Origin: Tricholoma matsutake
Taxonomy: Eukaryota; Basidiomycota; Agaricomycetes; Agaricales; Tricholomataceae
Assembly (NCBI GenBank): GCA_026075535.2
Contig: AP026544.2
Coordinates: 4,960,001 to 5,024,000 of the forward strand
Direction: 5' to 3'
DNA: 64,000 bases
Shown here: in pieces, positions 1-64,000 of the stretch
How positions within the stretch are numbered: the stretch's first letter is position 1
How the letters are laid out: each line of letters opens with the position of its first letter
The notes under the pieces: model-generated
What the model saw: the letters and a program-made list of their open reading frames with translations, nothing else
What the model was told of the DNA's origin: nothing
The model's database searches: none
Position numbers and translations under genes: made by a program

Positions 1-384
1 GGAAAAATAAAAGGAACCATCAGTAAAAAAATGTTGTTTTCCCACACTTTTCTCTTTGCTCTTGCTCAGCAAAAATAACTCATCCATTCCCAGGAGAAAA
101 TCAGGTGAAAATGGAGGGGAAATATATCTTTTTTTCCACATTTTCTCTATATCTGGTGAAAATAACATTTTTCTCCTGACTTCCACAATTTTTTCACCTA
201 GAAACAGATTAGTTATTTTTCCACAGAGAAAAAACTGGGAATATATGGGAAAATGACCTTTTCCCCCCTAATGTTCACAAGTTTTTCTCCTGGAAACAGA
301 TTAGTTGTTTTCCTGCAGCAACCAAAAGGACAAAGTGTGGGAAAATAACATATTTTTATTGATGGTTCCTTTTATTTTTCCCCA
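1..384. mobile_element. MITE-like inverted-repeat element
   Basis: The first ~51 bases recur as an inverted copy at about 332-383, with only a few mismatches. Between them lies AT-rich sequence with shorter internal repeats (two copies of an AAACAGATTAGTT motif near 204 and 293). There is no coding potential. The right arm extends about three bases further than the left, so the left end is cut by the window edge and a target duplication cannot be checked. A small non-autonomous DNA transposon is the likely identity. Confidence 0.55.
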
Positions 385-679
385 GTGAAAAAGTATCTTT
401 TTCTCCCATTATTCCCAACATTTTCTCCAGGGTAATATATTGCTCTGCCTCTTGTGTTAGAACAGACTGACCTGACATGCTCATCAAGCCAATACCCAAC
501 ATATCACCCATCTTAATCATTATAGGGAAGACTTGTGTGCTTTGTTCAACAACATTTCAGGCATTGGCTGTATTTGAATGACAATATTCTTTTTGTTAAG
601 TTGAGAGACTTTGATTACACAATGTATGCAAACTATTGCAACTATTTTGAGGAAACAGTGGGGAGTGACATGAATGAGA

Positions 680-1846
680 GTCATGTGACTGACTTCTGTT
701 GAGGGTGACACTATCATAGTACTGTCACAAACCCAGGTACTTGCTGTTCAAAGAGTTCCTGATTTCCAAGGGAGAAATATAACTATTATTTCTGGTCCTC
801 AAAATAAATGTTGTTTGTTAAAAATTCCACTGTTGCCAGCCATGTAGAATTAGACTTCAAGGAACTCACCATATTTCCATCCCATGTATGACCCACATAC
901 CATCCACTATTTCAAAAGTCAAATATTACACTGAATCCATTCCTACTGGTGTTGGGGTTTCTTCTCACAAATATCTAACACTATAAATTTCTCTATAACT
1001 GTCTTCCCAGATGGTATTGCCCCTTACTGTACATGGCCAGTATAGCCAAATATGTGAGTTGCGATTATGACCTTACAAGAACAATTTCCCACAATATAAT
1101 TTGGTGTACTGTAGGGAAAAATCCACTGCCTCATTGGCAAACTCATTGGTTCCAACTCCATGACTGGGCTGGTTGTTAGTCCTTCCTCGAACAAATATGA
1201 TACTTCAGAGCACTTCAGTTCTCCTTGGTACTTCCTTGGCTCCAGGCTACCTCATGATATCTCCAGTGTCCTCACTGAGTTTGCAGTCTGCTCCACTGTG
1301 GGAGACAACCTACCTGCCAACATGTGCCACCAAATATTGGGATTGTACTGTAAAAGGAAAAGGAAGGGACACCATACTTGAGTTCAAAACCTTAGACTTC
1401 TCAGATGATCAGCCAGTGTATGAAGGAAATTCTGAGAAAATTTATGACCAGGTCAACCTTGTCATGTGACTGACTTCTGTTGTGGGTAACAATGTCACAA
1501 CAATGTCACAACCCCCGATACATCCTGATCAAAGAGATCCTGACCTCCAGGAGAGAAATATAGCTATTGTCTTGTGAAAATAAACTGTTGTTTGGTAAAA
1601 ATTCCAATGTTGCCAGCCATGTATAATTACACTTCAAAGAACTCACTATATTTCTTTCAAATGTATGACAAACATACAATCCACCAGTACAAAAATCAAA
1701 TATGATGCTGAATCTATTCCTACTGGTGAAGGGATTCTTCCTAGATGCTATTGGCCAATAACAGTACTTGGCAGGTATAGCCATACATCTGAGTTTGGAT
1801 TTTGACTGTACAAGAACAATTTCCAATAATATAATTTGGAGTAGTC
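680..1846. repeat. Diverged direct duplication, about 780 bp apart
   Basis: The stretch 680-1115 is repeated in the same orientation at 1460-1846, with substitutions and small indels throughout. Both copies begin with TCATGTGACTGACTTCTGTT and end in a CAAGAACAATTTCC motif followed by ATAATATAATTTGG. The reading frames in either copy are broken, so this looks like an old tandem duplication of non-coding or dead sequence rather than a gene pair. The spacer (1116-1459) shows nothing I recognise. Confidence 0.6.
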
Positions 1847-1930
1847 ACTATAGTGTCATGATTGGAACTAAACTGTATTAACTTGTGTATGACAAGCATG
1901 TGAATTAGCAGCCAAAGCTCTGTTTGAAAA

Positions 1931-2460
1931 TCAACCCCTTCCACCATTGCCCCTGCCATTCCTGCAGGGAGAGATGTTCAAAGCAACATCAATGGTGGAC
2001 TGACACTCACCTTCAGCTCTAACATAAAGTAGTCCTTGGTCCAGGATACCATTTTTTAAGGCTTTCACCTTTTTTTGGCTGTGTCGCCTGTCCAGTGCAT
2101 TGACATTTGTAGCAATAGATGGATACATGGTTATCTGAGAGATTGGGGCCATGTTTTCCCTGGCATTGAATCCACATTGATGTTTGCAAATGGGGCAATG
2201 TGGAAGAGGCAGTGCCCAGGGCCAAAACAATGTTGAAAGTGCAAGCTCCTTCTTGATGATAGACCCACCTACATTGATTACGGTGATAATTGATGTATGG
2301 TCTAGCACACCTCAGTTACCAAAACACTTGACTGTTGTGTCAAATAGAGTGTTCTCTTCACAAGGATGAAGGAAGACCTTGTCTACAAACCAAGGTATTG
2401 CGTCAATCACATGGTTGCCGTAGTGCTTGGTCCTGAGACAAATACACCAAGAGAAAAGTT
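1931..2460 (-). pseudogene. Unidentified coding-like remnant
   Basis: On the minus strand one frame stays open for about 125 codons (2308 to 1931) and continues upstream across a stop to about 2460. It contains a small Cys/His cluster of the form HCPICKHQC. The cluster and codon pattern suggest a degraded protein-coding exon, but I recognise no family and the start is not visible. It could be part of the neighbouring KDZ element's cargo or a host gene fragment. The bases from 2461 to 2611 hold nothing I can identify. Confidence 0.2.
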
Positions 2461-2898
2461 TCCTGAAAGGATAATCAATTAGATGTTAGTGTGATGTAAG
2501 AATTAATGCACCTTGAAACAGTGTCTTCACCATTATTATGCAGTTCACTTAATGCAAGGAGCCCACACATCCCTGGCACAGACATTATCAAATCATAGGT
2601 ATTGTGCAGGGGAGGTTTTTACACTGCCCCATATGTTCTGCGCAGATCCATGCAGAATTGCATGGACTCTGCACGGATCTGCATGGACTCTGTACAGATT
2701 TACATCCCATCTAATAAACAGTTTTAGTTATGCAACAGGGGCAGACAGTCCACACGGACTAGCTCGGATTCCACACTTTTTACTCGGATTCCATGGATTT
2801 TGGCCATCCGCATCCGAGATCAGACAGCAAGTACCAGCAAGGACCAGCAAGGACAGTCCACATACATCCAAACAGACCATTTGAGCTTAGCAAAATAA

Positions 2899-2980
2899 TG
2901 CAACAAACAGGACTCAAACCAGTGATATTATAAGCATGTGAGAAGGTTTCAACGCACAATACCATTACACCAAGCAGCCG
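2899..2980 (-). other. tRNA-like module (A box/B box), element 0 left end
   Basis: Read on the minus strand, a TTGGTGTAATGG A-box-like motif (2973-2962) is followed by a GGTTTGAGTCC B-box-like motif (2920-2910). This is the spacing of an internal Pol III promoter with an enlarged middle. It faces the left terminus of the element. I see no full cloverleaf or usable anticodon arm, so this is a tRNA-derived or tRNA-mimicking module, not a tRNA gene. Confidence 0.45.
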
Positions 2981-3153
2981 TTGTTAAGGTACTGCAACCA
3001 ATGCTACATGTCATGTCAGCCAGGCCGATTAGATAAGGTCTATTATTAGGTATGTTCTATTATTGAAACAATAGTAATACTGAGGTGACATGGCATTAAT
3101 TTTTCCCACTGTCCCACTACATCCCCCACCACATCCTCAATCTGCCTAAAGAG

Positions 3154-3753
3154 ATGGGTGATCCCAACAATGACTTGGATTTGGAATCAACCCAGTTCTT
3201 AAACATGGAGGCTGCAGAACATGGTGAAATGCAGGATGTTGTAGATGGTGAGCTGACAACATTTGAGAACTTTATCCAGGAGGAATGGAACTTCGATTGC
3301 AAACCATCAGGACAAAATGTACTTGTCATAGTACATGACAATGGAGTGCATCATCTGCCTGCCTGTTCAGTGGTGTCAATGCCCAGGCCATTTACCTGAA
3401 GACATTCAGGCTCTGGATCTACAATTCTTTCCCACTTCCTTCAAGAGAGTGAGGACCTTGTTCACTTTCCAGGGACTTGATGCCTTTTTAGCTGAAAACC
3501 AGGAATGCAAGTCCTCAGCTTGGCATTACTACCAAAAGCTCAGGAGATTTATGTCAGGATCATTTCCTCACATTGTCCCAGATAGATATAGGGAACTGTT
3601 GTGATGTACAAGGCAATACCACAACATCAAGCACCTGAAGTGGCATGGCTTTGGTCATGATGTTAGACCACCAGGCCTTGGAGAACTTGGTGTTCAGTGT
3701 CCAGCATGCCCACAACCAGGTGTGAATATTCCTGAAAATTGGGAGCAGGACAA
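3154..3753 (+). pseudogene. KDZ-type transposase, N-terminal part
   Basis: This encodes the start of a transposase of the Kyakuja-Dileera-Zisupton (KDZ) superfamily, cut-and-paste enzymes that expanded strongly in basidiomycetes. In order it shows an acidic N-terminus, a VHDNGVHHL segment, a cysteine-bearing CQCPGHL stretch, a LQFFPTSFKRVRTLFTFQ helix and, after small frame changes, the hallmark CPACPQPGVNIP segment near 3700. The frame shifts near 3370 and stops at 3602, so the copy is dead. The coding sequence is broken at 3753 by a solo LTR and resumes after 8464. The start at 3154 is the first ATG of the open frame; an upstream start cannot be excluded. Confidence 0.75.
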
Positions 3754-3763
3754 TGATAGGTCC

Positions 3764-4460
3764 TGTCACAATCCATTCCTTGCCTGCTCGGAACCCGCAA
3801 CCTTCCGATCTTTTCCGCTGTTCCTAACTCAACTCCTACCGCCTTTGTTCCGGCCCCCTTGCACTGCCCACACTGCTGTGCACCAGGCCACCATGTACAG
3901 CAACCACGGCTGCCTTCCAAGGCTGCCGTCTAGTTTTGCAAATTTGACTACGGATTCCTGTGCGGCCTCCACTAGGCAATTTATCTACGCAGTTGAGACA
4001 CTGCTGCAGTTTCCGTTTCCGTTCCGCTCTTGTTCTGGACTCTAGTATTTAAGCTTAGTTAATTTCGCTTTGTATTCCTCAGTTCATATATCGACATAGA
4101 CTCGACTTTACCCTGTCAATCTAAAACCTCCTTCTACTCCAACTCCTGACCTCTAAGAGTCTGAACTCCATTTGACTCAACCTCTAGTTCCCCTCTGAAG
4201 TTCTAGTCTCATCTGAACTTAACCTAAGTCCCTCCGTACTCCTTCCCGCATTTACCTGCACTCTCCCGCTCCTATCTCTAAAACCTCTACCCGAAATTAG
4301 GACACCAGACAAGGTGAAGGGTGCAGCTTCTTACAAGCTGAAGCTAAGTCCTTTTCATTACCCATCTGCATAATCCGCTATGACCCAACAATCTTCCGCT
4401 CTCAAACACCCGCTGGGTCCGACCAGATTCCGACGAGCCCTTTCGGATCAGTTCTTAACA
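3764..4460 (+). repeat. Solo LTR, gypsy A family
   Basis: A 697 bp sequence starting TGTCACA and ending TTCTTAACA, similar in order and content to the 5' LTR of gypsy A at 45062-45769 (shared blocks include CACTGCCCACACTGCTGTGC and GCTTCTTACAAGCTGAAG). It is flanked by a perfect 5 bp target duplication, GGTCC, at 3759-3763 and 4461-4465. Removing it restores the start of LTR C (TGATAGGTCCACCTTGTC) as seen intact at 36677. This is what remains after LTR-LTR recombination. Confidence 0.85.
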
Positions 4461-4912
4461 GGTCCACCTTGTCGTTCAAGCTCGGAAAACACATCTACGA
4501 TTATTGTCAAAGCTCTACAAACCATACGAACCCCTCCAAAGCCCTATGAACCTCTACAAACCTCTACAAAGTCATGAGAATGCTTCAAAATTCTTTGCAA
4601 TGCTTCGAAACTCTTCACAACACCTTGAAATTCTTTGTATGCCTTCGGCCCCCATAATACAATTCCCCCGACCTTTGTACAGCTCAGGATATACACTTGG
4701 AACATTGTCGATGAGTTCCAAACCAGTCTTGAGCAAAATCACAGCAATATCGGCCTTTGAACAAGTCCAATATTTCCTTGAAAGACTTCGAAAATCATTG
4801 AACATTGAAAATCAACATCGGACACTATATCACTATCCGAATGGTCATCGCACACATGCCAGATGTATCCCCTACCATTGTCAAATAATATTGCACTGAT
4901 GTCGGGCCACAA

Positions 4913-5472
4913 TGTCAAGTTCTGAGTCAGAAAAGGGACATTGGATTTCTGGTCATACCCAGACAGTAGGAGTTGAAAGGGAAAAGTCAGATAGGAGCAG
5001 AATTCCAATGGAAATCTGAGGCAGAGTTGGAACAGAAAAGACTTGGCTTCAGCTTGTAAGAAGCTGCACCCTTCTCCTTGTCAAGTGTCCTAATTTCAGA
5101 GAAGGTGAGAGGGGAGGATCGGAGGATTGGAGGGTGTCTGGAGAGGATGAGTAAAAGTCTTGAGGAAGACTTAGGAGAGAGACAAATGAGAGTGAAGATA
5201 GAGTTGGATTAAGTGGGTGACTTTGTTGATTTACAAACTGGCAATACAAAACAAAAGTAGCTAGCTTAAATACTAAGGTCGGAGTTTCCAAGGCTGTGGT
5301 TAATATGAAAACCGTCTTCCAAGGCAAATCCTGAAACCGTTTCACCTAATTGGAAATGAGGGAATTTTGCCTCTAGGCAGTGTTGCTGATAGGAGGTGGG
5401 CTGTTATGTAAGGTGGCCGGGAAGGGGGGCGGAAAACAATCGGAAGTCCGGTTGGAAGAATCAGTCTTGACA
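4913..5472 (-). repeat. Solo LTR related to family A, inverted
   Basis: A 560 bp segment with inverted termini TGTCAAG and CTTGACA. Its reverse complement shares the ATTAGGACAC...CTTCTTACAAGCTGAAGC block with LTR A. The flanks are CACAA (4908-4912) and CACGA (5473-5477), and the uninterrupted C LTR at about 37150-37165 reads CCACAAACGAAG, i.e. the empty site. The one mismatch in the target duplication is a CpG to CpA change. Confidence 0.8.
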
Positions 5473-6065
5473 CACGAACGAAGTCCAAAGAAACTTTGAA
5501 ATTCTTTGAAAAACCTCGAGCCTCAAAAAACATCTTCAGACACAGTATTTCCTATTCAAACAATCTTCGGATGCATGCTGGACACATGGGACACTATCTC
5601 GAGTATATCAAACACATTTCGACCGCATGTGCATGCATACAATCTGCTCGAAGCAGTTTCCGATGTTTTATTCAATTTATAACAAGGACAGTCTGCTTTT
5701 AGCTATTCTTTTTTATTATTTCTTCATCCATGTGTTATATTCACCCTTTCTAGTCTCACTTTATTGTTTGATATACTTCTATTGTCTTTTGCCTCGAGTT
5801 TTCCACATGTTTGCCTCATGTTCTCTAGCCTTTTTAGTAAACTTTGCACTCCCCCCCGTATTCCTATCAGAGTCCTAGGAGTCCTACTAGTCCGCCACTA
5901 GTCCTAGGAGTCCGATTGGAATGTATCTTGATGACCATGTACTTTTATTTCCAAGAAATTCCTAGTAAATTCCGAGTAAAGTCCTATGCAATTCCAACAG
6001 GTAGTAGTCGGACTACCACACCATTTCGGAAGACTTAACTTGATGAAAGTGCTTACAAAATAAAT

Positions 6066-6148
6066 GGGCAGAGCAGGAATTGAACTCTAGACCTTGGGAT
6101 ATAAGTGACATGACTACCAAACAAGTGCTCAACCAGTTGAGCCACAGG
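6066..6148 (-). other. tRNA-like module, element 1 left end
   Basis: On the minus strand TGGCTCAACTGG (6144-6133), with a pairing D-arm GCTC/GAGC, is followed 45 bases later by the B-box-like GAGTTCAATTCC (6088-6077). The module faces the left TIR and closely resembles the one at the right end of element 3. The anticodon region is long and irregular, so a functional tRNA is unlikely. Confidence 0.55.
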
Positions 6149-6235
6149 AGCATTAATAAATATGTAATCCATTTAAAGCACTTAGGATTAGTTCACTTAT
6201 TTTTAACCTCTCTCACAAGAGCTCGAAAAAAAATT

Positions 6236-6395
6236 GTTGAGCCCTCGCATCTTCGCGAGGGAGTAGATAACTAATATAGATTTAAAAAAAACCCCCCACA
6301 CAAATGCGAGGGGGAGAATTAATTATACTATTTAATTATACTATTTTAAATTCTACAAAAAAAACCCACCCCCCCACAAAACGGGGGGGAGGGGG
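6236..6395. repeat. CCCTCGC hairpin cluster, element 1
   Basis: Small inverted repeats lie next to the tRNA-like module: CCCTCGCATCTTCGCGAGGG at 6242-6261, then ACCCCCCAC.../GCGAGGGGGAG and CCCCCCAC.../GGGGGGAGG pairs, each separated by AT-rich runs. Equivalent clusters occur at 20850-20930 (element 2) and 24060-24312 (element 3). They could act as hairpin terminators, RNA structures or protein sites; nothing here decides. Confidence 0.5.
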
Positions 6396-7133
6396 TGGTG
6401 GTGCATCGTGTTGGCTGTCTCGTCAGCCCTGTCCCGTCGTTTCCCCTCCCTCTTGTCTCCGTTGTGTCTCACCTCCCTCACCTTGCCTCCCCCATGGCTT
6501 GCCTCCCCTCCCTTGTCTCCCCTCCCTCGTCATTCCACCCACCGTCCACCCCACGAGCAGTTGCTCGCGAGGCTGGTGGTGGGTGGTGTGTCATATGTTG
6601 GTGGCAGTGTTTGTCCATTGTCTCCCCTTCTGGTCGTTGTTTCCCTTTCCCCTTGTCATTTCGTCACCCTTGTCATTCATCCCCCTTGTCGTCTGCACCC
6701 ATGAACCACCCTATGGGCAGCTCCTCGTAGGCGTGTTGTTTGGTGCTGTCGTCGTCCCTCCACGCCATTCCCATGTTCTCGCACCCCATATACACCCTGC
6801 GAGCAGTCGCTCACGGCGGTGATGGGGGGTGCTGGATGTCATTGGTGTTGTGGGGGGTCCATGCACTCACGATCCCCCCTACGAGCAGCAGCTCGTAGGC
6901 ATGGGGTGGGTGCGTTGTCGGTTCGTCAGTGATGTGGCTTGAGGGGAGGGGTCGAGTGGTGCTTACCAGGCAGGTATTCCCCTTCTGGGGTCTCCTGGTG
7001 TTGCTCCCCATGCTCCTGACCATGATTGATACCCTCACATCCTGTTTTGACGGGGAGGAGGGGGGTTGCCAGGGGCATCGTTGGGTGTGGGTTTGGCTTG
7101 CGTCAGTCTGTTGTTACTCATGTAGATTAGAAC

Positions 7134-7250
7134 CTAGAAACAAAAAAAATGAATTAGTTAGTTTACAAAAGTGAAAAACAAATGAAAAAAAAAACTTACT
7201 ATGGCCCAAACGATGATTGCATTGTTTGGGTGTTGTTCGGCATCGAAACC
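7134..7250 (-). other. Hairpin-intron cassette, element 1
   Basis: Read on the minus strand: a GGCCCAAACGATG-type hairpin, then a GTAAGT donor (7199-7194), a T-rich tract, a CTAACTAA branch-like motif and a TTTCTAG acceptor at 7134. That makes a 66 nt intron-like unit, matching the cassettes of elements 2-4 in order and size. The left arm of the hairpin is partly degraded (ACACCCAAACAATGC). Confidence 0.6.
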
Positions 7251-7477
7251 AGTTGTTTCCGGTCTTGGGGGCTTGTCTAGAGATGGGGGTGAAGTGGGAG
7301 TGGTGGGAGTTGCTGGGTTGAGGTGGTTGAGGTGGGGGGGATGGAGGTGGCGTGCTTGTCGTCGTTGGTGGTGGTGGTGGGAGTTGATGAGCTGGCAGGT
7401 GTGATGACGCAGCTATGTGCTTTGTCATCACACCCGCGGGAATGGTATGTAGTGTAGTATGATCACTTACCTGTAAT

Positions 7478-7558
7478 GATTGTTTAGCCTAATGGTATTG
7501 TTGTCAGTTTATGCTTACATAATCTTCTGTAGTCAAGTGTTCAATTCTTGTCTGTGCG
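7478..7558 (+). other. tRNA-like module, element 1 right end
   Basis: TAGCCTAATGG (7485-7495) and AGTGTTCAATTC (7536-7547) have the spacing of A and B boxes and point toward the right TIR. Together with the module at 6066-6148 this gives a pair of outward-facing modules. Confidence 0.5.
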
Positions 7559-8464
7559 TTTAATTTTTCATACTATATTACTAAGCAAGGCTGCTTTCAT
7601 TTCTATTGGGATCCTATGTTGTCTGATGTCTTAGCATAACTTCGGACTAGTCCTATGTGATTTCTATGATTGGAAATTCCTAGGAAATTCCGATAGTCCA
7701 ATCGGACTCTGATCGGACTACATCGGACTGGACTAGGACTAAATGTGCCATTTCATGTCAATTTGGCTGGTGAAAATGACATCAGAATATGGTTGGATTC
7801 CAATTGGAGTCCAATTGGAATCATTGGAATCATCGGATTCCTATAGGAATACGGGGGGGAGTGTAAAGACCTCCCTTTTTAGGTACTTTCTTTATTTTAT
7901 ATAAAAAGATGTACTAGATACAAAGAAAAAGAAGAAAGTCATTGTCTTCCTCCTAGATCACAGTGATTTGAGAGTTCAATTTAGTCTTGTTCAGTCTGAA
8001 GTTTGGTGTTTTATGCTAAACTTCCTTGAAATTCCTTGAAATTCCTCAAGATTCCTTGCACTATGCTATTTTCACTCTCGTTTCCCTCAATTCACCTTTC
8101 CTTTGCTTCTACTACTCATCTAGTCCCCCAATCTTGCATCCGAACATATTTGTGCACTCGAAATTCCTCAAAACTTCTTTGAAAAAACCTCGAAAAATAT
8201 TGCAACACCTCGAAAAATATCACAACATCTCAAAAATCATCACAATGTCTCGAAAATCATTGCAACTCCTCGAAAATCCTCAAAAGTCCTCAAAACACAT
8301 TCTTTTAGCTTCAAACTGCTTCAACAAGCAGTTGTTTTAGGACTATTTGATGGTTGGTCTGACAGGTGACATCTAGAGGGCCTCGCATCCTTCCTCTGAC
8401 TTGTGTTATACCATCCAAAGCCATTTAGTAGGTTTTGTTTGGGTTTCTGGGTTGAGTATCATCA

Positions 8465-10625
8465 ATGAGGAGCAGTAAGTCTCATCTGTGTTTGAGAATG
8501 TGGACACCATCAAGCCCTTTTTGCAGATGGGTATATACTCATTCATTCGCAATCAAAGGAAATTTCACTGCTTCACACCAATGTCAAAAGTGTCCCAAAG
8601 ATGATGTTCCATTAACAAATGGAGAGTCATTTATGACCGAGAGCTCTGCATATAAGAAGCACTTAAAGGTTGCAATGGAATCCAAGTGACTGCCTTGTAC
8701 ATGTAACGAGTTCAAGGCTGAATGCAGTCAGAATATTGATGTTGGTGCATGTGATGCCACTGGGATATGCTCTGTAGTTTGCCTTTGGAATGGGTTTTTC
8801 ATTCCAGAGTCTACAGTTGACTTCCAGAAAGGAGAACAGTAAGCCCTTTTACATGATTCCTGCCAACATCAGCCTGATATAGTTCTTTCAAATCAGACAA
8901 AAGAACATTGACTATGCCGTCTGTAAGGCATTGAATGGAAAGAGTATGGCTGGAATTAAGCAAAGTCTATTGGTTTATGACATATTCTGTCAGTGGTGGA
9001 ACAACTTCTTCTTATGGGTCAAACATTTGCCCTACCTGTCCATTCCTGAAGGCATGAAATTGATAGGGATAGGAGACATTCATGTGAAGGGGCATATCAT
9101 TGACTGCTTTGCTAGGTGGAACTTGTTATTTATTATAGGGTCTGGTGTTATTGATGGAGAGATTCCAGAAACACTGTGGTCAGTGCTGAACAAGACCTCC
9201 CAGAGTGCTAAAGGGTCTATGCTGGCCCATCGGAGCAAGATTCTCAATGATCACATGAATCATTCCAACTGGAAAAAACTGATCAGGATGGGTATGGAAC
9301 TTCTGACTTTTCATACTGTTACAATCTTGTTGACTGCAGATTCTACTAGTTTCTACATTGATCCGAAAGCTAAATAGGGCCAAAGAGCTACTGAAGTCAT
9401 CCAAGGAGGCATATCAGAAACTAACCACTTCATCATCAAAGGAAGACATCGAAACATGGATGAAGGGGGAGCAGAAGGCCCAAAAGACTCAAGAATGGGA
9501 TGCCCAGAGTATGGATTATTTTGCATTGAAAATGAATACAGGTGAGCAGCATTAAAGAATATCTAACAATGGCACTCTTGTAATAATATCACCATAGCAC
9601 CTGGAAATGCAGAAGTACAGCTACAGCTAACCAATGAAGAAATGTTTTTGGGGAAGGCCGGGATGATCGATTTTCTAACTCAAGGCATCTGAATACAAAA
9701 GGCCCAGTATGGAGATGTTGTTTACAATGAGATAGGCTGATAGCTAACAGACAATCCTTCTCGGTTACAGATTAGCCTTGCAAAGTTACTTAAGGCAGGT
9801 TGGTGCTAAACCCACTGTCAAGGAGCAAATTGAGATTATGAAATGGTGGAGCAAACTACTTGGCAGGATTACTGACCACCAAAGATGCACCAATCGACTT
9901 TTGAGCACCAATTGTCTGCAAGAGGCTGATTATGGATACGAACCTTCCAAGTAGGAAATAATGGCAAAATTGAACTGGTGGAGTCACACTCCCCATTGGA
10001 TCCATTTGTCAATCAGAATAAATTGCCCTGGCCAGAGACATATCATATCACAATGCCCTCAACAATGGAACAACGTACAGAAAATAGCTCTTGGATGCTG
10101 TGCATTTGGAGGTAAGACTAAGGGCAGGCCAGTGCAATGATAGTTTGCAAGGCATGCAGCTAGCTTTAGGCAAGAAAGCTTTTCTATTCTGGGCTCAAAT
10201 CAGACCCAAGGGTCCAAAGACAGGGAAAACAAAGTCATGGGATGGCATTCATGCTGCAGATCAGTCACCTTGGGTGCATGCACAAATGTACCGCTCAGCG
10301 CATGAGGCAATCGTAGCATTGCATGGCTCAGCAGAGCTTCTCTCCCATTACCAGGTCCTCAAGAGTGAACATCTGAAGACTAGCACCACCTTGTTGGATC
10401 TGGCCATATCTGGTTGGAAGCATGCCAAACTACTCTCTTCAGATCACATGAAGGAATGTAAGTAATGGGTTTTTCATCACATGGATTTGTCATTGTGGTA
10501 CTGATTGGGCTATAAACTCAAGTTCATAGAGTGAATTGGCTGTGGGCAAAGGCTGCCTTTGGTCATGCATCAGAGGAGAATATCTTGGTAAAACATGAAA
10601 TGAAGTGGACAGCCTCACACTGAGG
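8465..10625 (+). pseudogene. KDZ-type transposase, central and C-terminal part
   Basis: Continuation of the gene broken at 3753. Across several frames it shows DGNF-like AIKGNFTAS (8544-8570), a CPKDDVPL segment, a CTCNEF segment (8698-8715), then the conserved core at 8931-9300: LLVYDIFCQWWNNF, a DIHVKGH...C block and GVIDGEIPETLWSVLN, the invariant GE..E..W region of KDZ enzymes. The end (10100-10620) includes EVRLRAGQCNDSLQGMQLALG and WAKAAFGHASEENILVKHEM, typical of the C-terminus. A stop at 8688, another near 9689 and multiple frame shifts make it a pseudogene. A possible intron (GTGAGC...CATAG) lies at 9542-9599. Confidence 0.8.
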
Positions 10626-10639
10626 TGTATGGCAAACCT

Positions 10640-11194
10640 ATGTTGCAGTATGTATTGTCAAAATATCTCATTTTTTATATGCATTTGCATCGAAACAGAA
10701 TCACAAATCTGCATGGCCATATGAGAATGGCTATTCACTTTTCAACAGCTTACAAATCCTTGTTCCTTCCAATGCTAAGGGACAGAAGGCATATCATGGC
10801 CACCTTGGCCCACAGAGTGCTGCAATAGAAACCAATGATGCAAATGCTTTGGATGAAGGAGAGGATGATGGAGATCTCGAGAATCTGGATGACAAGCAGG
10901 GAGTCAATGAAGCATCTGGCAAAGGAGCCAATACTTCAGGCAGATCAGGAACTGTTGTCAGAGCAGTCAGTAGTGGGGATGGCAGGTCTCACTCTCTCAT
11001 AGTGGGACCTCAGGCTACTGCTGGTGCTGAAGGTGTAGTGGCCCTAGCGCATGATGGATAGGTGGTGATAGTGGTAATAGAGGGTTGTCAGATGGTGATG
11101 GACATCCGACGCCTCCCCCATCATCTCTGTCAGTCACATCAAAGCACTCATTCTCTGCAGTAGATAGTACTGTCGATTCATCCATTCTTCCTCC
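10640..11194 (+). pseudogene. ORF downstream of KDZ transposase, 5' part
   Basis: A coding-like stretch with an acidic DEGEDDGDLENLDD run near 10852, then a Ser/Thr/Pro-rich linker that reads in frame up to 11194 (SLSVTSKHSFSAVDSTVD). It is cut there by TIR element 2 and its frame resumes at 21375. At least one frame shift falls near 11060. It may be the C-terminal tail of the transposase gene or a separate cargo gene; I do not recognise a catalytic domain. Confidence 0.4.
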
Positions 11195-11389
11195 TGAGGT
11201 CTTTACACTCCCCCCCCCAATCCGAGTGGACTCTGCTTGGACACTCAGACAGTCCTAGGACTTTGCTCAGACTTTGCTTGGACTTTTTTGGCTGAAAGTC
11301 CTGCCAAACTAGATGTCCAGTCCAAGCTGAGTCCTTGGACTGTCCTAGGACTGTCCAAGTTGCTTATATAATTGACTGAAAAATCAGTG

Positions 11390-11470
11390 GCTACCACAGG
11401 GATTGAACCCTCATAGTCACATGATAAAGTACAATTAAGGCAGTGATATAACTGTTAGACTAAAGTATCA
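11390..11470 (-). other. tRNA-like module, element 2 left end
   Basis: On the minus strand CTTTAGTCTAACAG (11465-11452) is followed by a well-formed B box GGGTTCAATCCC (11410-11399). The T-arm-like GGG/CCC pairing is clear; the rest of the cloverleaf is poor. It faces the left TIR. Confidence 0.5.
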
Positions 11471-11505
11471 TTACAGGTGAATAGTTTTATCTCTCTATGT
11501 ACCGC

Positions 11506-11742
11506 TGTAGCCGTGGCAGTAGTGCCCATAGCAGAGTCCAGTAGCAGAGCATGCCAGAGTCCGGCATTCCCCTTAGTGGTCATGTGACCTCGTAGATAGA
11601 CACGCGCATGTGGTAGACAGGGGATCATCTTTATCTTTGCTTGTCTGCATCCGTTCCGACTCGCGTCTAGTAGTAGACGCGAGCCCTGTCTGAACTGTCT
11701 CGTCTAGTAGTAGATGAGACCCTAAGAGACCGCACGACTCCA
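11506..11742 (+). repeat. 5' LTR of gypsy E
   Basis: It starts TGTAGCCGTGG and ends GCACGACTCCA. It differs from the 3' LTR at a limited number of sites, many of them CpG transitions (CGCG versus CACG). A palindromic CGCGTCTAGTAGTAGACGCG block is present in both LTRs. Confidence 0.85.
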
Positions 11743-11743
11743 T

Positions 11744-11760
11744 CTGGTGACAACTGGGAA
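11744..11760 (+). other. Primer-binding site, gypsy E
   Basis: CTGGTGACAACTGGG begins one base after the 5' LTR, the expected position for tRNA priming. I have not assigned the primer tRNA. Confidence 0.5.
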
Positions 11761-12046
11761 TTTGAACTCGACACACACAGCCGACCACTTTCATTTCCAC
11801 AAGTCGCTCCTTCTCGTCTCATTTATCTCAGGCACCATCCTTTTCAGCTCAACGTTGCCCTCTGATTGCTCGCCCACATTTGTTATTGTCTACATCCGTG
11901 ACACCCAATCGCGTCCCTGCAACATGCACCCATCTATGCACCTCGTGTTGTGCATCCTGCTCCACCTCGTGGTGAGCCTCACATCCACAACACTGGCTAA
12001 ACCTGTACGATGCGACCCTAGAGGCAGATTTCTGCCTGCCACTTCA

Positions 12047-13456
12047 ATGACTGCGCTGAGTGAAGCACCATCCCTAACTACCTTGTACATATTCCCATCG
12101 TTACCCAACCTCGCAACCAGCCCAACTCCCACCTTCGAGTATATACTACCACCTGTACCCCCGTCTACACCTCAGCTCTCTACAACCCCACCCAATGATG
12201 ACGACTTCATGCCCAAGAATGTCAAACCATTCTGGGGCAATGATGAACATCCAGAGGAGAGCCCTCAGGACTTCCTAAAAGTGATGCAACGCTGGGGCCT
12301 CAACAAAACCAACGCCACGGACACACAGAAGCTGGAGAACTTCAGGCTCAACCTGAAATTGAACACCGCAGCAGAACAATGGTTCAACAACCTACCTACC
12401 ACCGACATCAACACCTGGGACCACCTCATCAGTGCATTCAAGAGGAAGTGGCTGAGCAAAGCGCCCACCATGAAGACCGTCGAGGAGAAGCAGGCGGCGC
12501 TAGAGCAAACCATGATTAGCGAAGAAGAGGTGGGGAAATGAGTGGTGACGAACGGAGTAGAAGAACTCGTGCACGTCGTATGGGCTGACAAGATAGAGCG
12601 TCTTGCAGCCACAATCCCAGATGCCAATGGTTTGTTGGTCAACTCCATTCACAGATCAATGCCAAAGGTCCTACAGAAGGTAACGGGATCAGGGCACACC
12701 ACCTGGGCATCATTCTGCAATGCTGTATGCACAGCTACAGTCACCCAGATCACCGAGGCAAAAGAGGAAGAGAAGGAAGCAAGGGAGTTACGAGAGCAGG
12801 TAAGGAAGTTACAGGAACTACGCGAGACATCTGCACGAGACATCACAAACACACTCCAACAGCTCACCCTCAACGCACCACCCCCCGTTCCCCAATTCCC
12901 AATGCTCCGAACACAACCACCCAGCACCCCAAACTATTCCCCCGCACCAACGCTCAATGCGAACAACCAGGCCCCACGCACCACCTACCAAACACCGAAC
13001 CAACCAACATACCAGCAGAACAGAACCCCTGCTGAGCGCATGAACGATGTCATAAGGCTCGCACTCCCCATCCACCCAAACACCCCAGCCGGCTGGCCTT
13101 TGTACAAGGCCCAGATCACGAAGTGGCACACTGAATACGCCGGACAGCAAGTGAGCGAGACACGTCCATACCCACTCTCACCTGGAACCACGCCTGTCAC
13201 GTCAGGAGAGTGCTGGAGGTGTGGCTTGCCAGGACACGTGGGCCCCAGCTGCAACAGCTCCACGCCGGTCCCAAGATCTGAAAGTCGCTGGAGATCCATC
13301 GCTGCATCTATCAAACGCAGCTGCCCACCAAATGTAACAAGAAACATCAACCTCATCAACGAGATCAGTCCATGGACATCAAGGGAAGAGTATGACCAGC
13401 AAGTGATTGCCAACTACTTAGCAAGTCAGGGAAAAGGACCGGGGTCATCAGCATAG
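12047..13456 (+). pseudogene. gag: Gag of gypsy E
   Basis: Structural polyprotein that packages element RNA. One frame is open from an upstream region to 13456, broken only by a TGA at 12539-12541. I take the ATG at 12047 as the likely start. A retrotransposon-gag core occupies about 12200-12530 (NVKPFWGNDEHPEESPQDFL, then LNTAAEQWFNNL). A coiled, Glu/Arg-rich stretch follows at 12760-12850, then a Pro/Thr/Asn-rich linker and a CCHC knuckle, CWRCGLPGHVGPSC, at 13213-13254. Upstream in the same frame, a hydrophobic signal-like segment (11936-12000) precedes the chosen start. Inactive because of the stop. Confidence 0.8.
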
Positions 13457-13506
13457 AACAAGAGGTCCCGCTGACAACCCAAGGAAACAAGCATGATAGC
13501 GGAGGA

Positions 13507-16500
13507 ATGGTCCTTGGGTGTGAGAAGGCATCATCCAAGGACAATGAAATGCCATTGAGCACAAGGTGTACTGTAGAGAAGGAAGACAAACTCTTACTTA
13601 CAGATGCGAATAGTAAACCAGACACCACCATGTACACCGCCCAAGCAGAATCTCATATCGTTGATCTGTATTGCATGGAGAGCAACGACAATGAAACAAG
13701 AACCACACCATTCCAATACATGGTCAAATTACATGGACCACAAGGAGAAATCATGAGGCTAAATAGCACATTCGACGATGGAGCAATGGTGAACGCCGTT
13801 GATCTCTGGACATTCCGAACTGTCAAGCACCGCCTCGAAACACTGGGGAAGTCAAATCGTATCATGCATATGGCAGATGGCAGGCTGGTACCATCTGCTG
13901 GAACATGGACAGGAAGTGTCACAGCAGCAGACATCTCGCATCGAGGTACCTTTGAAGTCTTCGATAGCAATGGGGCTTGGTCAGTGCTGTTTGGGAAACC
14001 CCTCCTGAAGAAGTTCAAAGCGGTGCACAATTATGACCTGGACATCATAAGGATCCCCAAGGATGGCAACTGGGTCATGCTACAGAACCAGCACAAGTCG
14101 GAAGGAAGAACCCAGTCACTGTTTCCAGCGAACAGTAATTCCGGTAATAACCAGGGCATAACTCCAAGGGGGATCTCTGCGCATCCCCCCTGAGAACATG
14201 AGAGTCATCAAGAAACCAGAACTGAGCATCCAGAGGCACAGGACAGGCACATGCACCAGAATCTCGCAACACCACAAACTCAACACCCACTCATGCAGGA
14301 TGGAAACAAGAGACGTACAAAAGTGGAACGTGCCCAGTGGCAAGTAGCCAATGGCTTGCATGAAAGGAGGTCTCGGGCAGAATGCACATCAGCAAAGTGC
14401 AAGAGATTAGGGAAATCACTACAGAAAGATAAACAACTAACTGCCCAGCTTTCATCCTCCACCAAAATACCTCTTACTAATAATATACCCAACAGCCCAG
14501 ACCCCAAACCAAGCGAAGGCAACATATGGAACATCGGCTCAGAAGAACATGACATCAATACCGGCACAGAGCAAAAAATACTTTCTGGGGACTGAGACAA
14601 AGCAGTGTTCACCCGGTCATCAGATCCATTTAAAGTTGAGTGTGTGAACACGGTGCTCTCAGAACTAACTATAGGTGACGATTTAACTGAAAAACAACAT
14701 GTAAGCATTGATAACCTACTCCACGAGTTCGCTGACTGCTTTGCACTATCCATGAGCGAGGTAACGGTAGTAGCAGGAGCCACACAAACTACACATACCC
14801 AACAGCACAACATTTAAAAAGAAGGTAAATCAACGTCCTCTCAGTGGCCCTCAAAAGGAATACTTCAATGGTGTGCTCAACAAAATGCTAGAGGCAGGTA
14901 TAATTGCCCCAATCAGCCACAGTGCGGTCAAGTGTTGTGGTGCAACTACCTTGGCAAAGAAAGCACATGAAGGCATAGGTCTAAACTTAGAAGAACTGCA
15001 ACACCGGGTCAATGATGAATGCATCACCGCCGGAATACCTTCAGCATTCAAAAACCTCCCACCGAGAAATTCTGAATGGCCAGACACGGTACCAGAAGAA
15101 ACACAAACTAAGTGGCGAGTGTGCCAGGACTTTGCCAAACTGAACAAAGTAACACAGGTACCACCTATGCCCCAAGGAGACATACGGGCCAAGCAACAGC
15201 GCCTGAGTGGCACCAATGGGTAAATACATTCGACTTTGCAGCAGGATTCTATGCTTGCGAAATCAGCCCAGAGGACCAACCATATGTATGCTTCTATGTG
15301 GAAGGAAGGGGGTACTTCTGTTACAAGCGCATGCCCTTTGGATTAACAGGTGCGCCCTCTACCTTTGCAGAAATGACAGCTCAAGCACTTGGCGACCTCA
15401 TAGGTATACTTTTTGAACTGTTCGTAGACAATGGTGGAATGGCCAGAGATGATTTTGAAGAAACATTGGCCAACATTTGAACATTGCTAACCAGGGTAAG
15501 AGAAAAAGGGCTCTCCCTATCAGCAGCCAAATCAAAATTCTTCATGACTGAAGCCACCTTTGCGGGAGCAAGAGTGGGACCAATGGGTATAAAACCAGAC
15601 TTGACAAAACTAACAGCCATCGTGGACTGGAAATGGCCCATGGATCTACAGAATCTAGCAGCATTTACAGGACTTACAGGTTATTTTAGATCGCTAATCA
15701 AAGGCTATGCAGCCTTGGCCCAACCCCTCACCGACCTAGCCAGAGGCCTCAACCTTCCAAAGGGAAAGGGTAAAGCAGCATATCGACGCACCATGAAAGG
15801 GCACTTGCTGGCAGGCCTATGGAAGGAAGAACATGAAAAAGCCTTCCTGGGACTGAAAATTGCCTTAACCAATGAACCAGTTTTGAAAGGACCAAAATTT
15901 GATGGAACACCCTTCATTGTTACCATGGATGGTTGCAAATATGGTTTTGCAGGCATGCTGTCACAAAGACATACTACGGTCTCGCCAAATGGAAAGGACA
16001 CCACACATATACATCCAGTCGCATTTGGCAGTAAACGAACATCTGAGACAGAAGAGAAGTACAAACCATACTTACTAGAATTTGCTGCACTGAAGTTCTC
16101 TTTAGACAAATTCTCCGACCTTATATGGGGCTACCCAGTGGAACTAGAAACAGACTGTCAGGCACTCAGAGACCACCTGCTAAATGACAAACTCAACTCC
16201 ACCCATGCTCGTTGGAGGGACGGCATGTTAGCCCACCAAATCATGGACATACAACACCGACCTGGCCACCTAAACCCCATAGCAGATGGTATCAGCAGGA
16301 AATATGTGAACCTACCCAAGGAAGAAAATGATGGTCACACATGGACAGTAAGTGAAGATTGGGAAGCATGAACGGGCATTCAGAACGACATATTCCAAAT
16401 TGAGTCACCACTCATTTATGATGCTCTCAAAACCCGGTTCGCTAATGAAAAAGTATTCCTAAATGTTATAGAGGCACTGGCTGAACTAGATCATGGGAGG

Positions 16501-17844
16501 AGTATTAAGGAACGGAAGAAAGCTAGGCACCAGGCAGAAGGGTACGTAATCCAAGATGGTAAGCTTTGGAGGATTGGTGACACCAAATCTACACAGGTGA
16601 AACCACGAGTAGAATGTGTACCACAATCGGAGGCAGTCACACTAGCATGGGAGGTACACCGGAGCCAAGGACATTTCCACCAAGATAATGTGAAGATCGC
16701 ACTAATGGACAAGATAGCCAGCCCACATCTAGACCAATCCATCACCAAGGCAATCATGGATTGTGGTAAGTGCAAAGGACATGGCCCAAAACACTTACAT
16801 TCACTACTAGAGCCCATAACGCGGCAGCACCCATTTGAACTGCTTGTGGGAGACACACTGTCAATGCCGAAAGGAAAAGGGGGTTTCATGAAAATTGCAT
16901 TATATGCAGATGTCTACTTGCAACATGTTTGGGCAGATAAACTCAAGACGGCTGCAACAGCTGCAACCACATGCAGAACATTCAACAACATTTGTACCAC
17001 ATTCACAGCACCTGAAGCCCTCATGGTTGATGGAGGACCGGAGTTTGACAACAATGCTGTTCGTGAAGCATGCGCCACACATAAGGTTGAGTTGCAGATT
17101 GTCCCAGGATATTCCCTCTGGATCAATGGCCTCATAGAAGGGATGAACGCAAAATTGTTGGGGAGATTGAAGAGGCTATGCTCACCTGATCTAGGGGAAG
17201 ACAAATGCAATGCAAAGGACCTACCAGCTTCATGGCCTGACCACCTTGAGGAAGCCATTGAATCCCTTAATAATTGCATACTGCCAAATCTCAAATTCTC
17301 ACCAAATGAACTTCTTCTAGGCATTGTGATCAACACAAAGCACACTCCAGTGGACCGAGCAGAACAGGAAGTGTCAACTGGTGAAGTGGGGGTCCAGATG
17401 GCATACATGGAACAGCAGCGATTAGATGGGTACGAGCACATACTATCTCATGCCCATAAATGGAAGCTGGCGTTCGACAGGAGACTATTAGCCCAAGCTC
17501 CAAGAGAGGTCATATTCAGAGCAGGACAACTCGTACAGGTATACAGGAGTGACCTGGACTTCACATTTAAGGTAGAAAGGAAGATGGAGCCTAGGTGGTC
17601 AGCACCACGCCGAGTAACAAGTAGGAACCACAATTCTTACAAGTTGGAGACTCTTGAAGGATTACCTATTAGCAACAGGTTCTCCTCCAGGTGACTACGA
17701 AGGTTCATTCCACGTAGCAGCACAGCGCTACACAAAGCACAAGCAGAGATTGAAGAGCTGCAGAGTAAGCAGGAAGCCAAAGAAGACATTGTGCAAGGGG
17801 TAGAAGGAAGACAGGTGATCGACGATGATAGCAATACAGATTGA
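13507..17844 (+). pseudogene. pol: Pol of gypsy E (protease, RT, RNase H, integrase)
   Basis: Domains in order: an aspartic-protease-like region (STFDDGAMVNAVD near 13765-13803, where DDG replaces the usual D[ST]G, and VLFGKPLLKKF); reverse transcriptase (AGIIAPISHSAVKC near 14895, FDFAAGFYACEI, MPFGLTGAPSTFAEM, then FVDNGGMA at 15421-15444); RNase H (TMDGCKYGFAGML to NPIADGISR); integrase with zinc-binding HRSQGHFHQD...CGKCKGH and catalytic D-D-E residues in VGDTLS, MVDGGPEFDN and LIEGMN. The RT site has Asn instead of the second Asp. Stops at 14191, 14593, 15478, 16369 and 17692 are all TGA; frame shifts occur near 14800 and 15200. Not functional. Confidence 0.85.
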
Positions 17845-17996
17845 GAGGATATAGAGCATGGAGTGGAGCAGGAACCATCAACCCTGAGCTGAGTTCAGTA
17901 ATGGCCCTGGCTGCTGACTAACACTGATCACTTTAAGCCTATATATTAGAGGCCCTAGATCGCTTCAACCACCTCGCCCAACCCACACTCAGTCTA

Positions 17997-18320
17997 ATGA
18001 ACGCAAGAGCCTTGAATAACGGATGGTTTTCCAGATATACCCTATTCTTCATTGTCATGGTGTTCCTCAGCCCTTTCATCCTAACATCAAAACAACTACA
18101 ACTGGACCCTGAATACGACGATATCAAACTGGGGGAGTTACCCAGTTTTGTCAACCCAGAGCTAGTTCAAGAACGACTTGCTATCCCAATACCACCTGAC
18201 ATCGACTTCCCACTGGCTGCTCATTTACGGCCTTCACAAGATGCACACCCAGTAACCCTGACCAATCCAAGAGCTGACTACAATGATGGACAAGGTCCCA
18301 GAAGGTACCTGTGGCCCTAA
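17997..18320 (+). CDS. Small putative membrane protein ORF of gypsy E
   Basis: An intact 107-codon ORF from ATG to TAA between pol and the 3' LTR. Residues about 10-30 (WFSRYTLFFIVMVFLSPFIL) form a single strongly hydrophobic segment after a short polar N-terminus, as in a signal anchor. The rest is acidic then proline-rich and ends RRYLWP. It carries no stop codon although gag and pol around it do. I know no family for it. An env-like or accessory role is a guess; chance survival in a short ORF is possible. Confidence 0.45.
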   Translation: MNARALNNGWFSRYTLFFIVMVFLSPFILTSKQLQLDPEYDDIKLGELPSFVNPELVQERLAIPIPPDIDFPLAAHLRPSQDAHPVTLTNPRADYNDGQGPRRYLWP

Positions 18321-18490
18321 ACACCATTTCTACGTTGGGCCTTTAGGGGGAGCGATTGTCATGGACATGCCTCCTGGGGTACATGGGCCAAGGTGAGGGT
18401 AAGGCATTGGTGCCTTGTACATACATAATTCTCTCTTCCTTCCCTGAGTGAGATCGCAATGAGGGTGTTGCTATTGTGTAGGGGGGTACA

Positions 18491-18727
18491 TGTAGCCGTG
18501 GCAGTAGTGCCCATAGCAGAGTCCAGTAGCAGAGCGTGCCAGAGTCCAGCATTCCCCTTAGTGGTCATGTGACCTCGTAGATAGACACACGCATGTGGTA
18601 GACAGGGGATCATCTTTATCTTTGCTTGTCCGCATCCGTTCTGACTCACGTCTAGTAGTAGACGTGAGCCCTGTCCAAACCATCTCGTCTAGTAGTAGAC
18701 GAGACCCTAAGAGACCGCACGACTCCA
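18491..18727 (+). repeat. 3' LTR of gypsy E
   Basis: A 237 bp copy of the 5' LTR. A purine-rich TAGGGGGG tract just upstream (about 18479-18487) fits a polypurine tract. A second, similar tract, TTTAGGGGGAGCGAT, lies about 134 bp further upstream. Confidence 0.8.
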
Positions 18728-18805
18728 CCGCCCTGGCTGTGATGACAAATCAACACAGCCACATCACCGACAATGATGCCAGCTCATCATTGATCATCAC
18801 CAACC

Positions 18806-19469
18806 CACTACTGGGGCTGATGTGTCTTTCCCACAGAAACACAGCCTTAGAAACTTGTTTTAAGACTTCTGATGTGTATATCCTTTGGATATTCTTAATA
18901 TGTATGTAAAAGAAATGTCAGGGAAATATTTTAGATGTATCCAAGCTGTATCTGCAAGGAACATAAAAGGTGTATTCTACAATGTTTCTTTCAGATCCCT
19001 TCTGGAAAGATTTTTTATGTTCCCTTTGTGTAAGTTAAAGAAATACTTTTTATGTAATTATGGCTGTATCTGCAGAAAACATTTAACATGTAATTTTATT
19101 ATGTGTTTCCTAGGGATACATGTGTAACCATGGTAACTCCTTTGTTCTTTGCATGTATCCATAGAAAACACATAATAAAATATATGTCAAGTGTTTTCTG
19201 CAGATACAGCCATAATTACATAAAAAGTGTTTCCTTAACTTACACAAAGGGAACATGAAAAATGTTTCCAGAAGGGATCTGAAAGAAACATTGTAGAATA
19301 CACCTTTTATGTTCCTTGCAGATACAGCTTGGATACATCTAAAATATTTCCCTGACATTTCTTTTACATACATATTAAGAATATCCAAAGGATATACACA
19401 CATCAGAAGTCTTAAAACAAGTTTCTAAGGCTGTGTTTCTGTGGGAAACACAGGTCAGCCCCAGTAGTG
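18806..19469. mobile_element. CACTA-like fold-back MITE
   Basis: This 664 bp sequence is an almost complete palindrome: it starts CACTACTGGGGCTGA and ends with its inverse, and the two ~300 bp arms pair with few mismatches around a centre near 19130. The flanks are ACC at 18803-18805 and 19470-19472, a 3 bp target duplication. CACTA termini and a 3 bp duplication are the marks of the CACTA (EnSpm) superfamily. The mirrored open frames of about 80-97 codons are a by-product of the palindrome and not genes. Confidence 0.8.
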
Positions 19470-19579
19470 ACCCCCACCACCATCAATCACCACTCGATGA
19501 CGCCGCCTCCCTCCCGTGTCCTGCTGCTGCCACTGCCCCCTGAACACCCCACAGCCATGGGTCCCATGCCAGCACACAA

Positions 19580-20104
19580 TGAAAGGGGCCCAAACAATTC
19601 TATCATCATTTGGGCCCCAGGTGAGTTTTTTCTTTTTTCTTTTCTCATGTTTTCTTTAAGCTAACACATATTTCCATTAATTACAGGTTATATCTATACT
19701 GTAGCAGCACAATGACCCCCAAACCACCAGATGAGGAACAACAACGAGACCACAACCCAGCACTCACCCCTGCCAGTGCGAGCAACTGCTTGCATGGGGG
19801 AGAGTGGCTGCTAATGGCAATGATGATGGCAGGAAATGATGAACCACCTGCCCCAGCCCTACAAGCTGCTGCTCGTAGGGTGGACAACGGGTGGAACAAC
19901 AACAATTAGGGGAGATGCCAATGACACCCAGCACCCCCCATAACTGCCACAGGCAACTGCTCGTGGGGTGGATGGGGGGTGTGAGAGTGCAGGTACTGAC
20001 AGGGAGACAAAAAAGGCCCAAGAGATGTCAATGTCTCTTGGGTCCTAGGTAAGTTTTTTTTTCTTTTCTCATTTCATTTTTTCAATGCTAACTAACTTTT
20101 TTAG
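19580..20104 (+). other. Two hairpin-intron cassettes, element 2
   Basis: Cassette one: a GGGGCCCAAACAA.../TTTGGGCCCC hairpin (19586-19618), then GTGAGT at 19621, a GCTAACAC branch-like motif and TTACAG ending at 19686 (66 nt). Cassette two: a GGCCCAAGAGATG.../CTCTTGGGTCC hairpin (20013-20046), then GTAAGT at 20049, GCTAACTAAC and TTTTTTAG ending at 20104 (56 nt). The arrangement matches elements 1, 3 and 4, but between the two cassettes lie GAGCAACTGCTC palindromes. Confidence 0.6.
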
Positions 20105-20935
20105 GTACAAACTACTACTGGCAATGATGACAACGGGGGGACACCACCACCACTGCTGCGAGCCCCTGCTTGCAGGGTGGAAGGTGAGGGTGAAGAGATG
20201 CAGGGGAAGGGAGATGACTACGAGAGTGGGGACATGTAAGGGGACTAGAGGGGTGCCCTGTATGTTTTTCCTATTTTTTATGTTTGTCCGAAATATTTTT
20301 CCCCACCTCATTTCCTTCTATTCTTCATTTTCTATGATTTTTCCGGATTTTATTACTAATTTTCCCTTGCTATCATGTTTGTGTATGTTGACACTTTTAT
20401 ATTTAGAGGCGGAGTACCCCTTCCGACACATACCCCTTGGTATGATGTCATTTGGCGGCCTTGATCCACCTATCTCCGCCTTTTTCTATTTTTAGGTTAT
20501 ATTTGATTTTTGTCGTCTTCACATATACTGGGCATCAGCAAGGGGATCCTTAGAGTTTTCTCTTCGGATTTCCCTTTGCTAGGTGCGCCCCCAATCCCTG
20601 TATTATGTAGCATAATTTTAACTTCAGATTTCCCTTTGCTAGAGGCTTAGGTTGCCCTTATAGGACACCCACAATGACACCTGCCCCACACCTATGAGCA
20701 TCTTGCTCATGGGGTGGTTCGGGGGGGAGAAGAATGGGGACAGGAGAGTGAGACGGCCAGGGGACAACCTGGGGAGAGATTGAACGCTGCCATGAGCAAC
20801 TGCTTGTGGTGGGTGTTTTTAATTTATTTTTATAATTGATAGTTACAGCCCCCTCCCCTCGAGCTTGCAAGGGGAGGGCCTTGTATTCTACTTGTTGTAC
20901 CCCTCGCACAGATACAAGGGCAATTTAATAATCTA
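19776..20935. repeat. GAGCAACTGCTC palindrome array and CCCTCGC hairpins, element 2
   Basis: Short palindromes of the form [AC][AT]GAGCAACTGCT[CT][AG]TGGGGTGGA recur near 19785, 19865, 19947, 20160, 20693 and 20793, usually followed by GGGTGGA. A cluster of CCCCTC.../GAGGGG and CCCTCGC.../AAGGGC hairpins with T-rich tails lies at about 20850-20930, next to the tRNA-like module. The same two repeat types occur in elements 1, 3 and (palindromes only) 4. Confidence 0.55.
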
Positions 20936-21001
20936 TTCATGATATATATAAAATTAGATTTCAGTAATAAATAGATATAATGTATGTAAATTTAAATGAC
21001 T

Positions 21002-21088
21002 ATTTGGCTTAAGTAGTAGAGTGTGCACATTTGGTCATCATGTGATGCTAGTCCAGAAGTCTGTTGGTTCAATTCTTGCTGTGCACAC
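21002..21088 (+). other. tRNA-like module, element 2 right end
   Basis: TTGGCTTAAGTAG (21004-21016) and TGGTTCAATTCTTG (21065-21078) match A-box and B-box form and point toward the right TIR. GTGCACA...TGTGCAC could form part of a stem. Confidence 0.5.
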
Positions 21089-21374
21089 ATCATTTTGTGA
21101 GACTTATAGGAATTTCTCTAAGTCTGGAACTCAGACTTTACTTGGACAGTACTTTAAAGGTGTAAATAAATGCACAATTGATGTTGTCCAAGCAAAGTCC
21201 AAGCAAAGTCTGAGTGCAGTCCTCAGACTTTACTCAGACAACTTGGACAGTCCGAGTGTCTGAGTGTCCGAGCAGAGTCCGAGTGAAGTCTGAGGACAGT
21301 CCGAGTGTCTGAGTGTGTCTGAGCAGAGTCCGCTCGGATTGGGGGGGGGGGGAGTGTAAAGTACTGCTTCCTCC

Positions 21375-21768
21375 CTCAGCATCACAGGTCCCATCATCAT
21401 CGACAGTATCACATGACACATCATCAAGCTCTTCTAAACGAGGACACATGACTGGTGCAATTGCTTTAACTCATATTGGAAACAACTTTGCAGATCTCAA
21501 TGCTGCATTTCAATATGGTATCGACAAGGAGCAGGAGTGACATCAAGCGCAAATGGCAGAATGACAGACATGTGGGCAGGAGTAGGCTGTGTCGCAGGCC
21601 CAGGAGATGGAAAAATACCTCAATGACAATGAGCTCACTGCGCTTATTGAAGTTTTTGAGGAGCATAATGCTGCAAAAACTTATCTTGTGATTAAGACAT
21701 CTGAGCTTCGCAAAGCCTGTATAAAGCGTAAGTTGAATGTGTTAGGTATGACACCATCTTTTGCCTAG
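21375..21768 (+). pseudogene. ORF downstream of KDZ transposase, 3' part
   Basis: It continues in frame the Ser-rich linker interrupted at 11194 (SASQVPSSSTVSHDTSSSS), then a GAIALTHIGNNFADLNAAF helix and, after frame damage, a C-terminal block LNDNELTALIEVFEEHNAAK...LRKACIKRKLN ending at TAG 21766. The final block looks like the short helical tail of regulatory or DNA-binding-type proteins seen near basidiomycete transposons, but I cannot name the family. Stops at about 21538, 21571 and 21592 disable it. Confidence 0.4.
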
Positions 21769-22321
21769 AATATTCCATTGTATGTAAACTTGAATGTATG
21801 AACAATATGACATTTGTACTCTCAAAAAGTAACACTACCGTCAAACTCTCAAACACAGTACAGCTTTTTTTTTTTTGTGTTATTTTCACAACCTCTCAGG
21901 GCTCACCCTATAATGGTCTTTACATGTTAGAGTATCTACTAAAGGCCCCCATTGCCTTGACCTCCCCTCAACTCATGCACCTCAGATGGCATGCCCTAGG
22001 CAATTGCTCCCCCTGAGGCCCATTTCATCAAAATGTTTAGAGTTACAGGGCCTCCTTTCATCTCTTTGTCCCTTCAATCTGTTTGGTTTGCCATTTGTGG
22101 GTGTTAAGTGCCTGGCCAAGTAGTGGCAGGAACAGGGCAGACGGTTTAGACTTGGACATTGACTGTTGCTGTTTCTTCTTTGTGGTGAGTGCATCGGGTG
22201 ACTTTCTGTAGTCCTCTGTGATGCAGGCTGTGAAGTTTTTGGGGGTTTTTTGGGAGTTTGAGTTTGTAGTTTTGGTGTCAAGGTTGTAGATTCTGTGGGT
22301 TTCATGCGAGACAGTTGTTTC

Positions 22322-22466
22322 TTAAGTAACTGAGTATTCACCTTTGGTTGGGTTTAGACATCCTGTTCTGTTTATGAAACTAATAAGAGCTTTTATGCCT
22401 TTTTCTGAGCCCATGAGCACTGTTAGGTCCCTTGAGTCCCTTCTCATCTGTCAGTCTAGCTCATGT
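22322..22466 (-). pseudogene. LINE ORF2 C-terminal tail, beyond element 3
   Basis: Read on the minus strand from 22466, the frame interrupted at 24596 resumes and gives MRRDSRDLTVLMGSEKGIKA followed by LISFINRTGCL before a TAA at 22324-22322. The ...LINRTGRF-like ending after a zinc-finger-like region is the usual C-terminus of Tad/I-type fungal LINEs. One in-frame TGA sits just past the element 3 insertion site. Confidence 0.7.
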
Positions 22467-22741
22467 CGAGCTCTTTACATTGCCCCACGTATTCCTCCAG
22501 GATTCCTCTAGGATTCCTGGTAGTCCCTGCTTCAGCCATTGTCCACCAAATGGTTTATTCCTGGCAGTTTCTCTTCCAGTAGGATTCCTGGTGGATTCCT
22601 GGTATAATCCTGGTAAATTGGGCTCTTTCTGGTACCATTCCAGGAATTCCCCAGGACTTGGACTATGAGGAATCCAGGAGGATGGACCAGGAATCCAGTA
22701 GGATTGAACCAGGAGTCCTTAATACTAAGTAATAAAATAAA

Positions 22742-22821
22742 TGACACAAGGCAGAATTGAACCCTAGGGATTTAGACAACATCATTTCAGCACAGCCAAT
22801 ATAACCACTACACCACATAGA
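22742..22821 (-). other. tRNA-like module, element 3 left end
   Basis: On the minus strand TGGTGTAGTGG (22815-22805), a very good A box, is followed by AGGGTTCAATTCTG (22765-22752), a good B box, 40 bases later. It faces the left TIR. Confidence 0.55.
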
Positions 22822-23060
22822 CTTACAAAGTGTGTCCACTAACTGCTCTAGGTACCATTGGGGCAGCTGTGCATGACAAAGCACACAGCCGCATCATCAA
22901 CACTGCCAGCTCATCAACCATCACCACCACTCTCGACAACGCCGCCGCCTCCCTCCTCTCCATTCTACCACCACCACCACTGCGTGGACACCCACTGCCA
23001 CCATTCCCACACCCAGTCCACCATCACCACCACCTTCAAACAAGCCAACTGGACGGAACA

Positions 23061-23625
23061 TGGGCCCAAATGATGCAACCTGCTGCGTCGTTTGGGCCCT
23101 GCATAAGTTTTTTTTTCATTTGCTTTTTGTTTTTATAAACTAACTAATCTGTTTCTTTAGTTTTCTAGGTTATAATCTACTGGTAACGATGCCACCACCC
23201 GCAAACGAGCCAACACAGGCCCAAATGATGCGGTCTGCATCGTTTGGGCCACATGTAAGTTTTTTTCATTTGCTTTTTGTTTTTATAAACTAATTAACTC
23301 GTTTCTTTAGTTTTATAGGTTATGATCTACTGGTAATGATGCCACCACCCGCAAATGAGCCAACACAGGCCCAAATGATGCAATCTGCATCGTTTGGGCC
23401 CTATGTAAGTTTTTTTGTTTGCTTTTTGTTTTTATAAACTAATTAACTTGTTTCTTTAGTTTTATAGGTTATAATCTATTGGTAATGATGCCACCACCCA
23501 CAAACGAGCCAACTGCATGGAACGCAGGCCCAAACAATGCAGATTGCGTCGCTTGGGCCCTACGTAAGTTTTTTGTTTGCTTTTTGTTTTTATAAACTAA
23601 CTAACTTGTTTCTTTTGTTTTATAG
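23061..23625 (+). repeat. Tandem array of four hairpin-intron cassettes, element 3
   Basis: Period about 150 bp. Each unit has an exon-like segment of 86-96 nt (23169-23254, 23319-23404, 23468-23563; the first is partial) that ends in a hairpin, GGCCCAAATGATGC with GCATCGTTTGGGCC, directly followed by GTAAGTTTTTT. A T-rich tract then carries AAACTAA[CT]TAA and ends in TTTTCTAG or TTTTATAG. The intron-like parts measure 64, 63 and 62 nt; unit one has ATAAGT in place of GTAAGT. The intron lengths and the donor, branch and acceptor motifs fit basidiomycete introns. The exon lengths are not multiples of three throughout, so a coding role is doubtful. Confidence 0.75.
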
Positions 23626-23679
23626 GTTCTACTCTACTGGTAACGATGGCCGGACACGAGACAACCCAACACACCCACC

Positions 23680-24312
23680 CCACGCCTGCGAGCCTCTGCT
23701 CATAGGGTGGATTGTGAGTGTGCAGTCGACGACAACAATGATGCCACCACCTACCAGCACCAGAACCCCCAGAACGTGAAGCACAGCTGCCAACCACGAC
23801 GGACGACGATGATGGGGCCAACGACACACCACCTGCCTCCAGCCCCATGAGCCACTGCTTGTGGGGTGGATTGTGGGTGGAATGGCGATGACGACCACCA
23901 CCACAGCAGCACCCCAATCTGCCACCGTGAGCAACTGCTCATGGGGCAGAAACAGGGAACCATTGGGATGGGGACGACGGGGAGACGGGGACAGGGACAG
24001 GGATGGGGATGAGGACGGGGAGCAGGAACCATACACCCACACCATGATGAGACACCACCAGGCTGCCCCCTCCCCCGCATTTTGCATGGGGAGGGTTTTT
24101 TTTCATTTTTTTTCTTTCATATTAATGCCCTCCCCCTCGCCCGCATTTTACAACAGCGAGGGGATTTTCTTTATTTATTAATAATTGTCGCCCTCCGCAA
24201 GGGGATTTAGTTTTATCTGTAAATATTTTTAGGGCTCTCCCTTGCACGAGGTGCATGGGAGGGCTTTTTTTATGTAATTGTATTGTATCCCTCGTGTCTA
24301 ATGCAAGGGATG
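23680..24312. repeat. Palindrome and hairpin zone, element 3
   Basis: GAGCCTCTGCTCATAGGGTGGA (near 23689), GAGCCACTGCTTGTGGGGTGGA-like (near 23849) and GAGCAACTGCTCATGGGG (near 23931) are the same palindromes as in elements 1, 2 and 4. From 24060 on, three or four hairpins with G/C stems and T-rich tails follow: CCCTCCCCC...GGGGAGGG, CCCTCGCC...GCGAGGGG, CCCTCCGCAAGGGG and GCTCTCCCTTGCAC...GTGCATGGGAGGGC. They end just before the tRNA-like module. Confidence 0.55.
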
Positions 24313-24420
24313 TAGTTGATTAAAATTATTTGATCTTAATAGTGACTTTGAGAGAGATTATATGCTTGAGTTTGAGTTTGAGTCATAAATAAACTTTATA
24401 TGGATAACAAATAATTCTCC

Positions 24421-24507
24421 TGTGGCTCAGCTGGTTGAGCACACTTGTCTGGTTTGTCATGTGATTCCTCATCATGAGGTCTTGAGTTCAATTCCTGCTT
24501 TGCACAA
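24421..24507 (+). other. tRNA-like module, element 3 right end
   Basis: The best tRNA-like module in the window. TGGCTCAGCTGG (24423-24434) has D-arm pairing GCTC/GAGC, the B box GAGTTCAATTCC lies at 24484-24495, and short TGTG/CACA acceptor-like pairing is possible. The anticodon arm region is too long for a normal tRNA. It points to the right TIR. Confidence 0.55.
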
Positions 24508-24595
24508 ATCTGTTTTGTGGGCACATTGTGAAATTTCTGAAGTTGAGGCACTTGTACTGGATTCCTCCAGGACTATGTGGTGCAGTGTAAAGTTC

Positions 24596-25200
24596 AGCTC
24601 ATGTTGCTCCTTGTTATATGCCCTGCATTCAAAAAGAAGTGGGTTAGAGTTTCTTTGATTGACAGTCCCTGCTCCTGATATGCGACACAATCACTCAATT
24701 CTGCTTTCTTTATCTGGTGTAGGTAAAAGTTGAGTGGGATGTGTCCTGTGCATATTTGTGTTAGTAGGCTGGTTTCAAATCTTTTAAGTTCATCTTGAGT
24801 TTTAGCATATTGGCTGTATGAGTAGTTTGGGTCAATTCGACTCAGCTTTGGTTGACGTGGGGATGCCATCCACATGTCTTTCCACCTGTTTTTTAGATCG
24901 CTATTGAGCTTTTGCTTTATTGCTGCTGAACTCTTCAGTAGTTTGGTTTGGAGTAGGGGTGGTAGTCTGTGCAGTGGGCTTGATTCGCCTTGGGCTCCCT
25001 TTTTTGCTTCTTCATCGACTTTTTCATTACCATATACACCACTGTGTCCTGAGATCCAGGCTAGATGGAACCATTTCGAGTTTGGCTCTGAGTTTGCAGC
25101 ATTAACATTATCTGCTGCTGTTAAAAATTCCTCCATCAAGTACTGGGCTGTGGTGGTTTTGTGCCTCTTGGTTTTCCTTATGAAGGCTTGGCTATCTGTT
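24596..25200 (-). pseudogene. LINE RNase H domain and C-terminus
   Basis: The minus-strand frame begins abruptly inside an RNase H domain (TDSQAFIRK), continues with the conserved WISGHSGVYGNEKVDEEAKK block that carries the last catalytic Asp, then a helical linker (PKLSRIDPNYSYSQYAK) and a C-terminal region ending near 24640. A single-base frame change near 24640 moves the reading to LLFECRAYNKEQHEL. The copy lacks reverse transcriptase and endonuclease, so it is a typical 5'-truncated, dead LINE. The ORF is cut at 24596 by TIR element 3. Confidence 0.75.
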
Positions 25201-25262
25201 ACAGTACAGCTACTTGTACATATGAAAAATACCAAGGCAGCATAGTAATAAACCAGAATCCA

Positions 25263-26729
25263 TTATCCATTGTCAGATAGATCTTCCAGTTGCTCACCTC
25301 CCTCCTGAACAATACATTGATAATTATTCCACATAGCTTGTGCAATTTGCTCTCATGCTTCATCAGTGCAAACATGATCTGCAGCTGTCAGCACATGCAT
25401 CGGAAGATCTCCAATCCCTGGATCATCCACCCAAATATGTGTAGGGAAAGGCAGGGGTTACCCCTGGGTGTCAAATCTCATACCATTACCCCCACCCCTG
25501 AACACCCTACCCTTAGGGGTAAGGGTATGGAAACATATAAGGGTTGCCAAGGGTATGGGAGGGTTTGTCAAGGGTACAATAGTTTGGCACAAAATCAACA
25601 TATTTAGAGCAAAATTCATTTGAAAAGTGTTGATAACTATTGTATTTACTATTAATATCACATATTAATACCTCTTATTAACATATGAAAGCCATTATCA
25701 TATTGGACAACCCCAAAATCTGAATTTAATTGATGAAAATCTTGAATATGAGTCTTTGTAGCTGAAAAAATAAATGATATTCTTACATAAGCATACCCCT
25801 GGCATACCCCTGTACCCTTAGTAAGGGTACAGGGGTATGCAAGGGTATGAACTTCCAAACCCCTACCCTTACCCCTCATACCCTTAGCCCAAAAACACAA
25901 GGGTATACCCCTACCCTGCCTTGCCTTAAATATGTGAGTAGTCAAGTTCAGTCATATTAGTATAATCTTCAATATCAGAAGGATGATGTCAATGAATGAA
26001 ATTGTGTAGAGCACAAAGTGCTGGAGGAACCCTGGCCTGGATGTCCATGTTATACTCTGGAGCAAGGAGAAGAATGCAAAACCGCCGCTTGAGAACGCCA
26101 AAAATGTGTTCAATTACATTTTGAGCTGATGCATGATGTAAATTGAAGAGCTCCTGTGCATTTAATGGCCTAGTAATTATTGATCCAAAATAAATTTGAA
26201 AAAGTTCTGACTGAAGGTATTGATACTGGACTCGTGCTCAACCCCACTCAGCCAGATGGTATCTGACACCTTGGTAAGGAACCAAAAGTTCAGGACAAAG
26301 GGGAAAGCCAGCATCAGCAAGGTAGTACTTTCCATTTGGAATAGGAAAGTCCATCTGATGAGCATTGTGAAAAATGAGTGCATCTGCTGCAGACCCCTCC
26401 CATCCACTGAGCACATATGTAAACATTAAATCAAAGCTACACACAATCAAGCAATTTTGCATGAGAAGGCCTTTTCTGTTGCATGTGGCTGTGTGTTCCC
26501 TTTCTGATGGTGCACATGCAATGTGTGTCCCATCAATGGCTCCAATTGTGGCACAAAAAAAAGGATAGCACTTTGGAGTGTTACAGATTTCAGGGGGAAC
26601 AGGATCTGTTTGTTGAGGAAGCCAAACTTCAAATGGCTCATTATGCCACAAGGGCTGCGAAATGTGCCTCCCATACATCAACATAGAGTGACTGAAGTGT
26701 TGTGTCCTTTCATAGGGCTTATTTGCCAC
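25263..26729 (-). pseudogene. PIF/Harbinger-type DDE transposase
   Basis: The minus-strand gene reads ICNTPKCYPFFCATIGAIDG then TH (first catalytic Asp), SGWEGSAADALI, KYYLADAGFPLCPELLVPYQ then GVRYHLAEWG, and after a TGA at 26238, NLHHASAQNVIEHIFGVLKR then RF with the catalytic Glu. These are the diagnostic blocks of fungal Harbinger nucleases (DDE_Tnp_4 type). It continues through an acidic C-terminus to a TAA at 25265-25263. A MITE (25442-25927) interrupts the tail. Stops at 26238, 26007 and about 25361 are TGA. The 5' end is abutted or cut by gypsy D near 26706-26729. Confidence 0.85.
25442..25927. mobile_element. hAT-like MITE with 9 bp target duplication
   Basis: The 486 bp element has inverted ends rich in AAGGCAGGG/ACCCCTACCCTGCCTT and internal GGGTAAGGGTATGG repeats. 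It is flanked by AAATATGTG (25433-25441, 25928-25936). Removing it and one copy of the duplication restores the transposase frame as DYSHIWVDD. hAT-type MITEs make 8 bp duplications, so 9 bp with one chance base is plausible; the superfamily call is tentative. Confidence 0.75.
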
Positions 26730-27740
26730 ATATACCTAGATGACATTGTAATCTGGTCAGACTCATTGGACGAGCACATGAGACACATCAAGTTGATCAT
26801 GGATGCACTACAAAAGTTTTGCTTGTATTGCAACCCAAAGAAATCACAATTCTTTTTGACAGAATTGGAATTTCTGGGCCACTGCATTTCCTGAGAAGGG
26901 ATTGAGGCATGCTCATCAAAGGTCAATAAAGTTTTAGACTGGCCAGTACCAAAATCTGCATCAGATGTATGAAGTTTCTTGGGACTTCTGCGATATATTG
27001 TGTCGTTCCTGCACAATTTGGCAGAACACTCTGTGATCTTGACCCCACTAACTGCAAAGGAGTTTGAGAAATGTTTCCTGCCGTGGACTGCAGAACACCA
27101 ACAAGCCTTTGAAGCAATCAAAGCACTGGTCGTGAGTCATGAATGCCTCATGCTGATTGACCACATGAACCCTGGGGAGAACAAAATGTTTGTGACTTGC
27201 GATGTGAGCGATATTTGCACTGGGGCTGTGCTGAGTTGGGGAAAGACCTGGGAAACAGCATGACCAGTGGCTTCTGACTCCATGCAACTCAAAGACATAC
27301 AAAAGAATTATCCTGTTCATGAAAAGGAAATATTAGCAATTGTTCATGCTTTGAAGAAGTGGGGTTCTGACCTGCTTGGCTCACTGATTTTGGTCTACAC
27401 TGACCATCAGATGCTGGAAAATTTCAAGACACAAAAAGACTTGTCACAATGACAAGCACACTTGATGGAGCACTTGTTGCAATTTGACATGACACTTGTG
27501 TACATCTGGGGTGAAGACAACACAGTTGCAGATGCCTTATCTTGCTTACCAGATCCTGGTAGTGAGGTTAGCAAGATGGAGGACATTGATGTTTTGGACC
27601 CACCGAGTCATTGGGACCCTTGGTTAAAACAGACCTCCATTACCACTGTGATGACTATTGCTGCTGATGAATCTTTCTTGCATGATGTTCATGCTGGGTA
27701 TTTGACCAACAATTTTTGCAAAACATTGTCAACTGCAGAT
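26706..27740 (+). pseudogene. pol: Gypsy D pol: RT (3' half) and RNase H
   Basis: One frame runs from the RT active site (IYLDDIVIWSD at 26733-26765) through the connection (LEFLGHCIS, VRSFLGLLRY-like, PLTAKEFEKCFLPWTAEHQQ) to RNase H: CDVSDICTGAVLSWG, EKEILAIVHALKKW, YTDHQMLENF and VADALSCLPD. Stops at about 26893, 26969, 27261 and 27450 are all TGA. The gag and the RT N-terminus are missing; the left edge meets the Harbinger gene. Gypsy B inserted at 27741 after a CAGAT target and the frame resumes at 35970. Confidence 0.8.
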
Positions 27741-28423
27741 TGTTACAATTTTCCTTGTACCCGACTGACCCAACCGACCCGACGATCCCCTCCAGACAGG
27801 AGGCACTACCTGATTCATGCCTAGGGCATGTCCTTGACATCAGACACATGCACGATGCATGCCAACTGCATGCATTCAATCCCCTTCCCGTGGAAGGCAC
27901 CCTTGATGCATGGTGACTCCATGCACCCGAACCCATTCCCACACATGCTGTGATACGACAGCCCCTTGACATGAGGTCCATGACGTTGGACTCTCACAAT
28001 CGACATGCTGCGCTGCAGCATGTCCTTGACATCAGATCCTTGACATCGGATCCGTGACATCAGACGCCTCATGCTAGGCATGAGGCTTATTGTTTCTATT
28101 CATACCTGATACACATCTACCTTTCCGATTGGACGATAAGGACCTTCCTACTAGTATAAGTACTGCAACTTGTAGTAGGGATGTCCTTAGTTTAGATCTA
28201 GGCAATTAACAGCCTTAACTTGCAACTCGCAAACTTACTCGAAGCCACTAAGGAAGCCCCTTAGTGCGTGAACCTGAACGACTCTACGCAGAAGCCCTGC
28301 TAGAGTGCACTACCTATCTTATGTCAGACACTCCAAGTAAGACTATTGCCAAATGACTCATCGAGGAAGCACCTCGTCAAACGACATCGACTAGATCGAG
28401 TGGTTGAGGCTTTGCCCTTAACA
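27741..28423 (+). repeat. 5' LTR of gypsy B
   Basis: A 683 bp LTR, TGTTACAATT...CCCTTAACA. The middle is built of repeated TGACATC[AG]GA and CATGCTGCGCTGCAGCATG-like palindromes. No TGG-type primer-binding site follows; the next bases are TAAGATCTAAAC, so priming may be unusual or the site has mutated. Confidence 0.85.
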
Positions 28424-28614
28424 TAAGATCTAAACTATCTGCTAGCCCACCTACCTAGGTGTAGGCAATACATCTCAAAACACACCACAGTGACCTGGGT
28501 CTAGACAAACCCCAGACCGACCACCAAGAGAAGCAGAACCACAGCCAGGTTCATCTTGGCACTGATACAATGGAAGACTAGTCCGTTACTTGACCCCAGC
28601 ACAGCATTGGTTCT

Positions 28615-29637
28615 ATGGATCAATCGACAGACAAAGAGGAGATTTCCTCACCGACAAAGACTTTGAACAAACTGCACACACCCCCACCCGAAACATCCAC
28701 CCACTTCTTAACAGACAAAACTGATGACCTCTATAATGAGATGTCCAAATCCGCAACCACACCAATGACGTCCATGAAGGACATTCGAATCCGATCACCA
28801 ACAGACTTCTCAGGAGAGTGGACCAAGACCGCCAAGTTCCTGCAGGAGATAGACCTATACCTGCGAATCAATGACCAGGTCTATGACACGAATGACAAGA
28901 AGATTATCTTCACGCTGTCCTTCATGAATGGAGGGACAGCAGCTGCCTGGGCGCAGGCATTTGTCAACCAACACCAATCCGAGGGACTCGGAGAATACAC
29001 AGATTTCAGACAGAAGGTCCTAGAAGCCTTCTCACTGATTGACAATGCCGGAACGGCAAAGACTGAGATTAAGAATCTCAAACAAGGTTCAGGGAACCTC
29101 GAAGAATATGTGGCAAACTTCCACATCCTGAAAGACAGGACGGGAATCACTGAAGATGCAGCCATGATTGAGTACTTCATGGATGGACTGCACCCTGAAT
29201 TACTGAAGAGGGGACACACAATGGAGACAGTGCCCAACACTCTCAAAGGCTGGATAAAGGCAGCTTCGAAATATGAAGGCCAATGGAAATGGGCCATGGC
29301 AATCCTGGGGAAGACCAGGCAAAACCAGATGACAAAAGAAACAACGAAGAAAGGACAGCCCTCTCTCGACATCAACCAACTGACAAACCAAGAACATGTG
29401 GAACACCTCTGAAAGGGATTGTGTTTCATCTGCCACCAACCAGGACACCGATCATCCGACCACAGGGATGGAAAGAACCCCACTCAGATGGGGTCAGTGC
29501 CCCCTCCCTACCAAAACCACTTCACCCAGAAGAAGACTGGGGTGGACACCTACCAAAAGATCCACATGATGCTGGATGAACTAGATGAAGAAGAAAAGGA
29601 ACGAGCCCTCAAACTCATGGAGGAATCGGGTTTTTAG
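28615..29637 (+). pseudogene. gag: Gag of gypsy B
   Basis: Starts at ATG 28615 and stays in one frame to TAG 29635. The retrotransposon-gag core is at about 28770-29200 (DFSGEWTKTAKFLQEIDLYL, KIIFTLSFMNGGTAAAWAQAF, LVEYFMDGLHPEL-like), then a basic linker and a zinc knuckle CFICHQPGHRSSDH (29421-29462), whose last Cys is His. An internal TGA at 29410-29412 replaces an expected Arg just before the knuckle. It lies 65 nt upstream of pol in another frame, so pol probably needs a frame shift or re-initiation. Confidence 0.85.
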
Positions 29638-29702
29638 AACAGCGGCCTGATACAACGCCAGTCACCGCTGTAGTCTCCCTAGGGTCTGTACTCTTGGCTA
29701 CC

Positions 29703-32700
29703 ATGAATAGACAATCTATGTGCCTGTCTATTCAGGTAGCTGAGTCAGACAACGGGAAAGACGTTGCAATGAATGCACTCCTTGACTCTGGAGCAGGAGG
29801 AGTCTTTATTGACTCAAAATTTGTTGAACGAGAAGGGATCAGGACATATCCCTTAGGCCACACCATCCGGGCCATGAACATAGATGGAACCCTGAACAGA
29901 CAGGGAACAATCACAAGATATGTGAAAGGGAGACTCCACATCAATGGACGAAGCTACCCAATGGAATACCTAGTCGCTGGACTAGGCAAGGAATCGGTGA
30001 TCCTGGGCCTGTTGTGGCTATGGGAGGTGAACCCAATTATCGATTGAAAGAAAGGAACTCTTGAGTTCCAAGACGAAGAACGATGGGCTCAAATCCAACG
30101 GATCTTGGAGAAGACAAGAAGAGCCGAATGAGCCCTCCCGAACACCCTAAAGCTCCCCAGGGTCGACACTGAAAGGGAAGCACCCAACGACAAACTGGCA
30201 CGAATTTGATGCATCGTGGCCAAAACAAGACAAAGGCTCTCTGAAGAAAAAGAGAGGAGCCTCGCCCGAGCCAAAGTGGCTGTGGCAAAAACAAGAAAAA
30301 GACTCTCCGAAGAGAAGGAGAGAAACCTTGCCTGAGCACGACTAGCCATGGCAAAAACGAAGGAAAGGCTTTCTGAAAAGAAAGCCAAAGAACTAAATTC
30401 TGCCCAGATAGCTGTTGCAAAGACCAGGAGCAGCAACACTCCTAAAAAAACCAGAAACCTTGAAGCAGCACGACGTGCTGTCACCAAAACCTGAGAGAAC
30501 CAGAAGAAGAAACAACTGGAAAAGAATAAAAACAATGAATGCGACAGGGCACAACGAATTGTGCAAAAGATGAAGGAACTGCTGACCTCCACAGGGGAGG
30601 AAAGCACCGGCAAACGACACTCGAAAACGGCATTACAAAATAGGACAAAAGACCCTCATCAGGAGGCTACCCCGATACACAATCATGGAACCCCAGGTTA
30701 TGGTACTAACAACACCAGAATACCTATGCCCAGGGAGACTCCACCTCAAGTAAAGATCGAAGAGGTACCCGATGAAGAACTACTGGCAGACACAGGTATG
30801 GACATACGAATGATGAACCAGACCCCCGAACAAGACACAATCGAGGATGACTCAGTGTTGATCGCATACGTGCGAGGCGAACCGGTCATTGGCCTATTCG
30901 GACCAGACATAGAACTGCCCCTGACAGAGGAACATCAAGAGCTGACACACAGATACATCCGAAAAACAAACACAATCAGCAGGCTCACGAAAGGCAAGGG
31001 CTCCCCATGGTACCTACTCAACTTGGACATATGGATCAGAGCAAAGACATCCATATCCCAACAACTAGCGCATGAGCAAGAGGAGGGAAAGGAGACTAGC
31101 CAATGGACCCTGGATGATTTACTGCCACCAGAATACCAGAAGTACAGACAGGTATTCGAGAAAGCTGCATCTGAACAATTCCCAGAATCAAGACCATGGG
31201 ATCATGTGATCAACCTGAAGGAAGGCTTTGTACTGAAGGATTGCAAAGTCTACCCATTGACACTGAAAGAACAAGAGAAACTCAATGAGTTTCTAGATGA
31301 AAACCTGGAGAAAGGATACATCTGACTATTGAAATCACCCATGGCATCCCCATTCTTCTTCATGTCAAAGAAGGACTCCGACGCTCTACGACCTTGCCAA
31401 GACTATCGCTATCTGAACGAAGGAACAATCTGGAACAACTACCCCCTGCCACTGATTGGAGACCTCTTGGACAAGCTGAAGGGAGCAAGATTTTTCATGA
31501 AACTTGATATTCGATGGGGATATCATAACGTATGGATAAAGAAAGGAGACGAGTGGAAGGCAGCATTCAAGACTAACCGAGGGCTATTCGAGCCAATGGT
31601 GATGTTCTTTGGGCTGTGCAACTCACCGGCAACATTCCAGGCAATGATGAACGATCTCTTCTGAGATATGCTAGATGAAGGATGGCTCGTCATCTATATG
31701 GACGACATCCTGATCTTCTTGAAAATGGAAGAAGAACACTGGATAAGGACCAAAAGGGTCCTCGAATGACTATGACAATGCGATCTCTACCTGAAAATAG
31801 AGAAGTGCAAATTCAACATGCAAGAAGTCGAGTTCTTGGGCATGATCGTCAGACCCAATGAACTTGCAATGGACAACACAAAACTGGCTGGGATCAAAGA
31901 CTGGCCCATGCCAAGGACAGTGAAGGATGTAAGATCCTTCCTAGGATTCAGAAACTTTTATCGATGATTCATCGGACACTTCGCGGATCTGGCCAGACCG
32001 CTAAATGATTTGACGAAGAAAAACCAGAAATTCGAATGGATGAACAACCACCAGCAGTCATTTGATGTGCTAAAAAGGAAGTTCAATGAAACCCCAGTAC
32101 TGCTGATGCCAGATGCAATGAAACCATTTGTGGTGGAATCTGATGCCTCAAAATTTGCGACAGGTGCAGTACTCAGACAACAGGACACCAACGGAGACTG
32201 GCACCCATGTGGATACATTTCGCATTCTTTCAATGAAGCAGAAAGAAATTACGAGATATATGACTGGGAACTATTGGGAGTAATCCGAGCGCTGGAAACA
32301 TGGAGACACTACCTACAGGGGACACCATTCCCTGTGATGGTACTGTCCGATCACAAGAACCTGACGTACTTCCGTCAGCCACAGAAACTAAACCGACGAC
32401 AGGCTAGATGGAGCATCTACCTGTCACAATTCGACCTGAAGCTACAACACATACCTGGATCACAGATGGTACAATCTGATGCCCTATCGAGGAGAGCAGA
32501 TCATATAGCTGAAGAAGACACCAATAACGAGGACAAGACCATCCTCACCGATGAACTATTTGTGAAAACAATTGATGCTGAACTCCAGGGAGCCCTGGTC
32601 TCAGCAATAATGAAGGATGACCTCGTAAATGAAGCTTTACAAGCCCTGAAGAACAACGGAACTCCCCCAATCAAGTCTGCATTGGAGGACTGGAAATTTG

Positions 32701-34022
32701 AAGATGGCCTGCTCTTTTTCAAAGACAGGTGCTATGTGCCACAGGACGAAACCCTCCACCGAGCAATCATACGGAAATACCATGATAGCATCACGACAGG
32801 ACACCCTGGACAATGGCAAACAATTGAACTGATCCGACGAGACTACTGGTGGCCAGGAATGGCCAACTTCATAAAGAAATACATTGAAGGCTGCGCAAAA
32901 TGCCAGCAAATGAAGATCAACACCCACCCGATGACCCCACCCCCAACACCGATATCATCCGATGCCAGCAGACCATTTGAGCTGATAACGACAGATTTTA
33001 TGACAGACCTGCCTGTAATAAACAGATTTGACTCAATCATGGTCGTGGTAGACCATGGTCTTACAAAGGGGGTAATTTTTATCCCTTGCGCAAAGACGAT
33101 CGACACACTTGGCGCCGCAGACCTCTACCTGCGCCATGTGTACACAAGATTTGGATTCCCCGGAAGAATCATCTCAGACAGAGACCCTCAATTCACGTCC
33201 AAACTCTTCCAAGAACTTGGACGACTGCTCGGAATCAAGCTATCCATGAGCACCGCCTATCACCCCGAGACCGACGGAGAAATGGAGCGAGTAAACCAAG
33301 AACTAGAGGTTTACCTCTGCATGTTCTGTTTGAACAAACCAGAAGATTGGGAGTGTTATCTCCCAACAGCAGAATTCACGCACAACCAGAAAACACACTC
33401 CGCAGTAAAACACTCGCTGTTTTACTTGATGATGGGATATCAACCATGCGCTATCCCCACCCCATACGAAAAGATGAATGTGCTGGCCGCCGAACAGAGA
33501 ATCCAAGAACTCCTCTCTGCGAGAAGGGAAGCTCTTGTCGCACACAAACTAGCCAGACAGGCTATGGCTGCCTGAACGAAAGGGCAATATGAACTGTTCA
33601 AGGTTGGAGAACAAGTATGGCTTGACTCCAAGAACCTGAAGATTGGCTACCCAACGAGAAAATTGGCGCCAAAATGAGAAGGGCCCTTCGTGATTGAAGA
33701 TGCCCTGTCGAGAACGACATACCGATTGAAATTGCTGCCAAGATGGAAGATCCACCCAGTATTCCATGCAGCTTTACTCACGCGATACCATGAGAATGAC
33801 ACTCATGGGCAAAACTTCCTGACTCCACCACCCGACCTCATGGAAGGAGAAAATGAATACGAGGTGGAAGCAATCATTGCACACAAGAAGCATGGCAAGA
33901 CACGCCATTACCTCATGAAATGGGTTGACTACCCAACATCCAAAAACACATGGGAACCTGAATCGAACCTAAAGAATGCCCCCGAGATCCTGATGGCATA
34001 TAAGAAGAGGTACCACCTCTGA
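29703..34022 (+). pseudogene. pol: Pol of gypsy B with chromodomain
   Basis: A single frame of 4.3 kb. Protease LLDSGAGGVFID (29781-29816); a coiled-coil linker with 66 bp repeats (30219-30430); RT with [33 protein letters not shown] and active site YMDDILIF (31699-31722); RNase H VVESDASKFATGAVL to QSDALSRR; integrase HDSITTGHPGQWQT...CAKCQQ, TTDFMTDLP, ISDRDPQFTS and GEMERVNQE, so D-D-E is intact. A C-terminal chromodomain follows at about 33855-33990 (YEVEAIIAHKKHGKTRHYLM, KWVDYPTSKNTWEPESNL). It has twelve internal TGA codons and no TAA or TAG; otherwise well kept. Confidence 0.9.
30219..30430 (+). repeat. 66 bp coding repeats between protease and RT, gypsy B
   Basis: Three full 66 bp units (30219-30284, 30285-30350, 30351-30416) and a partial fourth, each coding a variant of AKTR.RLSEEKER.LARA..AV. 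The spacing of charged and hydrophobic residues suggests a long helix or coiled coil. Units differ by many substitutions, so they are not very recent. Confidence 0.75.
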
Positions 34023-34068
34023 TGGAAACCCAAAAACCCCCTCTCTTCCCACAACGACACTCCCCAAT

Positions 34069-34794
34069 ATGCCTGCCGAACAATGATTCACCCAAGAATA
34101 CCTATGAAACTGATTGAACGCTGATGCCCTTTGCGTTCACCTCGCCCACGATCCACCAAAATACCATCTAGCCAGGATATGCTTCTACTATGCGAGCACT
34201 ATCAAACAGATGGAACAAAATCTAGAAGAAGCAATGAACAATGCAGATGCCCTGGGGATTGAGCAAACAATCCAGGAAATGATTGCACCACGGGCAGACA
34301 GACCGAGAACAGCTGAGGAGAGACCTCACACCCCTTTAGGTCGACACAGACGACCACCGACCTTGCTCTCGCCATTCAGTGAGCAGAACGACAGAGACGA
34401 ATGATGAGCTCCCTCTGGAGGCTCCTCCTGTTCTACGAAGAACCCAAAGATCGTGCCTAGGGCACCCGAAGTAATTGACCTGACCACTCCTGAACCCAAG
34501 CCATGAACCACCCAACCACCTTGGTCCCCTCCACACATGAGACATGCCAGATGTTTCATCTGCCAACAGATAGGCCACTTCGGCCTGATTTGCCAGTGAT
34601 ATGTTTGCAAGTACTGCAAACAACGAGGCCCTGGACACTATAGGATGAATTGTTCAGAGAAACCTCAGAAAGATTGAGAAACCGATCAAAGAGAAGCCGA
34701 GCGCAGACAGCAGCTCTTCTTTGACTCAGGATACGATGATTTTGATGATGATGCGATGGGAAACATGACAGGAGAACCATATGGAAGGATTTAA
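34069..34794 (+). pseudogene. Extra zinc-knuckle ORF downstream of pol, gypsy B
   Basis: From ATG 34069 a frame runs to TAA 34792-34794, broken only by TGA codons (for example in the N-terminal 15 codons, at 34402-34407, 34503 and 34597). Features: a helical segment HLAHDPPKYHLARICFYYAS and an EEAMNNADALGIEQTIQEM helix, an RP-rich linker, a short VIDLTTPEPKP motif, then two adjacent zinc knuckles, CFICQQIGHFGLIC and CKYCKQRGPGHYRMNC (34552-34653), and an acidic end. Likely a nucleic-acid-binding accessory protein. I do not recognise it as a standard gypsy gene. Confidence 0.65.
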
Positions 34795-34809
34795 AAGACA
34801 GAACTCAAG

Positions 34810-35013
34810 ATGATGGCATGATGAGACAGACCCATGCTCGCAGGAATTACGATCCTCACCATTGTTGTTGGCATGACCCTGGCTGCAGCAGCAGCCCTGA
34901 CCTTCGCATTTTGCCTCTATGCCATCTTCCGACCAAGTCCTGAACCCCCGATTACAGACGTTGAATTTGCCATCCTGCAATGCCCCCTTTCAACGATACT
35001 ACCGACTCCTTGA
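34810..35013 (+). pseudogene. Small membrane-protein-like ORF, gypsy B
   Basis: In the same frame as the zinc-knuckle ORF but after its TAA, an ATG at 34810 is followed by two TGA codons and then a run coding LAGITILTIVVGMTLAAAAA and LTFAFCLYAIF, a single strongly hydrophobic helix, then a Pro-rich tail to TGA 35011. If the two TGA codons were CGA, the N-terminus would be basic before the membrane segment. It may be an env-like remnant or an accessory anchor; function unknown. It parallels the ORF at 17997-18320 in gypsy E. Confidence 0.4.
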
Positions 35014-35201
35014 CACTGCTACCTAGGGCAGCACGAACCAGAAGAACCTGATCATGGTCCAAGTTCGGACATGAATTATTCCTCCATTGTACCCCTCAAC
35101 CCTGACCTACCCACATAACCAGACCATGCCCGATCAGACCATGAAGGAGAGACGAAGATTTAGGTCGAAGTGTGGAACTTTCGACCATAGTGGGGGGGTA
35201 A

Positions 35202-35969
35202 TGTTACAATTTTCCTTGTAACTCATGGAACCTGACTGACCCAACCGACCCGACGATCCCCTCCAGACAGGAGGCACTACCTGATTCATGCCTAGGGCAT
35301 GTCCTTGACATCAGACACACGCACGACGCATGCCAACTGCATGCATTCAATCCCCTTCCCATGGAAGGCACCCTTGATGCATGGTGACTTCATGCACCCG
35401 AACCCATTCCCACACATGCTGTGATACAACAGCCCCTTGACATGAGGTCCATGATGTCGAACTCTCACGATCGACATGCTGCAGTGCAGCATGTCCTTGA
35501 CATCAGATCCTTGACATCGGATCTGTGACATCGGACACCTCATGCTAGGCATGAGGCTTATCTCTTATTGTTCCCTGACATGCTGCGCCGCAGCACTCCA
35601 TGACATCGGACGCCTCATGCAAGGCATGAGGCTTATTGTTTCTATTCATACCTGATACACATCTACCTTTCCGATTGGACGATAAGGACCTTCCTACTAG
35701 TATAAGTACTGCGACTTGTAGTAGGGATGTCCTTAGTTTAGATCTAGGCAATTAACAGCCTTAACTTGCAACTCACAAACTTACTCAAAACCACTAAGGA
35801 AGCCCCTTAGTGCATGAACCTGAATGACTCTATGCAGAAGCCCTGCTAGAGTGCACTACCTATCTTATGTTGGACGCTCCGAGTAAGACTAGTGCCAAAC
35901 GACTCGTTGAGGAAGCACCTTGTCAAACGACATTGACTAGATCAAGTGGTTGAGGCTTTGCCCTTAACA
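35202..35969 (+). repeat. 3' LTR of gypsy B
   Basis: 768 bp, longer than the 5' LTR chiefly because a segment of about 70 bp around CATGCTGCGCCGCAGCA and the GACATCGGACGCCTCATGC block is duplicated (about 35545-35635). It is preceded by the G-rich tract AGTGGGGGGGTAA, a fitting polypurine tract. Confidence 0.85.
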
Positions 35970-36676
35970 CAGATGATAGCATTCCTGGCATACATTACCT
36001 GAATGAACTATGGTACATTGGAGAGCGCCTGATCATCCCGCAGTATGGAACACTGCGGGAGGACCTATTTCATGTTGCCCATGATTCAATGGGACATTTC
36101 AGGAGCAACAATTGCTATGCTGCATTGTGAGATTCTTACTACTGGCCTAATATGCTTCAGGATCTTGAAAACGCTTACATCCCTGTGTGCACAGAGTGCC
36201 AACAAAATAACAGAAACCAAAAGGTCTTCTGCACCTGCTAGGAATACTGGACATGTGTGGCAACTCTGTATGCTTGGACTTTGTGGGCCCACTACCTGAG
36301 GATGAGGGATTCAACTGCATGCTCACAATGACTGATCGCTTAGGCTCGGATATACAAATCATTCCAATGAAGACAGACCTCACTGCTCAAAAATTAGCAA
36401 GCACGTTTTTCAATGAGTGGTATTGTGAGAATGGCTTACCGCTAGAACTAATCTCTGATTGTGACAAACTCTTCATGTCAAAAATTTGGAAAGCATTGCA
36501 TGTGTTGACAGGCATACATCTGAAAGTGTCAACAGTGTACCACCCACAGATGGTGGTAGTGAGCATACTAACAAGATGCTAAATCAATGTGTGCAGTTCC
36601 ATGTGGAGCGAAACCAGAAGGGATGGGTACACACCTTACCCTTGATCTGCTTCAACATGATGAATGCAGTGAACGC
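35970..36676 (+). pseudogene. pol: Gypsy D pol: integrase
   Basis: It resumes from 27740 after one copy of CAGAT. It shows IHYLNELWYIGERLIIP, a zinc-binding HVAHDSMGHF...CTECQQN, then the catalytic core in shifted frames: VCLDFVGPLPEDEG, LISDCDKLFMSKIWKAL and a STVYHPQ...GSEHTNKMLNQ block with the last acidic residue. Stops and frame shifts (near 36130, 36240, 36560) disable it. It ends where a family C LTR begins at 36677 and continues at about 38022. Confidence 0.75.
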
Positions 36677-38021
36677 TGATAGGTCCACCTTGTCATTCAA
36701 GCTCGGAAAATCACATCTATGATTGTCGTCGAAGCTCTACGGACCCATATGAACCCCTCCGAACCTCTACAAACCCCTCTGAAGCTCTACGAACCTCTAT
36801 GAACCTCTACAAAGTCACGAAAATGCTTTGAAATTCTTCACAATGCTTTGAAACTCTTTGCGGCACCTCGAAATTCTTTGTATGCCTTCGGCCACCATAG
36901 TACAACTCCCCCGACCTTTGGACAGCTCAGGATATACACTTGGAACATTGTCGATGAGTTCCGAACCAGTATCGAGCAATATCGCAGCGACATCGGCCTT
37001 TGAACAAGTCCGATATTTCCTCAACTGACTTCGAAAATCATCGAACATCGAAAATCGACATCGGACACTATATCGCTATCTGAATTGTCATCGCACACAT
37101 GCCAGATGTATCCCCTACCAGTTTCGAACAATATTGCACCAATATCAGGCCACAAACGAAGTCCGAAGAATCTTCGAAAATCTTCGAAAAACATCGAACC
37201 TCGAAAAACATCATCGGAAACAGTATTTCCTGTTCGAATGATCTTCGGATGCATGCTGGACACATGGGACACTATATCGAGTATATCTAACATGTGCACA
37301 CCTACAATCCGGTCGAAGCAGTTTCCGATCTTTTATTCAATTTATAACAAGGACAGTCCAGTTTTAGCTATTCCTTCTTATTATTTCTTCATCATGTGTT
37401 ATATTCACCCCTTCTATGCTCGCTTTATTGTTCTGATATACTTATATTGTCTTTTGCCTCATGTTCTCTAGCCTTTTTAGGTACTTTCTTTATTTTATAT
37501 AAAAAGATGTACTAGATACAAAGAAAAACAAGAAAGTCGTCGTCTTCCTCCCAGATCACAGTGATTTGAGAGTACATTTTAGTCATATTCAGTCCGAAGT
37601 TTGGTGTTTTATGCTAAACTTCCTCAAAATTCCTCAAAATTCCTCACATTACGCTATTTTTGCTCTCGCTTCCCTTGATTAGCCTTTTCTTCACTTCTAC
37701 TACTCGTCTAGTCCCCCGATCTTGCGTCTGAACATATCTGCACACTCGAAATTCCTCAAAACTTCTTCAAAAAATATCGCAACATCTCAAAAAGCATCGC
37801 AACATCTCAAAAATCATTGCAACCCCTCGAAAATCATTGCAAGTCCTCGAAACACATTCTTTTAGCCTCAAACTGCTTTGACAAGCAGTTGTTTCATGAC
37901 TATTTGACGGTCAGTCTGACAGGTAACATCTAGAGGGCCTTGCATCCTTCCTCTGACTCGTGTTATACCATCTGAAGCCATTTTGTGGGTTTTGTTTGGG
38001 TTTCCAGGTTGAGCATCATCA
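36677..38021 (+). repeat. Solo LTR, family C (copy 2)
   Basis: 1345 bp, TGATAGGTCC...GCATCATCA, without internal insertions, so it supplies the empty sites for the insertions in copy 1. The flanks are A[AC]GC-like: AACGC on the left and AATGC on the right (one base may belong to the LTR), and the gypsy D frame VNAS is continuous across it. The single mismatch in the target duplication is a CpG transition. Confidence 0.8.
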
Positions 38022-38693
38022 ATGCTTCCACTGGGTACTCAGGTTTCCAAATGCAAATGGGACGAGCACCATGCATACTGCCTCCCTTGATCCCAGCAAT
38101 GCTGGCTAACCCACCAGATGATGAAATTGATGCTTGAACCATGTGCAGCCAAATTATACTCAACGAGGCTGCTGCCAAAGACGTATTGCTGATGTCAAAA
38201 ATTTCCCAAGCATTCTGGGCTAACAAAGACCGAGGAAAAGAAGATATTTTCAAAGTGGGAGACAAGGTGATGCTGTCAACCCTACACTGGATGTGAGAAT
38301 ACAAGGCAGGCAACAAGAACCAGGTAGCCAAGCTTTTCCCAAGGTGTGATGGCCTGCACTTGGTAGTCTCTGCATTCCTGGAATGTTCAGCTTACACTTT
38401 GGACCTACTGAAACTCACCAGATATTTTTCCAACCTTTCACTCTTCAATTCTAAAGTGCTATCAGAAGAATGATCCTGTATTGTTCCCATCATCTGAACA
38501 TGCACAACCTGGCCCCATGGTGACAGCAGATGGAATAGAAGAATATGCAGTGGAGAAGATCATGGACGAATGGAAACATGGACACAGATTCCAATACCTC
38601 ATATGATGGACAGGATTTGGACCTGAAGACAACCTGAAGACAACCTGTGGCTGGTGCAACAAGAACTTGAAGATTGTGAAGCACTGGACAACT
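38022..38693 (+). pseudogene. pol: Gypsy D pol: integrase C-terminus and chromodomain
   Basis: It continues gypsy D: TGYSGFQMQMGRAP, an AAAKDVLLMSKISQAFWANK helix, FKVGDKVMLSTLHWM, then LFPRCDGLHLVV. A chromodomain-like end follows near 38530-38690 (EEYAVEKIMDEWKHGHRFQYL, WTGFGPEDNL, WLVQQELEDCEALDN in shifting frames). Stops and a small duplication of GAAGACAACCT near 38620-38640 break it. TIR element 4 begins immediately after. Confidence 0.7.
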
Positions 38694-38940
38694 GAGTACT
38701 TTACACTCCCCCACTTATTCCGGTTTGTCCGGCTGGAATTTCTGGAATTTCTGGAATCCAGTGGAATTTTTTTGTATGTAGCTTTCCCTATGCAGCACAA
38801 TTCCAGTCAGACTAAGGATCCAATTTACAGCCGGAATCCCTGGAATCTGACTGGACTCATCACAACCAGACTAACTGGAATGCATGGACTAACCAACTGG
38901 ACTAACCCAAATGCACGTGCTTTCCCAAATAAAAGTTTCA

Positions 38941-39025
38941 CATACAGTAAGAATTGAACACTCAACCTTGGGTCTACACGGGTTTACACACAGAACAACA
39001 TGCTTAACCACTGATCTACCAAGTC
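38941..39025 (-). other. tRNA-like module, element 4 left end
   Basis: On the minus strand TGGTAGATCAGTGG (39021-39008) and GTGTTCAATTCTTAC (38961-38947) match A-box and B-box form, facing the left TIR. Confidence 0.5.
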
Positions 39026-39284
39026 TTTATTCCTACATACATTTAATACCATTATTACCCTTTAATACCTTTATTACCCAATTAAGGGTGTAGTAACCAT
39101 ACATGCATTGCATGACATGTGACATGTGACTGCCAGCTTACAACCACCACCACCACCATTGTCAATGCCGCCTCCTCCTCCTTTCCACTCTACCACCACC
39201 ACTGCATGCGCACCCACCACCAGCACTCCCATGCCCACTCCCACCATCACCACCACCCTCAAATGAGCTGACTGGATGGAATGC

Positions 39285-39394
39285 GGGCCCAAATGACGGC
39301 AACTGTCATTTGGGCCATGGATAAGTTTTTCTTTTTTTTTTCTTTTTTTGCTTTTTGTTTTATCAATCAGCTAATTGTATTTTATTGCTTTTTA
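39285..39394 (+). other. Hairpin-intron cassette, element 4
   Basis: A GGGCCCAAATGACGG.../GTCATTTGGGCC hairpin (39285-39316) followed by GATAAGT where GTAAGT is expected, a T-rich tract, a CAGCTAATTG branch-like motif and TTTTTAG ending at 39394. The donor looks mutated, as in the first unit of element 3. Confidence 0.55.
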
Positions 39395-39405
39395 GGTTAT
39401 ATACT

Positions 39406-40029
39406 AAGGTAGAAGACATCCATAACCCACCAACATCATGTGGACAGTGTGACAACTGCCAAATTGGTAAATTTTGCACCAAAACAAGAAAAATGCTCCT
39501 CAGAACTTCACATATGCAGTTTATACAAAATATAGTCAATAGGAATTGGTCTAAATATGTACTAGAAGGTTCCCAGAAGGTCAATTTTATGTAAAATGAT
39601 GTACCCAAATTGGAATTCAAAAGTTTATAGATAACATGTCATATTTGGCAATTCCACCTGCGCGACACCTCCTGCATGCACCAGCCACATGGGGACAAAG
39701 CACAAAGGCAGCTTAGCACAGCTATCAAATTTCACACATTATAGTACATAGTTTAGACGATCGTCATAGGTGTATTGACAGTTGATCAATCAGTACATAG
39801 TTATAATCATTTATTGTTGAATTCCTCACTCAATACTTATTCCTACATGATGCGGTTTGGAATACAAGGCCTCTACATGTATCCAAAGGGTTCGTATTGA
39901 ACAAAACTGGAAGAATCTTGTCTCAACATGTTCTAGAGCTGTTTCGAAGAATTTTCGCCTTTTTTGGCGTGTTACCATCACAAAAGTAATGACACGTGAT
40001 GTTGGCAGGTTATGGATGTCTTCTACCTT
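39406..40029. mobile_element. MITE with ~37 bp TIRs, 3 bp target duplication
   Basis: The ends AAGGTAGAAGACATCCATAACC and a further ~15 matching bases form an inverted pair. The flanks are ACT at 39403-39405 and 40030-40032. Comparison with element 3 supports an uninterrupted sequence at this point. A 3 bp duplication is compatible with CACTA or PIF/Harbinger-type mobilisation; the termini do not settle it. No coding function is seen inside. Confidence 0.7.
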
Positions 40030-40319
40030 ACTTGGGACAACCTGCCATGATGAAAAATGTGCAACCCATGCCCATGCCCACCCAATCCCCTCCTCCCCAT
40101 TCAAATGGGATGTGAGGCTGTTGACATGGGCTAGGAGGGTGCAGAGGGATGCCAGGAGACCCCAGAAGGGGGATACCTGCCTAGTAAGCACCCACCAACC
40201 TCTGTAATCATGCCACATTGCACTGATGCACCCAAACCCCCCTCCCCCCCCCCAAAAAAAAAAAATACAGAAACCCAAATGGGGGATGATGGCGACAAAC
40301 AATGACAAGCCACCCACCC

Positions 40320-40535
40320 CCAGCCTCATGAGCAACTGCTCATGGGGTGGAACATGGGTGGAATGATGCCCAGGCACAGGGATAGGAGACAACAATGCAC
40401 CACCCACCCCCAGCCTCATGAGCAACTGCTTGTGGAGTGGATCATGGGTGGAACAACAACAATGACAAGCCACCTACCCCCAGCCTCATGAGCAACTGCT
40501 TGTGGGGTGGATTGTGGGTGGAATGACAGACACCT
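40320..40535. repeat. GAGCAACTGCTC palindrome array, element 4
   Basis: Three near-identical units (near 40327, 40418 and 40487) of the form CCCCCAGCCTCATGAGCAAC followed by TGCT[CT][AG]TGG[AG]GTGGA and a GGGTGGAA[CT]GA tail. They are the most regular copies of the palindrome found in elements 1-3. Confidence 0.6.
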
Positions 40536-40560
40536 AGCACAGTGGGGTCACATCCCCTCC

Positions 40561-41510
40561 CCCTCCCATGTGCCAATGGAACTATATCTGAGTATATAAT
40601 TTATATAATTTAATGTACTTCTAACAACAGCCCGTACTTCACAGATACTTCTGATGCATTTTGCTCGCATTCTCTTCTCCACCCTTTTATGCAAACACAA
40701 TCAGATATGCAACATGTTGAGGCTGCATACCATTGAAATGGAGGAGTTCGATGATCAGCCTTTGCCTTCAAAACCAATGGCAAAGAAGCCAAATCTAGAT
40801 TTTTTGGTCCATAAAAATGACATTGACCCTAGGACTTAATGTAGATGGCTCACAAGTTTGAATTTGACCTACCTAGCCCCATACTAGTGCATATTTGCCA
40901 CAGTAGCTATGACATCCAACTATTCAACATGAAGTTCAACATGGTCCAAACATGATGCTACAGATGTTCCACCTTTGTTGTATCAATGCATGCGCACATT
41001 GTACCCCTGCTTGCACAGTGTACCTGTTCATTCACCATGCCATCTGCCCATCATACACTGCATTGTACCCTGTCTGTGCCTAGCCACATGTTGTACCACC
41101 ATCTGCACATCATACAAGAACAGGCTTGGAGGGCATGCTTGTAGCCTGAGGTAGGTTTCCCTCTTATTCATTTCATTCGTTTTACTGATATTTTTTCTAA
41201 TTTTTTAGGTGCATCAGGAAAACTCCAAGTTCTTTTCTGAAGACTTTTTGGACTTTTGAAAGGCCAAAAAGGATCAAAAGTGCCAAAAGACCAAAAGAGG
41301 AAGGATACTTTTTATGCTCAGTCACTTTTCATGAAAAGACTACATTTCTCTTTGAAAGACAGTATTTACTTTAGAAAGTCATAAAGGATGCAGGAAAGTC
41401 AACCTTAAAGTACAGAAAGCCATGGCTAAATCCCCAATAAAAGATAGAAATGACCCAAATATATTGAATTATAGTCTTGGCAGTAGTGACACGGTTACAT
41501 TGTACTACCC
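40561..41510. other. Interval without recognised features
   Basis: No ORF or repeat that I can assign. Around 41215-41410 there are repeated AAAAG/CTTTTGAAAGGCC-type words, also loosely echoed at 43670-43800. A plausible small ORF at 40654-40839 lacks any recognisable motif. Confidence 0.3.
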
Positions 41511-42720
41511 CTACTCGTTATCAGCATCAGGGCCAGTGTCATATTTGGGGTCAAACAGATCTTCATCATCATCTGATTCCTCTGGCCCCTCAACATCCTT
41601 GCTGTCCTTCTGCTCCTCCGAGAGACTATGCTTCCCATTCTGCTCCAATGCCTTGGCATATATATCATCCCACTCTACATCCCCAAGGCTCTGGATACAC
41701 TTTAGAAAGATGGAATGGCATTTAACATCTTCATGATTGTGCAGAGAGCGTGAACAAGAATGGTCACCCCAGTTTTGCTTCAAGAATGCAGCCTTGTTTT
41801 TTGAGCTCGGTGGATCCAAGGATCCAGTCACTGAGTACAGGAGTGCACGATGAACCTGAAAGAAAGATTAACTGATACATAAATCACAGGATACAACTGG
41901 GGACAGATGGCTTGAATGGACAGGATGAGTGCACCAACTGGCATTTCCTGTATATGATGTTCCTCAGGGATGCTGGAGATTGCTATAATGTGCTCAAGGA
42001 ATGTGCATGCAACCAAGCAACCTTGAAAAATTCCCTGCAAAAACTCTTGAGCATATCAAACACATCAACATAAGGAAACATCACCTGTTGTTTAGTCTCA
42101 GGGTTGTCGTAGACCGACCCCCATATGAAGGGACGTTTCCTACTTGAGATTGGTCTCCAAGGAGAAATTGGGCAAACTTGGCCATGTTGGCATCCATCTT
42201 CAAACCCTGATGCCTGAATTTGTCAATGATGGCTTTCTCAGCAATGTCTGCAAACTTATGTAGCCACGATGAAATAGCATGCTTCATCTGAATACTTTGG
42301 TAAGTAATGGGAAGTGGGCAGAGTGAAAACATACCAAGGTCTTTACAACAACAAAGAGCTTGCATTTGACATCACCCTTCTCGATTGGATGCTCCACCCC
42401 AAAGACCATTTTCATATTTTGATCAGCTCTTTGTCATCTGGAGTGTCCCATGGCTTGAGAGCACCTGTGGTTTTACAGGTGAGAGGACCGACAAGCTTGC
42501 CAAATAGATTCTGTGTGCCAGCAGGGAGGTCTGAGTTTGAGATATTCTTTACTTTTTGAGCATTGGTAGGTGGGTTTGTGAGGTCGATACACCATGATGG
42601 CGGGAAATGAACATCTTCAATCTTAGTGATGATGGACTTGGGATGTATGATGGGCATTATTCCAGCATAAAAATGATTGGAGGGCATAGCATACCTTATA
42701 TTTCATCCGATTATTCTGTC
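41511..42720 (-). pseudogene. Spliced gene of unknown function (Agaricomycete-type family)
   Basis: The minus-strand sequence reads as exons joined by short introns at 42288-42334 (47 nt, GTATGT...TTCAG), 42035-42084 (50 nt, GTGATG...TGCAG) and 41856-41897 (42 nt, GTTGTA...TTCAG). The joined reading has EHPIEKGDVKCKLFVVVKTL, MKHAISSWLHKFADIAEKAI, AKFAQFLLGD, EMPVGALILSIQA, VHRALLYSVTGSLDPPSSKN and KQNWGDH, ending in a very acidic tail DDDEDLFDPKYD. The GALILSIQAV...TG...F...NWGD pattern is one I associate with a widespread family of uncharacterised Agaricomycete proteins. A TGA/frame problem near 42410 suggests erosion. Start uncertain. Confidence 0.5.
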
Positions 42721-42886
42721 CCACATTGTTGAGCTCGATACATTCAATCTTCTCATCATCTGAGGGGATTCCACCAAAGTTGAAGGCTCAAATTTGTGAC
42801 TTTCCATCTCCAGGGTAGTGAACATACTTGGGCTAGCAGGCCGCTGCTTTGCACATCATGACCAAGTTCTCCTGAATTGATGATGT

Positions 42887-43146
42887 ACAGGAGAAACAAC
42901 TCGTTGCCAAGGGCAAGCATTAGGGGGATGCAACTACATCACATCCACAGAAGAAAATGAAGGCCTCATTGTGGAGGAGGGGTTTCCCATCAATGATGAG
43001 GCTCCAGTACCAGTGAAGATCCTGAGATGGCAGCCTCAAAGTTCTGAGGGCTTCCACATTTTGGAGGAGAAACGACTCATCACCAAGGGCGAGTGTTAGG
43101 GGGATGCAACTACATCACACCCTGGAAGGATGAATGCCTTGTTGTG
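42887..43146. repeat. Imperfect direct repeat
   Basis: GGAGAAAC[AG]ACTC...CCAAGGGC then AAGCATTAGGGGGATGCAAC and TACATCACA is present at about 42887-42990 and again at about 43058-43146, same orientation. It could be the eroded 3' part of a gypsy element; I cannot confirm that. Confidence 0.5.
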
Positions 43147-43227
43147 GTGATGAGGGCTTGTGGGAGGTGATCACTATGATGGTGGGGGTAGGAAAGAGGT
43201 AATCTGAGTCTGATCTATTGAGAGAAG

Positions 43228-43390
43228 ACAAAGTGGTGGCCAATAACCACATTATGGGAAATACTTGTAATGTAAAAATCACCTGTGATATAGTCAAGGT
43301 AGTTACCAATATCCACATTGCAGATGGAACACAGTCAAGGTGGTGGCCAATATTCATGTTATGGAAGATATCTTGTAATGTAAAAATGGA
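43228..43390. repeat. Short tandem-like repeat
   Basis: Three degenerate units of about 50-60 bp containing AAGGTGGTGGCCAATATTCA, TTATGGAA and TTGTAATGTAAAAAT, at about 43229-43283, 43298-43320 (partial) and 43337-43388. Confidence 0.45.
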
Positions 43391-45061
43391 AGTTGACCAA
43401 CTCACCTGTTTTCCTCTTCATGATGAAATAAGCAGTGGACATTGAGGTGGTTACTGGAGGCAGCCTCTGGTTGGCACCAGCACTGGAAGTCTAGAGCTAT
43501 GAGATGTGGCCTTGTTGGCTTGCTCCAAGTCATCACTCAAGTTCAAGGTAACTGTGACAAGTCACAAATATCAACAAGCCAAATCATGGTTCGGCATTTA
43601 CCGCAACAATATCATGGACATTTTCCCACAGCATGCTCAAACTGGGGAACAAACCTTGTTCTATAAATAAAACTCAGAACCAAAAGTCCAAGCACTTTGT
43701 GTAAGTAGAAGACACAAAGTCTCAAAAGTCCAAAGGAAAAGTCCCAAAAGTTGTGAAAGTGAAAGTGAAAGCCCTGACAAAGACAAAGGAGCAAAAGTTC
43801 AAAGTAAAAGACCTTGGAGTTTTGCTGATGTGAATGGTCAGCAGCAACATGGTCAACAACAGTGGGACCTCTCAGTCTGGTAGGTATGTGTCTGATTCTA
43901 CTCAGGAAGTTTCTTCAAATTCTACTCAAACAGGGCATCAACAGTAGTGACTACCATGGGCCTCCATGGTAGTCGGTTGGGGCAACATTTGTAAGGCTAG
44001 CACTGACAACCAACCTTAGCTCATCCAATCCTGCCATGGCCTCCAATTTCACTGTTGGCAACAACTTGGACTGTTCGAGTGCCACACACAGTTTGTAGCT
44101 TATCTAGTTGGCATCTTGCACTTGCTGATGCTTGACTATGCATAGCACTATACATATTTCAAACCTGACATAGGGAAAGAAAGCTGGCTGTGCAGAAGTA
44201 TGTCCTCAGGTTTTATACATATGCTGGACCAGTCCCCGGTTAACATGAATTATTTACAGGCTTGCCTCTAGAAACCTTACACCCCATCACAATGCAAAGG
44301 TGGAGTCTGCATGGGCACAGCATAGACAGTAGTTGACTTTGACAAGGAGTTCAAGATCTATACTAGTACCATCAAATTGACTTGAGCATACAGTATTGAG
44401 TGATTAGTCTCCTAAGTCTCTTGGTCACATAGATGATAAACTTGAAGCTTGCGAGTGAGGTGGCAGATACAACCAGATAGGTAAGCTACAATGTACCAAA
44501 TAATATGGTCTATCAAACACATACAGTGTATCAAATGATATGGGTTCAGTGGACACCATCGAACACTCTCATAGTATGTATAACATGTACTAGTATCAAA
44601 TGAATACATTTTTACAATTCTTGCTATGAAGAATGTTAATATACAGATCAGAGATAGCATTGGACACAGTACTCAGCAATGGCACCAGCATTGGCATAGA
44701 AGTACAGCATTGGCATAGAAGTACGGTATCAGCATCAGGCACCACTTTGCCATAACAGTACAACCTAGCTGTCTGTACCTATAGTGAATTACAATGCTTG
44801 GTATAGATGTGCATAGGAGACTGTATGGCCTAGCTATGGACAATGATGCAATAATTCATTCTATGTAGTGCAGACCTACCAAACAGGACTTTTACAATTC
44901 TTGCTTGTGATACACTATGAAGAATGTTAACAGACAGATCAGTGACCTATGAGATAGCATTGGACACAGTACTTGGCATTGGCAATGGCATCAGCATAGA
45001 TGTTCAGTAAGAATCTAATACCATTGATGAAATAGTCACAGCCATCAGCACAGAAATCTAC
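43391..45061. other. Interval with a diverged direct repeat, no gene seen
   Basis: TTTTACAATTCTTGC...GAAGAATGTTAA and GATAGCATTGGACACAGTAC occur at about 44607-44690 and again at 44888-44985, with CAGCATTGGCATAGAAGTAC words between them. No open frame of credible length or motif was found on either strand. Confidence 0.35.
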
Positions 45062-45769
45062 TGTCAAGAACAGTTCCTCGCCCAATCAGAACCTGCATCT
45101 GTCCAACCCTTTCCCACACGTTGAACCTGATTTTTGTCTATGCCTCCCGATTTTGTTCCCGGCCGCCTTGCACTGCCCACACTGCTGTGCACCAGGCCAC
45201 CTTGTACAGCATCCATGGCTGCCTTCCCAAGGCTGCTGTCTCTATTGCAAATTTGACTACAGATTCCTGTGCGGCTCCCGCTAGATAATTTATCTATGCA
45301 GTTGAGACACTGCCACAGTCTTCATTCCTGTTTCCACATTATTCCGGACTACAGTATTTAAGCTTAGTTAGTTTCACCTTGTATTCCTCAGTTCATATAT
45401 CGACATAGACTTGACTTTAATCTGCCAATCCAAACCTCCTTCTACTCCAACCTCAGTTCTCTAAGAGTCTGAACTCCATTCAACTCGACCTCCAGTCTCC
45501 CTCTGAAGTTCTAACCTCATCTGAACTTAACCTAAGTCCCTCCATACTCCTTCCCACGTTTACCTGCACTTTCCCACTCCTACCTCCAAACCTCCAACTT
45601 GAAATTAGGACACCAGACGAGGTGAAGGGCGCAGCTTCTTACAAGCTGAAGCCAAGTCCTTTCCATTTCCCCTCCTGCAGAATCTGCAACGACCTGACAA
45701 CCTTCCGTAAACAACACCCACAGTGTCCAATCAGATTCTGATGAACCCTCTAGGGATCAGTTCTTAACA
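45062..45769 (+). repeat. 5' LTR of gypsy A
   Basis: 708 bp, TGTCAAGAAC...TTCTTAACA, matching the solo LTR at 3764-4460 in block order. No TGG-type primer-binding site is evident in the GTATATATGAACTC that follows. Confidence 0.8.
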
Positions 45770-45809
45770 GTATATATGAACTCACACTTCACTCGTCCAT
45801 TTCCTCTCT

Positions 45810-47201
45810 ATGACCCCTACCAAGACCTGCCAGTGCACAACAAGAAATTCCCAACACACCGGTACTATTCCAGGGATCTCTGCAATCCAGCGATCCACCC
45901 TTTCTGACCCTCAACCCACCACTACTTTTGGAGTGTCTTCCAGACCCTCAAACATCTTCCAACAAATCGGCTCAGGAGCCCCCTCAATCAGTGCCAATCT
46001 CATGTCCACCTGTGCCCCGCAACCTTCCAGCAACCCAGAAGGTTTTCAATCAAGAACTCCCCTTGAGTACGTAGGGGGCATCGACCAGCCTGAATCCTTT
46101 GGGTTGGAAGATCCTGGTCTAGAGGACGGACCCCCCAGCAGACCCGATGACCCTAGTGGTCCTGACAGCCCTGGGGGTGACCCCAATCCCAATGATCCTG
46201 AGGATCAACCTCCCGCGGGGGAGAACCCTGACCCAGGGGATAGGTTCATAGATGTCCTTTACAACCTCTCAGAGAGTATCCGCACCCTTCATCAGAATAA
46301 CACACCCAAGACTGAGAAAATCAAAGTTCGCGACCCCAACACTTTTGACGGCGCCAATCCGAAGAAACTTAGAGACTTCTTAGTCTCCTGCAATCTTCAT
46401 TTCCGTGACCGTCCGCACATATTTTCCTCTGATGAGAAAAAGATCATATTCATCCTTTCTTATCTTAAGGGATCAGCTCTCAGTTGGTTTGAGCCTGGTC
46501 TGAATGACCCGACAGATTCTGCACACTGGATGTGGGACTATGAAGCTTTCCTCGCCAAGCTGGAAAGCAATTTCGGTCTGCACGACCCGGTCGGAGACAC
46601 GGAAAAAGCTCTCTCTGACTTAGCAATGAAGAAAGGTGGTCATATCACGAAATATAATGTTGACTTCTGGGAATTAGCTTCTAGGGTCAACTGGAATGAA
46701 GCAGCCCTTTGTGACCACTATTTCCATGGTCTTCTGCTCTGGCTTTGCATAGGAGTTCTCCAGGGTGGTAAACTCAATACTCTCGCAGAACTGCACTTGA
46801 AGGCGCAGGACAACGATGACATCTACTGGATGCAAGAAGACGAATCCCGTTTCAAAACAAAGAATTCCAGTAATGTCACTAACTCTAGTCAGAAGGACTC
46901 TTCCAAAAACCCTTCCCCATTGACAAACCAAGCCTCTTCAAACTCTGCCCACGGTAACACCTCCAACCAGCAGTCTTCCACGACAAAGAACACTTCCCGG
47001 GACAAGCCCAAGTCATCCATCTCTGATAAGTTGGGGAAGAATGGCAAGCTTACTGGGGAGGAACAAGAACGTCGCATGAGAGAACAACTTTGTCTCTACT
47101 GCAGTGAGGAAGGGCACATAGCAGGAAACTGCCCAAAATCCAAAGCCACAAAAGCCCATGCATCCACTGTCATTTCCGAGACTATGGACTCGGAAAAATA
47201 G
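45810..47201 (+). CDS. gag: Gag of gypsy A
   Basis: An uninterrupted 463-codon ORF starting at ATG 45810 and ending at TAG 47199. Acidic, Pro/Asp/Gly-rich N-terminal third; gag core at about 46330-46800 (KVRDPNTFDGANPKKLRDFL, KKIIFILSYLKGSALSWFEP, LESNFGLHDPVGDTEKAL); a Ser/Asn/Thr-rich linker; and a CCHC knuckle CLYCSEEGHIAGNC at 47091-47132. This is the standard order for basidiomycete chromoviruses, and it is the best kept coding gene of this element. It could still produce a protein, though the partner pol is defective. Confidence 0.85.
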   Translation: MTPTKTCQCTTRNSQHTGTIPGISAIQRSTLSDPQPTTTFGVSSRPSNIFQQIGSGAPSISANLMSTCAPQPSSNPEGFQSRTPLEYVGGIDQPESFGLEDPGLEDGPPSRPDDPSGPDSPGGDPNPNDPEDQPPAGENPDPGDRFIDVLYNLSESIRTLHQNNTPKTEKIKVRDPNTFDGANPKKLRDFLVSCNLHFRDRPHIFSSDEKKIIFILSYLKGSALSWFEPGLNDPTDSAHWMWDYEAFLAKLESNFGLHDPVGDTEKALSDLAMKKGGHITKYNVDFWELASRVNWNEAALCDHYFHGLLLWLCIGVLQGGKLNTLAELHLKAQDNDDIYWMQEDESRFKTKNSSNVTNSSQKDSSKNPSPLTNQASSNSAHGNTSNQQSSTTKNTSRDKPKSSISDKLGKNGKLTGEEQERRMREQLCLYCSEEGHIAGNCPKSKATKAHASTVISETMDSEK

Positions 47202-47257
47202 TCTGCAACCCTCAGGATACAGCCATTGGGGCTGGGGGTTGCATTGACCTTACCCAC

Positions 47258-50200
47258 TTGGCTGCCTACGTTCATCTCAACGCATCCGCTCTTTCCAACC
47301 CTGACTCCCTAACCATTCTTTTAACCTTTCCTGACTCTTCTGCCCCTTTCCAAACCCTTATCGGCTCTGGCTCCTCCCACTGCTTCCTTGACTCCTCTTT
47401 CATGTTGAATACCCAACTCAGCACGGAATTCATTAACCTGATCGGTTTACAACTCTTTGATGGATCTTGCAACTCCACCATAACTCAGGTCATCAAACTT
47501 CTGGTCACCTTCCCTGCTGGTGAAGTGTTCAATTTGTCATTTTATGTAACCTCGCTCGACTCTTCCTGTTCTGCCGTACTTGGTCATAACTGGCTGAAGC
47601 AATACAATCCATTGATTGACTGGTCTTCAAGCCAACTTGCTTTCCGCTCTGTGGATCATAGAGGTCCAGCACCCCTGATGTCACCTTTGTCCCCAAATCT
47701 TCCAGTAGAAATCCTTGACTCCTGTGCACTTTCCAAAACCCCCATTCCTCCTAAATTTACACCCCCTGACATCTCCTTCATCAATGCTGCCATGTATGCA
47801 TGTGCTAGCAAACTTCCTGGGGCAGTAGCTTTTCAGATGACCTTCACTCCAGAAGGGTTATCCACCCACTCCGCACAATCCACTAACTCATCCGACCTCT
47901 CAGATATTCCGCCCGAGTATCATGAATTTGTTGATGTCTTTAATAAGACTAAAGCGGATACCCTTCCTCTGCATTGGTCTTATGACCTCAAGATAGAGAC
48001 AGAAGACAATACTCCTCTGCCTCTGGGCTGCATGTATTCTCTCTCCCCCTCTGAATTAGAAGCCTTATGAGTCTTTATTGATGAAAATGTCTGCTCAGGT
48101 TTCATCCGCCCATCCAAGTCTCCGCATGGCGCTCCGATTCTCTTCATCAAGAAGAAGGATGGTAGTCTCCGACTTTGTGTCAACTACCGAGGACTTAACC
48201 ATCTTATGAAGAAAGACCACTACCCACTTCCTCTCATTTCTGACCTCCTTGACTCTCCCCGAAAAGCCCGCTTATTCACCAAGATAGACTTGCAGCACGC
48301 TTATCACCTAGTCTGCATCGCTGATGGTGATGAGTGGAAAACTACTTTTCGCACCTGCTATGGATCCTTCGAGTGGTTGGTGGTTCCCTTTGGACTCACT
48401 AATGCACCCGCAGCTTTCCAGTGGTTTATGAACGACATCTTCAGTGACATGCTGGATGTTTGTGTCATTGTATACCTTGATGACATCCTAATCTATTCCG
48501 ATGACAAGTCCCAGCATGGGGCTCACATCAAAGAAATCCTCCGCTGTCTCCGGAAAAATGGACTTTACGCCTCTCCACAGAAATGTGAGTTCCACAAAGA
48601 CACCGTCAAATATTTGGGTTTCATCCTTTCACCGGATGGACTGCGGATGTCTGAGGATAAAGTCAAAACTGTGCTTCACTGGCCCAAGCCTAGGAAAGTT
48701 AAGGACATTCAATCCTTCTTAGGCTTTTGCAACTTTTACCGCCGCTTCATTAATGGCTATTCAGACATTGTCATCCCACTCACCTGCTTGACATGGAAAT
48801 CTGCACCATGGGACTTCAACAAGAAGTGCCGCGACGCTTTTGAAAAGCTCAAACAAGAATTCACCCACGCCCCCATCTTAACACAATGGGTACCTGACTC
48901 ACAGATGGTACTCGAAACCGACGCTTCCGACTACGCCCTAGCGGCTATCCTTTCAGTTTACACTGCGGATGGAGAAATCCATCTGGTTGCTTTTCATTCC
49001 CGCTCCTTCAATCCCACTGAACTAAATTATGACACCCATAATAAGGAACTCTTGGCCATTTTCGAAGCTTTCAAACACTGGCGGCAGTATTTCGAGGGTT
49101 CCGCAAACCCAATTGATGTGGTCACCAACCACAAAAATCAGCACTACCAAGTTGCTCACCCGCCACCAGGCCCGTTGGTCTGAGTACCTTTCCCAGTTCA
49201 ATCTCGTCATCCGCTTCCACCCCAGAAAACTAGGGGCCAAGCCAGACACACTCACTAGACGTTGGGACGTCTACCGCAAAGGGGGAAATAGCGACTTCGC
49301 CTCCATAAACCCAACCAACTTCCGACCTGTATTCACACAGGAACAGCTCACCTCTTCCCTCTGCGCCACCTATTTCGCCACACCCATCCTTCAACAGGCA
49401 GTAATCATGGATGTTGAGAAACTTCACCATGACATCTGCACCTCCCTACCCCTTGACCCCTTATCATCTGCACATCTTCTGACACCTATCGACCCCAATT
49501 GGACCATAGATGAGGCAGGTCTTCTCCGCCACTTCGACCAGATTTATGTTCTGGGACATCGTGGATCTTTGCCTCAAGGTCCTTCAGTACAAACATGATC
49601 ACATCCTCTCTGGCCACTTCAGACAAAATAAAACGCAGCAGCTTGTCTGCCAGGAATATGTCTGGCCAAACCTCCGCACCTTTGTGCAGGAATTCTGCAA
49701 ATCCTGTACCACTTGCAAATGATCCAAATCACCTCAACACAAGCCCTACGGGTTTCTAAAGCAACTTCCAGTTCCGGAACGACCTTGGAACTCCATCTCC
49801 ATGGATTTCATTGAGCAACTACCCAACTCTGATGGTCACACCGGTATCCTGGTCATCGTTGACCATCTCACCAAACAAGGCATCTTCATCCCAACTGTCA
49901 ATGAAATCACAGCCCAAGAACTAGCCAACCTGTTCGTCCTCCATGTCTTCTCCAAGCATGGTGTTCCGTCGCACATCACTTGCAACTGGGGATCTGAGTT
50001 TGTCTCCCATTTCTTCTGCTCCCTTGGAAAAACGCTCGACATGCGGATCCACTTCACTTCCGGTTATCACCCGCAAGGTGATGGTCAGACAGAACGACTT
50101 AATCAGACCTTGGAGCAGTACCTCTGGATCTTCTGCAACTATCAGCAGGACAACTGGTCTCACCTCTTACCCTTGGGTGAATTTGCCTACAACAATGCTC

Positions 50201-50877
50201 CTGCCGCCTCTACAGGCGTATCCCCTTTCTTTGCCAACAAAGGCTATCACCCAAACATTTCTGTCTTTCCAGAACACGACTTAGCTTCACAGCGAGACCG
50301 CGAGTTTGTTGTCGACTTAGACAACCTTCATCAGGAGCTTCAGAAACAGCTTGCGGCCACTCAAGAGCATTATCAATGTCCTGCAGACAAACATCAGGCA
50401 CCCACACCTGACTTCAACATTGGTGACTCTGCCTACATCACTGCAGAAAATATCTGCACCACACGTCCTTCCAAGAAACTTTCCGAAAAGAACCATGGCC
50501 CCTTCAAAATCATCGCCCGCCCGGGCACTCACTCAGTCACCCTGCAGCTCCTGGATCACATGTGGGCCATTCACCCTGTTTTCCATGTCTCTCAACTAGA
50601 GAAACATTCCCCAAACACAATTCCAAATTGAGTACAACCTCCACCTCCTCTGATCACCATCGACGACGAGCTCAAATATTAGATCGCCAAAGTCCTTGCC
50701 TCCAAAGTTGACAACCGATGTCGCTGCAAGATTCTCTACCTCGTCCGATGGGAAGGTTACCAGGGAACTGATGAAGAGACCTCCTGGCTACCTGTTACGG
50801 AACTTGACCACGCCAAAGAACTCCTTGTGGATTTTCACACCCGCTACCCACAGAAACCCGGACCATTACCCACTTAA
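47258..50877 (+). pseudogene. pol: Pol of gypsy A with chromodomain
   Basis: Protease-like LIGSGSSHCFLD (47360-47395; Gly replaces the catalytic Asp); RT with [33 protein letters not shown] and an intact [10 protein letters not shown] (48469-48498); RNase [13 protein letters not shown]; then a frame shift near 49140 and another near 49545; integrase with HDHILSGHFRQNKT...CKSCTTCK, SMDFIEQLP, ITCNWGSEFVS (Asn in place of the second catalytic Asp) and GQTERLNQ; and a chromodomain IAKVLASK...YLVRWEGYQGTDEETSWLPV (about 50687-50800) to TAA 50875. TGA stops at 48068, 49721 and 50629, TAG at 50680. Not functional. Confidence 0.85.
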
Positions 50878-50963
50878 AGACTATTCACGTTACTTATTCA
50901 CTCAGTCTGAACTCAGAAACAAACTTTATTGAAAAAAGATTTTTTTTGGATCTGACCAGATCC

Positions 50964-51377
50964 CTACACTACCTCTGCTTCTCCCTCTCCATCTTCGTCA
51001 CCCTCTCCCCCAACCTCGCCCTCTTCTGCACCCTCATCCTTCTCTCCACCCTCCTCATCTCCACTCTCACTCTCCTCCTTGTCATCCACCCGCCTTTTCT
51101 CCAGATATCTCTGGAAGGCCTCCCAGTCATCTCCAGACTTGTGGATCCCGCGTCTTTCCTGCTGGGACTCTCGCACTGCCTGCTCCACCTCTTCATCACC
51201 CTCGTCGCTCTCCTCCCCGGCACTTTCATCCTCCACCCACTCTGGGTCCAAAGCATCCCGGATCTCCCCCATCAACTCCCACACTGCATTGGCCACCTCA
51301 GCGAATCCCTTCCTTATCAACTTCATCATCTGTTGCATTACCTCTGGGTTATCCCTGGTTGCCCCTGTCGTTCCTGC
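50964..51377 (-). CDS. Antisense acidic ORF at the 3' end of gypsy A (5' truncated)
   Basis: The minus-strand frame is open from the LTR C junction at 51377 to a stop at 50964, about 138 codons. N-terminal half: TRDNPEVMQQMMKLIRKGFA, then a helix AEVANAVWELMGEIRDALDP; C-terminal half: a run of Glu/Asp/Gly (GDEEGGEKDEGAEEGEVGGE). It has no internal stop although pol does. Its true start was removed by the C LTR; the GTG at 51389 belongs to the LTR. I have no family for it. Low complexity can leave a frame open by chance, so this is tentative. Confidence 0.4.
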   Translation of the reverse strand, partial: AGTTGATRDNPEVMQQMMKLIRKGFAEVANAVWELMGEIRDALDPEWVEDESAGEESDEGDEEVEQAVRESQQERRGIHKSGDDWEAFQRYLEKRRVDDKEESESGDEEGGEKDEGAEEGEVGGEGDEDGEGEAEVV

Positions 51378-52386
51378 TGATAGGTCCACCTCACGCTATA
51401 AGGTCTGTAACCACTCACAGCAGTTCCGCATCAATCTCCCATGACACTCAGAACCCCTTGAACGCCTTTGAGCCTCACGAAACGCTCCTGAACAGGCTTC
51501 GAGCGGCCTCACGCTACCTTGATCCCCCTTGATCCCCCTCGAACGTTATAGGAACACTTTGAATGCACTCGGCTGCTGTCATCATGGCCTCTGGCACTCT
51601 TACTACACGCCGACGAGTCATAGCAAGGTTGACCAAGCTATTTGGCCACTGACTGAGCACGCGCGAGACAACTAAGGACACAATGAGGCGAATTTCCGAT
51701 GTTTAGACAGTTTGTAATGACATAGGATGAGTACATTTCGCACATATCAGGACTCCAGAGATTTAATTCTTATCTTTTATTGTTTTACTCAGTGATAGAG
51801 GTTTATCTTTTATCCTAGACTTCACCTCATGTAGGCCTCATGTTCTCCTTCCCCTTTTTTGGTAGTACCTCTTCAGAACTTATTTAAACTTGTAATAGTT
51901 ACTCATTCCAAAAAGAAAAGAAATCGTCTTACTTCACTATAGTCTGATTCAAGAGTTCAGCTCTTGAGTCCAAGCCTCTTGTCTAGCCCGAAGTTCTGCA
52001 AATCGTCACAAACTTTCTCGAAACTTTGTATTAGCCCTCAAACCCTTCATCCATCGTATATCGTTATTGCCCCTCATCACTATCATCGCTGCCCCACTCA
52101 CATATTCCTTCTACACACTTCGTAAAACCATCTATACCATTCCCAATTACCTTGAACGTCTCCTCTACCCCTCGAACCTTATCGATCTCCCTCGAACTTA
52201 CATCGAGAGATCTCATGCCCCTTCAAATGTTCTCAAAACCCTTCATACCCACTCGGATGTCTTACGCGTCCATCAGGTTGAATTCAGTGACTTTTAATAC
52301 CACCTCGCACCCTTCCTCTAACTCGTGTTATACCATCCAAGGCCATTTTGGTAGGTTTTGTTTGGGTTTCCGGGTCGAGCATATCA
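51378..52386 (+). repeat. LTR of gypsy C (copy 3)
   Basis: 1009 bp, TGATAGGTCCACCT...GTCGAGCATATCA; the terminal bases form an inverted TGATA/TATCA pair. After it TTTTGGAGCCCACCGCGAGG could serve as a primer-binding site (TGG at 52390); primer not assigned. Confidence 0.85.
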
Positions 52387-52718
52387 TTTTGGAGCCCACC
52401 GCGAGGGGTTTCTAAATCATTTCATCGCCTAATCCATCTTGAATCTCCCGGCTTAGGCCAACACAAGCTAGAAACCTACAGATCGACACTCGTCATGCCT
52501 TTGAATCTCTCGAACAATCGGGAGATATTCTTATACCTGTTTCCAAAGCAGAATTGACTCATCGTTGGCTATTCCCTTCACGAATATCATCACCCTCAAC
52601 ATCATCTTCTACTTCTTCATCTTCATCATCCACATCTTCATTCATCCTTCCAACCACTTTGACTCCTCTACCATCATTCACACAAGTTTTAACTCCTACT
52701 CCTAGAAACATCGCATTC

Positions 52719-54806
52719 ATGACTACGCAAGCAATGATGCCAGCTCGTGGTCATTCCACAGCTCCGAAATTCGACCCTACCCAGCTGCAAGAACTTTGCA
52801 GATACTTTAACAAACTCGAATTGCTTTTCTCTGCATGCAATGTCACGAACTCGGAGGATATGAAGAAGCACGCTTGTCGCTACCTTGATATTGACACTTC
52901 CAAACTCTGGGAATCGATTCCGGAATACGACGCTGGCATTTCGTTCCAGCACTTTTGTATCACAATTCACAAGCTTTACCCCGGTTCAGAAGACGATCGC
53001 AAGTGGTCTATCTCCAATATGGACAAGTTAGTTGGTGAGCACCTATGCATCGGCATCTTCAACGCGAACGATCTCAGATTGTATTTCCGAGCCTTTTATA
53101 ACATTACAAAATTCCTGTCAACTAAAAACAGAATCTCGGAAGCAGAGCAGAGCAGAGCGTTCGTTCGAGGATTCCAACCTGGATTGTGGTTGCACATTGC
53201 TCAACGACTCGAGCTTAAGTATCCTGACCATTACCCAGACAACCCCTACCCACTCAATCACATCCATGAAGCCGCAAAGTTTGTCTTAGCTGGATCGAAC
53301 TCCTCGGACACCTCTTCCCTACTCAGCTCAAACTCAGCAACCTCGTCATTGGCAGCGACCACCTCGACATCAGCACCTCAGATCAAATCGGAAGACCTTT
53401 CAGCTATCTTTGAAAAGTTTGCAACTACTCTCGTCACGGCTCTAGCAGGTTCAAAAACGTCTAACCCACCTCATGCTAACAATAGCCTTTGACCTGAACA
53501 AATTGAAGCTCTGGTTTGCATCTTTTGCGGTCTCACCGGACATTTTATTAGCGACTGTTTGGTTTGCCAGTCCTATATTAACAAAGGAAAGTGTAAGAAG
53601 AACGCTGAAGGAAAGGTAGTTCTCCCTAATGGTCAATTCACTCCTCGTAACATCCCTGGCTGCTACATCAAGGAACGCATCGATGAGTGGCTTCAACAAA
53701 ACCCACAGGTCACCATCACTCCTTCCCTCATGTACAACATTGCATCTTCAATATCATCAACACCACTACCTAGAGGTATATATCAGGTATCAGAAGTATC
53801 TAACACAGCAGACAATCACATTGTGAAGCTCAAGGAAGAACTATTCGCCTTATGAAGTGGTAGACTGTATGCTCAAACTGATCATAACATGCCCGCAGCA
53901 CAACCCCATCCTTCAAACCTGGTCCCACCTACTCCAGTCCAGCCAACAACTGCTCCACGCACTCCAGTACCTTCCACTTCGTCTACGGCAACCAATCCTC
54001 CAACATCGACCTCAGCATCGGCTACCAAATCCAGTCCAACCTCGCCACCTATCATTCACCCATACACCGCTGCTAAAGAGAACTCGTACCTCCCGCCTCA
54101 CAAATGAAACTTTGCATCGACTGGTAAAGGTAAAGGTAAAGAAGGCCCATTGCACCATATCCAAGCCCCGATTCACAAGGACAAGATCACGGAAGACATT
54201 TTCACTTGTTTGATGAAGACTCCTATTATCACGCTAACATCCAAAGAATTACTCTCGGTAGCGCCAGAGGTTCGAACTAAATGGAAAGAACAGGTCACAA
54301 CACGACGCATTCAGCAAACCGATAACACGATGAACATCCTCGACGATGACGTCTACGTACTCAACGATCCTTACGAGACTTATATTAACAGTCTGCACCC
54401 CGGTGACATTCCGGAACCTTTCATCATCGCAAAGGAATCTCACGCAATTAGATCAGTCATTATAAATGTCAACAGTAGAAACCCAGTCGAGAGTGTCGTC
54501 GACCCCAGTTCCTCGATCATCGCAATGTCGGAAGAGGTTTGTCACGAACTCGGTCCTGCCTACGACCCTTCAATCCACATTCCTCTACAATTGGCAAATG
54601 GCAGTATCGATGAAAGTCTTGGTTTAGCGTGCAACGTCCCTTGTGAAGTTGGCACCATCATGCTATACATGCAAATTCATATTATTCATGACCCAGCATA
54701 CGACATTTTATTTGGATGCCCTTTTGAAGTTCTCACTGAGAGTACAGTGAAGAACTATTGGAACGAATCGCAGACAATTACCATCCTCAATCCAAACTCG
54801 ACGTGA
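52719..54806 (+). pseudogene. Gag and protease-like region of gypsy C
   Basis: One frame from ATG 52719 with TGA stops at 53490, 53853, 54105 and 54804. Gag-like part: FDPTQLQELCRYFNKLELLF, DIDTSKLWESIPEY, ISEAEQSRAFVRGFQPGLW. A CCHC knuckle CIFCGLTGHFISDC lies at 53518-53559, then a Pro/Ser/Thr-rich linker and a protease-like part with VESVVDPSSSIIAMSEEVCH (the active-site region, Ser replacing the expected Gly) and DILFGCPFEVL. No separate gag stop is recognisable, so a gag-protease fusion read as one frame is likely in the ancestor. The part from 53091 on is duplicated in inverse at 57899-60289. Confidence 0.75.
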
Positions 54807-57800
54807 TCGTGTACCATTCCAATGATCCCTCGATCGAATCAATGTCGAAAAGTAGTTCAAAAGGATTTTCGGAGTTAGAGGATCAACTTTTGGAGACCGA
54901 TCAGTGCGCTTTCATTATTTCCTATGACCATTCTAATCCTTCTATTACTATTGAGTACACTGCAGACATTCCCAATATTGACTCCTCAAACACTTCGAAC
55001 TACTATTCCTTTTCTTCGATCATTGCAAACTTATATTTAACGGCTAGCAAACAGTATGTGACATATTTATTGACCTCGACGGCGACCCCTATGCAATCTT
55101 CTTCTATCTATTCCCCTTCCAATATCTCGACATTCAACTCTCTCTATCCAACACTCGCCGCTTCAAAGAAGAAGTACAAGCCCATCGCACAGAAGATTTG
55201 ACCCGTCGTCGCCAACCTTCCCGATTGCTTTTGCATCATTTGCAAGATCACTGGTGATCCACTCAAACATATGCCGAAACTCAATCCTCGTCCCCCACCT
55301 TTCTCTCCCACCCCTCGATATTTGCTCCAATGCAAGGCCCTCATCGACAAGAATCATCCAGGTGATTTCCTATGGCCCGAAGAATGAAATCTCATGCACG
55401 ACTTCATTCAAAACCACGAAACTGGCTTTGCGTGGACTGACAACGAATGAGGCAGCTTCCGACCAGACTTCTTCCCCCCAATTGAATTCCCAGTCATTAC
55501 TCACACCCCTTGGGTCAAGCGAAACATCCCGATTCCCCCTGGCATTTATGAAGAAGTCTGCAATATTATCAAGAAAAAGCTCGAAGCCGGTGTCTATGAA
55601 CACTTGAGCTCTTCGTATCGATCACGATGGTTTGGCGTTGTGAAGAAAGACGGCAAAGCGCTCCGACTTGTCCACAGCCTCGAACCTTTGAACAAGGTTA
55701 TGATCCAGCACTCAGGCATCGTTCCCATTGCTGAGCACTTAGCAGAGCAGTTTGGCGGATGATCGTGCAGTGGAATGCTCGACCTCTTCGTAGCGTTCAA
55801 CGAAAGGAAAGTTGCCAAATCTTCTTGCGATCTAACAATGTTCCAGACACCCTTTGGCGCACTTCACATTGTCACCCTTCCGATGGGTTGGACAAACTCA
55901 GTCCTGATCATGCACGACGACGTCATGCATATCCTATGACCTGAAATCCCCTACATCACAATCCCCTACATCGACAATGTTCCGATCAAAGGCCTGAAGT
56001 CTCGATACCAACTTCGTGGCGGTGCCTACGAGACGATTCCAGAGAATCCTGCGATTTGAAGGTTCATCTGGGAGCACTTCAAGAATCTCAACAGGGTGAT
56101 TCAGCACATGAAGTATTGCGGAGGGATGTTTTCAGGCCCTAAGCTCTTTCTCTGTGTTCCCAAAATAATTGTTCTAGGTCATTGTTGCAACATCAAAGGT
56201 TGTATGGTCGACCCGACATGCATCGAAGCAGTCAGCAATTGGGGACCTTTTCAATCGCTCACTGAAGTCAAAGTGTTCTTAGGAACAATCAGAGTTTGTC
56301 GTATCTTTATTTGAAACTTTGCTCACCGTGCCACAGCTCTAATCCACCTCACTCGAAAAGACGTTCCTTTCGAGTTTGGACCAAGCCAAATTGCCGCACA
56401 GGAAGACTTGAAGCAAGCCCTTATCACCTCGCCAGCCATTCGTGCCATCAACTATTTGTCCAACGCACCAGTCATACTATTGGTCGACACTTTGCACATC
56501 ACCATCGGCTTTTTCCTCGCCCAATGCGACCCTGACAATCTTTGAAAGCGCTATTATAGCCAATTCGGTTCCATTATGCTCAACGACTGCAAATCTCGAT
56601 TTTCACAACCAAAGCTCGAACTCTACGGACTTTATCGAGCCCTCGGCACCCTTCGACTTTATATTATAGGCATTTGCAATCTTATCATCGAAGTTGACGT
56701 GAGGTACATCAAAGGCATGTTATCGAACCCCGATATTGCACCTAGTGCTAGTATAAACTGTTGGATTGTTTCGATACTCACCTTTCACTTCACCCTCGTC
56801 CATGTTGCAGGAACCCATCACGGTCCTGATGGACTCTTGCAATGTCCACCACAAGCTGAAGACAGCCAGCTCAATAACGAAGAAGACTTCAGAGACTGGA
56901 TAGATCGACTTCATGGCTTTGTACACCAGATAAACCCGATATCGACTCGGCCATTCCCCTGCCAACAACAACCAACACTCACCCTCTCCTCCGATATCAC
57001 TCAGCAGAACAAAGTTACCTACAAAGGCATCCCGCGAAGTAACAACACAAAAAAGGATGATGCATGACTACTTCGTGTTCGAAAGTGGTTAGGTGACTTG
57101 GTACGACCTCTCGATCTATCAGACGCAGAATATGCTACCTTCGTCCGATATTGCACCAAATTCTTTATAGATTCAGGCAAACTATGGAGAAAAGACTCCC
57201 ACAGCACTCACAAAATTGTCGCCATCCCCGAACGCCGCCTCGAAATCATTTGCGCAGCTCACGACAACATCGGACACAAGATGGTGTTCGCTACAAAGTC
57301 CCTGATCACTTTGCAATTCTGGTGGCCCAACATGAAGGCTGACATCGCCTGGTATATTCGAACATGCCATCTCTGCCAGGTTCGTCAGATGCAAAACCTT
57401 CTAATTCCCCCCATAGTCGCGATGCCAGCTCCTCTATTCGGCAAAGTTTACGTCAACACTATGCAAATGCCTCCATCAGCCGGATTCAAGTACATCATAC
57501 AAGGCCGATGTTTGCTCTCGACATATCCAGAGTGGCAAAAGCTTCGATGCAAGAACGCGACAACCCTCAGCGACTGGATCTTTGAAGACATCATTTGTCG
57601 ATGGGGCTCTCTTTATGAGATCGTTAGCGACAACGGAAGCGCTTCCATCGCCGCGATTGAGTATCTCTCCAAGCGCTACCATATTAACCACATTCACATT
57701 AGTGGTTATAACTCTTGCGCTAACAGACTCGTCAAACGAAGCCACTTCGACGTTCGCCAATCACTATTCAAAGCCATTGATGGAGACCAAAGCAAATGGT

Positions 57801-57897
57801 CAAATGGAGCACACTCAGTCTTTTGGGCAGAATGAGTTACGGTTTGTAAACGTATGGGTTGCTCCCCTTACTTTGTTATTACAGGATCGCACCCCCT
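54807..57897 (+). pseudogene. pol: Pol of gypsy C (RT, RNase H, integrase)
   Basis: In frame +2 relative to the window. A Ser-rich linker, CFCIICKITGDPLKHMP, then RT: GVYEHLSSSYRSRWFGVVKK, RLVHSLEPLN, TPFGALHIVTLPMGWTNS and PYIDNVPIKG (55966-55995, Asn for the second catalytic Asp). RNase H-like VILLVDTLHITIGFFLAQCD; a region HVAGTHHGPDGL; integrase HDNIGHKMVFATK...CHLCQVRQ and IVSDNGSASIAAIEYLSKRY. Many TGA stops (about 55199, 55385, 55448, 55759, 55937, 56057, 56312, 56542, 57062, 57833). The end of integrase is missing because the inverted segment begins at 57899. Confidence 0.8.
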
Positions 57898-57898
57898 C

Positions 57899-60289
57899 AT
57901 TCAATCGGGGGGAAGAAGTCTGGTCGGAAGCTGCCTCGTTTGTTGTCAGTCCATGCAAAGCCAGTTTTGTGGTTTCGAATGAAGTCGTGCATGAGATTTC
58001 GTTCTTTGGGCCATAGGAAATCACCTGGATGATTCTTGTCGACGATGGCCTTGCATTGGAGCGAATATCGAGGGGTGGGAGAGAAAGGTGGGGGACAAGG
58101 ATTGAGTTTCGGCATATGTTCGAGTGGATCACCAGTGATCTTGCAAATGATGCAAAAGCGATCAGGAAGGTCAGCGATGATGGGTCAAATCTTCTGTGCG
58201 ACGGGCTTGTACTTCTTTGAAGTGGCGAGTGTCAGATAGAGAGAGTCGAATGTCGAGATATTGGAAGGGGAATAGATAGAAGAAGATTGCATAGGGGTCG
58301 CCATCGAGGTCAATAAATATGTCACATACTGTTTGCTAGCCATTAAATATAAGTTTGCAATGATCGAAGAAAAGGAATAGTAGTTCGAAGTGTTTGAGGA
58401 GTCAATATTGGGAATGTCTGCAGTGTACTCAATAGTAATAGAAGGATTAGAATGGTCATAGGAAATAATGAAAGCGCACTGATCGGTCTCCAAAAGTTGA
58501 TCCTCTAACTCCGAAAATCCTTTCAAACTACTTTTCGACATTGATTCGATTGAGGGATCATCGGAATGGTACATGATCACGTCGAGTTTGGATTGAGGAT
58601 GGTAATTGTCTGCGATTCGTTCCGATAGTTCTTCACTGTACTCTCAGTGAGAACTTCAAAAGGGCATCCAAATAAAATGTCGTATGCTGGGTCGTGAATA
58701 ATATGAATTTGCATGTATAGCATGATGGTGCCAACTTCACAAGGGACGTTGCACGCTAAACCAAGACTTTCATCGATACTGCCATTTGCCAATTGTAGAG
58801 GAATGTGGATTGAAGGGTCGTAGGCGGGACTGAGTTTGTGACAAACCTCTTCCGACATTGTGATGATCAAGGAACTGGGGTCAACGACACTCTCGACTGG
58901 GTTTCTACCATTGACATTTATAATGACCGATCTAATTGCGTGAGATTCCTTTGCGATGATGAAAGGTTCTGGAATGTCACCGGGGTGCAGACTGTTAATA
59001 TAAGTCTCGTAAGGATCATTGAGTACGTAGACGTCATCGTCGAGGATGTTCATCACGTTATCAGTTTGCTGAATGTGTCATGTTGTGACCTGTTCTTTCC
59101 ATTTAGTTTGAACCTCCGGCACTACCGAGAGTAATTCTTCAGATGTTAGCATGATAATAGGAGTCTTCATCAAATGAGTGAAAATGGTTTCCGTGATCTT
59201 GTCCTTGTGAATCAGGGCTTGGATATGGTGCAATGGGCCTTCTTTACCTTTACCTTTACCAGTCGATGCAAAGTTTCGTTCATGAGGCAGGAGGTACGAG
59301 TTCTCTTTAGCAGCGGCGTATGGGTGAATGATAGGTGGTGAGGTTGGACTGGATTTGGTAGCCGATGCTGAGGTCGATGTTGGAGGATTGGTTGCCATAG
59401 ACAAAGTGGAAGGTACCGGAGTGCATGGAGCAGTTGTTGGCTGGACTGGAGTAGGTGGGACCGGGTTTGAAGGACGGGGTTGTGCTGCAGGCATGTTATG
59501 ATCAGTTTGAGTGTACGGTCTACCACTTTGTAAGGCGAATAGTTCTTCCTCGAGCTTCGCGATGCGATCATCCACTGTGTTAGATACTTCTGATACCTGA
59601 TATATACCTCTAGGTAGTGGTGTCGATGATATTGAAGACGCGATGTTGTACATGAGGGAAGGAGTGATGGTGACCTGTGGGTTTCATCGAAGCCACTCAT
59701 TGATGTGTTCCTTGATGTAGCGGCTGGGGATGTTACGAGGAGTGAATTGACCGTTAGGGAGAACTACCTTTCCTTCAGCATTCTTCTTACACTTTCCTTC
59801 ATTAATATAGGACTGGCAAACCAAACAGTCACTAATAAAATGTCCGGCGAGACCGCAAAAGATGCAAACCAGAGCTTCGATTTGTTCAGATCAAAGGCTA
59901 TTGTTAGCATGAGGTGGGTTAGACATTTTTGAACCTGCTAGAGCCGTGACGAGAGTAGTTGCAAACTTTTCAAAGATAGCTGAAAGGTCTTCCGATTTGA
60001 TCTGAGGTGCTGATGTCAAGGTGGTCGCTGCCAATGATGAGGTTGCCGAGTTTGAGCTGAGTAGGGAAGAGGTGTCCGAGGAGTTCGATCCAGCTAAGAC
60101 AAACTTTGCGGCTTCATGGATGTGATCGAGTGGGTAGGGGTCATCTGGGTAATGGTCAGGATACTTAAGCTCGAGTCATTGAGCAATGCGCAACCACAAT
60201 CCAGGTTGGAATCCTCGAATGAATGCTCTGCTCTGCTCTGCTTCTGAGATTCTGTTTTTAGTTGACAGGAATTTCATAATGTTATAAGG
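57899..60289 (-). repeat. Inverted copy of 53091-55487 (arm of a 2.4 kb inverted repeat)
   Basis: Reverse complement of 53091-55487 over its whole length, including the knuckle, the protease-like region and the start of pol, with scattered differences that are largely CpG transitions. At two sites (opposite 55385 and 55448) this arm has CGA where the other has TGA. The arms are separated by a 2.4 kb loop (55488-57898). The divergence argues against an assembly artefact. Confidence 0.85.
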
Positions 60290-60689
60290 TAGGGTTCGTC
60301 CACAGCCAACATCATCACGTGTTGTGTGACCTTACTGTGACTGATTTGTCAGTTTCCGGGAACATCAATTGGCGTATCGGCGTGCCTCGTCTAGTAGCTA
60401 ATCTATGTACTATGAATTACACTATGTGCTTTTAAGATGTAAATAAATTATATACTAGAGTATCATGAGATAATAGTTGTGAATTATTTACTTAGGTTAT
60501 CAATAGGTGATGCAAAGGTGATGTTTGCTTTTTATTTTCCTTATTTGAGTCGGGGCTTAATTTCCGTTTGCCAGGGTGGGCATGATGGCCAAGATTTCGG
60601 AGCCCCAGTTCTGCCTCCCCTAAACACTGCCCATCTTTCATTTCTTTCATTGGCTCGTGACGTGCTTGAGGCGCAATGCCCGAACGCGG
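60290..60689. other. 400 bp of unassigned sequence between inverted arm and LTR
   Basis: Not seen elsewhere in the window. An ORF can be drawn from 60479 but has no recognisable motif. It may be host sequence trapped between two C copies or an internal 3' part of gypsy C. Confidence 0.3.
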
Positions 60690-61691
60690 TGATAGGTCCA
60701 CCTCGCGCTATAAGGTCTGTAACCACTCACAGCAGTTCCGCATCAATCTCCCATGACACTCAGAACCCCTTGAACACCTTCGAGCCTCGCGAAACGCTCC
60801 TGAACAGGCTTCGAGTGGCCTCGCGCTACCTCGATCCCCCTTGAACAATATAGGAACACTTCAAATGTGCTCGGCTGCCATCATCATGGCCTCTGGCACT
60901 CTTACTACATGCCGACAAGTCATAGCAAGGTTGACCAAGCTATTCGGCCACTGACTGAGCACGTGCAAGATGACTAAGGACACAATGAGGCAAATTTCAA
61001 ATGTTTAGATGGTTTGTAATGACATAGGACGAGTACATTTTGCACATATCAGGACTCCAGAGATTTAATTCTTATCTTTTATTGTTTTACTCAGTGATAG
61101 AGGTTTATCTTTTATCCTAGACTTCACCTCATGTAGGCCTCATGTTCTCCTTCCCCTTTTTGGTAGTACCTCTTCAGAACTTATTTAAACTTGTAATAGT
61201 TACTCACTTGAAAAGAAAAAGAAGAGATCGTCTTACTTCACTATAGTCTGATTTAAGAGTTCAGCTCTTGAGTCCAAGCCTCTCGTCTAGCCCGAAGTTC
61301 TGTGAATCATTGCAAACTTCCTCGAAACTTCATATTAGCCCTTGAACCCTTCATCCATCATATATCGTTATTGCCCCTCATCACTATCATCACCGCCCCA
61401 CTCACATATTCCTTCTACACACTTCATAAAACTGTCTATACCATTCCCAATTACCTTGAACATCTCCTCTAACCCTCGAACCTTATCGATCTCCCTCGAA
61501 CTTACATCGAGAGATCTCGTGCCCCTTTGAACATTCTCGAAACCCTTCGTACCCACTCGGACGTCTTACACATCCATCAGGTTGGATTCAGTGACTTTTA
61601 GTACCACCTCGCACCCTTCCTCTAACGCGTGTTATACCATCCAAGGCCATTTTAGTAGGTTTTGTTTGGGGTTTCCGGGTCGAGCATATCA
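60690..61691 (+). repeat. LTR of gypsy C (copy 4)
   Basis: 1002 bp, closely similar to copy 3, again TGATAGGTCCACCT...CATATCA. The base after its end begins gypsy B integrase sequence (CCGCTTATCAC), while the sequence before it is unrelated to gypsy B. Confidence 0.85.
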
Positions 61692-62433
61692 CCGCTTATC
61701 ACCCCCAGACCGACAGAGCAACAGAGCAAGTAAACCAAGAGCTAGAGGTTTACCTCCACATGTTCTGTTCAAACAAACCCGAAGATTGGGAGTGTTATCT
61801 CCCAACAGCAGAATTCACGCATAACCAGAAGACACACTCCATAGTAAAACATTTGCCGTTTTACTTGATAATGGGATATCAACCACATGCTATCCCCACC
61901 CCCTACGAAAAGACGAATGTGCCAGCTGCCAAACAGAGAATCCAAGAACTTCTCTCTGTGAGAAGGGAAGCTCTTGCCACACACAAACTGGCCAGACAGG
62001 CTATGGCCACCCAAACAAAAGGGCGATACAAACCATTCAAGGTTGGAGAACAAGTATGGCTTGACTCCAAGAACCTGAAGATTGGCTACCCAATGAGAAA
62101 ATTGGTGCCAAAACAAGAAGGGCCCTTCATGATTGAAGATGCCTTGTCGAGAATGACATACCGATTGAAACTGCTGCTGAGATGGAAGATCCACCCAGTA
62201 TTCCATGCAGCTTTACTCATGCAATACCATGAGAATGACACTCATGGACAAAACTTCCTGACTCCAACACCCGACCTCATGGAAGGAGAGAATGAATATG
62301 AGGTGGAAGTGATCATCACACACAAGAAGCATGGCAAGACTCGCTGCTACCTCGTGAAATGGGTTGACTCCCCAACATCCGAAAACACATGGGAACCCGA
62401 ATCAAACTTGAAGAATGCCCCTGAGATCCTGAT
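61692..62433 (+). pseudogene. pol: Fragment of a second gypsy B pol (integrase C-terminus and chromodomain)
   Basis: Open frame from the integrase AYHPQTD segment through PEDWECYLPTAEFTHNQKTH, VGEQVWLDSKNLKIGYPMRK, KIHPVFHAALL and a chromodomain YEVEVIITHKKHGKTRCYLV, KWVDSPTSENTWEPESNL, to EIL. It is collinear with 33247-33996 in gypsy B. No stop occurs, but two codons that are TGA in the complete copy are CAA here (62010 and 62113). It is cut on the left by LTR C and on the right by LTR F. Confidence 0.85.
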
Positions 62434-63194
62434 TGTTAGGAAACAGCCCCATTACCTAATAAAATTTCATTTTCATTTTATTATGTCGAATTACACTACA
62501 TTACACCAAATGACGCCAAATGATGCTACACTTTGATAGCGTGAGAATATTATTTCGCACACATCACTATGTATGTGCCTGTATGCGCACGTCGGTAACA
62601 ACAATGTACAATATATGTAACATAGTATATAAACCCTAAATATATGCCTAGGGGACCCCAGTTGTGTTCTCTTAGGTATTCCACCTACATTTTCGGTGTG
62701 AAAGGCCTATCTCAACAAACTCACCTATTAATAACCCCTCGCATCAAAACCATCAATTCCCCATCACGCACGTGGATCCCGCCCCCTTCTTGTAGAGAGA
62801 ACCCGCATGGTCTTAGCTAGCAGATAGTGGGTGTCGCCCTAACAGAAGAACACAACTTTTCATATCAGTGCGCCTTCTCTTACCTGTGCATATGTCATTG
62901 TTTCACTGCGCCACATCCGATTACTCATCCTTTCGGCACGAGCCGGAAGTACTTGTATATATGTAATCTACCTTTTCTTTCGTAAGCCAATGCCAGGCCT
63001 CACCTTACATTGTGACTGCCAGTGATCGAGAGGCAGCGCTCGTCATTAGGACAGCTGCAACCAGACAACCGATCGGATCTGGTTTAGTTATGATTTACAT
63101 TACTCTATTTGGACGACTATTTTAGTTACAAGCCGAATTCAGTGATATCTCTGAGATCAGGCACTGTTGGAAGGGTTGTTGATCCGAAGTGTCA
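62434..63194 (+). repeat. 5' LTR of gypsy F (extent uncertain)
   Basis: Starts TGTTAGG directly after the gypsy B fragment. A TATATAAA lies at 62626. Two ends are possible: CCTAACA at 62844, an exact inverse of the start (411 bp), or TGTCA at 63194, followed by AAATAGGCGCCCGACG, which looks like a primer-binding site (761 bp). I prefer the second because of that site. No second copy is in the window to test it. Confidence 0.5.
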
Positions 63195-63330
63195 AAATAG
63201 GCGCCCGACGAACGATGAACCATTGACGAACCTCGACGAACCTTATCATGTGACCCGCAGACATTTGGAGAGGTCTTGAAGAAAAATTTTGAATTTGTCG
63301 AAGAAGTGATTCATCACAGATTCTATAATT

Positions 63331-64000
63331 ATGTCCGAACCTTCAACTTCTAATCCCAGTCCTAATCCTGTTCCCATACCAGCACTAGAGGCAAAAATTG
63401 ATGCGCTCACAGCGCAAATGTCGCAATTAGTGTCAGTATTGGCAGCACCACAGCCCAGACAAGTGGAAGTACAGCCAGAGACGACAGGAGAAAGAGATGA
63501 TGAGATGGAGGAGATGGTGGAGTGGATATTGCAGGAGGATGAGACAGTGGAGAAATCCAGAAATGGAAAAGTGCGCTTACCTAAGTACGCACCCCCGCAA
63601 ATCTTTGACGGTACCATGGAGAATACAAAATCCTTCATCAGCTCTATAGTATTGTACATCCATGGGAGGAAGCCCGAGTTTCGTACAGCCAAGTCTAGGA
63701 TTATGTTTGCTCTCTCATACATTCAGGGGGGGAAAGCACAGTTCTGGAGAAATGAGGCTATTAATCAAATTGCCACGGGAAATAAACCATTTGCAACCTT
63801 CAAGGAATTTCTGGAGAGATTGGAGGCACAGTTTGGAGACCCTAATCCAAAGGCGACAGCCAATGCTAAATTAAAGACCATGCGCCAAGGTTCCTTAACA
63901 GCAGATGAATTTATTTTGCAGTTCAAAGCAGAAGCTTCGCAAACGGACATGGGAGAAGCCATGTTGGTAGAGTTTTTGAAAGCAGGATTAAATCCCTCTT
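63331..64000 (+). CDS. gag: Gag of gypsy F (runs off the window)
   Basis: Open from ATG 63331 to the window end, 223 codons without a stop. A Pro/Ser-rich start (PNPVPIPALEAKIDALTAQM) is followed by a predicted short coiled coil, an acidic stretch (RDDEMEEMVEWILQEDE), and the retrotransposon-gag core IFDGTMENTKSFISSIVLYI, SRIMFALSYIQGGKAQFW, FLERLEAQFGDPN, LKTMRQGSLTADEFILQF. The knuckle would lie beyond the window. It has no TGA decay, unlike most gag and pol genes here, so F may be the youngest element in the window. Confidence 0.85.
   Translation, partial: MSEPSTSNPSPNPVPIPALEAKIDALTAQMSQLVSVLAAPQPRQVEVQPETTGERDDEMEEMVEWILQEDETVEKSRNGKVRLPKYAPPQIFDGTMENTKSFISSIVLYIHGRKPEFRTAKSRIMFALSYIQGGKAQFWRNEAINQIATGNKPFATFKEFLERLEAQFGDPNPKATANAKLKTMRQGSLTADEFILQFKAEASQTDMGEAMLVEFLKAGLNPS

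What the first reader, a model, noticed from the sequence alone, without database searches (positions are those of the whole stretch)
5838..24595. A TIR element family with outward-facing tRNA-like modules at both ends
Elements 1 (5838-7873), 2 (11195-21366) and 3 (22467-24595) each carry two A-box/B-box modules, one just inside each TIR: minus strand at the left (6066-6148, 11390-11470, 22742-22821) and plus strand at the right (7478-7558, 21002-21088, 24421-24507). All six would transcribe outward through the subterminal repeats and TIR. Element 4 (38941-39025) and the KDZ element (2899-2980) keep the left module. Known: A and B boxes with tRNA spacing drive RNA polymerase III. Inferred: outward Pol III transcripts could cover the ends and the flanking target, or recruit TFIIIC as a boundary. 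I know of no DNA transposon family with this symmetry.
Basis: partly seen in the sequence, partly recalled or inferred. Interest (0 to 1): 0.92.

Follow-up and report, generated by a model that had tools for sequence, protein, structure and literature searches.

The report
Transposons ending in two tRNA-like units
A large family of jumping DNA in the matsutake mushroom carries, just inside each end, a different short tRNA-like start-and-stop signal pointing outward; I found no earlier description of such a design in the papers searched, and it may serve to keep the element's ends open and active.

Summary
All six perfect A/B-box pairs in the window are claimed modules. The elements are real: exact 8-9 bp target duplications in 16 of 20 TIR-chosen copies. 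A perfect outward pair lies within 450 bp of 27 of their 40 ends, 0 of 40 on the opposite strand, 4 of 1600 shuffles. The ends differ: one module type (P) sits at the CAGTAC-like end, another (Q) at the GAGGTC-like end, in all four families seen with both ends. Main-family modules: 276 P and 218 Q genome-wide, reversed controls 0; neighbouring P and Q diverge in 58 of 61 cases.

Each module is thus a complete short Pol III unit predicted to stop inside the element, not to run through the TIR. No tRNA fold was detected; promoter and terminator persist while most neighbouring DNA diverged. One KDZ-transposase element carries Q next to its gene. Function is inferred: TFIIIC/Pol III occupancy keeping ends open.

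The parts
2612..3790 (+). left (Q) end and start of a KDZ-transposase element (WKDZ): tip GAGGTTTTTACACTGCCCC, Q module, then transposase gene on + strand; continues in pieces beyond nested insertions
   Evidence: TIR match 2618-2630; CxC2 (KDZ-associated cysteine cluster, Pfam PF18803, E 1.2e-13) at 3332-3601; KDZ domain at 8883-9377
2911..2972 (-). Q module of the KDZ element: A box TGGTGTAATGG (6/6), gap 42, B box GTTTGAGTC (6/7)
   Evidence: relative L069 has B box 7/7 but A box 5/6
2892..2895 (-). T4 run, predicted Pol III terminator of that module, 15 nt after B box
8883..9377 (+). piece of KDZ transposase (PF18758, E 4.5e-20)
5838..7873 (+). element 1 (W1): P end left, Q end right, duplication CCTTTTTA
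6077..6144 (-). P module of element 1: TGGCTCAACTG-48-GTTCAATTC
   Evidence: 13/13
6057..6060 (-). T4 terminator-like run, 16 nt after B box
7485..7547 (+). Q module of element 1: TAGCCTAATGG-43-GTTCAATTC
   Evidence: 13/13
7564..7568 (+). T5 terminator-like run, 16 nt after B box
11196..21366 (+). element 2 (W2, main family): Q end left, P end right; filled by a Ty3-type LTR element (open frames with gag, RNase H and integrase matches at 11726-17694)
11400..11462 (-). Q module of element 2: TAGTCTAACAG-43-GTTCAATCC
   Evidence: 13/13
11379..11383 (-). T5 terminator-like run, 16 nt after B box
21005..21075 (+). P module of element 2: TGGCTTAAGTA-51-GTTCAATTC (A box 5/6)
   Evidence: 12/13
21093..21096 (+). 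T4 terminator-like run, 17 nt after B box
22468..24597 (+). element 3 (W3): Q end left (GAGCTCTTTACATTG), P end right (CTGAACTTTACACTG)
22754..22815 (-). Q module of element 3: TGGTGTAGTGG-42-GTTCAATTC
   Evidence: 13/13
22734..22737 (-). T4 terminator-like run, 16 nt after B box
24423..24494 (+). P module of element 3: TGGCTCAGCTG-52-GTTCAATTC
   Evidence: 13/13
24513..24516 (+). T4 terminator-like run, 18 nt after B box
38694..39140 (+). P end of element 4 (W4); other end not found in the window
38951..39021 (-). P module of element 4: TGGTAGATCAG-51-GTTCAATTC (by alignment to L033 the A box is rather TAGATCAGTGG, 5/6)
   Evidence: (13/13)
38931..38934 (-). T4 terminator-like run, 16 nt after B box

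Best explanation
KDZ-type DNA transposons of T. matsutake, mostly short non-autonomous ones, carry two different tRNA-derived RNA polymerase III units, one per end, both directed outward. SHOWN by sequence: A box, B box and a tRNA-spaced T-run at each end, fixed pairing of module type with end type, maintenance across families whose neighbouring DNA has diverged, no detectable tRNA fold. INFERRED: the units bind TFIIIC/TFIIIB and are transcribed into RNAs of roughly 85-105 nt that stop inside the element; what selection keeps is the promoter occupancy, not the RNA. That occupancy keeps the ends (and, in the KDZ-coding element, the adjacent transposase promoter) nucleosome-poor and insulated from silencing spreading in from neighbouring repeats, as tRNA genes do at heterochromatin borders, so that transposase can reach both ends. 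The anatomical part (real, family-wide Pol III-type units) I hold at about 0.9; the stated role at about 0.4.
For: Perfect outward A/B pairs at 27 of 40 TIR-chosen ends, 0 of 40 inward, 4 of 1600 shuffles; with a T4 run at 12-22 nt 24 of 40 against 0 of 1600. T-run at 15-18 nt in 38 of 41 modules, 8.3% of random positions have one at 8-30 nt; no later T4 run before the tip in 38 of 38; real tRNA genes 12-22 nt in 20 of 20. Between families identity peaks at A box (P 0.72, Q 0.73), B box (0.96, 0.80) and tip (0.73, 0.84) and is 0.25-0.30 at B+50..90 and tip 40-100. 276 P and 218 Q perfect main-family modules, controls 0; 58 of 61 nearest P-Q pairs divergent. RNA folds no better than shuffles (z -0.9 to +1.4 in 11 units), spacer identity 0.42 (P) and 0.29 (Q), so the RNA product looks unconstrained. 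tRNA genes as Pol III-dependent heterochromatin barrier in fission yeast: PMC2040200 (title and start of abstract seen in the listing).
Against: No RNA, ChIP or chromatin data; one species. A and B boxes were used to find the modules, so their own conservation is partly circular (the T-run, the N positions of the boxes and the orientation are not). Some conservation extends beyond the boxes (B+22..50 identity 0.44/0.39; tip 16-40 0.45/0.49). Not every copy has both: of 20 elements 14 have both perfect, 4 one, 2 none. The KDZ-related element L069 has Q but no P module. In 20 KDZ-centred 10 kb loci strict pairs occur in only 5, and module-like ones in 3. T4 can be a weak terminator.
Confidence: 0.45

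Rival explanations
1. The modules are maintained for the short RNAs they make, which act in trans or in cis (for example on transposase, on silencing, or as decoys).
For: Complete units with terminators predict discrete RNAs; P modules resemble tRNA genes above shuffles beyond chance (6 of 6, partly circular since the boxes themselves match).
Against: No fold above shuffles in 11 units; spacer identity between families low; Rfam finds no family.
Confidence: 0.15
2. Fossils: tRNA or SINE-head sequences captured once in an ancestor and kept only because they lie in subterminal DNA that transposase binds; the A/B resemblance has no Pol III role.
For: Subterminal positions are where DNA transposases bind; each module type is homologous within its end type; Helenus (tRNA-like LTRs) shows tRNA-derived parts get captured by other elements (PMC10886601, passages).
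Against: Boxes and T-run persist at tRNA spacing while DNA nearer the tip has random identity between families; two unrelated modules keep the same three signals; spacing A-B varies 37-52 as Pol III tolerates.
Confidence: 0.2
3. One reading: outward Pol III transcripts cover the TIR and the flanking target.
For: Orientation is outward at every module; T4 may leak.
Against: T4-T6 run 15-18 nt after the B box in 38 of 41 modules, and real tRNA genes in this genome use runs of the same length and spacing.
Confidence: 0.07
4. Pol III units act in nuclear positioning, target choice or replication (tethering to tRNA-gene clusters, fork pausing) and so favour transposition.
For: Pol III factors guide other elements (Ty1/Ty3, recalled); Dada DNA transposons insert into tRNA and snRNA genes (PMC3706591, abstract).
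Against: No insertion preference for tRNA genes was tested here; the flanks read showed none by eye.
Confidence: 0.1

Closest known systems
KDZ (Kyakuja-Dileera-Zisupton) DNA transposons
   Same: TIRs, 8 bp target duplications (16 of 20 copies exact at 8-9 bp; Zisupton and Dileera 8 bp per PMC12730594, passages); one element with the shared tip encodes KDZ and CxC2 pieces.
   Different: Two outward Pol III-type units, one per end; PMC12730594 holds no occurrence of 'tRNA'.
TRIMp3 elements: Cassandra, Helenus, Ajax
   Same: Non-autonomous mobile elements carrying small-RNA-gene promoters kept as promoters, not as functional RNAs (PMC10886601, passages).
   Different: Those are LTR retrotransposons that need the RNA as template; here a cut-and-paste type DNA element has no evident need for it, and the two modules differ and diverge.
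tRNA-derived SINEs (SINE2)
   Same: A box, B box, degenerate tRNA head.
   Different: SINEs have one promoter, no TIRs and a LINE-like tail; these have TIRs and fixed-length duplications.
Dada DNA transposons
   Same: DNA transposons linked to tRNA genes (PMC3706591, abstract).
   Different: Dada targets tRNA/snRNA genes and makes 6-7 bp duplications; here the tRNA-like parts are inside the element.

Membership tests
KDZ superfamily | KDZ transposase | tested here: met
   For the window's WKDZ element only: PF18758 at 8883-9377, CxC2 at 3332-3601; pieces separated by nested insertions. The 2 kb elements have no transposase; their link rests on tip and duplication.
KDZ superfamily | 8 bp target site duplications and TIRs | tested here: met
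   16 of 20 copies exact at 8 (9 copies) or 9 bp (7 copies); L012, L013, L025, L028 not
KDZ superfamily | mobilised by KDZ transposase in trans | not testable with these tools
   needs an excision assay
tRNA gene | cloverleaf structure | tested here: not met
   ARAGORN 0; Rfam gathering 0 in window; no tRNA family match at E up to 10 in 10 loci; fold z -0.9 to +1.4
Pol III type 2 transcription unit | A box, B box 30-60 nt apart, T-run terminator | tested here: met
Pol III type 2 transcription unit | transcription by Pol III | not testable with these tools
   no RNA or ChIP data
SINE | no TIRs; 3' tail; variable-length duplications | tested here: not met
   TIR tips and fixed 8-9 bp duplications
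TRIMp3 (Helenus) | LTRs, PBS, PPT, 5 bp duplications in fungi | tested here: not met
   inverted, not direct, ends and 8-9 bp duplications; PBS/PPT not searched
Dada | insertion into tRNA/snRNA genes, 6-7 bp duplications | tested here: not met
   duplications 8-9 bp; flanks not tRNA genes by eye

The most novel reading that the evidence does not exclude
A class of cut-and-paste DNA transposons that depends on the host's Pol III machinery: each end must carry its own, different, outward Pol III unit, whose TFIIIC/Pol III occupancy (or short RNA) is required for the ends to be found, paired or shielded during transposition.
Probability: 0.3. Interest if true: 0.92.

Novelty: new variant of a known kind. 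Interest (0 to 1): 0.8.

Why it matters
Pol III promoters in mobile elements have been explained by the need for an RNA template (SINEs, Cassandra, Helenus). A DNA transposon has no such need, so hundreds of copies with two separately kept units point to a different use, such as controlling chromatin at the ends. It makes testable whether TFIIIC sites decide which DNA transposons stay active in a repeat-rich, heavily silenced fungal genome, and it would explain a stock of tRNA-like sequences and possibly mis-annotated 'small RNA' repeats.

Tried and rejected
Chance: rejected by shuffles and the opposite strand. Modules as genuine tRNA genes: rejected. Modules as part of every KDZ element: not borne out; 20 KDZ-centred loci gave 7 strict pairs in 5 loci, of which I count 4 (L033, L044 twice, L045) as modules and 3 (L041, L046 twice) as chance for want of a TIR. 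A search for TIR plus 8 bp duplication around those 20 KDZ domains found nothing in 19 and two palindromic, doubtful pairs in L043, so most KDZ ends were not located. A complete autonomous element with both modules was not found: L069 (right TIR at 5730, no matching duplication) lacks the P module and its seven frames examined show CxC5 and CxC6 but no KDZ domain; none of 150 listed KDZ matches lay correctly between the listed ends (capped lists). Source tRNA of the Q modules: not found (0 of 5 above shuffles against 20 mostly Ile tRNAs). Rfam hits (miRNA families on hairpins, below gathering) taken as chance. Random genomic control regions were not obtained.

Rows dropped or missing: one search uses 41 of 51 end rows; nine had no pair of at least 12/13 within 450 bp (P: L017, L020-L023; Q: L012, L013, L017, L027) and P_L028 was dropped by hand as a chance pair. 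The 20 copies were picked by eye from the first 100 of 870 TIR places; at least two further pairs under 5 kb in that list (2504083/2505867 and 4930780/4935646 on C1) were not fetched. By their flanks L012/L013, L020/L023 and L021/L022 look like duplicates of one insertion each.
Full report
What the window is. The genome held has 161,040,721 bases in 13 contigs. The contigs C11, C12 and C13 are 10,203,996, 9,912,917 and 9,869,253 bases long, and these figures and the total are those of the T. matsutake assembly TMA_r1.1 in PMC10211490 (passages seen). So the host is matsutake, a basidiomycete with 71.6% repeats.

The observation. A scan for A box TRGYNNANNNG and B box GWTCRANNC 25-65 apart found six pairs with all 13 specified bases in 64 kb; all six are claimed modules (1.3 expected from ten shuffles, at most 4). 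The two other claimed modules miss one base each. At one mismatch the scan of the whole window is no better than shuffles (44 against 38.7), so the argument rests on position, orientation and terminators.

The elements. The TIR start TTTACACTCCCCCCC occurs 870 times in the genome, its reversed control 13 times. I fetched 20 pairs of facing TIRs chosen without regard to modules. Sixteen have exact duplications of 8 (nine copies) or 9 bp (seven copies) directly outside CAGTAC/GAGGTC tips; four (L012, L013, L025, L028) do not. Of the 20 elements 14 have a perfect module of each type, 4 have one, 2 none; every perfect pair inside them faces outward. L027 holds two such elements.

Two different modules. 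Each element has a P end (CAGTAC TTTACACTCC and relatives) and a Q end (GAGGTC TTTACACTCC and relatives). P ends carry TGGCTTAAGTG-52-GTTCAATTC or, in other families, TGGCTCARCTG or TAG[AC]TCAGTGG types; Q ends carry TAGTCTAAC-43-GTTCAATCC, TAGCCTAATGG or TGGTGTARTGG types. The rule holds in the four families seen with both ends (main with element 2, element 1, element 3, the element near 7500-9280 of L044) and in those seen with one (element 4 and L033 with P; the KDZ element with Q). So the symmetry in the finding is one of orientation, not of sequence.

Controls. In the 40 TIR-chosen ends (450 bp each) a perfect outward pair is present in 27, none on the opposite strand, 4 of 1600 dinucleotide shuffles; adding a T4 run 12-22 nt after the B box gives 24 of 40 against 0 of 1600. 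Genome-wide, perfect main-family modules number 276 (P) and 218 (Q), reversed controls 0. Of 34 listed P modules on the searched part of C1, 21 have an exact TIR ahead within 800 nt and 1 behind (random placement mean 0.09, largest 2); of 25 Q modules 17 ahead, 0 behind; of 100 exact TIR ends 38 have a perfect main-family module reading to them, 1 one reading away. Of 100 listed P modules 61 have a listed Q within 6 kb: 58 divergent, 3 convergent, 0 tandem; the three convergent cases stand beside a second P with which the same Q is divergent. A pattern for the other-family Q module gives 286 places, control 0; some may be tRNA genes. The matching P pattern did not complete.

The terminator. 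After the B box a T4-T6 run begins at 15-18 nt in 38 of 41 modules, in every family; the three others (L019, L021, L022, Q ends) have lost it. Random positions on the same strand of the same ends have such a run at 8-30 nt in 8.3% of cases. No further T4 run lies between it and the tip in 38 of 38. In 20 tRNA genes fetched from this genome (all confirmed by ARAGORN; 15 of them Ile-TAT) the run is at 12-22 nt and 4-6 long. Hence each module has all three signals of a Pol III gene and should stop about 80-330 bp before the tip.

What is conserved. Between families, ungapped identity is 0.72/0.73 in the A box (P/Q), 0.96/0.80 in the B box, 0.73/0.84 in the first 16 bases of the tip; it is 0.25 at 50-90 nt beyond the B box and 0.25/0.30 at 40-100 from the tip. 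At box positions left free by the search it is 0.56/0.60 (A) and 0.83/0.60 (B). The spacer after the A box is 0.42/0.29. Intermediate values (0.39-0.49) occur just beyond the T-run and behind the tip. RNA folding of 11 units is no better than shuffles (z -0.9 to +1.4), five tRNAs give -0.2 to -3.0. Rfam reports no tRNA match at E up to 10 in ten loci holding modules. This favours kept promoters over a kept RNA.

The autonomous side. The KDZ-type element starting at 2612 has the same kind of tip and a Q module, followed on the other strand by pieces of a KDZ transposase gene: CxC2 at 3332-3601 and the KDZ domain at 8883-9377, separated by nested insertions that include element 1. Its left end has 40 listed relatives, 17 (itself included) matching 520 or more bases or to base 527, and 23 matching only bases 1-289, which end at the module. 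One relative, L069, keeps Q but has no P module at its other TIR and shows CxC5 and CxC6. Among 20 KDZ-centred loci only three show modules. So the feature belongs to one KDZ-like group, not to KDZ in general.

How it may work. I think the units are occupied by TFIIIC and Pol III and keep the ends, and in the coding element the neighbouring transposase promoter, open and insulated. tRNA genes act as a Pol III-dependent heterochromatin barrier in fission yeast (PMC2040200; title and start of abstract in the listing). This step is inference.

Comparison. Helenus, Ajax and Cassandra are LTR elements with small-RNA promoters (PMC10886601, passages; that text has no occurrence of 'DNA transposon' or 'MITE'). 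Dada DNA transposons insert into tRNA genes (PMC3706591, abstract). Papers on KDZ with TET genes (PMC12730594, passages) and on matsutake transposons (PMC6980582, term search without a hit) do not mention tRNA. The listings of searches showed no DNA transposon with Pol III units at its ends; the library holds open-access papers only, so this is not proof of novelty.

Noticed in passing
104-134 nt upstream of the P-module A box: window elements 1, 2, 3, L044 and most main-family copies: A hairpin CCCTYG..CRAGGG with changes on both arms lies there in 17 of 23 P modules examined and in 0 of 21 Q modules; use unknown.
   Followed up: partly
L051-L053, L055-L059, L061, L062, L065-L068: 14 of 20 fetched tRNA genes are near-identical intronless Ile-TAT genes of two types dispersed over chromosomes with shared upstream sequence: amplified tRNA genes or a SINE-like repeat.
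   Followed up: no
window 11498-18735 and 18790-19450: Element 2 is filled by a Ty3-type LTR element (gag, RNase H, integrase matches) and, by eye, a long inverted-repeat element beside it.
   Followed up: no
interiors of elements 1-3 and 4, e.g. 23062-23559: Repeated palindromes (GGCCCAAAYGATGC..GCATCGTTTGGGCC, GAGCARYTGCTC) and mini-exon-like blocks with GTAAGT/TAG borders.
   Followed up: no
flanks of L012/L013, L020/L023, L021/L022: Pairs of copies share the same insertion site in direct or inverted form: segmental duplications on C1.
   Followed up: no
genome paper PMC10211490, Table 2: Its repeat table lists 2,342 'small RNA' repeats over 1.94 Mb, about 830 bp each, far longer than small RNAs; these may include such elements (inference).
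   Followed up: no
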